Source: Cliona cf. orientalis
Taxonomy: Eukaryota; Porifera; Demospongiae; Clionaida; Clionaidae
Direction of reading: 5' to 3'
Assembly (NCBI GenBank): GCA_963930775.1
Contig: OZ005698.1
Span: 8,500,501-8,564,500, forward strand
Length of the DNA: 64,000 nucleotides
The notes under the pieces were generated by a model. It was not told the DNA's origin. It searched no databases and saw only the letters and a list, made by a program, of their open reading frames with translations. A program made the translations under genes and the position numbers. Positions 1 through 64,000 of the stretch are shown here, piece by piece (the first letter of the stretch is position 1; the number at the start of each line of letters is the position of its first letter).

Positions 1-281
1 GATGGAGTCTGAGAGTCGACCGCGGCCGACTCTCGACCTCGACACTGACAATTTTTAATCACAGGAGACGAACTCGACAGCTTCTGCACATCAGGTTAGT
101 CGCGGCATGGCACACAGCGTGCGTGCTATATATAGCACTAGGCTAGCTTTATTTATCCACGGGATTACGTCAGCCAAGAGAACGCGTGAAGTTCGGCCGG
201 CGGTACTTCACAGAGAAAGTAGCGCTCAGCTTATAATGTATTCGCTGGATACATGCGTCAGATACTCTACATATATACCGA
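1..281. other. Unassigned left edge, no supported gene
   Basis: Positions 6-36 are GC-rich with an imperfect inverted repeat (GAGAGTCG near 11-18, CGACTCTC near 27-34). An AG acceptor near 63 and a GTTAGT donor near 93 bracket about 30 bases that could be a small exon of a gene beginning left of the window, but nothing identifies it. The open frame from 107 matches no family I know. Confidence 0.4.
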
Positions 282-545
282 TTTTCAGGTCTCAGAAAGG
301 CTCCACAGAGGCCCTGAGTTTTCTGGCAATTACCTCATAGATTACGTCATCATTACCTAATAACCGCAGAAAAGTAAATTTCTACTAGGCAAGTAATTAT
401 TATGTATATATTTTCAGGTCTCAGAAAGGCTCCACAGAGGCCCTGAGTTTTCTGGCAATTACCTCATAGATTACGTCATCATTACCTAATAACCGCAGAA
501 AAGTAAATTTCTACTAGGCAAGTAATAATTATTATGTATATATAC
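282..545. repeat. Two-copy 129-bp tandem duplication
   Basis: The segment starting TTTTCAGGTCTCAG at 282 is repeated almost perfectly from 411 (period 129). The second copy differs mainly by a few extra AT-rich bases near its end. It directly abuts the breakpoint of the large duplicated block that begins at 547. Each unit contains a splice-acceptor-like TTTTCAG, but no coding role can be shown. Confidence 0.85.
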
Positions 546-1268
546 GTATTGTTATAATACTATGTTACCATAGAGATTTCCAATTAAAAGCAGCATGATA
601 TTGCTAGATATCACTATTTACTTGTTGTGCATATTGTGCATAGGAATTTCTAAGGGTAATTTTTACAACTAACTGCTAATTTATCCCAAAATTAATAGGC
701 AGAAATTTGCCACCAAAGTTACAACTGTAGATTACAGCATACAGTACCGTAGATTCTATCTGTTGTTGCATACATATTATGCATGCACATGTAGCTTAAC
801 TAATAACTAGCTCATCCCAGGATTACTGCAAAATAATTTTCTTATTTCTGGATTTTAAAAACGACTACAAACGACAAAATTAATTAAATTTACATTATCT
901 GTCTGTATGCTGTGATCCATGGATGTGAGAGGTGATTACAGGGGGAGGGGCCATGACATGATGATGATGTCATTCGTGAACATGAATGTGCTGACTGATC
1001 AATTATTCAAAGCTAGGCGAGAAATAGTTCATGTACCGAAACTAAATTTTTTCTATGGTCTCCGTAATCCTCTTGTAATGATTGAATTGCTTCATTCTCC
1101 TGTAAGAAAAAAAAATAATAAGCTGATCATGTGACATCATTGTTTTTACAGACAGAAACATTACTTCAGCACTCTTGATAGTAATGGGCTAATAATGGGC
1201 TACACCCCTTTATTCCTACCATAACTACACAATGTATACAGTATATCACGAATATCTTGTGCTAAAAC

Positions 1269-1493
1269 AAGGACACGAAAAAGGTCAATATTCTTATCTT
1301 CCTTCTATACATTGTTAGTTATTTTATGTTATCTTATTGGCAAGTTCTTTTGCAATCAGGATTCATTATTCTTCCTTATATCATCCTCTATGTTGGTCAT
1401 ATGCTCGTGGCTTTTCTTTGTCAGATTATTTTGTTTGTGCCAAAGATATGGCCAGCAATACGAAAGAAAATTATACACCGTAACTGCAATTAA
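1269..1493 (+). pseudogene. 3' stub of a GABA-B-like class C GPCR
   Basis: This matches the last ~225 bp of the receptor genes: the IL3 end (KDTKKVNIL), TM6, TM7 and the VPKIWPAI(R)K tail, ending in a premature but in-phase stop. Everything upstream (ligand-binding domain and TM1-5) is absent. The stub is joined to a remnant of KIAA0319-like 3' sequence, and the same junction occurs at about 24392, so the truncation predates the block duplication. Frame within the stub is imperfect (TTGTTAG near 1317). No independent product is expected. Confidence 0.85.
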
Positions 1494-1689
1494 TTTTGTA
1501 TTCAAGTTTTATTATGACATTGCATGCAATCATGACATATACATGGAGTCTTTGTAGATTCGAGGCTGTTTCACATTATGTAAGGTCAAAATTCTCCCAT
1601 TATTTTGTACATCTTGTTTAATTTCTGGTTTGTGTGTCTTCCTGTCTGTGGTATAGTGTATTAGTTATTCAGTTCAGAGTCAGTGCTGG

Positions 1690-2024
1690 TGTAGTCTCGT
1701 GCCCAGCCCCCTTCGCTTCATGCATGCGCGAGAAAGGGTCTGGTCAAAGGGTCACACTAACACGTCCAGCTGGAATGCAATGATTGGCAATTCCAGTGCG
1801 CGTACAATAGAAACTAACCGCCACTTCCATACCATGTACATATAGACCGAGCGCATGCACATACGTACAGACCACACATAATTACATCCCACTAATGTCA
1901 TGTGATCATGGTTCTGCAACCTGATTGGGCCGCAATATACGTACCTCGAGGACAAGGAAGTGCAACCCTTTTGACCAGACCCTTTCTCGCGTGTGCATGA
2001 AGGGGGCTGGGCATGAGACTAGTG
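1690..2024. mobile_element. Inverted-repeat MITE-like element (family A)
   Basis: About 335 bp has terminal inverted arms. The left arm reads TAGTCTCGTGCCCAGCCCCC and runs through the GAGAAAGGGTCTGGTCAAA region near 1731-1750; the right arm (about 1960-2024) is its reverse complement with a few changes. There is no transposase frame inside. A second copy sits at 24814-25150 within the partner duplication. The terminal motif resembles the arms of the elements at 46675-46797 and 60545-61018. Confidence 0.7.
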
Positions 2025-2350
2025 TTGGTGTGTCTTATTGCAGTGTGGTACATGTCATCTCCCTGCCATCTCTCTCTCTATGTATCTTGTATGTGTATAA
2101 TGCTGCTACTTGAATAATACCATTAATATCTAAATATCCTGTGAAGCGGCGTTAAAGGTGGCAAAACGTTACACATATTATTTCATAATAATATTGTACA
2201 TTCCATAGGGATTCCTTATCTGTTATTGTCCCTACATTTCTTAATCAACTGTATACATTTTATCCTATACATCATCCCCGTACTTCATTATTCCATAGTG
2301 TTTTTAAGATTTTTTATAATATTGGTTTTATGGGACACATAACTCTGTAG

Positions 2351-2617
2351 TAGCTACCTACCTGATTCATAAAAAGAATTCCATTTATGATCAGTATTTT
2401 GCACCATTGCACAGATCCATAATATATATTATAGTATCAAGTAGTACTCCCATGTTGAAAGTGCAATAAAATTCCTATTCTATGAACAAGTCAAATAGCT
2501 ACCGGTAGCTAGTTACGATGCAATCAACAGAAATTTACAAGTACTGTATGAAAACAATAACATTTTGCTTGCAAAAATTTTGGCTACTATTCCCAAACCA
2601 ACAGTCTGATCTGCATC
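2351..2617 (+). promoter_or_regulatory. Shared receptor upstream cassette (receptor 1)
   Basis: Three landmarks recur before nearly every array member. TAGCTACCTACCTGATTCAT is at 2351-2370. AGTATCAAGTAGTACTCCC is at about 2433-2451 and is followed by CATGTTGAAAG. A start-proximal TCTGATCTGCATC abuts the ATG. Spacing from the first landmark to the start codon is 267 bp here and 220-285 bp elsewhere. Conservation across paralogues shows the promoter region was co-duplicated; that these are binding sites is inference. Confidence 0.5.
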
Positions 2618-4609
2618 ATGAAGTTCTCTATGCTCCTTTCATCTCTGCTCAGTTTACTGAGCTTAGCAAAGAGTGAGCCAATTCTCATTATTGCATTGCC
2701 TCAAAGTGATCGTACTGAAGTGTCAGCTAGCTGGGAGAGAGGGGAAGAGATCCTGCCTGGGGCTCTTGCAGCAACTGATGAAGCAAAAAAAAATTCTTCA
2801 AATTTCACAGTTATTGAAGTCACCAGTAGTCCAGTAACTAGCTACGGTCTTTCTTATTCAGGAAATGTGCTGGAAGTAATTGCTAATCTCGCCTGGCAAA
2901 ACAGAACTTCTGATATCATAGGTATTGCTGGAGTGTTTCATCCCAACGTCCTGGCCGTTCTAAATAGATTTCAGCGGCCTATAGTCTCTCTCATTCACTT
3001 CAATAGAATCCCACTAAGTTCCATACACTACACTACAGCATCTGTATCGACACTCACAGACTCAATCATAGCATTCTTGAAAGAATTACACCTGAGAAAA
3101 ATTGGAATAATTACCGAGCTCAAGCAACCATATTTAGCGGTTTCCAATGAATTCAGCACCAAATCTAACGTAAGGCTGCACCATGAATATCATGGGCATC
3201 ACACGTCAGTGTCAGACTCCATTGAAGGAATTTTTGTGTCCAACGCTCATGTCATTCTCCTAAGTGTGAGTCCCTCTGCCGCCATACCACTCCTATGTGA
3301 GGCCTACAAAAGAGGACTGACATGGCCAAAGTATGCTTGGATTTTACATAGCTACAGGTTGGACGATTTGCTACAACGAAGTTTAATATCAAATGAAAGA
3401 TGCAGAATGCATAGAATTTTGGAGGGAATTTTCATCTTTCAGCTGACTAAGGAGCCAGAGGGTAGCAGTTTCGATTCGGGTGCTACACATCACAAGTTTA
3501 GTGGTGTTGAACATAATCCCTACTCTTACCTTCTCTATGAATCAGTCCAGGCATTGATTTCATCAGTGGATACCAGATCAATTTCTGACTTCAATAAAGC
3601 ACCCTCATTATTCTGTTCCAAATCAGGTAATTCCACAGTTTATGTTTATCACAATTTGGACAGCACGACCAGACTTATTGGAGTTTATGATGGCACATCA
3701 AGTATTTTAATAAATACAGGTGAGACCATATTCACTGACTATGATCTTCCTGTTGTGAATAGAGCAGCAATTCTTTTTCCATACCTGCTTCCATTGCCCA
3801 TCCTGTGTATTATTTTCAACACCATATTGCTTGCTCTTTACATCATTTTCCGTAACGAATCAAGTATCAAGTCCACTAGTGTCTCAATTAGCATGCTAAT
3901 GTTTATTGGATGCTATATTCTGATTGGCTATAGTTTTTTCTTGATAGTAGGTGAGCTACATGTATACCAACTTGATTTTTGTATGGTCCATGTCTGGCTG
4001 AGTGGTGTTGGACTGTCCTCACCACTTATTCTTGCTATCATTCTACTGAAAATGCTTCGAGTGTATCGTATTTTTACTGCTTACAAAATATTAAAGCAAA
4101 GCACACACTTATCGGATTTTGCCCTCTTAGTCTATACTATAATCATCTTATCACCCAACATCATTTTACTGATACTATGGACAGCAATTGATGCACGATA
4201 CAGAGTTGACAATTTCATAGAACATCCCGGATACATTGAGAACGTGATAATCTGCCATCCCAGCAACTATGATTCCACTTGGTTTGCACTAGCATTTATT
4301 TACCTATTTCTGCTATCAGTAGCTGTTGTCATTGTTGCTATCAAATCGAGGAATATTCGACTCGCTCGATTCAAGGACACGAAAAAGGTCAATATTCTTA
4401 TCTTCCTTCAATACATTGTTGGATATTTTATGTTTTTTTATTGGAGAATTCTTTGGGATTCAGAACTCAGTATTCTTTCATTATTCATCCTCTATGCTGG
4501 TCATTTGCTCATGGCTTTTCTTTGTCAGACTATTTTGTTTGTGCCAAAGATATGGCCTGCAGTCCAAAAGATAATTATACACCATGACTGCAAGTACAGA
4601 GGACATTAA
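2618..4609 (+). CDS. GABA-B-like class C GPCR, receptor 1 (intact)
   Basis: Single-exon receptor of 663 residues. A signal peptide (1-19, MKFSMLLSSLLSLLSL) is followed by a Venus-flytrap (periplasmic-binding-protein type) ectodomain to about 375, then seven hydrophobic segments at roughly 380-403, 421-445, 458-479, 500-523, 554-575, 591-612 and 620-646. There is no cysteine-rich linker, as in GABA-B receptors and unlike mGluR or CaSR types. Class C marks include KMLRVYRIFTAYK in IL2, a basic IL3 with FKDTKKVN, VPKIW at the end of TM7, and a cysteine pair (about 453 at the top of TM3, about 546 in ECL2). The tail is only ~17 residues, without the coiled coil of vertebrate GABA-B subunits. The start is fixed by the signal peptide and the conserved CTGCATC-ATG context. 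A poly(A) signal AATAAA is at 4776. The ligand is unknown; surface signalling through G proteins is expected from the family. Confidence 0.92.
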   Translation: MKFSMLLSSLLSLLSLAKSEPILIIALPQSDRTEVSASWERGEEILPGALAATDEAKKNSSNFTVIEVTSSPVTSYGLSYSGNVLEVIANLAWQNRTSDIIGIAGVFHPNVLAVLNRFQRPIVSLIHFNRIPLSSIHYTTASVSTLTDSIIAFLKELHLRKIGIITELKQPYLAVSNEFSTKSNVRLHHEYHGHHTSVSDSIEGIFVSNAHVILLSVSPSAAIPLLCEAYKRGLTWPKYAWILHSYRLDDLLQRSLISNERCRMHRILEGIFIFQLTKEPEGSSFDSGATHHKFSGVEHNPYSYLLYESVQALISSVDTRSISDFNKAPSLFCSKSGNSTVYVYHNLDSTTRLIGVYDGTSSILINTGETIFTDYDLPVVNRAAILFPYLLPLPILCIIFNTILLALYIIFRNESSIKSTSVSISMLMFIGCYILIGYSFFLIVGELHVYQLDFCMVHVWLSGVGLSSPLILAIILLKMLRVYRIFTAYKILKQSTHLSDFALLVYTIIILSPNIILLILWTAIDARYRVDNFIEHPGYIENVIICHPSNYDSTWFALAFIYLFLLSVAVVIVAIKSRNIRLARFKDTKKVNILIFLQYIVGYFMFFYWRILWDSELSILSLFILYAGHLLMAFLCQTILFVPKIWPAVQKIIIHHDCKYRGH

Positions 4610-4850
4610 TTTTGTAATCAAGTTTTATTTTGACATTGCATTGAAGTTTGAAACTTGACATATACATGGAGTCTTTATAGATTTGAAGGTGTATCTAAGA
4701 TTCTTTCATATTCCATAATTATTATTAGACATTCCATAGGGATTCTTTATCTGTTGTTGACCCTATACTTTCCTTAATAAACTGTATTCATTTATTTATA
4801 CACCATCCCTGTACTTCATTATGTAATATGGGACAAATGTAACTCTGTAG

Positions 4851-5134
4851 TAGCTACCTACCTGATTCATAATGAACTCTATTAAATTTTATGATCATTA
4901 TTTTGCACCATTGTACAGACCCATATTATAATATTATTATATATAGTATCAAGTAGTACTCCCATGTTGAAAGCACAATAAATTCTCAACAATCTCTTCC
5001 TCAAACAGTTATGACGCAATCAATGGAAATAATATACAAGTATTTTAATACTTGCTATGATCATAATATGACAGTAACATTCATAAATCTTGGCTGCATG
5101 TTATTCCCAAACCAGCAGTCTGCTTATCTGCATC
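4851..5134 (+). promoter_or_regulatory. Upstream cassette of decayed receptor copy
   Basis: The TAGCTACCTACCTGATTCAT landmark is at 4851-4870 and the AGTATCAAGTAGTACTCCC landmark is near 4947. The cassette is complete although the gene behind it is a deletion pseudogene. Confidence 0.5.
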
Positions 5135-5727
5135 ATGAATTCGAAGTTCTCTCTGCTCCTTTCGTCTCTGCTCAGTTTACTGAGCTTATCAAAGAGTGAG
5201 CCAATTCTCATTATTGCATTGCCTCAAAGTGGTCATACTGAAGTGTCAGCTAGCTGGGAGAGGAGGGAAGAAATTCTACCTGGGGCTCTTGCAGCAATTG
5301 ATGAAGCAAAAAATAATTCTTCAAATTTCACTGTTATTGAAGTTACCAGTGGTCCAGTAACTAACTACGGTCTTTCTTATTCAGGGAAATGTGCTGGAAG
5401 TAATTGCTAATCTCGCCTGGCAGAACAGAATTTCTGACATCATAGGTATTACTGGAGTGTTTCATCCCAACATCCTGGCCGTTCTAAATAGATTTCATGC
5501 AGTGGCTTCATCTGGCTGAGTGGTGTTGGGCTGTCCATACCACTTATAGTTGCTACAATTCTACTGAAAATGCTTCGAGTGTATCGCATTTTTACAGCTC
5601 ATAAAATTCTAAAGCAAAACACAAGAAACACAAGCTTGTCAGATATTGCCTCTTTATTTTGTTTGTGCCAAAGATATGGCCTGTAATACAAATAATATAC
5701 CGTGACTGTAAGCACGGAGGACATTAA
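5135..5727 (+). pseudogene. Receptor pseudogene with two internal deletions
   Basis: It opens like the intact genes (ATG AAT TCG AAG, signal peptide, first ~85 ectodomain residues). A single G insertion near 5388 (CAGGGAAATG versus CAGGAAATG) then shifts the frame. Near 5497 the sequence jumps from the ectodomain (AGATTTCA) to the TM3 region (CATCTGGCTGAGTGG), losing about 1 kb. Near 5653 it jumps from TM4 to the C-terminal VPKIWPV stretch, losing roughly 450 bp. It ends at the usual GGACATTAA. It cannot encode a membrane receptor; at most a secreted ~90-residue fragment. Confidence 0.9.
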
Positions 5728-5984
5728 TTTTGTATTAATTTTCAACTTTTATTATGACATTGCATGTAATCATTGAAATAGATTCGAGACAGTATCTAAG
5801 ATTCATTCATAATATAATAATCATTCTACGTATAAGACATTCCATAGGGATTCCTTATCTGTTGACAGTGTTGGCCCTACTTTTCTTAATTCATTATTTT
5901 TACCCTATTGGCACCATCCCTGTACTTCATTATTCCTTAAGAATGTTTGTACTAATTGATTGTATGGGACAAATAACTCTGTAG

Positions 5985-6232
5985 TAGCTACCTACCTGAT
6001 TTATAGAAGAATTCCATTCATGGTCAGTATTTGCATCATTGCACAGATATATAGTATCAAGTAGTACTCCCATGTTGAAAGTACAATAAATTCCCTTTCC
6101 TGGAACAAATCGAACACCAGTAATTACGATACAATCAACAGAAATTTATAAGTACTATTAGGAAAACATTTTGCTTGTAAAATCCTGGCTGCATGTTATT
6201 CCGGATCCCAAATCAGCAGTCTGATCTGCATC
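5985..6232 (+). promoter_or_regulatory. Upstream cassette of receptor 2
   Basis: TAGCTACCTACCTGAT starts at 5985 and the AGTATCAAGTAGTACTCCC landmark at about 6052. The leader ends TCTGATCTGCATC immediately before the ATG. Confidence 0.5.
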
Positions 6233-8218
6233 ATGAAGTTCTCTCTGCTCCTTTCATCTCTGCTCAGTTTACTGAGCTTAGCAAAGAGTGAGCCAATTCT
6301 CATTATTGCATTGCCTCAAAGTGATCATACTAAAGTGCCAGCTAGCTGGGAGAGAGGGGAAGAAATTCTACCTGGGGTTCTTGCAGCAATTGATGAAGTA
6401 AAAAATAATTCTTCAAATTTCACAGTTATTGAAGTTACCAGTGGTCCAGTAACTAGCTACGGTCTTTCTTATTCAGGAAATGTGCTGAAAGTAATTGCTA
6501 ATCTCGCCTGGCAGAACAGAATTTCTGACATCATAGGTATTGCTGGAGTGTTTCATCCCAACATCCTGGCCGTTCTAAATAGATTTCAGCGGCCTATAGT
6601 CTCTCTCGTTCACTTCAACAAAATCCCACTAAATTCCATACACTACACAACAGCATCTGTATCGACACTCACAGACTCAATCATAGCATTCCTGAAAGAA
6701 TTACACCCGAGAAAAATTGGAATAATTACCGAGCTCAAGCAACCATATTTAGTGGTTTCCAATGAATTCAGCACCAAGTCTAACGTAAGGCTGCACCATG
6801 AATATCATGGGCATCACACATCAGTGTCAGACTCCATTGAAGGAATTTTTGTGTCCAATGCTCATGTCATTCTCCTAAGTGTGAGTCCCTCTGCCGCCAT
6901 ACCACTCCTATGTGAGGCCTACAAAAGAGGACTGACATGGCCAAAGTATGCTTGGATTTTACATAGCTACAGGTTGGATGATTTGCTACGACAAAGTTCA
7001 ATATCAAGTGAAGGATGCAGAGTGCACAGAATTTTGGAAGGCATTTTCATCTTTCAGCTGACTAAGGAACCTGAGGGTGGCAGTTTCAATTTGGGTGCTA
7101 CACATCACAAGTTCAGTGGTGTTGAGCATAATCCCTACTCTTACCTTCTCTATGAATCAGTCCAGGCATTGATTTCATCAGCGGATACTAGACCAGTTTC
7201 CGACTTTAACGAAGCATCGTCACTATTCTGTTCCAAATCAGGCAATTCCACAGTTTATATTTATCACAATTTGGATAGCACAACCAGACTTATTGGCATT
7301 TACAATGGCATATCAAGTACCTTAACAAACATGAGTGAGACCATATTCACTGACTATGATCTTCCCATTGTCAATAAATCAGCTCTTCTCTTTCCGTACC
7401 TGCTTCCATTGCCCATCCTGAGCTTCATTTTTAATACCATATTACTTATTCTTTATATCATTTTCCATAACGAACCAAGTATCAAGTCCACTAGTGTCTC
7501 AATTAGCATGTTAATACTCTTAGGATGCTATATTCCGATTGGCTATATTTTTTTCTTGATAGTAAGTGAGCTATACAAGCTTGATTTTTGCATGGTGCGT
7601 ATCTGGCTCAGTGGCACTGGACTCTCTATACCACTTATTCTTGCTACTATTCTAGTGAAAATGCTTCGAGTGTATCGCATTTTTACAGCTCACAAAATTC
7701 TAAGGCAAAGCGCACACTCATCAGATGTTGCCCTCTTGGTCTATACTATACTCATCTTATCACCCAACATCATTTTGCTGATGCTATGGACGGCAATTGA
7801 TCCACGATACAGAGTTGAAAATTTCATAGAACATCCCGGATACATTGAGAATGTGATAATCTGCCATCACAGTGACTATGAGCTCACTTGGTATGTACTG
7901 GCATTTGTTTACTTATTTCTGCTATCAGTAGCTGTTGTCGTTGTTGCTATCAAATCGAGGAATATTCGATTCGCTCAATTCAAGGACACGAAAAAGGTCA
8001 ACTTGCTTATCTTCCTCCTCTACATTGCTGGTTTTTATACATTTTCTTATTGGCAAATTCTTTTGCAATCAGGATTTATTATTCTTTCTAATATCATCCT
8101 CTATGTTGGGCATATTCTCATAGCTTTTCTTTGTCAGATTATTTTGTTTGTGCCAAAGATATGGCCTGCAGTCCAAAAGAAAATCATACACTGTGACTGC
8201 AAGCACGGAGGACATTAA
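6233..8218 (+). CDS. GABA-B-like class C GPCR, receptor 2 (intact)
   Basis: Uninterrupted 661-residue frame with the same layout as the 2618 gene: signal peptide, flytrap ectodomain, 7TM, ~17-residue tail. The ectodomain differs from the 2618 copy at relatively few positions, for example LHPRKIG and the HHTSVSDSIEGIF form of a variable loop. The membrane half is more divergent: TM1 begins NKSALLFPYLLPLPILSFIF, TM2 is MLILLGCYIPIGYIFF, ECL1 is shorter (VSELYKLDFC), and TM6-7 reads LLYIAGFYTFSYWQILLQSG. The TM3/ECL2 cysteine pair and the RVYRIFTAH motif are kept. A candidate AATAAA is at 8391. Ligand unknown. Confidence 0.92.
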   Translation: MKFSLLLSSLLSLLSLAKSEPILIIALPQSDHTKVPASWERGEEILPGVLAAIDEVKNNSSNFTVIEVTSGPVTSYGLSYSGNVLKVIANLAWQNRISDIIGIAGVFHPNILAVLNRFQRPIVSLVHFNKIPLNSIHYTTASVSTLTDSIIAFLKELHPRKIGIITELKQPYLVVSNEFSTKSNVRLHHEYHGHHTSVSDSIEGIFVSNAHVILLSVSPSAAIPLLCEAYKRGLTWPKYAWILHSYRLDDLLRQSSISSEGCRVHRILEGIFIFQLTKEPEGGSFNLGATHHKFSGVEHNPYSYLLYESVQALISSADTRPVSDFNEASSLFCSKSGNSTVYIYHNLDSTTRLIGIYNGISSTLTNMSETIFTDYDLPIVNKSALLFPYLLPLPILSFIFNTILLILYIIFHNEPSIKSTSVSISMLILLGCYIPIGYIFFLIVSELYKLDFCMVRIWLSGTGLSIPLILATILVKMLRVYRIFTAHKILRQSAHSSDVALLVYTILILSPNIILLMLWTAIDPRYRVENFIEHPGYIENVIICHHSDYELTWYVLAFVYLFLLSVAVVVVAIKSRNIRFAQFKDTKKVNLLIFLLYIAGFYTFSYWQILLQSGFIILSNIILYVGHILIAFLCQIILFVPKIWPAVQKKIIHCDCKHGGH

Positions 8219-8481
8219 TTTTGTATTCAAGGTTTATCATGACATTGTGTGTAATCATTGAAGTTTGAAACTTGACATATTCATGGAATCTTGTAGATTT
8301 GAGGGTGTATCTAAGATTCTTTCGTATTCCATAATATTATTAGACATTCCATAGGGATTCTTTATCTGTTGTTGACCCTATACTTTTCTTAATAAACTGT
8401 ATTCATTTATTATATACACCATCCCTGTACTTCATTATGTAATATTGGTTTTATGGGACAAATACACATGTAACTCTGTAG

Positions 8482-8727
8482 TAACTACCTACCTGATTCA
8501 TAATGAACTCTAATAATATTAAATTTTATGATCAGTATTTTGCACCTTTGCACAGACCCATATTATAGTATTAATAAGTTTGTTGAAAACAATAAATTCC
8601 CAACAATCTCTTTCCTCAAACTGTTGTGATACAATCAACAGAAATTAATTTTACCGGTATTAAGATCGTGGTAATAACATTCATAAATCTTAGCTGTTAT
8701 TCCCAAACCAACAGTCTGATCTGCATC
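8482..8727 (+). promoter_or_regulatory. Upstream cassette of receptor 3
   Basis: TAACTACCTACCTGATTCAT (one change from the consensus) is at 8482-8501. The second landmark (AGTATCAAGTAGTACTCCC) is missing, apparently through a small deletion near 8575, so this promoter is incomplete as well as the gene. Confidence 0.4.
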
Positions 8728-10725
8728 ATGAATTCGAAGTTCTCTCTGCTCCTTTCGTCTCTGCTCAGTTTACTGAGCTTAGCAAAGAGTGAGCCAATTC
8801 TCATTATTGCATTGTCTCAAAGTGATCATACTGAAGTGTCAGCTAGCTGGGAGAGAGAGGAAGAGATCCTACCTGGGGCTCTTGCAGCAATTAAAAATAA
8901 TCCTTCGAATTTCACAGTTATTGAAGTTACCAGTGGTCCAGTAACTAGCTATGGTCTTTCTTATTCAGGAAATGTGTTGGAAGTATTTGTTAATCTCGCC
9001 TGGCAGAACAGAACTTTCGACATCATAGGTATTGCTGGAGTGTTTCATCCCAACATCCTGGCCGTTCTAAATAGATTTCAGTGGCCTATAGTCTCTCTCT
9101 TGTTCGCTTCAACAAAACCCCACTAAATTCCATACACTACACAACAGCATCTGTATCGACACTTACAGACTCAATCATAGCATTCTTGAAAGAAGTACAC
9201 CCGAGAAAAATTGGAGTAATTACCGAGCTCAAGCAACCATATTTAGCTGTTTCCAATGAATTCAGCACCAAGTCTAACATAAGGCTGCACCATGAATATC
9301 ATGGGCATCACAGTGCATCATTTTCGGATACCATTGAAGGAATTTTTGCGTCCAATGCTCATGTCATTCTCCTAAGTGTGAGTCCCTCTGCTGCCATACC
9401 ACTCCTATGTGAGGCCTACAAAAGAGGACTGACATGGCCAAAGTATGCTTGGATTTTATATAGCTACAGGTTGGATGATTTGCTACGAGGTTCAATATCA
9501 AATGAAAGATGCGGAATTCATAGAATTTTGGAAGAAATTTTCATCTTCCAGCTGACTAAGGAGCCTGAGGGTGGCAGTTTTAATTCGGGTGCTACACATC
9601 ACAAGTTTAGTGGTATTGAATATAATCCCTACTCTTACCTTCTCTATGAGTCAGTCCAGGCATTGATTTCATCAGCGGATACTAGATCAGTTTCTGACTT
9701 CAACAAAGCACCCTCATTATTCCGTTCCAAATCAGGTGATTCCACAGTTTATGTTTATCATAATTTGGACAGCGCAATCAGACTTATTGGAGTTTATGAT
9801 GGCACATCAAGTATTTTAATAAATACAGGTGAGACCATATTCACTGACTATGATCTTCCCATTGTGAATAGAGCAGCAATTCTTTTTCCTTACCTGCTTC
9901 CATTGCCCATCCTGTGTATTATTTTCAACACCATACTGCTTGTTCTTTACATCATTTTCCGAAATGAACCAAGTATCAAGTCCACTAGCGTCTCAATTAG
10001 CATGCTAATGTTTATTGGATGCTATATTCTGATTGGCTATAGTTTTTTCTTGATAGTAGGTGAGCTACATGTATACCAACTTGACTTTTGTATGGTCCAT
10101 GTCTGGCTGAGTGGTGTTGGGCTGTCCTCACCACTTATTCTTGCTATCATTCTAGTGAAAATGCTTCGAGTATATCGTATTTTTACTGCTTACAAAATAT
10201 TAAAGCAAAGCACACACTTATCGGATTTTGCCCTCTTAGTCTATACTATAATCATCTTATCACCCAACATCATTTTACTGATACTATGGACAGCAATTGA
10301 TCCACGATACAGAGTTGACAATTTCATAGAACATCCCGGATACATTGAGAATGTGATAATCTGCCATCCCAGCAACTATGAGCTCATGCATGATCACTTG
10401 GTATGTACTAGCATTGGTTTACTTATTTCTGCTATCAGTAGCTGTTGTCGTTGTTGCTATCAAATCAAGGAACATTCGACTTGCTCGATTCAAGGACACG
10501 AAAAAGATCAATATTCTTATCTTCCTTCAATGCATTGTTGAATTTTTTATGTTTTCTTATAATTATTGGAGAATTCTTTGGGATTCAGAATTCAGTATAG
10601 TCATCCTCTATGCTGGTCATATTCTCATGGCTTTTCTTTGTCAGATTATTTTGTTTGTGCCAAAGATATGGCCTGCAGTCCAAAAGAAAATTATACACCA
10701 TGACTGCAAGTACAGAGGACATTAA
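8728..10725 (+). pseudogene. Receptor 3, near full length with two frameshifts
   Basis: All domains are present but in two reading frames. The first part (8728 to about 9100) encodes the signal peptide and first third of the ectodomain. A 2-bp insertion near 9098 (CTCTCTCTTGTTCGC versus CTCTCTCGTTCAC) shifts the frame. The middle (about 9100-10390) is homologous through TM4 and ECL2. A 10-bp insertion near 10385 (TGCATGATCA after GAGCTCA) shifts back, and TM5-7 plus the tail continue to 10725. Three codons are also missing at AAI(DEA)KNN. The membrane half is very close to the 2618 gene, including the longer ECL1 GELHVYQLDFC. The two breaks sum to 12 bp but lie ~1.3 kb apart, so the intervening protein is not rescued. 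A recent pseudogene, or assembly error at one site, is possible. Confidence 0.85.
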
Positions 10726-10993
10726 TTTTGTAATCAAGTTTTATTTTGACATTGCATATAACCATCGAAGTTTGAAACTTGATATATACATGGAGTCTTG
10801 TAGATTCGAGGGTGTATCTAAGATTCTATCATATTCCATAATTATTATTAAATATTCCATATATAATATAGGGATTCCTTATCTGTCGTTGACCCTATAC
10901 TTCCTTAATAAACTGTATTCATTAAATTTTATTTATACACCATCCCTGTACTTCATTATGTAATATGGGACAAATGTAACTCAGAGTCTGTAG

Positions 10994-11246
10994 TAGCTAC
11001 CTACCTGATTCATAATGAACTCTATTAAATTTTATGATCATTATTTTGCACCATTGTACAGACCCATATTATAATATTATTATAGTATCAAATAGTACTC
11101 CCATGTTGAAAGTGCAATAAATTCCCAACAATTCCTTCCTCAAACAGTTATGACGCAATCAACGGAAATAATATATAAGTATTAAAACAATAACATTCAT
11201 AAATCTTGGCTGTTATTCCCAACCCAGCAGTCTGCTTATCTGCATC
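10994..11246 (+). promoter_or_regulatory. Upstream cassette of receptor 4
   Basis: TAGCTACCTACCTGATTCAT is at 10994-11013 and AGTATCAAATAGTACTCCC at about 11084. It has the same order and spacing as the intact genes. Confidence 0.5.
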
Positions 11247-13195
11247 ATGAATTCGAAGTTCTCTCTGCTCCTTTCGTCTCTGCTCAGTTTACTGAGCTTA
11301 TCAAAGAGTGAGCCAATTCTCATTATTGCATTGCCTCAAAGTGGTCATACTGAAGTGTCAGCTAGCTGGGAGAGGAGGGAAGAAATTCTACCTGGGGCTC
11401 TTGCAGCAATTGATGAAGCAAAAAGCAATTCTTCAAATTTCACAGTTATTGAAGTTACCAGTGGTCCAGTAACTAACTACGGTCTTTCTTATTCAGGAAA
11501 GGTGCTGGAAGTAATTGCTAATCTCACCTGGCAGAACAGAACTTCTGACATCATAGGTATTGCTGGAGTGTTTCATCACAACATTCTGGCCATTCTAAAT
11601 AGATTTCAGCGGCCTATAGTCTCTCTCATTCACTTCAACAAAATCCCACTAAGTTCCATACACTACACAACAGCATCTGTATCGACACTCACAGACTCAA
11701 TCATAGCATTCTTGAAAGAAGTACACCCGAGAAAAATTGGAGTAATTACCGAGCTCAAGCAACCATATTTAGCTGTTTCCAATGAATTCAGCGCCAAGTC
11801 TAACATAAGGCTGCACCATGAATATCATGGGCATCACAGTGCATCATTTTCGGATACCATTGATTCAGAAGGAATTTTTGTGTCCAACGCTCATGTCATT
11901 CTCCTAAGTGTGAGTCCCTCTGCCGCCATACCACTCCTATGTGAGGCCTACAAAAGAGGACTGACATGGCCAAAGTACGCTTGGATTTTACATAGCTACA
12001 GGTTGGACGATTTGCTACGACAAAGTTCAATATCAAATGAAAGATGCAGAATGCATAGAATTTTGGAGGGAATTTTCATCTTTCAGCTGACTAAGGAGCC
12101 AGAGGGTAGCAGTTTCGATTCAGGTGCTACACATCACAAGTTTAGTGGTGTTGAACATAATCCCTACTCTTACCTTCTCTATGAATCAGTCCAAGCGTTG
12201 ATTTCATCAATGGATACTAGATCAGTTTCTGATTTCAACAAAGTGCCCTCATTATTCCGTTCCAAATCAGGTGATTCCACAGTTTATATTTATCATAATT
12301 TGGACAGCGCAATCAGACTTATTGGAGTTTATGATGGCACACCAAGTATTTTAATAAACATGAGTGATACCATATTCACTGACTATGATCTTCCCATTGT
12401 CAATAAATCAGCACTTCTCTTTCCTTACCTGCTTCCATTGTCCATCCTGAGCTTCATTTTCAACACCATATTGCTTATTCTTTATACCATTTTCCACAAT
12501 GAACCAAGTATCAAGTCCACTAGTGTCTCAATCAGCATGCTAATATTTATTGGATGCTATATTCTGATTGGCTATAATATTTTACTGCCAGTGTACCAAT
12601 TTGATTTCTGTATGACTCTTATCTGGCTGAGTGGTATTGGGCTATCTATGCCACTTATTCTTGCTACCATTCTAGTGAAAATGCTTCGAGTGTATCGCAT
12701 TTTTACAGCTTACAAACTTCTAAGGCAAAGCACACACTTATCAGATGTTGCCCTCTTGGTCTATACTATACTCATCTTATCACCCAACATCATTTGGCTG
12801 ACACTATGGACAGCAATCGATCCAGATTACAGAATTAACAATTCCATAGAACATCCTGGATACATTGAAAATGTGGTAGCCTGCCATCGCAGCAATTATA
12901 AGGTCATTTGGTATGCACTAGCATTTACTTATCTATTTCTGCGAGGAATATTCGACTCACTCGATTCAAGGACACAAAAAAGGTCAATATTTTTATCTTC
13001 CTCCTTTGCATTGTCGGTCTTTGTACATTTTCTTATTGGCAAGCTTTTTTGGAATCAGGATTCGCTTACATCATCCTCTATGCTGGTCACATGCTCACAG
13101 CTTTTCTTTGTCAGATTATTTTGTTTGTGCCAAAGATATGGCCTGCAATACAAAAGAAAATTATACACTGTGACTGCAAGCACGGAGGACATTAA
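11247..13195 (+). pseudogene. Receptor 4, frameshifted in TM5 by a 34-bp deletion
   Basis: The frame is open from ATG 11247 (MNSKFSLLL, signal peptide) through the ectodomain and TM1-4. Near 12942 a 34-bp stretch of TM5/IL3 is missing (CTATTTCTGC runs straight into GAGGAATATTCG), which removes VAVVIVAIKS and shifts the frame. Translation would continue in the wrong frame to a stop at 13202 with no TM6-7. The correct-frame continuation (ARNIRLTRFKDTKKVN to the CKHGGH tail) is still intact to 13195, so the deletion is young. The ectodomain carries the HHSASFSDTI loop variant plus an extra DSE. A truncated five-TM product cannot be excluded but is unlikely to signal. Confidence 0.88.
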
Positions 13196-13443
13196 TAAAT
13201 AATTATTGTGTAATCAAGTTTTATTTTGACATTGCATGTCATCATTGAAGTTTGAAATTTGACATATTATACATGGAGTGTTTGTAGATTCGAGGGTGCA
13301 TCTAAGATTCTTAAAGTTTCATATTATTTCATAATTATTATTATACATACCATAGGAATTCCTTATCTCTACATATCTTAATTATCCTATACACCATCCA
13401 TGTACTTCATTATTCCATAATTGTTTTACGAATAACTCTGTAG

Positions 13444-13690
13444 TAGCTACCTACCTGATTCATAATGAACTCTATTAAATTTTATGATCAGTATTTTGCA
13501 CCATTGCACAGACCCATATTATAATATTATAGTATCAAGTAGTACTCCCATGTTGAAAGTGCAATAAATTCCCAACATTTCCTTCCTCAAACAGTTATGA
13601 CGCAATCAATGGAAATAATATACAAATATTAAAACAATAACATTCATAAATCTTGGCTGTTGTTCCCAAACCAGCAGTCTGATCTGCATC
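13444..13690 (+). promoter_or_regulatory. Upstream cassette of receptor 5 (pseudogene)
   Basis: TAGCTACCTACCTGATTCAT is at 13444-13463, and AGTATCAAGTAGTACTCCC is near 13531. The cassette looks functional in sequence although the gene is decayed. Confidence 0.45.
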
Positions 13691-14748
13691 ATGAATTCGA
13701 AGTTCTCTCTGCTCCTTTCGTCTCTGCTCAGTTTACTGAGCTTAGCAAAGAGTGAGCCAATTCTCATTATTGCATTGCCTCAAAGTGATCATACTGAAGT
13801 ATCAGTAAGCTGGGAGAGAGGGGAAGAAATTCTACCCGGGGCTCTTGCAGCTATTGATGAAGCAAAATATTATTCTTCAAATTTCACTGTTATTGAAGTT
13901 ACCAGTGGTCCACTAACTAGCTACGGTCTTTCTTATTCAGGAAATGTGTTCGAAGTAATTGCTAATCTCGCCTGGCAGAACAGAATTTCCGACATTATAC
14001 CGGGTATTGCTGGAGTTTTTCATCCCACCATTCTGGGCGTTCTAAATAGATTTCAGCAGCCTATAGTCTCTCTCGTTCACTTCAACAAAAACCCCACTAA
14101 ATTCCATACACTACACAATAGCATCTGTATCGACACTCACAGACTCAATCATAGCATTCTTGAAAGAAGTACACCCAAGAAAAATTGGAATTATTACCGA
14201 ACTCAAAAAAACCATATTTAGCGGTTTCCAATGAATTCAGCACCAAGTCTAATGTAAGGCTGCACCATGAATATCATGGGCATCACACGTCAGTGTCAGA
14301 CTCCATTGAAGGAATTTTTGTGTGCAATGCTCATGTCATTCTCCTAAGTGTGAGTCCCTCTGCCGCCATACCACTCCTATGTGAGGCCTACAAAAGAGGA
14401 CTGACATGGCCAAAGTATGCTTGGATTTTACATAGCTACAGGTTGGATGATTTGCTACAAGGTTCAACGTCAAATGAAGGATGCAGAGTACGGACAATCT
14501 TGGAAGGAATTTTCATCTTTCAGCTGATTTAGGAGCCTGAGGGTGGCAGTTTCAATTCGGGTGCTACACATCACAACTTTAGTGATGTTGAACATAATCC
14601 CTACTCTCACCTTCTCTATGAATCAGTCCAGGCATTGATTTCATCAATGGATACTAAACCAGTTTCTGACTTCAAAGAAGCACTGTCATTATTCCATTTC
14701 AAATCAGGTGATTCCACAGTTTATGTTTATCACTGTTTGAATAGCGCG
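13691..14748 (+). pseudogene. Receptor 5, ectodomain-only pseudogene
   Basis: It starts normally (MNSKFSLLL signal peptide). A one-base insertion near 14088 (AACAAAAACCCC versus AACAAAATCCC) shifts the frame, and further changes near 14204 (CTCAAAAAAACC) put the flytrap back in frame from about 14185. A TAG stop at about 14530 replaces the conserved LTKEPEG start. Homology ends near 14748 inside the last part of the ectodomain, before TM1, and no membrane segment remains. The following ~400 bp is unrelated. Confidence 0.9.
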
Positions 14749-15172
14749 TCCAATGACTTTCACGTGATGCTTGCATGTATAAGTTTATAAATGCTAGACA
14801 AAAATATTGATTTCATGTATGTAGGAAATGTGTAGGATAGGGCAAAATTTTCTATATATTTCATACAAAAATCCTGTCCTATTCTTTGATAAACATGTGT
14901 AGGAAAGCTCATGTTTTGGTAAGCACAACATAAGGAAATCTTAATTTTAGTCCAGTGCTTAATTATTAGAGTTTATCGTGCTTCTTTTTAGCATGCATGG
15001 ATATAGTATCAGGAGCACATACTATCTTTGCTTGGGAATAAATCAAATAATCATGCAATCAACGGAATTTTAACGAGCATTGTAGCAAATAACATTTAGT
15101 CCCGATAGTTGTAGTTTGTAAAATCTTGGTTGTTGTTCTCGAACCATCAGACTGAGTCTGTTGATCTGCATC
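14749..15172. other. Non-homologous spacer before receptor 6
   Basis: This sequence replaces the end of the preceding pseudogene and most of the usual upstream cassette. I do not see the TAGCTACCTACCTG landmark; only weak similarity to the last ~170 bp of the cassette (TATAGTATCAGGAGCAC, CAATCAACGGAA, TTGATCTGCATC) remains. No coding potential recognised. Confidence 0.6.
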
Positions 15173-17145
15173 ATGAAATTTTCTAGAACTCTGCTTCTTT
15201 CGTCTCTGCTCAGTTTACTGAGCTTATCAAAGAGTGAGCCAATTATCATTATTGCATTGCCTCAAAGTGATCATACTGAAGTGTCAACCAGCTGGGAGAG
15301 AGGGGAAGAAATTCTACCTGGGGCTCTTGCAGCAATTGATGAAGCAAAAAGCAATTCACAGTTATTGAAGTTACCAGTGGTCCAGTAACTAGCTACGGTC
15401 TTTCTTATTCAGGAAATGTGCTGGAAGTAATTGCTAGTCTCGCCTGGCAGAACAGAATTTCTGACATCATAGGTATTACTGGAGTGTTTCATCCCAACAT
15501 TCTGGCCGTTCTAAATAGATTTCAGCGGCCTATAGTCTCTCTCGTTCACTTTAACAAAATCCCACTAAATTCTATACACTACACTACAGCATCTGTATCG
15601 ACACTCACGGACTCAATCATAGCATTCTTGAAAGAATTACACCCAAGAAAAATTGGAATAATTACTGAGCTCAAGCAACCATATTTAGTGGTTTCCAATG
15701 AATTCATCACCAAGTCTAACGTAAGGCTGCACCATGAATATCATGGGCATCACACGTCAGTGTCAGACTCCATTGAAGGAATTTTTGTGTCCAATACTCA
15801 TGTTATTCTCCTAAGTGTGAGTCCCTCTGCTGCCATACCACTCCTATGTGAGGCCTACAAAAGAGGACTGACATGGCCAAAGTATGCTTGGATTTTACAT
15901 AGCTACAGGTTGGATGATTTGCTACGACAAAGTTCAATATCAAGTGAAGGATGCAGAGTGCACAGAATTTTGGAAGGAATTTTCATCTTTCAGCTGACTA
16001 AGGAGCCAGAGGGTAGCAGTTTCGATTCGGCTGATCACAAGTTTAGTGGTGTTGAACATAATCCCTACTCTTACCTTCTCTATGAATCAGTCCAGGCATT
16101 GATTTCATCAGTGGATACTAGACCAGTTTCTGACTTCAACAAGGCACCCTCATTATTCCGTTCCAAATCAGGTGATTCCACAGTTTATGTTTATCACAAT
16201 TTGAACAGCACAACCAGACTTATTGGCATTTATAATGGCACATCAAGTATCTTAACAAACATGAGTGAGACCATATTCACTGACTATGATCTTCCCATGA
16301 TGAATAAAACAACGATTCTCATTCCTTACCTGCTTCCATTGCCCATCCTGAGCTTCATTCTCAACACCATATTGCTTGTTCTTTACGTCATTTTCCGTAA
16401 CGAACCAAGTATCAAGTCCACTAGTGTCTCAATTAGCATGCTAATATTTATTGGATGCTATGTTCTAATTGGTTATAGTATTTCCTTGATAGCTGGTAAA
16501 AAAGATCTATACAAACTTGATCTTTGCATGGTCTATGTCTGGCTGGGTGGTATTGGGCTATCTATGCCACTTATTCTTGCTACTATTCTAGTGAAAATGC
16601 TTCGAGTGTATCGCATTTTTACATCCTTCAAATTTCTAAAGAAAAGTGCACACTTATCAGATTTTGCCCTCTTGGTCTATACTATACTCATCTTATCACC
16701 CCACATCATTTTACTGATACTATGGACTGCAACCAATCCAGCGTACAGAGTTGAAATTTTCACTGAACATCCCGGATACATTGAGAAAGTGGTAACCTGC
16801 CACACTGGTGAATATGACCTCATTTGGTATGTACTAGCATTTATTTACCTGATTCTGCTTTCAGAAGCTGTTATCATTGTTGCTATCAAATCGAGGAATA
16901 TTCGACTTGCTCGATTCAAGGATACAAAAACGGTCAACATTTTTATCTTTCTCATCAGTATATTTGGCAAATGTACATTTATTTATTGGCAAGTTCTTTC
17001 GTTTTTAGAATCTTCTTTCATCATCCTTTTTGCTGGTCATATGATCATAGCTTTTCTTTGTCAGATTATTTTATTTATGCCAAAGATATGGACAACACTC
17101 CAAAAGAAAACCATATACCATGACTGCAAGCACGGAGGACATTAA
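15173..17145 (+). pseudogene. Receptor 6, frameshifted by a 10-bp deletion near its start
   Basis: ATG 15173 opens a slightly altered signal peptide (MKFSRTLLLSSLLSLLSLSK). After about 60 residues a 10-bp deletion near 15356 (AGCAATTCACAG where other copies have TTCAAATTTC inserted) breaks the frame. From about 15395 the remaining ~580 residues are open and well conserved through TM7 and the CKHGGH tail. This copy has the most divergent membrane half: ECL1 GKKDLYKLDLC, IL2 FTSFKFLKKS, TM6 FLISIFGKCTFIYWQVL. It also lacks a full upstream cassette. The long intact 3' frame suggests recent inactivation, or a deletion allele or assembly artefact. Confidence 0.85.
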
Positions 17146-17401
17146 TTTTGTAATCAAGTTTTATTTTGATACCGGTATTGCATGTAATCGTTGAAGTTTG
17201 AAATTTGACATATTATACATGGAGTCTTGTAGATTCGAGGGTGTATCTAAGATTCTTTCATATTCCATAATAATACAGGGATTCTTTATCTGTTGTTGAC
17301 CCTATACTTTTCTTAATTAATTACTGTATTCATTTATTCTATACACCATCCCTGCACTTCATTATGCAGTATTGGCTTTTATGGGACAAATAACTCTGTA
17401 T

Positions 17402-17622
17402 TAGCTACCTACCTGATTCATAATGAACTCTATTAAATTTTATGATCATTATTTTGCACCATTGCACAGACCCATATTATGTTATAGTATCAAGTAGTAC
17501 TCCCATGTTGAAAGCACAATAAATTCCCAATACTCCCTTCCTCAAATAGTTATGATGCAATCAACGGGGAAAAAAAAAACAAATAATAACATTTCCAAAC
17601 CAGAAATCTGCTTATCTGCATC
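17402..17622 (+). promoter_or_regulatory. Upstream cassette of receptor 7
   Basis: TAGCTACCTACCTGATTCAT is at 17402-17421 and AGTATCAAGTAGTACTCCC near 17485. The cassette is shortened to 221 bp, with a poly-A stretch at about 17568-17579. Confidence 0.5.
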
Positions 17623-19602
17623 ATGAAGTTCTCTCTGCTTCTTTCATCTCTGCTCAGTTTACTGAGCTTATCAAAGAGTGAGCCAATTCTCATTATTGCA
17701 TTGCCTCAAAGTGATCATACTGAAGTGTCAGCAAGCTGGGAGAGGGGGGAAGAGATCCTGCCTGGGGCTCTTGCAGCAATTGATGAAGCAAAAAATAATT
17801 CTTCAAATTTCACTGTTATTGAAGTTACCAGTGGTCCAGTAACTAGCTACGGTCTTTCTTATTCAGGAAATGTGCTGGAAGTAATTGCTAGTCTCGCATG
17901 GCAGAACAGAATTTCCGACATCATAGGTACTGCTGGAGTGTTTAATCCCAAGATGCTGGCCGTTCTAAATAGATTTCAGCGGCCTATAGTCTCTCTCATT
18001 TGCTTCAGCAAAGTCAAATCTAATGATATTGTACAATACACAACAGCATCTGTATCGATACTTACAGACTCAATCATAGCATTCTTGAAAGAAGTACACC
18101 CGAGAAAAATTGGAATTATTACCGAGCTCAAGCAACCATATTTAGCAGTTTCAATTGAATTCAGCGCCAAATCTAATGTAAGGCTGCACCATGAATATCA
18201 TGGGCATCACACGTCAGTGTCAGACTCCATTGAAGAAATTTTTGCGTCCAATGCTCATGTCATTCTCCTAAGTGTGAGTCCCTCTGCCGCCATACCACTC
18301 CTATGTGAGGCCTACAAAAGAGGACTGACATGGCCAAAGTATGCTTGGATTTTACATAGCTACAGGTTGGACGATTTGCTACGAGGTTCAATATCAAATG
18401 AAGGATGCAGAGTACAGACAATCTTGGAAGGAATTTTCATCTTTCAGCTGACTAAGGAGCCTGGTGGTGGCAGTTTTGATTCGGGTGCTACACATCACAA
18501 GTTTAGTGGTGTTGAGTATAATCCCTACTCTTACCTTCTCTATGAGTCAGTCCAGGCATTGATTTTATCAGCAGATACTAGACCAGTTTTCGATTTTAAT
18601 AAAGCACCCACACTATTCCATTCCAAATCAGGTGATTCCACAGTTTATGTTTATCACAATTTGAACAGCACAACCAGACTTATTGGCATTTACAATGGCA
18701 TATCAAGTACCTTAACAAACATGAGTGAGACTATTTTCACTGACTATGATCTTCCCATTGTCAATAAATCAGCTCTTCTCTTTCCTTACCTGGTTCCATT
18801 GCCCATCCTGAGCTTCATTTTCAACACCATATTGCTTATTCTTTATGTCATTTTCCGTAACGAACCAAGTATCAAGTCCACTAGTGTTTCAATCAGCATG
18901 CTAATATTTATTGGATGCTATATTCTGATTGGCTATAGTATTTTACTGCCAGTGTACCAACTTGATTTCTGTAATACTCTCATCTGGCTGAGTGGTATTG
19001 GGCTGTCTATACCACTTATTCTTGCTACAATTCTACTGAAAATGCTTCGAGTGTATCGCATTTTTACAGCTTATAAAATTTTAAAGCAAAGCACAATGTT
19101 GTCAGATATTGCCCTCTTGGTCTATACTATACTCATCTTATCACCCAACATCATTTTGCTGATACTATGGACGGCAATTGATCCACGATACAGAGTTGAC
19201 AGTTTCATAGAACATCCCGGATACATTGAGAATGTGATAGTCTGCCATCCTGGTGACTATGAACCCACATGGCTTGCACTAGCATTTGCTTATATATTTC
19301 TGCTATCAGTAGCTGTTGTCGTTGTTGCTATCAAATCGAGGAATATTCTACTTGCTCGATTCAAGGACACGAAAAAGGTCAATATTCTTATCTTCCTTCT
19401 ATATATTGTTGGATATTTTATGTTTTCTTATTGGAGAATTCTTTGGGATTCAGAATTATTCAGTATTTTTTCTTTTATCATCCTCTATATTGGTCATATA
19501 CTCATGGCTTTTCTATGTCAGATTATTTTATTTGTGCCAAAGATATGGCCAGCAATACAAAAGAAAATCATACACCGTGACTGCAAGTACAGAGGACACT
19601 AA
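17623..19602 (+). CDS. GABA-B-like class C GPCR, receptor 7 (intact)
   Basis: Uninterrupted 659-residue frame: signal peptide, flytrap ectodomain, seven TM segments, short tail ending CKYRGH. A distinctive ectodomain patch, LICFSKVKSNDIVQYTTAS, replaces the HFNKIPLNSIHYTTAS of the others close to the expected inter-lobe face. ECL1 is short (ILLPVYQLDFCNT), as in the broken 11247 copy, while TM6-7 (YIVGYFMFSYWRILWDSELFSIFSF) resembles the 2618 and 25754 copies, an example of mosaicism. The TM3 and ECL2 cysteines and RVYRIFTAYK are preserved. Ligand unknown. Confidence 0.92.
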   Translation: MKFSLLLSSLLSLLSLSKSEPILIIALPQSDHTEVSASWERGEEILPGALAAIDEAKNNSSNFTVIEVTSGPVTSYGLSYSGNVLEVIASLAWQNRISDIIGTAGVFNPKMLAVLNRFQRPIVSLICFSKVKSNDIVQYTTASVSILTDSIIAFLKEVHPRKIGIITELKQPYLAVSIEFSAKSNVRLHHEYHGHHTSVSDSIEEIFASNAHVILLSVSPSAAIPLLCEAYKRGLTWPKYAWILHSYRLDDLLRGSISNEGCRVQTILEGIFIFQLTKEPGGGSFDSGATHHKFSGVEYNPYSYLLYESVQALILSADTRPVFDFNKAPTLFHSKSGDSTVYVYHNLNSTTRLIGIYNGISSTLTNMSETIFTDYDLPIVNKSALLFPYLVPLPILSFIFNTILLILYVIFRNEPSIKSTSVSISMLIFIGCYILIGYSILLPVYQLDFCNTLIWLSGIGLSIPLILATILLKMLRVYRIFTAYKILKQSTMLSDIALLVYTILILSPNIILLILWTAIDPRYRVDSFIEHPGYIENVIVCHPGDYEPTWLALAFAYIFLLSVAVVVVAIKSRNILLARFKDTKKVNILIFLLYIVGYFMFSYWRILWDSELFSIFSFIILYIGHILMAFLCQIILFVPKIWPAIQKKIIHRDCKYRGH

Positions 19603-19875
19603 TTATTTTGTATTCAAGTTTTATTATGACATTGCATGTAACCATTGAAATTTGAAACTTGTCATATACATGCATGGAGTCTTTGTAGATTCGAGGGTGC
19701 ATCTAAGATTCTTTCATATTCTATAATAATATGTATATTAGACATTCCATAGGAATTCCTTACCTATTGTTGTCCCTACTTTCGTATTCATCTTATCCTA
19801 TACACCATCCCTCTACATGTACTTCATTATTTCATATGTTTTAAAGTTTATATTTATGGGACAAATAATTCTGTA

Positions 19876-20539
19876 GTAGTGATTGGCTCTATAGTACTTT
19901 CTTGATTGTTAGTGACCTTTACCAACTTGACTTTTGTATGACTCTCATCTGGCTGAGTGGTAATGGGCTGTCCAAGGCTATACCACTTATTCATGCTACC
20001 ATTCTAGTGAAAATGCTTTGAGTGTATCGAATTTTTACAGCTCATAAAATATTAAAGCAAAGCACACACTTATCAGATATTTCCCTCTTGGTCTATACTA
20101 TACTCATTTTATCACCCAACATCATTTTGCTGATACTATGGACGGCAATTGATCCAGAGTACCAAGTTGATAGTTTCATAGAACATCCCGGATACATCGA
20201 GAATGTGATAATCTGCCATCATAATAAATATGGTATGCACTAGCATTTGTTTACCTATTTCTACTATCAGTAGCTGTGTCATTGTTGCTATCAAATCGAG
20301 GAATATTCGACTCGCTCGATTCAAGGACACGAAAAAGGTCAACATTCTATATATTGTTGGATATTTTCTTATTGGAGAATTTTTTTGGGATTCAGAATTA
20401 TTCAGTATTCTCTCTTTTATCATCCTCTATGTTGGTCATAATAATTATTATACTCTTTGTCAGATTATTTTGTTTGTGCCAAAGATATGGCCAGCAATAC
20501 AAAGAAAATCATACACTGTGACTGCAAGTACTGAGGAGA
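19876..20539 (+). pseudogene. Receptor 8, promoter fused to a decayed 3' half
   Basis: The upstream landmark CTGTAGTAG at about 19873 runs directly into TM2 sequence (GATTGGCTCTATAG), so the deletion took the rest of the promoter, the whole ectodomain and TM1. What follows matches TM2-TM7 but has a TGA in place of the conserved arginine of RVYRIF (about 20019), several short indels in TM5-7 and a degraded end (ACTGAGGAGATTAA). No product is expected. Confidence 0.9.
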
Positions 20540-20703
20540 TTAATTCAATTTATATTTAGTGCGACTTAGTTTTGAATTAGTCCCAAGACATGTGTATTAC
20601 AGATACAACATACAGTAGTTAACCCAGCCTCGGAATGTTGTATCTTCAGTTGGCATAAACTGAGACTTGCATGTTTGTATAATATTTACTATATACACTG
20701 CAG

Positions 20704-23564
20704 CAATCAAAGTTTTCTGTTGAAGTTGTCGGACGATGCCGCCCGCACTCTCCCTCCCGACTGCCAAGAGCCTCTCAGCTCCATCGATGTGCCAAAGCTG
20801 ACGATAGCCGTCTACCCGAGGCACGTAGCTGAAGACATGGCAGCACATGTGTCACTGCCTCTCAAGGAACTCAAACTAACAGTAGGTATCATCGCACCAA
20901 ACTTCCTTCTTGTTTTACTACCAAAACATTACATTTCCTCACGATATCAGTAGCTAGAACATGAGATCATAGGGCAAAATTTAACATGAAAAAAGTTTGC
21001 TCAATCCCATAGATTTCCTACATGTACGAGATCCAAATTTGCATGTAGCTATAGCTTTGATCTACACGAAGCCATAATGGTAATTACTCGGCCATTATTA
21101 ATTGTAATAATAATAATAATTATACACCCCAAGCACACCAGGCCCACTGTGATGCAATAATCAATTTTGGTTGGTCCATGTGCAGCATCTGGATTTGAGG
21201 AGATACCCGTATTTCAGGGCTGATCTTGTGTCCATTTTATTGTATTACTACTATCCTTTGATAGGAAAATTCCACTGTGATTGTACCTCCCGACACGACG
21301 GCTGAGGAATTCAACCTAAACTGGGAAGAGATCAGTTCCTCAGTGAATGCATTTCCAGTAGAGTATGCCCTCACGGCACAAGGGGAGGAGTTGGACACAC
21401 CCCTTCTGCCGATGGTCTGCCACAGGATCAAAGTGCAAAGGTGAGCACTATTAATAGTGACTTTCGTATCAATTTAAACTTGTCACTATTATATTATTTC
21501 AGACACAAAATTATGCACAGTGGAACAGATGCAATGCCTTGGAAAGAGTATGTAAAGAAATTAAATATAAGCAGGCCCTACCCCTCCCCCTCCCTCCCAC
21601 CACTCATTAAAATTATTAATAGAAAATCTCAACTAGTTAGCTATAATTCAATGTATTATTCCTCAGATTACTTTTGGAACTTGGTTACAAGCTAGTCCCC
21701 GATACCCAATCTCGTGCCGTATCAGTCATCTACCTAGACGACTACTCAGTTGCCATGGGAACGGAGGAGGGCGGGGATGGTGAACCCGAGGAGGAGGCGG
21801 CTGGTCTCACTCAAGAGCAATTGGCAGAGCTCACGATGAAACATGCCGAGGAGATGCAGAAATTACAGAAAGAATATGAGTGAGTCAATTACGATTCCAG
21901 CCACATTAAACTTTGTTAGTAAATTTGATGCCAAAATTAATGTTATTGTGTATTAGTTTCATCCCACAATTGAAAACATTGGAATGGCCTGGGGTGATCT
22001 TATTATAGTGTTGTGTTCTGTGTTGTGTGTGTCTGTGTACAGGAGCAGGCTGGAGTCTCTGTCCAAAACACTGAAGCGGGTGAAAACAGAATCCTCCCGA
22101 GAAATCGAGGTGCTAGAACAAGGTACATGCATTAATAAGCCTTCCATTCTCCATCATTCTCAATAATTATGCCATGTGACTTCTACTATACACACGTGCA
22201 CTGTAGCTCTCCAGGAAGCAGAAAAGCAAAAGGTAACTTTTACCAATAGAATTGGGAATAGTACTGTGACCTTAAACGTTTACTGCATGCAGGGAAAGAA
22301 AGCCAGAAGCATCGCTGAGATGAGAAATGTTCTAGCTCGTAAGAAACAGAAGATCACACATGGTCTGCCAGAGTGGGGAAAAGATCTACCTGAAGACGTA
22401 GGCACTGAAATAGAATTAAATATGGTTCAATGACAACCATAATTTTAATACATGCATCCGGGGGTTATTTTGCAGTTTTTTGAGCGACTGGAGGTATTCG
22501 CTTACGAGAGTGTCAAGAAACAAGAAGAATTCACTGAAAGAATCAAACGAGAGGTACTAAAGACTCCAGTATTATTAATTATGGCTAGCTACTACCATAA
22601 TTATAATATTATTATTCAGAGGAAATTTTGTGTTCTATGAAAATTCTCCAGGTCAGTGAAGCATGTGAGAAGCAGTTAGCAACTCAGCACAAACTGGCAC
22701 CAGGACTGAGGAAGGACATTGACACGACTACTGAAGGTTGGTTCATCTTGACACACTCGTGGTAAATCTTTACTAGCTTTCATGATAATTTTTGTGACTT
22801 TCGTACTGACAGACGTTACTCTACCAGCCCTTTTCATGCCCACCTCCTGTACAAAGAACCTCGTCTACACACCGAGGGCACATCGATACTTCCATCCACC
22901 CGGCTCCAACGAGACCAGGATAACACAACCACCGGCAGTCTTCAAACTACCAACACTCCACACTGGCGTATCCTCCTTCACTTATGCACCCCTCATACTG
23001 TATAGCGTGAAATTTTCGAGGGAGAAAACTTTCACGAATTTCGCGATTTTTCAGCCATCCGCGAAAGTTTTCTCCACGAAATTCTAGACATGCCACACCC
23101 ATTATGCGACCAATTTTAACATTCCGCGAAAGTTTTCTCTGCAAAATGCTCCTTTCCTACCGATCCGCGAAAGTTTTCTCCCTCAAAAATTCCCGCTATA
23201 TGGTACTTCTTTTAGCTCACTCCACACACACACACACAACACTGTGATTCCTTCATGCATGAAAATCTGCATTAATATAATTATTATCGGCAGTTATTAT
23301 TCCTCAGCTAGTACTTTTTCACAGAATATGGGAACTCTGAACCTATTTGAGCTGAGTCAGCAGTTTAGCCGATCCGGTCCGCAGTGGCTGAAGGAGCACC
23401 AGCACCAGTCCCCTCGCTACACCCCTGCCCCGCCCCCCAGCGCCTGTGGCTTCTACCATCAACAGCAGCCAGCCCGCATCAGCTCCACCGGCTCCTCCTC
23501 TAACGATATTCACGGCATCTCTGTCTATGCAAGCCAAGAAGCTGCCACTAGAACTAAGCAATAG
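20704..23564 (+). CDS. Unrecognised coiled-coil protein, copy A
   Basis: Eleven exons with consistent phases: 20704-20881, 21265-21440, 21503-21547, 21667-21879, 22043-22122, 22207-22232, 22293-22397, 22476-22553, 22652-22736, 22813-22967, 23325-23564. The predicted protein has a globular N-terminal half (LTIAVYPRHVAEDM; NSTVIVPPDTTAEEF; LELGYKLVPDTQSR), an acidic stretch, a coiled coil in exons 4-7 (LTMKHAEEMQKLQKEYESRLESL; split here by an intron), a basic segment (RSIAEMRNVLARKKQKI), then a Pro/Tyr-rich tail. I do not recognise the family. Exon 1 is entered in phase 2 and has no upstream in-frame ATG. Either a 5' exon is missing or lies outside, or translation starts at the internal ATG at about 20836. 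The terminal exon boundary at 22967 is less certain than the others. Confidence 0.65.
22996..23205. mobile_element. Tc1/mariner-like MITE in intron 10 of copy A
   Basis: A 210-bp element whose ends are inverted repeats (CTGTATAGCGTGAAATTTTC left; reverse complement of the right end CCATATAGCGGGAATTTTTG) flanked by TA on both sides. The arms continue into repeated GAGAAAACTTTCGCG units. The orthologous position in the duplicate gene (about 31196-31200) lacks it, giving a direct filled/empty comparison. No coding capacity, so non-autonomous. Confidence 0.75.
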
Positions 23565-24391
23565 TAAGAGGAGTGACTCACTATCAAAACTGTTCACTAG
23601 TATACGTAACTGTAACACAATACATAATATTACGTAGCTAAATTCCTAGCATGATTATTATTATTATTATGTATTGTTATAATACTATGTTACCATAGAG
23701 ATTTCCAATTAAAAGCAGCATGATATTGCTAGATATCACTATTTACTTGTTGTGCATATTGTGCATAGGAATTTCTAAGGGTAATTTTTACAACTAACTG
23801 CTAATTTATCCCGAAATTAATAGGCAGAAATTTGCCACCAAAGTTACAACTGTAGATTACAGCATACAGTACCGTAGATTCTATCTGTTGTTGCATACAT
23901 ATTATGCATGCACATGTAGCTTAACTAATAACTAGCTCATCCCAGGATTACTGCAAAATAATTTTCTTATTTCTGGATTTTAAAAACGACTACAAACGAC
24001 AAAATTAATTAAATTTACATTATCTGTCTGTATGCTGTGATCCATGGATGTGAGAGGTGATTACAGGGGGAGGGGCCATGACATGTGATGATGTCATTCG
24101 TGAACATGAATGTGCTGACTGATCAATTATTCAAAGCTAGGCGAGAAATAGTTCATGTACCGAAACTAAATTTTTTCTATGGTCTCCGTAATCCTCTTGT
24201 AATGATTGAATTGCTTCATTCTCCTGTAAGAAAAAAAATTAATAAGCTGATCATGTGACATCATTATTTTTACAGACAGAAACATTACTTCAGCACTCTT
24301 GATAGTAATGGGCTAATAATGGGCTACACCCCTTTATTCCTACCATAACTACACAATGCATACAGTATATCACGAATATCTTGTGCTAAAA

Positions 24392-24617
24392 CAAGGACAC
24401 GAAAAAGGTCAATATTCTTATCTTCCTTCTATACATTGTTAGTTATTTTATGTTATCTTATTGGCAAGTTCTTTTGCAATCAGGATTCATTATTCTTCCT
24501 TATATCATCCTCTATGTTGGTCATATGCTCATGGCTTTTCTTTGTCAGATTATTTTGTTTGTGCCAAAGATATGGCCAGCAATACGAAAGAAAATTATAC
24601 ACCGTAACTGCAATTAA
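24392..24617 (+). pseudogene. 3' stub of a class C GPCR, second copy
   Basis: Duplicate of the stub at 1269-1493: IL3 end, TM6, TM7 and VPKIWPAI, then a stop at 24615-24617. It is joined at its left to the same KIAA0319-like remnant. A few substitutions separate the two copies. Confidence 0.85.
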
Positions 24618-24813
24618 TTTTGTATTCAAGTTTTATTATGACATTGCATGCAATCATGACATATACATGGAGTCTTTGTAGATTCGAGGCTGTTTCACAT
24701 TATGTAAGGTCAAAATTCTCCCATTATTTTGTACATCTTGTTTAATTTCTGGTTTGTGTGTCTTCCTGTCTGTGGTATAGTGTATTAGTTATTCAGTTCA
24801 GAGTCAGTGCTGG

Positions 24814-25150
24814 TGTAGTCTCGTGCCCAGCCCCCTTCGCTTCATGCATGCACGAGAAAGGGTCTGGTCAAAGGGTCACACTAACACGTCCAGCTGGAAT
24901 GCAATGATTGGCAATTCCAGTGTGCGTACAATAGAAACTAACCGCCACTTCCATACCATGTGCATATAGACCGAGCGCATGCACATACGTACAGACCACA
25001 CATAATTACATCCCACTAATGTCATGTGATCATGGTTCTGCAACCTGATTGGGCCGCAATATATATATGTACCTCGAGGACAAGGAAGTGCGACCCTTTT
25101 GACCAGACCCTTTCTCGCGCGTGCATGAAGGGGGCTGGGCATGAGCCTAG
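24814..25150. mobile_element. Inverted-repeat element, family A, second copy
   Basis: Copy of the element at 1690-2024, carried along by the block duplication. Left arm TAGTCTCGTGCCCAGCCCCC near 24818; right arm reverse-complementary near 25100-25145. Differences are point changes and a TATATATG expansion near 25061. Confidence 0.7.
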
Positions 25151-25483
25151 TGCTGGTGTGTCTTATTGCAGTGTGGTACGTGTCATTTCCCTACCATCTC
25201 TCTCTCTCTATGTATCTCGTATGTGTATAATGCTGCTACTTGAATAATACTATTAATATCTAAATATCCTGTGAAGCGGCATTAAAGGTGGCAAAACGTT
25301 ACACATATTATTATTTCATAATAATATTGTACATTCCATAGGGATTCCTTATCTGTTGTTGTCCCTACGTTTCTTAATCAACTGTATTCATTTTATCCTA
25401 TACATCATCCCCGTACTTCATTATTCCATAGTGTTTTTAAGATTGTTTATAATATTGGTTTTATGGGACACATAACTCTGTAG

Positions 25484-25753
25484 TAGCTACCTACCTGATT
25501 CATAAAAATAATTCCATTTATGATCAGTATTTTGCACCATTGCGCAGACCCATATTAATATAATAATATTACAGTATCAAGTAGTACTCCCATGTTGAAA
25601 GTGCAATAAAATTCCTTTTCCATGAACAAGTCAAATAGCTACCGGTAGTTACAATGCAATCAACAGAAATTTACAAGTACTATATGAAAACAATAACATT
25701 TTGCTTGTAAAAATTTTGGCTACTATTCCCAAACCAGCAATCTGATCTGCATC
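25484..25753 (+). promoter_or_regulatory. Upstream cassette of receptor 10
   Basis: TAGCTACCTACCTGATTCAT is at 25484-25503 and AGTATCAAGTAGTACTCCC near 25574. The spacing to the ATG is almost the same as for the 2618 gene, its duplication partner. Confidence 0.5.
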
Positions 25754-27748
25754 ATGAAATTCTCTCTGCTCCTTTCGTCTCTGCTCAGTTTACTGAGCTT
25801 AGCAAAGAGTGAGCCAATTCTTATTATTGCATTGCCTCAAAGTGATCATACTGAAGTGTCAGCCAGCTGGGAGAGAGGGGAAGAGATCCTGCCTGGGGCT
25901 CTAGCAGCAATTGATGAAGCAAAAAAAATTAATAATTCTTCAAATTTCACAGTTATTGAAGTTACCAGTGGTACAGTAACTAGCTATGGTCTTTCTTATT
26001 CAGGAAATGTGTTGGAAGTAATTGCTAATCTCACCTGGCAGAACAGAATTTCCGACATCATAGGTATTGCTGGAGTGTTTCATCCCAATGTTCTGGCCGT
26101 TCTAAATAGATTTCATCGGCCTATAGTCTCTCTCGTTCACTTCAACAAAACTCCACTCAATTCCATACACTACACAACAGCATCTGTATTGACACTCACA
26201 GACTCAATCATAGCATTCTTGAAAGAAGTACATCCTAGAAAAATTGGAATAATTACTGAGCTCAAGCAACCATATGTAGCAGTTTCAAATGAATTCAGCA
26301 CCAAGTCTAACGTAAGGCTGCACCATGAATATCATGGGCATCACAGTGCATCATTTTCGGACACCATTGAAGGAATTTTTGTGTCCAATGCTCATGTCAT
26401 TCTCCTAAGTGTGAGTCCCTCTGCTGCCATACCACTCCTATGTGAGGCCTACAAAAGGGGACTGACATGGCCAAAGTATGCTTGGATTTTATATAGCTAC
26501 AGGTTGGACGATTTGCTACGACGGAGCTCAATATCAAATAAAGGATGTAGAATGCGTAGAATTTTGGAGGGAATTTTCATCTTTCAGCTGACTAAGGAGC
26601 CTGGTGGTGGCAATTTCAATTCGGGTGCTACACATCACAAGTTTAGTGGTGTTGAGCATAATCCCTACTCTTACCTTCTCTATGAATCAGTCCAGGCATT
26701 GATTTCATCAGCGGATACTAGATCAGTTTTCGACTTCAATGAAGCACCCTCACTATTCCGTTCCAAATCAGGTGATTCCATAGTTTATGTTTATCACAGT
26801 TTGGACAGCACAATCAGACTTATTGGAGTTTATGATGGCACATCAAGCATTTTAATAAATGTAAGTGATACCATATTCACCGACTATGATCTTCCCGTTG
26901 TGAATAGAAAAGCAATTCTTTTTTCTTACCTCCTTCCATTTCCCATTTTGAGCTGCATTTTCAACACCATATTGCTTGTTCTTTATATCATTTTCCATAA
27001 TGAACCAAGTATCAAGTCCACTAGTGTCTCAATTAGCATGCTAATGCTCATTGGATGCTATATTCTGATTGGCTATAGCTTTTTCTTGGTAGTAGGTGCA
27101 CTATACAAACTTGATCTTTGCAAGGTGTATATCTGGCTGAGTGGTATTGGGCTGTCCATACCACTTATTCTTGCTACCCTTCTAGTGAAAATGCTTCGAG
27201 TGTATCGCATTTTTACAGTTTACAAATTTCTAAAGCAAAGCACACACTTATCAGATGTAGCCCTCTTAGTCTATACTATACTCATCTTATCACCCAACAT
27301 CATTTTGCTGATACTATGGACAGCAATTGATCCAGGATACAGGGTTGATAATTTCATAGAACATCCCGGATACATTGAGAATGTGATGATCTGCAATCAG
27401 AGCAACTATGAGCTCACTTGGTATGCACTAGCATTTGTTTACTTACTTCTGCTATCAGTAGCTGTTGTCATTGTTGCTATTAAATCGAGGAATATTCGAC
27501 TCGCTCGATTCAAGGACACGAAAAAGGTTAATATTTTTATCTTCCTTATATATATTGTTGGATATTTTATGTTTTCTTATTGGAGAATTCTTTGGGATTC
27601 AGAATTCCATATTCTTTCATTAATCATCCTTTATGTTGGTCATATGCTCATGGCTTTTCTATGTCAGATTATTTTGTTTGTGCCAAAGATATGGCCTGCA
27701 GTCCAAAAGAAAATCATGCACCATCACTGCAAGCACAGAGGACATTAA
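25754..27748 (+). CDS. GABA-B-like class C GPCR, receptor 10 (intact)
   Basis: Uninterrupted 664-residue frame with signal peptide, flytrap ectodomain and 7TM. It carries an extra KI before NNSSNFT and the HHSASFSDTIEGIF loop variant, shared with the 8728 and 11247 copies rather than with its block-duplication partner at 2618. TM1-2 (NRKAILFSYLLPFPILSCIF; MLMLIGCYILIGYSFFLVV) and ECL1 (GALYKLDLCKV) are distinct. TM3/ECL2 cysteines, RVYRIFTVYK and VPKIWPAVQKK are kept. It is separated from the rest of the array by coiled-coil copy A and followed by copy B. Ligand unknown. Confidence 0.92.
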   Translation: MKFSLLLSSLLSLLSLAKSEPILIIALPQSDHTEVSASWERGEEILPGALAAIDEAKKINNSSNFTVIEVTSGTVTSYGLSYSGNVLEVIANLTWQNRISDIIGIAGVFHPNVLAVLNRFHRPIVSLVHFNKTPLNSIHYTTASVLTLTDSIIAFLKEVHPRKIGIITELKQPYVAVSNEFSTKSNVRLHHEYHGHHSASFSDTIEGIFVSNAHVILLSVSPSAAIPLLCEAYKRGLTWPKYAWILYSYRLDDLLRRSSISNKGCRMRRILEGIFIFQLTKEPGGGNFNSGATHHKFSGVEHNPYSYLLYESVQALISSADTRSVFDFNEAPSLFRSKSGDSIVYVYHSLDSTIRLIGVYDGTSSILINVSDTIFTDYDLPVVNRKAILFSYLLPFPILSCIFNTILLVLYIIFHNEPSIKSTSVSISMLMLIGCYILIGYSFFLVVGALYKLDLCKVYIWLSGIGLSIPLILATLLVKMLRVYRIFTVYKFLKQSTHLSDVALLVYTILILSPNIILLILWTAIDPGYRVDNFIEHPGYIENVMICNQSNYELTWYALAFVYLLLLSVAVVIVAIKSRNIRLARFKDTKKVNIFIFLIYIVGYFMFSYWRILWDSEFHILSLIILYVGHMLMAFLCQIILFVPKIWPAVQKKIMHHHCKHRGH

Positions 27749-28309
27749 TTTAATTATTTATATACTTGTGATTTTATAGTGCGATTTAATTTTAAATAAT
27801 TTTTATGATGTGGTGAACTATAGCCCTGTGTTTATATGATAGTTAGATAGGATACACTATGCAGTTGTTAACCCAGAGCGTTGTATCTTCAGTTTAAGTT
27901 CTTTGGTGTAATACTGTTTATGTAATGGCATTATTATTATGTTGATTATTCATAGCCAGAGACTTGCACGTTAGTATAATATTTACTATGCTGCAGCAAT
28001 CAAACTTGTTTTCTGTTGAAGTTGTCGGACGATGCTGCCCGCACTCTCCCTCCTGACTGCCAATTGCAAGAGCCTCTCAGCTCCATCGATGTGCCGAAGC
28101 TGACGATAGCCATCTACCCAAGGCACGTAGCTGAAGATATGGCAGCACACGTATCTCTGCCTCTTAAGGAACTCAAACTAACAGTAGGTATCATCGCACC
28201 AAACTTCCTTCTTGTTTTTACTACTATTTTCTCACGATATCAGTAGCTAGAACATGAGATCATAGGGCAAAATTTAACGTAAATGAAAAAAGTTCAATCC
28301 CATAGATTT

Positions 28310-29300
28310 CCTACATGTGTGAATGTATGAAATACAAAGGAAAATTAAAGCTCGGTTTCAATTTTGAGAAAATCAACAGTTATTAATATATTGTTGAAGG
28401 ACCATTTCTGTTTATTATATCCAACTTGCATGCTTTCTACAAATTGTTGTGAATATACTTGTACCAGAGTATATAGATCTAGCTATTACCACAAACACAG
28501 AGTAAATCCACTACACCTAGAATACATTGCATAGTACATAATAATGTTTGAAATTATATACTACAAACTACTACTTTTATACTATAAAATGTAGTTGTGA
28601 GTGTACTTGTAGCAGACCAGTGTAGCTTTACCCATAAACGCAGAGGCATACTGCAGCTGTACTACAGTATACATTACATGCTACATACATACTACATGTA
28701 CAAACAAAACAATCCCAAACAGTCCCGTTTCTCACAGATATTATAATCATGCCAGGTATATTATGCTTAAGGTTTCCTTTTTACTTGATACATTCACATG
28801 ATTGTACGAAATCCAAATGAATGCACAGGAGTGCAGAACCCTCACCGCTACATGTACACTCATGCATCAGTGACTCATGCACATGACATTGTAGATCTAT
28901 AGCATATCTCAGTATGTACATGTATGCCTGCTCAATATCAGGAGTATTGAACTAGATACATACTACCATATACATACCCTGCACCTGAGGTACTCCAGTT
29001 TTCTTCAGAGTCAGTGCATGATAGCTACAGGTGTAGGGGGAAGGCACCTGCCTATGTCACTATATTAACTGAAAGCCTCTGTGACTATTTGAACTGATGA
29101 TTATGCACTTGAGAGCCACTGCCTGTTTATACTGTCACTGCATTGACAACCGACCAGCAAGGCACAGAATGGCAACCACAGCTGCACACTACTATACCAC
29201 TGGGCGGCAGGACTTAACGTGACCACGTGCACTCTTCCTTGGTGCCTCAGAGCAGCACACTATACGGAATGATGGATGTTGGGCGGGGCCAAGCAACCAG
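28310..29300. other. Extra sequence in intron 1 of coiled-coil copy B
   Basis: About 1 kb absent from copy A. It contains a weak internal tandem similarity (about 28443-28545 against 28600-28690, both with TTGTGA..TACTTGTA and ..CAAACACAGAG/ATAAACGCAGAG) and a dispersed repeat at 29037-29170 related to 43665-43790. No coding frame recognised. Confidence 0.5.
29037..29170. repeat. Dispersed repeat, copy 1
   Basis: Shares CACTATAT(T/A)AACTGAAAGCC, GCACTTGAGAGCCACTGCCT and a downstream GACAAC..GACCAGCAAGGCA-like end with 43665-43790. Both copies are noncoding. Confidence 0.6.
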
Positions 29301-31659
29301 GCCCACTGTGATGCAATAATCAATTTTGGTTGGTCCATGTGCAGCATTGATGAGATACCCTTATTTCAGGGCTGACCTTGTGGCTAGAGGGCATCCATTT
29401 CATAGCTACTTCTAAATTAATCTATACTACTACTACTACAGCACTATCCTTTGATACTGACCGCAGGAAAATTCCACTGTGATCGTACCTCCCGACACGA
29501 CAGCTGAGGAATTCAACCTAAACTGGGAAGAGATCAGTTCTTCAGTGAATGCATTTCCAGTAGAGTATGCTCTCACGGCACAAGGGGAGGAGTTGGACAC
29601 ACCCCTTCTGCCAATGGTCTGTCACAGGATCAAAGTGCAAAGGTGAGCACTGTTAGTATGTAGTACCTTCATATCAATTTAGACTTATCACTATTATATT
29701 ATTGCAGACACAAAATTATGCACAGTGGAACAGATACAATGCCTTGGAAAGAGTATTTAGAAAATTAAATTGAGTATATTAAAATCCCCCCTCCCCTCCC
29801 TCCTATCATTCATTATTTATAATTATTATCAGAAAATCTCAATTAGTAGCTATTTTCTCATTGTATTATTCCTCAGATTATTTCTGGAACTTGGTTACAA
29901 GCTAGTCCCCGATACCCAATCTCGTGCCGTATCAGTTATCTACCTAGACGACTACTCAGTTGCCATGGGAACAGAGGAGGGTGGGGCTGGTGAACCCGAG
30001 GAGGAGGCGGCTGGTCTCACTCAAGAGCAGTTGGCAGAGCTCACGATGAAACATGCCGAGGAGATGCAGAAATTACAGAAGGAATATGAGTGAGTCAATT
30101 ACCATTCCAGCCGCATTAAATTTTGTTAGTAAATTTGATGCCAAATGTTACTATGTATTAGCTTCGTCCCCTAATTGAAAACATGGGAGTGGCCTGGGGA
30201 CGGGGCTAAATTATAACTGTGTATGACATTGTATTGTGTTCTGTGTTGTGTGTGTGTGTGTGTGTACAGGAGCAGGCTGGAGTCTCTGTCCAAAACGTTG
30301 AAGCGGGTGAAAACAGAATCCTCCCGAGAAATCGAGGTGCTAGAACAAGGTATGTGCATTAATAAACCTTCCATTCTCCATCATTCTCAATAATTATGCC
30401 ATGTGACTTCTACTATACACATGCACTGTAGCTCTCCAGGAAGCAGAAAAGCAAAAGGTAACTGGTACCAATAGAATAATATGAATTGGGAATAGTACTG
30501 TGACCTTAAACGTTAACTGCATGCAGGGAAAGAAAGCCAGAAGCATTGCTGAGATGAGAAATGTTCTAGCTCGTAAGAAACAGAAGATCACACATGGTCT
30601 GCCAGAGTGGGGAAAAGATCTACCTGAAGATGTAGGTGCTGAAATAGAATTAAATATGGCTCAATGACAAACATAATTTTAATACATGCATCTGGGGGTT
30701 ATTGCAGTTTTTTGAGCGACTGGAGGTATATATTCGCTTATGAGAGTGTCAAGAAACAAGAAGAGTTCACTGAAAGAATCAAACGAGAGGTACTAAAGAC
30801 TCCAGTATTATTAATTAATTATAATACTATTCAGAGGAAATTTTGTGTTCTATGAAAATTCTCCAGGTCAGTGAAGCATGTGAGAAGCAGTTAGCAACTC
30901 AGCACAAACTGGCACCAGGACTGAGGAAGGACATTGACACGACTACTGAAGGTTGGTTCATCTTGATACACTCGTGATAAATCTTTACTAGCTTTCATGA
31001 TAATTTTTGTGACTTTTGTACTGACAGATGTTACTCTACCAGCCCTTTTCATGCCCACCTCCTGTACAAAGAACCTCGTCTACACACCGAGGGCACATCG
31101 ATACTTCCATCCACCTGGCTCCAACGAGACCAGGATAACACAACCACCGGCAGTCTTCAAACTACCAATACTCCACACTGGCGTATCCTCCTCACCCCTC
31201 ATCCTTCTTTAGCTCACTCCACACACACACATACAGTACACTCTGTGATTCCTTCATGCATGAAAATCTGCATTAATATAATTATTATCGGCAGTTATAT
31301 TCCTGAGCTAGTACTTTTTCACAGAATATGGGAACTCTGAACCTATTTGAGCTGAGTCAGCAGTTTAGCCGATCCGGTCCGCAGTGGCTGAAGGAGCACC
31401 AGCACCAGTCCCCTCGCTACACCCCTGCCCCGCCCCCCAGCGCCTGTGGCTTCTACCATCAACAGCAGCCAGCCCGCATCAGCTCCACCGGCTCCTCCTC
31501 TAATGATATTCACGGCATCTCTGTCTATGCAAGCCAAGAACCTGCCACTAGAACTAAGCAATAGTGAGAGGGAGTGACTGACTCACTATCAAAACTGTTC
31601 ACTAGTATATGTAGCTGTAACACAGTACACATGTACCTAGCATAATAATTAAATTTAAT

Positions 31660-32225
31660 GTTGTGCATATTGTGCATAGGAATCTCTGAGGGTAGTTCTT
31701 ACAGCTGATGTGAAATTTTATCCCAAAACAGGCTGGAATTTGCCACCAAAAGTTGTAACTGTAGATTTATACAACATACAGTACCGTAGATTCTATCTGT
31801 TATTGCATGCACATGTAGCATAATTAATAACTAGTTCACCCCAGGATTACTGCAAAATAATTTTCTTATTTTAAAAACGACTACAAACGACAAATCAAAT
31901 TTATATTATCTCTCTGTATGCTGTGATCCGTGGATGTGAGAGGTGATTACAGGGGGAGGGGCCATGACATCATGATGATGTCATTCGTGAATATGAACAT
32001 AAACGTGCTGACTGATCAATCATTCAAAGCTAGGCAGGCGAGAAATAGTTCACGTACCGAAACTAAGTTTTTTCTATGGTTTCCGGAATCCTCTTGTAAC
32101 GATAGAATCGCTTCATTCTCCTGTTAAGAAAGAAACTGATCATGTGACATCATTTTTTCTTATGGATAGAAACATTACTTTAGTACTCTTAGTAATAATG
32201 GGGTACATCCCTTCGTACGTACCTT
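31660..32225. repeat. Segmental block, third and most diverged copy
   Basis: Matches the start of the blocks at 620-1245 and 23755-24365 (GTTGTGCATATTGTGCATAGGAAT; GGTGATTACAGGGGGAGGGG) with more substitutions. Here it lies between the coiled-coil gene and the intact KIAA0319-like gene and runs straight into that gene's terminal exon. This is probably the source arrangement. Confidence 0.75.
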
Positions 32226-33394
32226 CGATTTCTCTCACAGAGGCAGGCAGACAGTCCAACGATGACAGCACTCAGAGTCAAGATGGCAGCCACAGAGAGG
32301 AGAGAGGGGACAACGATCTTCAACACAATCCTTCTCTTCCGATAGTAAGTCTCTTCTCTCGTCTCCGAGTCTTTTCCCTCTACCCCCACCTCACTGCTGT
32401 TGCCCGGTGGTTCAGTGATGCCTTTGGTTAGTTCTATAGATGTGTGTCATGCAGTGTTTTCATGGATAGCTAGGTGTATACATAGCTAGGCTAGTCAGAA
32501 GGCTTAGCCCACTATAGAGACGAAGGCCTTCACATCCATTCATATCTGTGTTGATAGCTGCCACACCGTATTAGAACTCTAATGTTTCCCTGCTACAAGG
32601 TACCGTATAGCTGGAAATATTGGCGAGAATTAAATTTGGCGGTTAAGTCCAAAATCGCTATTGCAAGAATATTAGAGGGATTTAAATTTTGCGGTTCGGT
32701 ACGGGATCGCCATACGTATAATATTATATGCGAGTAGGAAATTTTGGCGGATTTTAATTTGGCGATTGTAATATAGACCGCCAAACCGCCAAATTTAATT
32801 CCCCACCAAATTTTTCGGCTATACGGTATATGAGTAGCCTCACACCCCCTCCCCCCAGCCCCTAGCCCTTTCCTCAATCTTGTCTCATCAAACTTTTGAA
32901 TGATATCATCAGTGCCGCACTGCCGCACACATGCAGCCCATTATCAAAGCCTGTCAAAGGCCACACCTGTACGGCTATTGACAAACAATTGAACTGCCAG
33001 TTGAAGGAAGCTACATGTACATGTACATGTACTAGTGCGGTACGTGATACATAATCAAGTGCACAGACGTACTGCTGATGATGTGTGCAACTGACCAATG
33101 TGGGAAATAGCATAGTGTATGTATAGCTTGGAATCAATGACCCAGCCTGTTGACAGATACGATACCATGGACTATTAAATAATTTAAGTTTAAACAGTTA
33201 ATTATTTAAGTAAAACTCTACTAGTGCCTTAAATGACAGTAGCCAATGCGCTATTAATGCTTCCTACACATAATATGTATAGAACCGAAGGACTACCATT
33301 GACTGACTGACTCACCTATTGTAGCCTGTGGGGAAGATTGTATTGAAGGTGGTGGTGTTGTTGTCTCGGATCTTTCTGGACCTGCGAGCACAAG

Positions 33395-33440
<46 letters not shown>

Positions 33441-35836
33441 GACAGCTTTGATTTGGGGATACTTACCAACCAACAAGGGCCCACAGTACATATAGCAGCA
33501 ATGAGGGTACACTACTACATTACATGTAACAGAACATACTTTCATGATTTGTTTCATAACTGTCAACTCTTCCCAAAACTACCCTTACAAACTTGTACAC
33601 TGACAGGCTTCTAATCGCAACTTGAGCTTCATATAACCATGGTACAACATATTAGCACTATTGTAAGGCATCCACGGCTCAATTAAGTATGCCATTGACA
33701 CATTCCTTCCAGAGAAAGCACTTGCTACCATTACTATGTTGACCAACTTCAGTTAGGCATTAGACAATAATCAGAATTACAGGAAGAGAGGTCTAGGTAT
33801 GCTGGGTAAGAATATTTGATACTGTTAGACTGGAAGCTCTCTTCTAGGACACTCTGAGACTATTATTATAAAAAGCATCCTAAGGGAGGCCTTATTTCAG
33901 AATAAAACTTTGTATACATCTCCTAAATAGACCTAATAATAATAATAATAATTATATAGCTGACCAGGAGCACACTATGTATTAGGTGATAGCAGCTGGG
34001 GTAATAGACAATTTCCTGATCAAAAGAGTTGTCCTTATACTTTCCCGAGTGCTGGTAGTGGGGGTAATAGACATTAACCAGTGTCCTGACTAGAGATGTG
34101 ACCTCATTTTGAGGATCCCCAATAGAGAATACAGAGGTTCCATTGTTAAAAAAATTATTTACACAAGGAAAGAGAGTAAGTGTGGTGGGGGGGGGGGGGG
34201 GGGGGGGGGGGGTTGGGATATCCTCCCAGGCCACTCAACTGACCTTCTAGGACGTGGATGACCACATTAGCTGAACTGGAGCGATCACTAGGGTCTGTCA
34301 CTGTCAGCCGAAAGGTGTAGTTCCCTGGAATGAGGTTTCTAATTTGGAGAATCGGGGTATTGGAGTTTTCGAGGATGGGATGAACGAAATGGTCACTTAT
34401 CAACTGCCATAGGTAAGACTTGATGCCCTATAGAGAGAGAGAGAGGGGAGGAGGGAGGGGGAGAGGGAATGAAACAACGAATATTTAAGCTGAACTAAAT
34501 CTTTGACTCACATGATCTGATTTGCTTCCGTTGCCATAGAGACGCATCACCTCCACTGGCAATCGCACAGTCACGTCGCCCCCAGCATCGGCCACAAGGG
34601 GGTGCTCCTTCTCATTAATACCACCTTCATTATTCTTATTTCTATCCTTATCCACGAGCTGACTATCTAGCAACTCTTCCACTCCATCCAAATCAGTCTC
34701 CATGGCAACGTACTGCATCTGGACGTAGATAGAGTCCACCTTTACACCGATGGGCAGTAGTTGAGGTAGGCAGCCGATGTTACCATTGTCACACCCGACG
34801 CTAAAGCAGGCTTCCTTGAACACCCAGAGATACTGGCATCGCTTCTGGCCCAGGTTACAGCAGTGACTAAGACAATCCTCGGCTGTTATGGCCGTCCCGA
34901 GCGACTTGAGGTGATCCACGTTCACATTGGCTATAAAGATGACGATATTATTACAAAATGAGTGCATGCACTGTGCAATAGTGTGTATGTATAATATGTA
35001 TTGTGCTGCGTTGATGTGTCAATACCACAAGGAAGTGATGCAGGGGTGGATACCCGTTATATTTTTACTCTAATTTGTAGGAAGACAACTGCAAATAAAG
35101 AGCATCTCTCCAATACAACTAATATAGCGGGTGTGATCAATCATTATACACAATCTTGCTAATTAATGAGGACCCCACCATGTTAAAAATCATTCACCTT
35201 CTTTCCCCCTTCCCTCCCTGTTGCGATCGATCGAAAACATCCTCAAAGAAAGTCTCCACCTCATGCAGTACATGTGATTCGGTGCTTGTGTGCGTGTGGC
35301 TGTGTATTAAAGTACAAATAATGCCCTGCTCTTACCTATACCTTTGGGCATGGCCGACTTGTATAGCTTTCCTGGTTGACAGGTGAACTTGCCCACCGTG
35401 TTTATCAGGCTCTCGTCGTGGACGTGTAACCGCTCACAACTCCCCACGGCTATTATGACAAGAGACAGAAAGAGAAAGTATCACTTTATACACACACACT
35501 GTTTTTACAAAATGAAAAGTACGTAATTTACTTAAATTGTATGTTTTAACCTGCCTACTCATCCATAATTATAGGGTACAACTTTAAGCTATCCCCTATG
35601 ATAATTTTATACGTTGTTTTGGCTAGTAAGCTTGCCAAAAAGGACTTGATGGATGTACTATTTTGGCGAGAACAGCTGCCATCGCTGAGATTCATAGCTC
35701 ATGCATATCATAGGCATACCATAGTGTCAGACCGAGTCGTGAATATAGTCTATGTTTGTCTCTGTGTGTGCGTGTAGTAAAGCTTACCGTAGAGGAGAGA
35801 GAGCGGTAGCCAAAAGAGATGCCAGTCCACTGCCAT
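32189..35836 (-). CDS. KIAA0319-like membrane protein with one PKD domain
   Basis: Six exons (5' to 3'): 35836-35788, 35449-35336, 34930-34512, 34427-34244, 33381-33316, 32421-32189; all phases agree, 354 residues. It has a signal peptide (MAVDWHLFWLPLSLLY), then a cysteine-rich MANSC/MANEC-type domain (GSCERLHVHD ... DCLSHCCNLGQKRCQYLWVF ... CFSVGCDNGNIGC). A linker beginning ADAGGDVTVRLP leads into one PKD-type beta-sandwich ending LIPGNYTFRLTVTDPSDRSS. A short Thr/Pro linker, one TM segment (IVLKIVVPSLLSVAAILTLSAV; 22 residues, interrupted here by no intron) and a short basic tail follow. Vertebrate KIAA0319/KIAA0319L have about five PKD repeats plus a C6 region, so this is a minimal member. 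A possible extra donor at CGAAG|GTACGT near 32225 could extend the tail. Family roles: membrane adhesion/trafficking. Confidence 0.75.
32601..32828. mobile_element. MITE with TACCGTATAGC ends, family B
   Basis: A 228-bp element in the last intron of the KIAA0319-like gene. The left end is TACCGTATAGCTGGAAATAT; the right end is its inverted counterpart, finishing GGCTATACGGTA. Internal halves repeat GGCGGAT/AATTTGGCGG motifs in opposite orientation. TA flanks both ends, typical of Tc1/mariner-type non-autonomous elements. A shorter relative is at 50042-50180. Confidence 0.75.
33399..33438. repeat. (GA)20 microsatellite
   Basis: Perfect dinucleotide run. On the sense strand of the minus-strand KIAA0319-like gene it is (CT)n ending about 18 nt before the exon 5 acceptor at 33382. 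Confidence 0.9.
34184..34212. repeat. 29-base G homopolymer
   Basis: Uninterrupted G run just past the exon 4 donor, in intron 4 of the minus-strand KIAA0319-like gene (C-run in the transcript). Length in the assembly is unlikely to be exact. Confidence 0.85.
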
Positions 35837-36175
35837 CTTTCAATCGCGAGAACACGGCAACCTTTCACCAGTATAGTCCCTGCTTTCACCTCCTCATTTG
35901 GAACGGAACTAAATTTTTCGCGGAATCGCCACGCCCACAGCCACACCGTGCATTTTAATATTGTGAAGGGGCTGGCACCCAGACTAATAGTACATGACAG
36001 ATAATAGATTATATAATCTATGGACAGATCCACCACAGATTTATTTCATAAAAAAATCCACAGCTACAAGTAAAGCAAGGGTGTGCAACATAAATCATGT
36101 AACAAGAAACATCAATTTTGTCACAACCACACAATAATAATTATTTTCTATGATCATGATCGATCTATACCATCA

Positions 36176-37680
36176 TCAGCGCTGATGCAGCTCCTGCAAT
36201 CCTGAATCTTTACGGTCGATTGTCTCCTTAACGAGCAGGGTTCCCTCTGCCGTCCCCCTCTCTTCATCTTTGTCAATAACACCCCGCTCCGTCGACTCCA
36301 TCAATAAGCCACTCCCACCAGCCCCTCCCACCTCTAGCTCTTGAACTTCCCTCATCATCAAATCTTGCTTCTGTTGTGCAGGGGGAGAGTAGCGAAGAAG
36401 CCTAACAGTGCTGGGAGCACTGCTCAGGCCCTGGGCCTTGGCCAGTATAAAGTGCCTGTGGTGTTGACGGATCCCCCCAGGGTGGTAGTGATGATGACCT
36501 TTGACCCTCGACGATGACAGAGGATCGGACGGGTGAACAGTGGTGAGGTTGTTGGGATCAACTGTCATGGTAGCTGGATCAAAGTAGTGGCCATGGAATA
36601 TTTCGCTCTGAGTGGGTGTGATTTGGTCACTGTCGTCGTCATCCGTTGATACGATTGGTGGTAGAGGAGGGGGCTTGGAGATCAATAACTGTTCTCCGAG
36701 ATCACCATTTTCACGGGACTTCAAGAGTTCACGGAGTTCGTGAGGCACAGTTCCTTGCCGGTGGGGCTGTACAGGATCCAGCACCTTGGCCACTTCATTA
36801 TTGCCGACACTAGTTGTGGAAAGACTAATCGCATCTGAGTCATCAGTTAGGGTAGCGACTGATGTACGAGAAGAAGTCACGGAACTCGTGCTACCACTGA
36901 TTTGACCTCTGCTTGACCTCGGTGAAGGGGACTGTTTCCGCATCGGATTGCTTGCACGACGAATCATCGAAGGTGCCGGGGATGCAGCAGAAGTGGGCGG
37001 AGGCCTAGGGGTCAAAGGTGGAGTGGCGGGCAGCATCCTGGTACCTGTCTTACTCGGCGAGAAATATCCATCCTCGGACTCAGACTGAGAGAGATTTCGA
37101 ACATCTTGAGACACCGGGGAGGAGGAATTACGAAAGTGTCTTCGTTGGATTCTAGACACCCTAGATCTACTACTGCCTGCACCAGTAGCTATGGAGGGAG
37201 ACATCTGATAGTCTGCTGCCCCTAGCCCTACCGGCACCACTCCTCCATCACTACCAAGAGCGTAGTACCTATCACCTGTGACGGCTGGCTTATTCTTCCT
37301 GTGGGTGTGACAGTGAGGGCACACGCACACACCGCTAGACGCTGCTGCGTGTGACGAGGCACCAGCAGTGGTCTTAGCTTGTAGTTCATTCCTCAGCCGG
37401 ACCTTGGTGTTGTAGAGCTGCTGAGTCAGCGTTGCTATGGTGTTGGCTTTAGAGTCGAGTTCACTGTTTTGTTTGCTCAAGCTCTCGTCTCTAATCTGCA
37501 CCTCTTCGCTGAATTTGGTGTTGAGTTCATCCAGTTGGTGGTCGAGCAGGTGGATCTTGTCTTCTGATGAGGTTAGAGCAGATCTCAGCTTCAGTATCTC
37601 TGCTTTGCTGTTGGTAAGGCTCTCCTCCAGGTGCAAGCATTCTGTACAACCTATGAGATGTCAAAAAAGCGCATGTTGAA

Positions 37681-37712
<32 letters not shown>

Positions 37713-38472
37713 TGACATAATAATATAATATACTGGTATATAACATACATTTCACTGATTCATCCTCATTCACAAGATTATTGACTTCAAAACGAACATG
37801 CACATGTGTGTGTGTATGTGACAGTGTGTGTGTGTCTGTAGGTCTCACCTGTGATTCCGGCAGGTGCTCCGAGAGGTCCTTTCATGGTCAGCTCAAATGT
37901 CAGCCCTGTTGACAAACACGCACACAAAACAACCAAAATAGATCATTGAATCTCCTTACAAAAAACAATTATTGATTCCTGGGTGCGAGGGCATATCTTC
38001 TAATAATCACTCAGCATGACGCTAAATGGAGCTATCTGGTGCAGCATTGCATTCAACAAAGCCTACACACTAACGAGTCTGTCGATTTTGCATAATTTGC
38101 AAAATTACACTACACAAAACATTGAATGCATGTGATCCACTCCCCAGTACATTCATATAATCAGTAAGCTTTCTCTGTCATTGTGTCAGGCCCCTTTGGA
38201 GAAACTCTCAATCTGATTACAGATCTATGGTTAATTTTCAACTCTTTCCACCCCCCAGTCCCAGCCCCAGAACTTTCAATAATTGGAACCCAGGCTCTCT
38301 TTCAAGGGGGAGCAAGGCAAAATAAATCTAGATTGAACTCACTGGCATTCTTTTTCTGTAGCTTATGTATCTCTTCGTGAAGTCCCTCGAGTGTCCGTGC
38401 ATGCTGCTCCCGCATGAACACCAGAGAGCTCTCTGCGTTCCTCAACTTCTGGAGGGTGGCCTGGGCAAGCAT
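36176..38472 (-). CDS. CCDC92-like coiled-coil protein
   Basis: Three coding exons: 38472-38343, 37905-37849, 37650-36176 (553 residues). The N-terminus is a clear match to the CCDC92/CCDC74 domain: the start M-LAQATLQKLRNAESSLVF, then REQHARTLEGLHEEIHKLQ, then across the exon junctions LTFELTMKG, followed by a long coiled coil (KAEILKLRSALTSSEDKIHLL and SKANTIATLTQQLYNTKVRL, each split by no gap). A CVCPHCH cysteine/histidine patch, a Ser/Pro/Arg-rich disordered region and a motif similar to the vertebrate PPxASDR stretch (PPLPPIVSTDD) follow. The family localises to centrioles/ciliary bases in vertebrates. I chose ATG 38472 because it aligns with the vertebrate start. An acceptor-like TCTCTACAG|GAATTT at 38583 implies a 5' noncoding exon; an upstream in-frame ATG at 38661 would add ~63 residues if that intron is not real. 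Confidence 0.82.
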
Positions 38473-38637
38473 CTTTGTGTTTCTTTCCCGTTTCAAGGTC
38501 AACTCTTCTTGGCTCCTTGCTGGCCCGCCTCTCGAATCACGAACGAGTCTCACTGTCAGTCTCGTTCTCTTGTGTATAAATTCCTGTAGAGAAGACAGAT
38601 TGATCACTCCAAACCCGCGCAAAGGGCGCGAACGACT

Positions 38638-38651
38638 GTTACCAAGGCAAC
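38638..38651. promoter_or_regulatory. RFX-type X-box upstream of CCDC92-like gene
   Basis: GTTACCAAGGCAAC fits the X-box consensus RYYNYY-N(1-3)-RRNRAC at every position. It lies 166 bp upstream of the chosen start of the CCDC92-like gene and about 285 bp from the divergent HINT3-like start. RFX factors drive ciliary genes through such sites in animals and choanoflagellates, which suits a CCDC92 family member. Binding is inferred. Confidence 0.6.
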
Positions 38652-38844
38652 CACACAACATACAGCTGTTCAGGCATTGTGTACTCCGCGAGATTGAGAA
38701 AGGATACGAATTTTTTGTATTTCACATTGGTCTTACTTAGTTACTTACAACTTGCACTTCATTAAACTTTTCCCAGTATCTGCAGCCAGTATCTCTCGCC
38801 TGAAACAACAAAACTGTCTTGTGTATTAGCCCAAGTGCACGCAT

Positions 38845-38862
38845 GTCACGTGACAACACGTG
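38845..38862. promoter_or_regulatory. Paired CACGTG E-boxes
   Basis: GTCACGTGAC at 38845-38854 and a second CACGTG at 38857-38862, 73-90 bp upstream of the HINT3-like start and within the interval shared with the divergent CCDC92-like gene. The first is a full bHLH-Zip (USF/TFE-type) palindrome. A TCACGTGA core also occurs in the 61594-61779 divergent promoter. Confidence 0.5.
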
Positions 38863-38934
38863 ATTCTAGCCCCGCCTAGCGCCTCCAGACACTACCACGC
38901 CCACATGATTACAGCTACATGTACATGTGTACAG

Positions 38935-40355
38935 ATGGCTGAGGAAGCTACATCGACAGAGCAGACGTTGGAGGAGGTCAGCGAGCTACAGCTTGATTCA
39001 GAAGAAGCAGCAGCTACATCCACGCATCAGCCAGCATCCATGGAGAAAGATAGTGAGCCTCAACAAAATGAAGCAGAGGCGACACAGCAGCCAGGCCCAC
39101 ACGAACCAGTATCTTCAGAGAAAGCTCATGAAGCTGACGAGCCTGAATCAGAGGTAGCTACATTGTTGCAGGAACCAGAATCTTCAGAGAAAGCTAGCGA
39201 GCCTCAACAACTCGAATCAGAAGAAGCAAAGCAGCCAGTATCTGTGGAGGAAGCTAGCGACCCTCAGCAACCCGAATCTGAAGAAGCAGTATCTGTGGAG
39301 AAAGCTATAGCTAGTGAGCCTGACCAAGCTGAATCAGAAGAAACAAAGCAACCCACCTTTGTAGAGAAAGCTAGCGAGTCTCACCAAGCTGTGGAGGCTA
39401 CATCGACACAACAACCAGAATCTATGGAGAAAGCTAGCGAACCTCAAAAAACAGAATCAACAGAGGTGACATCTCTGGCTACACCGACACAGCAGCCAGA
39501 GTCTTCAGAGAAGTGTACCAGTGAACCCGGACAAGCCGAATCTGGAGAAGGGGCAGAGTCACAGAGTAAATCGGAAGGAGGAGGCTGGGTGACAGCGTAC
39601 AAACGTCCACCCTCTCCGAACGTGCGCATAGCACCCGAAGTGGAAGATTGCGCATTCTGCCGGATAGTTGCGAAGCTTTCTACTGCTTATGAAGTCTATA
39701 GGGATGATGATTTTGTCTGCTTTGAGTTGAGGACAAAAGCCCCGTGTCCACCCTCCACTACCTCCTGGTCCCTCGAAAGCACTACCAGGACCTCAGGTTA
39801 GTTATACCAAGAATTCTGATAAGTACGTTTAATATCAATTTATGTAAGTCTGATGGACCAAATACATATAATATTGATCAATGTAAAACTTTGGTGGGTT
39901 AGCCCCAGTCATTAGAATGTTTCTATTAACAACATACCAGAGGAGGTACATGTAATGAAATCCTTACTATTCCACAATGATTTTAGTGCAGGTAGGGAGT
40001 GAGAGAGGGAGAAAATTTTCTCCCTGGAAAGTTTACTGAATAATAATATTATTATACACCATTCCCATTTTTCATTCCACATTCCAGGTCATTGACTGTG
40101 GAGCACCTGCCTCTGCTGGCGAGGATGGTCGAGTTGGCCAAGATAGTGCTGAAGGAGAGACGTGGGGACCCAGATGACGTCCGCATGGGGTTCCACCTGC
40201 CCCCGTTCCTCCGAGTACCTCACCTTCACATGCACATCATCAGCCCAGCCTCGAGTATGAGCTGGCTTAACAGGAACATTGTGTTTCGGAATGATTCTTT
40301 TGCCTTTGTGTCACCAAATGGAGCCATAAACTATCTCAAAAAGTCCTCAAAATAA
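38935..40355 (+). CDS. HINT3-like histidine-triad protein with long acidic repeat extension
   Basis: Two exons: 38935-39796 and 40088-40355. The C-terminal ~150 residues are a HIT domain: CAFCRIVAKLSTAYEVYRDD, DFVCFELRTKAP, the HYLLVPRKHYQDLR strand, then exon 2 with the catalytic triad motif HLHMHII and the SWLNRNIVF tail typical of HINT3. HIT proteins of this branch hydrolyse adenosine phosphoramidates or acyl-AMP. The first ~225 residues are unusual: about nine imperfect ~20-residue repeats built around SSEKASEPQQxESEEAKQP, rich in Glu, Ser and Gln. A one-base break lies at about 39741-39744: the frame encoding DFVCFELRTKAP must shift to reach HYLLVPRKH. A C5 read as C4 (GCCCCG) would explain it. 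An in-frame ATG at 38905 could add 10 residues. Confidence 0.8.
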
Positions 40356-40611
40356 TTGAAGTAATATTAGTTTTGTGAGATTGAATTGTATTTATATTGT
40401 GTGAATGAAGTGTGGTGTTTCATTTTTTTTTATCAAAGTAGCATGATCTATGGCTATACTCATTGTAGACTACACAATGAGTCTTGATCATAAAGGTGTA
40501 CTGTAGCATCCTATTGTCTACCCGTATGGTAGGGATCGTCAGTTCGGCTGACGACCATTTCCCGATGCTTAGCTATTTACAGCACTTGGGTTACCGGTAG
40601 CAGCATTTGCA
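40356..40611. other. Intergenic interval HINT3-like to TBCE
   Basis: 256 bp between the HINT3-like stop and the TBCE start, presumably the TBCE promoter. It contains a short hairpin, CGTCAG-TTCGG-CTGACG, at about 40539-40555. No TATA-like or other named element stands out. Confidence 0.45.
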
Positions 40612-56108
<15,497 letters not shown>

Positions 56109-56432
56109 AACAAAAAAAGTGAACATAAAAATAATTAATAATATCATCATTGTGCATAAATTCTATTGAAAAAATCAACAATAGTTGCATTGATTAGTCA
56201 TTCTGTACCAATGAGTGCTTTGACTGTGCTGAGAAACTCCTGCAGTTAAGTAAAATTATGCTTCAATCAATGGTGGTTTAAATCCCATACACCCTGGTAC
56301 TGAAATCTCGAAGGGGTTGCAACCTCACTGTATAGAGGCATAGTCTCGTCCCCAAGCCACTCCCATGTTTTCAAGATCAGGGAGACTGGGGACAATGCTG
56401 CAAGTAGTCAATGTTGATACGTGATCTAGCTG
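56109..56432. other. Convergent intergenic interval TBCE / SFSWAP
   Basis: 324 bp holding both 3' ends. It contains a fragment at 56340-56398 (AGTCTCGTCCCCAAGCCACT) related to the fold-back element at 46675-46797. No canonical AATAAA stands out for either gene. Confidence 0.5.
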
Positions 56433-59400
56433 TTACATAACTCGTTCCATCTCTCTCTCGATCTCTTCCTCCCTTACACAACTCACCTCTACTTTAGTTC
56501 CCATCTTATTGTTGCTATTCCACTCTGCTCTAGGCTTCTTTGCAGGAGGTGGGCCGTCTTCTTCAGTCGACCACTGACCCTCGTCCCCTTCTCCAGTGTC
56601 CTCGGCAGTCCCGAGGTCCACCAAAGATGAGGGATCAAAGGCACTCTTGGCCGACTTCGACTGGAGCTTGAAACTGACAGCTCCAGTTTCGCTCAGTCTC
56701 TGTAAGTTTGTCGGTTCTGAAACAATGTTCTCCTTGTTTGTTTCATACGATGATAGTGGTGGTGGCGGCGGCTGAGCACCCGGTCCTGGTCCCATTCCCA
56801 TTCCAGGATACTGGTTCCAGCCCATCTGATTGCTATACGCTTCGTAGGCCAGTCTTTGTCTGTGCTGCTGTTTCAGCATTTGATAGTAGGCGTGACCTTT
56901 GTCCCATGGGTTTAGAAATCCGAATCTTGGATCACCAGCGTGGCGCTCGATGACTGTCCTTTCGAAAGCGTCACCGTTCTTTGCCACATACTCAGCTGTC
57001 TTGGTCACCACTGGGAGATCCTCGGGTGCTGGTGGAGGGGGAGGGGCTGTGGTGGGCATGGCCGAGCCATCATACTGAACGGCACCATCAGCCGCTGACT
57101 GGTGGTAGTAGTATGCTTGGTAGTCGTACTGCGCTGCTCCATCAACAGTAGCAGTGCCACCATCATAGTAGCCATCGCCATCTTGTGCGTACTGATGATT
57201 GTGTTGTGAGGAATATGCTATAGAGTATAGTGGACATGTGTTTTGAGAGGGGGAAAGGGAAAAAAAGGAACACAGTGAACTCAACGAAGAGATGTAAAGG
57301 TATGATAGTGGAGCAATCTTCTCTTTGGGCACAGGATACTGGCGTACAGAATGCTAAGTAATTAAGCAGCACATACATCTACAGTACTGCCTAATTAAAA
57401 TATACACGGTACATGTACATGTATATTATGGCAAGAAAAGAGAGCCAATAGTTAGTATGTGTCAAATATTGAGCAGTCTCATCCCCAAATGAGAGCGAGA
57501 GAAAGAAATGTTTACCTCTATTCACGGAGAACATCCAGTGTCAGTCATTAGATCACATTCATACGTATAATATACATGTACATGTACTAAATTAACTAGC
57601 ATATTATATGTAGTAAATGCCAAAGATTATTCTGTACTCTCAAAAAGAGCACTACCACTCAGTTTTCACAGGAAGCCTTCCCTTCTTTCCTCCGTACGTA
57701 AACAAAATTTTGTACAAACATCACCACACCTCCACCAGTGCAAGGCTAAGAGCATCAAAGAGTTCGAGAGAGAGAGGACAAAATTTAATAAGTATGTATT
57801 CTTTGTGCAACACATGTATGAAAAGCTGTGCGAACTGTCGGCCATTCCAACGTAAACTTCCACGTACCATCTGAGTATTCTCCGTGTGTTTGGTGTCCAT
57901 AGCCGTGGGGATACTGGTTGGAGTAAGCGCCGGAGTTAGCTGCATCAGATGACAGTTGGGGGTTCATGTGCTGATCAGTGCCACTGTAGAAAGAAAGATA
58001 ATACCCACTATAAAGGCATTATCAAGTCGTTTGAATATTGCCATCCACATTGTAATACACAAGTATTTCAGCCACATCGAATGTGCCGAATCAGCAATTC
58101 TACCTGTACCTGTACGATTAAGTATCTTCTAAAATCTCCAAATCATCTGTCTCCTGCACCAAGTACCAGGTTAGCCATAACATGTAGGTTAGAGTACACA
58201 CAGGTTGCGTGTGTGTGTGCACTTTTAGCTCCGTCAACTCTCCAAGCGTATGAGGGCCCGGCCATACAAACTGATTATATTGCGCGAATACATACCTGTA
58301 GTCATTTTTATAAGCTACATGTATGTATGTATGTTGTTGGCGACACAATTTCGTGTAAAAGTACAAATCCACAAGAAACTCAGTGGAGTGCCAAAGCTTG
58401 TCAAGAAAGCAAAGGGGAAAATTTTTTTAAGTAGCCACAGATCTGGAAGTAATAAAAACTAATCAGAAAGGTAACGACAGGTTTGTTTAATTTTCTTTTC
58501 CTCGTGAATGTCGGAATGGACTATGCAACTGCCGCAGAGATGGTAAAAGGCGACTCGTTGATAAACCTGTTGATCAGATTGGTCACACACGGAATAACAC
58601 ATAATATACACAAAAATACCAAGAACAAATGGTGAGCATTAATTAGAATACACGCGCCTTCACGGCTTACATACCTACATGCACCTCACCTTCCATAACT
58701 GTACTGCAGCGGATGCTGATCAGTCCCATTCCCATTCCTATTCATGGCAGAACTGGAAGTGACAACCCTGGGTGACTCGGAAGGGGTAGTTCTGGTATCA
58801 ATCAAGGGGGCGGAGTTTATGGACAGCCGCTTCGAGTAGAAAGCGATGGACGAAGTAGTGTAAGCCTCAGTATTTGTAGTGGTATTGCTCAGAGTGGTAC
58901 ATGTAGCAGTGGTGCTGGGTGCTATATTATTGTTGGTGTTTTGCATGGCGGGAGAAGCTTCTCGAGTTCCTGGGGTAGGAGTGGAGGACTTGGACGAGTT
59001 CTTAAGTGCTCCGCCCATGAGCAAGGGATGCAGGTATCCACCCTCGTCATCTGAATCAGACTCATCTCCACTACTCTCTTCTTCGTCCTTATTGTTTCCC
59101 GATTTGACCGATTTATCCGATTCAGTTTGAGGTTCACCGCTAGTTCTGTCATCTCTTACTACTCCATTCGCTTCTTGATCTCCTCTTTCCTCTACTCCTT
59201 CCTTTGCTACACGTACTATCCCATTGGTCCTTTCCGGACTGTCTCTCTCATGTTTTGGTGGGGGCGGAGCCGGGCTGACCTGACGAGGGACGTAGGCTCC
59301 TCGTGTGAGCATGGCCTTGACGTGCTGGTAGTAGGGGAAGAGCTCGTCATCGTGGTTGAGAAAGGAGAAGAAAGGGTTGTACTTCTGCTTGGCCTTGATG

Positions 59401-60285
59401 ATGATCTCCATCTGGGCACCCTGCTTCACGACGAACAGTGCAGTCTTCTCAATGATAGAGTGCAGTTTCATTGTAGCTGGCTGCATGAAAATTGAATAGC
59501 ATTTTACCATTAGCTTGGCTAAATGCACAGATACATGTACATGCACATGTAACATTATCCTTGAGTGTACTCTGGGCAAATGCTATCATGATCGGCAGTA
59601 GATATCAAATTTTGTGTGTGTGATTCAATTATTAGGCAATTTGGGGTTACCCACAATATACTAGGCAGCAAAACAAACACATATGTACATGAATAGGTGC
59701 ATGTTGTACATTGTAAAAGGCACATGTACTGGTATAAGTCGAGTCATAGGCAGGAACTTGCTACAAAGAATCAAGACTACCTCCACGAATCACTCACAAT
59801 AAAGCGTTCTTAAAAGTAGACATTTACTTACTGGTTTGATGTTAGCAGGGATAATGAGTCCAGGTGGAGGGACGTACTCCTCCTCCCCGTCTCCCCCCTG
59901 GTCGACGCTGGATGTGGGAGGGTGCTCCAGCTGCTGGGGGTAGCAGGCCAGCAGCGGAGGATCCTCATCCTTCTCCTTCCGGGAGACGGAAGAGGGAGCC
60001 ATGTTGGCGTAGCTGAAGCCAACAGCCGAGAAAGAGCTCTCTTGCTTACGCTTCTTCTCCTCCTCTGCAAAGCACAAAGTAACATGCATGTGAACATCAT
60101 GCTGGTATTTTAGGAAATGTTTTTATTATAGAGTATTAAAGATGAGACTGAAATGGGTCAGACAGTATGAACACGTGAAAACCATCACTGATTTGTCAGT
60201 TTGGTTATGCTTTATCCATCACACCCATAACAATTACGCTCCACTCCCTCTCTTATGCATGCAAGTACATGTACTATACTTGCCA

Positions 60286-60317
<32 letters not shown>

Positions 60318-61593
60318 ACCCTCCTGTTCTGCCACTCGGATGTCATCGTTCTCCAGCGCGAGGTATCGCTCTTGGTCAAGCTCCTCCTCTAGCTCCACTT
60401 CCTCCACTGTTGGTCGGTGGGGAAGGTTCGACTTTAGACCAAACTTGTTCTTGTCCTCTAGTCTATTACGAACATCGTACCTGCACGATTTAATATACAC
60501 AACGCGAAATATTATGCATCTCCATAGCAATTTAGGTTGTGGATCAAGTACATGTACTAGCCTCGTCCCCAGGCCCTTTGAGGGGAGGAGGAGAAAGGGC
60601 CTGGTACACACCGTTTGCGCATGCGTCAACTTTTCCGTAAAAACGTCCGTAAAAGTTTACGTACACTAACCCCTACCACGTGCTGATAAGTGAAACGATC
60701 CATATGTCTACAGAATACGGAATGACCTTCTGACCTTCGCACTAGTGCTCGTGCTAAACGCGTGCCTACTCTGATTGGAGTCAAGGCAGTCCTTCGTTGA
60801 TCGATATGGCAAAATCCCTTGAGCTTCCTCGAAGTCTCGCTCGAAACTCGAACCGTTTTAAGCTTGCCAAAGGAGTTAAGGTCAAAGGGCAAGTATACTA
60901 AGAAATATCCGATCCCCTAAGATTCTTAGGGTAACTGAGCATGCGCAAACAGTGTGTACCAGGCCCTTTCTCCTCCTCCCCTCAAAGGGCCTGGGGACGA
61001 GGCTAGTACATGTACTTGTACTTTGTAATGCACCTATCAATGTAATGCCCCACTACCCCCCTCCCGGGCACCATAGGGGCAAGGTGGGGATTTGACTAAT
61101 GAACTCGTCAACTTCCCGTAAGGTGGGGCCAGCCTCGTCTGTCAAATCCCCACTCTATCCCCCTTCCAGGGTGGGGAAATGATAGGGGATTTGACAAATA
61201 TCGAATATATGCAAGTCAAATGCCCCTGTCTGGGGCTTGGTTTTCTATATCAATCCCCCTGTGTTGCCCCCTATAGCGCCCGGGAGGGGGGTAGTGGGGC
61301 ATTATATTGATAGGTGCATAATGAGAGTTCTATTATTATGGGGGAAGGATAATCATTTAATCACCCCAGGCTCTTTATGAAATCATTATTTCACGCTTTA
61401 AGTACCTGTCGATCATAAGAGAGTGGTCGCCCATCCACGGAATCAACAGCTGGCCCGACTCTTCCATGAGCGCCTTCGCGTCGTCTCGGTAAAGCTTACA
61501 AGCGTAACCAAACACGAGTAAATCTTCTTCCTCGTCATCTTTGGTCTTAGTTTGAACGACGTTTCGCTCGAAAGGACCAGCGAGAATCGACAT
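56433..61593 (-). CDS. SFSWAP: SFSWAP-type splicing regulator (suppressor of white-apricot)
   Basis: Six phase-consistent exons: 61593-61406, 60480-60320, 60064-59832, 59480-58690, 57983-57868, 57217-56433; 757 residues. The N-terminal DRY_EERY domain ([61 protein letters not shown]) closely follows vertebrate SFSWAP. SURP1 ([20 protein letters not shown] ... [16 protein letters not shown]) and the GGYLHPLL motif follow, then a low-complexity Tyr/Gln/Pro stretch and SURP2 ([20 protein letters not shown] ... [18 protein letters not shown]). The protein ends soon after a KKPRAEW basic patch; the C-terminal arginine/serine domain of the vertebrate and fly proteins is absent. It is a nuclear regulator of alternative splicing, including of its own transcript in flies. 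ATG 61593 (MSILAGPF) is the first methionine. Intron 1 holds two inverted-repeat elements. Confidence 0.92.
60545..61018. mobile_element. 474-bp element with 80-bp terminal inverted repeats
   Basis: The left arm 60545-60624 (CAAGTACATGTACTAGCCTC ... GTTTGCGCATGC) is the reverse complement of the right arm 60939-61018 with about one mismatch. The core (CCTCGTCCCCAGGCCCTTTG, GGAGGAGGAGAAAGGGCC) recalls family A. No transposase; the 88-codon minus-strand frame at 60626-60892 has no known similarity. It lies in SFSWAP intron 1. Confidence 0.85.
61028..61318. mobile_element. Second inverted-repeat element in SFSWAP intron 1
   Basis: TGCACCTATCAATGTAATGC with CCCACTACCCCCCTCCCGGG on the left is mirrored by CCCGGGAGGGGGGTAGTGGG and GCATTATATTGATAGGTGCA on the right. 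The interior repeats GGGGATTTGACAAAT-like motifs. It starts only ~10 bp after the preceding element ends. Confidence 0.85.
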
Positions 61594-61779
61594 CTCTTGG
61601 GTCTTCTGCTTTTTCTGACACAAACACGCTCGGCGCTAACACAGTGATAGTCATGTGACTACCATACCAATGTCACGTGATCCTTGTTGCTATGGTTACC
61701 AATTGGCTCCTTACAGCTGGTACTGGGTCTGCACTTTTGCTTATCCAGACAAGACGAGAATACAAGAAACAATTACAGT
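61594..61779. promoter_or_regulatory. Divergent promoter SFSWAP / LRRC74-like
   Basis: Only 186 bp separate the two start codons on opposite strands. It contains GTCACGTGATCC (about 61671), GTCATGTGAC (about 61652) and an X-box-like but imperfect GTTGCTATGGTTAC (61686-61699). Shared regulation is inference. Confidence 0.6.
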
Positions 61780-64000
61780 ATGGCAGACATGGAGGCTCCA
61801 GAAGACGTAGACACGAGCCCTGCACCAGAGCTGAAGCTTGATAAAGTCCAGGTAAAGCTTTAAAAAGACATTTTTGAGGAAGAGATCTGCAAATTTATAT
61901 CATCCATCTGTCCTCTTGTGCAGGAAGAGGACGACGAAGGTTACTCTGGTCCTCCGTCACCGACTGGTTCGGTATATTCTGGCTCCGAGCTAGCCACTGG
62001 AGCAGGCTCCATCCAAGAGGAAGACCAGGAAGTCGACAACATGGCTGACGAACTCTCTGATACTGGCTGGGAGACCGACCTCGAAATTGAAGGTACCTGT
62101 TGAATCTGAGCACTCGTATAGATTGAGAAATATTCCCCATGCATATGGGTTAAAGATAAAATTAATGGGGTCAATTATTCTTAAAAGTCAAGATTCAATG
62201 GAGGTTCATGACTGATTGTTTCCGATAAATCAGTGCCCCATAATTTGATATCTCCTGTAAGTTCAATTTATGCCAGGTTGTGCCGATATTAATTTTTATT
62301 TTTAAATATTTTCAGAGGAGAAGGAGGAGTATGATGCAACAGGTGGTAAGGCCTACACTAAGGCCTGCAAGGCACTGGGGATCATCCCGGCAAGATACTT
62401 CCTTCGTACCGTCCAAGCCAAGGAGCCTAACATTAGCATGGCCCACCACGGCGTGGGACCAAAGGGAGCAAAGGCAATATCCATCGCTTTAGCCGTAAGA
62501 ACACTCACCAATGAGAGAAAAGAAATAATTATTATAATTTACATCACCAGAATTGTGATAATATTAGCATGCTTTTCTCTGATTTGGAGCACAAAATAAT
62601 TATTTTGCACCTTTACGTTGATTGATGTTAATTTTGCAGCCTAATACTAGTGTGACGCGTCTTGACCTCAGTGACAATGGTCTTGGGACAGAAGGAGCCA
62701 TTGCCATATCCACCATGATGAAGGAAAACTGCTACATCTCTCATCTTGTATGTTCCTCTCTCTAGATCTCCCTTCGTCTCTCTCTCTCTCTCTCTCTCCC
62801 TCTCTTTCTCCGTCCTTCCCTCCCTCTCTCTCTCTTTCTCTCTTCCTCCCTCCCTCTCCCTCTCCAATCTCCAATATTTTTTCTCTCATTTCCTCATACA
62901 TGCAGGATCTCTCAGACAATGTTATGGGTCCCCCTGCTGCATATGCCATTGGCCTTATGGTGGGCAGCAACAGCACACTAGTCTCCCTAGGGCTAAGAGG
63001 TATTATATATATTATATAGACAAAAGTACATGAAATTTGTCACCACATCATTAAAAGTTGATGTTTTCGTTTTATAGGAAATAAGTTTGATGATAGAGCA
63101 GTTGAACCAATAGCAGAACTAATCAAGGTATACATAACAATATAGACTAGACATTATGATGTATATACAATAATAGAGCCTGCTTGCTTACTGTAGTGTC
63201 ATTGCATGTGCAAGACCAAATAATTTTAATATCAAGGGGTGAATGTAGTTGCTTCAGTACAAATGCATAATTTATGTATTATTCTAATTTTTCTTCCATT
63301 CAGTCCAGTTTCCACATCAAACACCTTGACCTGAGCTACAATGAATTTGGAGAGCAATCAGGAGAGATCCTGGGACCTGCTATAGGTAAAAAAAACAAAA
63401 AACAATTTGTTCGATGCAAACTATTAGACATTATGCATGATATTGTGCATTTTCAGCTGAAAGTGAGGCTCTTCAAACACTAGACCTAAGCTGGAATCAG
63501 ATCCGAAGAAAAGGTGCTAAGGCCGTCGCAATTGGACTTGCAGTAAGAGACTAGACTGCACACAGATACGGTCATGTAATTGAGCTGGATGATTTCTCTT
63601 TCTCTCTCTTCCATCTTTCTTTTAGAATAATCAGTCTCTGAAGGTGATGAACTTGGCGTACAATGGTTTTGCCAATGAGGGTGCTATAGAGGTAGCTAAT
63701 GCTCTGAAATTAAATTCCACTCTCAAGGAGCTAGATATTACGTAAGCTGATTTGAGCCAGCCCCCCCCCCCCTTCCTAGGTCAATAGTACAAGTGTTAGA
63801 CCAGCTTGATAGATTAATAATACAATCAGTTTCTTGATTTTCTGTCCTTTTTTTTCCCCAATACAGGAGTAATCGTATCACCACTGATGGAGCTATAGTG
63901 ATAGCAAAAGCTCTTCCTGCCAACGAGAGCCTTACTGTCCTCAAAGTAACTATATACAATATCAATAAAAATAACAATAATATTGACTATGGTTGCTTTG
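61780..64000 (+). CDS. LRRC74-like leucine-rich-repeat protein (3' truncated by window)
   Basis: Ten exons seen: 61780-61851, 61924-62092, 62316-62494, 62640-62747, 62906-62999, 63078-63127, 63304-63385, 63457-63542, 63626-63741, 63867-63945; 345 codons so far, continuing beyond the window. An acidic N-terminus (EEDDEGYSGPPSPTGSVYSG; DTGWETDLEIE) precedes YTKACKALGIIPARYFLRTV, then ribonuclease-inhibitor-type LRRs of ~28 residues: LNMAHHG-like start (MAHHGVGPKGAKAISIAL), VTRLDLSDNGLGTEGAIAI, SHLDLSDNVMGPPAA, IKHLDLSYNEFGEQSG, LQTLDLSWNQIRRKGAKAVA, LKVMNLAYNGFANEGAIEVA, LKELDITSNRITTDGAIVIA. Order and the FLR..HHG entry match vertebrate LRRC74A/B. Function in the family is poorly defined. Confidence 0.85.

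What the first reader, a model, noticed from the sequence alone, without database searches (positions are those of the whole stretch)
2618..27748. Tandem array of single-exon GABA-B-like receptors with mixed intact and dying members
At least twelve receptor-derived loci lie on one strand in 27 kb: four intact, three broken by small indels, three heavily decayed and two stubs. Intronless coding, co-duplicated promoters, high paralogue similarity and rapid birth-and-death recall chemoreceptor clusters, but with class C flytrap receptors lacking a cysteine-rich domain and with ~17-residue tails. A lineage-specific environmental-sensing repertoire is a reasonable hypothesis.
Basis: partly seen in the sequence, partly recalled or inferred. 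Interest (0 to 1): 0.78.

Follow-up and report, generated by a model that had tools for sequence, protein, structure and literature searches.

The report
Mosaic sponge GABA-B-like receptor gene array
A boring sponge carries a crowded row of near-duplicate cell-surface receptor genes, some apparently working and some broken, that have swapped pieces with one another; big receptor families like this are already known in sponges, but the piece-swapping is a useful added detail.

Summary
All 12 loci in the window are real: 4 intact, 3 frameshifted, 3 decayed, 2 stubs. The array runs on 19.5 kb upstream of the window, giving 17 loci (9 intact) over 47 kb on one strand. Contig lengths point to the demosponge Cliona cf. 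orientalis, chromosome 10, a HiFi/Hi-C assembly. Each intact gene is one open frame: leader, divergent flytrap-like ectodomain, class C 7TM nearest human GABA-B subunit 2, no detectable cysteine-rich domain, short tail. The GABA contacts that can be aligned are not kept; several GB2 G-protein contacts are. Expansion of such receptors is published for sponges (Ephydatia >120), so the kind is known. Added here: the copies are recombinant mosaics. Nearby-site incompatibility is far below permutation (p<=0.001) and 0 of 40 recombination-free simulations reach p<0.05. Pseudogenes share 95-98% windows with intact genes. Genes W1 and W5 have 98% identical upstream DNA but dS 0.165 in their coding sequence. 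dN/dS is about equal in flytrap (0.41-0.43) and 7TM (0.43), so the ligand domain shows no overall diversifying signature. Environmental sensing remains plausible but untested.

The parts
1269..1487 (+). 3'-end stub (equivalent of residues 581-654)
   Evidence: tblastn, 77% identity; 99-100% identical partner at 24393-24611
2618..4609 (+). intact receptor W1, 663 aa
   Evidence: single open frame; 7tm_3 77.9 bits
5198..5724 (+). decayed copy with internal deletions
   Evidence: pieces 20-119, 450-499, 632-659 in three frames
6233..8218 (+). intact receptor W2, 661 aa
   Evidence: single open frame; 7tm_3 85.3 bits
8728..10725 (+). frameshifted near-full-length pseudogene P3
   Evidence: pieces in two frames (three HSPs) cover residues 2-659
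11247..13202 (+). pseudogene P4: long ORF (651 aa) with a frameshift near residue 564, so the usual C-terminus is lost
13691..14754 (+). truncated, frameshifted pseudogene P5 (residues 2-352 only)
15162..17145 (+). frameshifted pseudogene P6 (7TM half still open)
17623..19602 (+). intact receptor W4, 659 aa
   Evidence: single open frame; 7tm_3 77.9 bits
19905..20537 (+). 3' fragment with lesions, at the left edge of the duplicated segment
24393..24611 (+). 3'-end stub, duplicate of 1269-1487
25754..27748 (+). intact receptor W5, 664 aa
   Evidence: single open frame; 7tm_3 81.3 bits
525..2617 (.). spacer upstream of W1, 98.0% identical over 2087 aligned bp to the spacer upstream of W5 (first 1400 aligned bp 99.1%)
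19880..27751 (.). right copy of an ~8 kb segmental duplication whose left copy is window -4002 to 4612
   Evidence: adjacent HSPs of 3923 bp at 93% and 4113 bp at 94%

Best explanation
This is a tandem array of single-open-frame, GABA-B-like class C G-protein-coupled receptors, most likely of the demosponge Cliona cf. orientalis (17 loci, 9 intact). Shown from sequence: the array grows by DNA-level duplication of gene plus flank, including one ~8 kb segmental copy that accounts for W5 and for at least one stub; copies on other chromosomes carry array flanking DNA and pieces of neighbour genes; the coding regions, pseudogenes included, bear the marks of recombination with one another, so that each gene is a patchwork; intact copies are under purifying selection. 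Inferred: gene conversion, perhaps with unequal crossing-over, is the exchange process. Inferred: each protein reaches the surface by its leader, binds a small molecule other than GABA (or GABA in a different way) in its flytrap, and signals through a GB2-type 7TM to G proteins, acting as a receptor for external or self-made amino-acid-like cues in a nerveless animal.
For: Family: 7tm_3 above cut-off in 7 of 8 proteins scanned, all 5 long ORFs among them; best solved-structure match GABA-B subunit 2, E 2e-14, then mGlu6 1e-8 and GB1 2e-6; the ectodomain-only profile also ranks GB2 first (0.0017), and ANF_receptor is hit at E<=1 by 15 of 15 members, best 9.6e-8, above its cut-off in the C1:4.26 Mb relative (30.2 bits against 25.4). 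Coupling: GB2 contact residues K513, R577, I581, F582, K586 and D594 align with K418, R476, I480, F481, K485 and D495 of W4 (alignment; residue list from passages of PMC12499500). Selection: mean pairwise dN/dS 0.41-0.43 in flytrap and 7TM. Recombination: near-site incompatibility 0.348 against 0.478 +/- 0.009 permuted (13 sequences) and 0.241 against 0.458 +/- 0.011 (8 of the 9 intact genes, U2 left out), with 0 of 40 tree simulations at p<0.05; 8 of 78 pairs at the permutation floor for longest shared run, and the nearest paralogue changes from window to window. W1/W5: flank 98% identical but dS 0.165; of 170 differing coding sites 128 have both variants in other copies and 42 carry a private variant, about 2% of the gene, like the spacer. 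Dispersed copies: the C1 copy has intergenic DNA and neighbour pieces on both sides, the C5 copy downstream plus about 170 bp upstream.
Against: No expression, protein or ligand data. Structure prediction failed (mean pLDDT 33.9), so the flytrap fold rests on weak sequence matches: ANF_receptor for W4 and W5 is below the cut-off. In the coupling surface L686 of GB2 is F here, K510 is P, K590 is Q. The ~220-bp stub 1269-1487 has nine other homologous copies yet is 99-100% identical to its partner, so having templates nearby does not always bring divergence. The gene fragment 19905-20537 is no closer to U5 (83.4%), its partner by position, than to W4 (83.9%) or U2 (83.6%). Conversion and repeated unequal crossing-over were not separated. 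The high spacer identity could itself be a recent conversion tract on an older duplication.
Confidence: 0.82

Rival explanations
1. An odorant-receptor-like environmental chemoreceptor repertoire in which ligand-binding domains diversify under positive selection.
For: Tandem birth and death, many paralogues, large genome-wide class C set.
Against: dN/dS is about equal in flytrap and 7TM (0.41-0.43), and no 60-codon window averages above 0.58; many ectodomain positions are invariant across 15 members of 39-89% identity to the first. Synonymous divergence is raised together with nonsynonymous in W1/W5, which points to exchange rather than selection. No site-class model was run.
Confidence: 0.3
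2. Internal-signalling receptors: true metabotropic GABA or glutamate receptors that coordinate contraction, expanded for dosage.
For: GABA-B-type 7TM and architecture; sponges respond to GABA and glutamate (PMC10133484, passages); a uniformly constrained ectodomain fits one shared ligand.
Against: Of the GB1 GABA contacts, Y250 aligns with S/G/, H170 with A/V/I, and W278 with an invariant Y; S130, S153 and E349 could not be placed with confidence and W65 was not covered (a weak alignment).
Confidence: 0.25
3. A neutral, decaying duplication hot spot of little function.
For: 8 of 17 loci are broken.
Against: Nine frames of 657-671 codons are intact, with mean dN/dS near 0.4, and related loci elsewhere also have long open frames.
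Confidence: 0.1
4. Assembly artefact: haplotypes or repeats wrongly laid in tandem.
For: The published assembly's primary k-mer completeness is 60.5% and 81 haplotypic duplications were removed by hand, which suggests high heterozygosity; a ~4 kb spacer pair is about 99% identical.
Against: HiFi plus Hi-C, QV 58; array free of N; intact copies differ by 10-35% in protein, more than alleles usually do.
Confidence: 0.05
5. Retrogene origin: intronless copies made by retroposition and scattered.
For: No introns in the coding frames.
Against: Array and the nearest dispersed copies share flanking DNA and parts of neighbouring genes; long single open frames are common across class C genes here, so any retroposition would be ancient. 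Poly-A tails and target-site duplications were not searched for.
Confidence: 0.04

Closest known systems
Expanded metabotropic GABA receptors of sponges (Ephydatia muelleri, PMC7385117; passages read)
   Same: Demosponge, GABA-B-like class C, more than 120 genes, one cluster of over 50; tandem and segmental duplication in that genome.
   Different: A different demosponge; coding mosaicism with pseudogenes measured here; here the spacer of one pair is more alike than the coding sequence, whereas that paper describes duplicated clusters (integrin and E3-ligase examples) alike in coding and variable between genes. The terms 'gene conversion', 'single exon' and 'intronless' have 0 occurrences in its held main text; its supplements were not seen.
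GABA-B-like receptors of Trichoplax and demosponges (PMC10133484; passages read)
   Same: Lineage-specific expansion of metabotropic receptors; 37 GABA-B-like and 34 mGluR-like in Trichoplax; 'dramatic expansion' in demosponges.
   Different: Smaller sets; no array structure or recombination in the passages read.
Human/Drosophila GABA-B subunit 2
   Same: Best match of the 7TM and of the ectodomain; coupling residues K513, R577, I581, F582 kept.
   Different: Ectodomain very divergent; ~19-residue tail in the window members; no evidence either way on a partner subunit.
Amphimedon glutamate-family GPCRs (PMC4302439; passages read)
   Same: Mostly sponge-specific class C receptors.
   Different: 33 receptors reported there, against at least 150 matching places here, some of them pseudogenes.

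Membership tests
Class C GPCR | 7tm_3 domain above Pfam cut-off | tested here: met
   53.3-85.3 bits in the 5 long ORFs, cut-off 33.5
Class C GPCR | Venus-flytrap (ANF_receptor) ectodomain | tested here: inconclusive
   15 of 15 members hit at E<=1, best 9.6e-8; W4 and W5 below cut-off, C1:4.26 Mb relative above it; fold prediction unusable
GABA-B receptor | No cysteine-rich domain between flytrap and 7TM | tested here: met
   no NCD3G at E<=10 in 2 members nor at E<=0.001 in 8 proteins; mGluR-like L002 matches NCD3G weakly
GABA-B receptor | Closest to GABA-B among class C | tested here: met
   GB2 best for 7TM and ectodomain among solved structures
GABA-B receptor | GABA-contact residues of GB1 | tested here: not met
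   3 of 7 contacts assessable: Y250 to S/G, H170 to A/V/I, W278 to Y; S130, S153 and E349 poorly aligned, W65 outside the segment
GABA-B receptor | Long C-terminal tail with coiled coil for GB1/GB2 pairing (recalled) | tested here: not met
   19 residues after the 7tm_3 match in four intact members; others no longer
GABA-B receptor | Orthology to GB1 or GB2 in a tree with other animals | not tested
   the tree holds this genome's sequences only
Diversifying chemoreceptor repertoire | Faster protein change in the ligand domain | tested here: not met
   dN/dS 0.41-0.43 flytrap, 0.43 7TM; no site-class model was run
Diversifying chemoreceptor repertoire | Expression in sensory or surface cells | not testable with these tools
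   no expression data
Gene-conversion (concerted or mosaic) family | Significant intragenic recombination among paralogues | tested here: met
   with simulation control; also in 8 members of the C16/C17 family (no simulation control)

The most novel reading that the evidence does not exclude
The array is a combinatorial receptor generator: gene conversion, with pseudogenes as part of the template store, keeps making chimeric receptors, so an individual sponge's receptor set would be strongly polymorphic and could serve individual- or symbiont-specific recognition rather than a fixed list of odours.
Probability: 0.12. Interest if true: 0.78.

Novelty: new member of a known kind. Interest (0 to 1): 0.48.

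Why it matters
Nerveless animals with large class C receptor sets are used to argue about the origin of neurotransmission. If these genes are shuffled mosaics with one constrained binding domain, gene counts and gene trees overstate how many distinct ligands are sensed, and tree-based orthology within sponges needs recombination-aware methods. The array is also a ready test case: nine intact close paralogues that can be expressed and compared.

Tried and rejected
Structure route: AlphaFold on the four window proteins gave mean pLDDT 33.9; no fold search was made.

18S identification (RF01960) did not complete. The species was found by comparing nine contig lengths with a published table.

A reading of the W1/W5 coding excess as positive selection was rejected because synonymous sites are raised too. 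A simple claim that divergence occurs wherever third copies exist was weakened: positions of the duplicated segment with no third copy nearby differ at 3.4% (945 positions), with at least one at 4.6% (6869), with five or more at 7.8% (3338); Spearman -0.53 over 80 bins; but the stub pair has nine further copies and stays 99-100% identical. The MAFFT placement of GB1 S130 and S153 fell in or near the leader and is not used. A first extraction of loci ignored strand and was redone. In the tree, rows marked as broken and rows under 560 residues were dropped, leaving 24 of 30 loci; the eight mGluR-like loci L001-L008 were not in it. In the longest-run test and the incompatibility tests, U2, P5 and C1_4.26 were left out, leaving 13 of 16 sequences; the incompatibility tests use two-state informative sites only (301 and 236).

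Papers: 0 for sponge + single-exon + GPCR + intronless; 2 for intronless + Porifera + receptor + GPCR (listing only); 9 holding at least 4 of 5 terms of a gene-conversion query (listing only).
Full report
WHAT WAS CHECKED. The window is C10:8500501-8564500 of a 216.8-Mb genome. Nine contig lengths held for that genome (C1 37.495, C2 14.80, C3 11.96, C5 11.46, C6 11.33, C7 9.99, C10 9.79, C16 7.98, C17 7.82 Mb) equal, to the printed digits, the chromosome table of Cliona cf. orientalis odCliOrie1.1 (PMC12639293, passages read). This is an inference from lengths, not from a marker gene; the total and the number of pieces differ (216.8 Mb in 149 contigs here, 217.17 Mb in 307 scaffolds there). 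That assembly is PacBio HiFi with Hi-C, QV 58. The array contains no N; the one N run in the surrounding 154 kb lies about 44 kb upstream of the window.

THE ARRAY. In total there are 17 loci: nine intact frames of 657-671 codons, three frameshifted near-full copies, three decayed copies and two stubs, within 47 kb. None was found to -70 kb or +84 kb. Intact proteins are 65-90% identical to each other; U2 is the outlier at 65-72%.

THE PROTEINS. Each has a hydrophobic leader, about 350 residues of ectodomain and a 7tm_3 domain; 19 residues follow it in the four intact window members. A profile of four members matches GABA-B subunit 2 best among solved-structure sequences (2e-14), then mGlu6 (1e-8), GB1 (2e-6) and CaSR (0.04). 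A profile of 15 ectodomains also ranks GB2 first, at E 0.0017, and ANF_receptor is hit at E<=1 by all 15 (best 9.6e-8), though W4 and W5 stay below the family's cut-off. No cysteine-rich domain is detectable in the members scanned. So 'GABA-B-like' is right as a description of type.

GABA ITSELF IS DOUBTFUL. Contacts for GABA in human GB1 are W65, S130, S153, H170, E349, Y250 and W278, and GB2 coupling residues include K510, K513, R577, I581, F582, K586, K589, K590, K593, D594 and L686 (PMC12499500, passages). In the better aligned part, Y250 corresponds to S or G, H170 to A, V or I, and W278 to an invariant Y (the alignment is weak, hhalign probability 56-65). S130, S153 and E349 could not be placed with confidence and W65 was not in the segment. 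In the 7TM, K513, R577, I581, F582, K586 and D594 align with identical residues, while K510, K590, K593 and L686 do not. Inference: signalling competence is plausible; GABA as the natural ligand is not supported.

SELECTION. Mean pairwise dN/dS among nine intact genes is 0.41 in two parts of the flytrap (0.43 for the whole ectodomain with linker) and 0.43 in the 7TM; the highest 60-codon window is 0.58. The copies are constrained, and the ligand domain is not evolving faster than the rest. This does not exclude a few selected sites; pairwise values also ignore recombination.

HOW THE ARRAY GROWS. The segment -4002 to 4612 recurs at 19880-27751 as two adjacent matches of 93% and 94%. This accounts for W5 as the partner of W1, for the stub 24393-24611 as the partner of the stub 1269-1487, and by position for the fragment 19905-20537 as the truncated left edge, although the fragment's own sequence is no closer to U5 (83.4%) than to W4 (83.9%). 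A close relative on chromosome 1 carries array-type intergenic DNA and pieces of neighbouring receptor genes on both flanks; one on chromosome 5 does so downstream and shares about 170 bp upstream. They therefore moved as DNA segments. In the protein tree the array needs three label changes; U2 sits with genes on C1 and C2 (99/95 support for the pair with C2). Trees are unsafe here because of what follows.

THE COPIES ARE MOSAICS. In 250-nt windows the nearest paralogue of a gene changes repeatedly, mostly at 90-98% identity. W1, for example, is nearest in turn to W5, W2, U4, the pseudogene P4, the pseudogene P3 (three windows) and U5. A related family on C17 and C16 (8 sequences, one of them broken) gives 0.200 against 0.343 +/- 0.017 (without a simulation control). 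In a longest-shared-run test 8 of 78 pairs reach the floor, Bonferroni 0.039.

A NATURAL EXPERIMENT. W1 and W5 share an upstream spacer 98.0% identical over 2087 bp, 99.1% in its first 1400 bp, and the spacer further upstream is 99-100% identical over about 2.4 kb. Yet their coding sequences differ at dS 0.165 and dN 0.070. Of 170 differing coding sites, 128 have both variants in other copies, 42 have one private variant, none has two. The private 2% is like the spacer; the rest looks like shuffled standing variation. Against this, the stub pair 1269/24393 has nine other homologous copies but stays 99-100% identical, and a recent conversion tract covering the spacer is an alternative; both versions need exchange between copies.

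THE WIDER REPERTOIRE. 7tm_3 is matched at 150 places scored out of 413 candidates, all above the cut-off; counted by hand from the table, 126 of 150 lie in stop-to-stop frames of at least 600 codons without internal stop, among them at least one known pseudogene, P6 at 600. ANF_receptor gives 110 places out of 336 candidates, all above the cut-off, including a C3:4.60-4.68 Mb cluster largely missing from the first list, so 150 is a floor for matching places, pseudogenes included. The nearest relatives of the array are at C1:14.05, C5:4.18, C1:4.26, C2:6.13-6.15, C2:10.47 and C17:0.51-0.59 Mb.

COMPARISON WITH PRINT. Ephydatia muelleri has more than 120 metabotropic GABA receptors with one cluster of over 50, and an 'extreme level of duplication' is noted for sponges in general (PMC7385117, passages). 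Placozoans and other demosponges show expansions (PMC10133484, passages). Amphimedon has 33 glutamate-family receptors (PMC4302439, passages). The kind is therefore known. The searches run listed no paper whose title or shown abstract treats mosaic exchange or single-exon structure in these sponge arrays, but most subscription papers and all preprints are outside that library and few of the listed papers were opened.

VERDICT. It is a new member of a known kind, of moderate interest.

Noticed in passing
window 281-543: 129-bp unit repeated twice at 97% in a stretch of about 630 bp (about -105 to 525) that lies in the left copy of the 8-kb duplication and not in the right one.
   Followed up: partly
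window 43087-43332: AG dinucleotide run of about 124 copies.
   Followed up: no
window 56433-57059 and 58686-59555, - strand: Two neighbouring ORFs each with a Surp module (57 bits each), perhaps exons of one splicing-factor gene.
   Followed up: no
window 34485-34967, - strand: ORF with a weak KIAA0319_N match, 27.6 bits against a cut-off of 27.
   Followed up: no
L017:7158-9602, - strand: Single 814-aa frame combining a protein kinase domain with Kelch repeats.
   Followed up: no
L009/L010 and L011/L012 area, window coordinates -61627 to -58595 and -49294 to -45941: Two long ORFs (1010 and 1117 aa) that begin alike, a separate duplicated family near the array.
   Followed up: no
window -568 to -146, 23206-23624, 31204-31629: A ~428-bp repeat found three times; the copy beyond the array matches the other two at 95%.
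   Followed up: no
array leaders: window -11304, -8474, -5329 against 2618, 6233, 17623: Two different leader and upstream types precede nearly the same mature protein; homology between the types begins just inside the coding start, which suggests leader/promoter exchange. The C17 family also has two leader types.
   Followed up: partly
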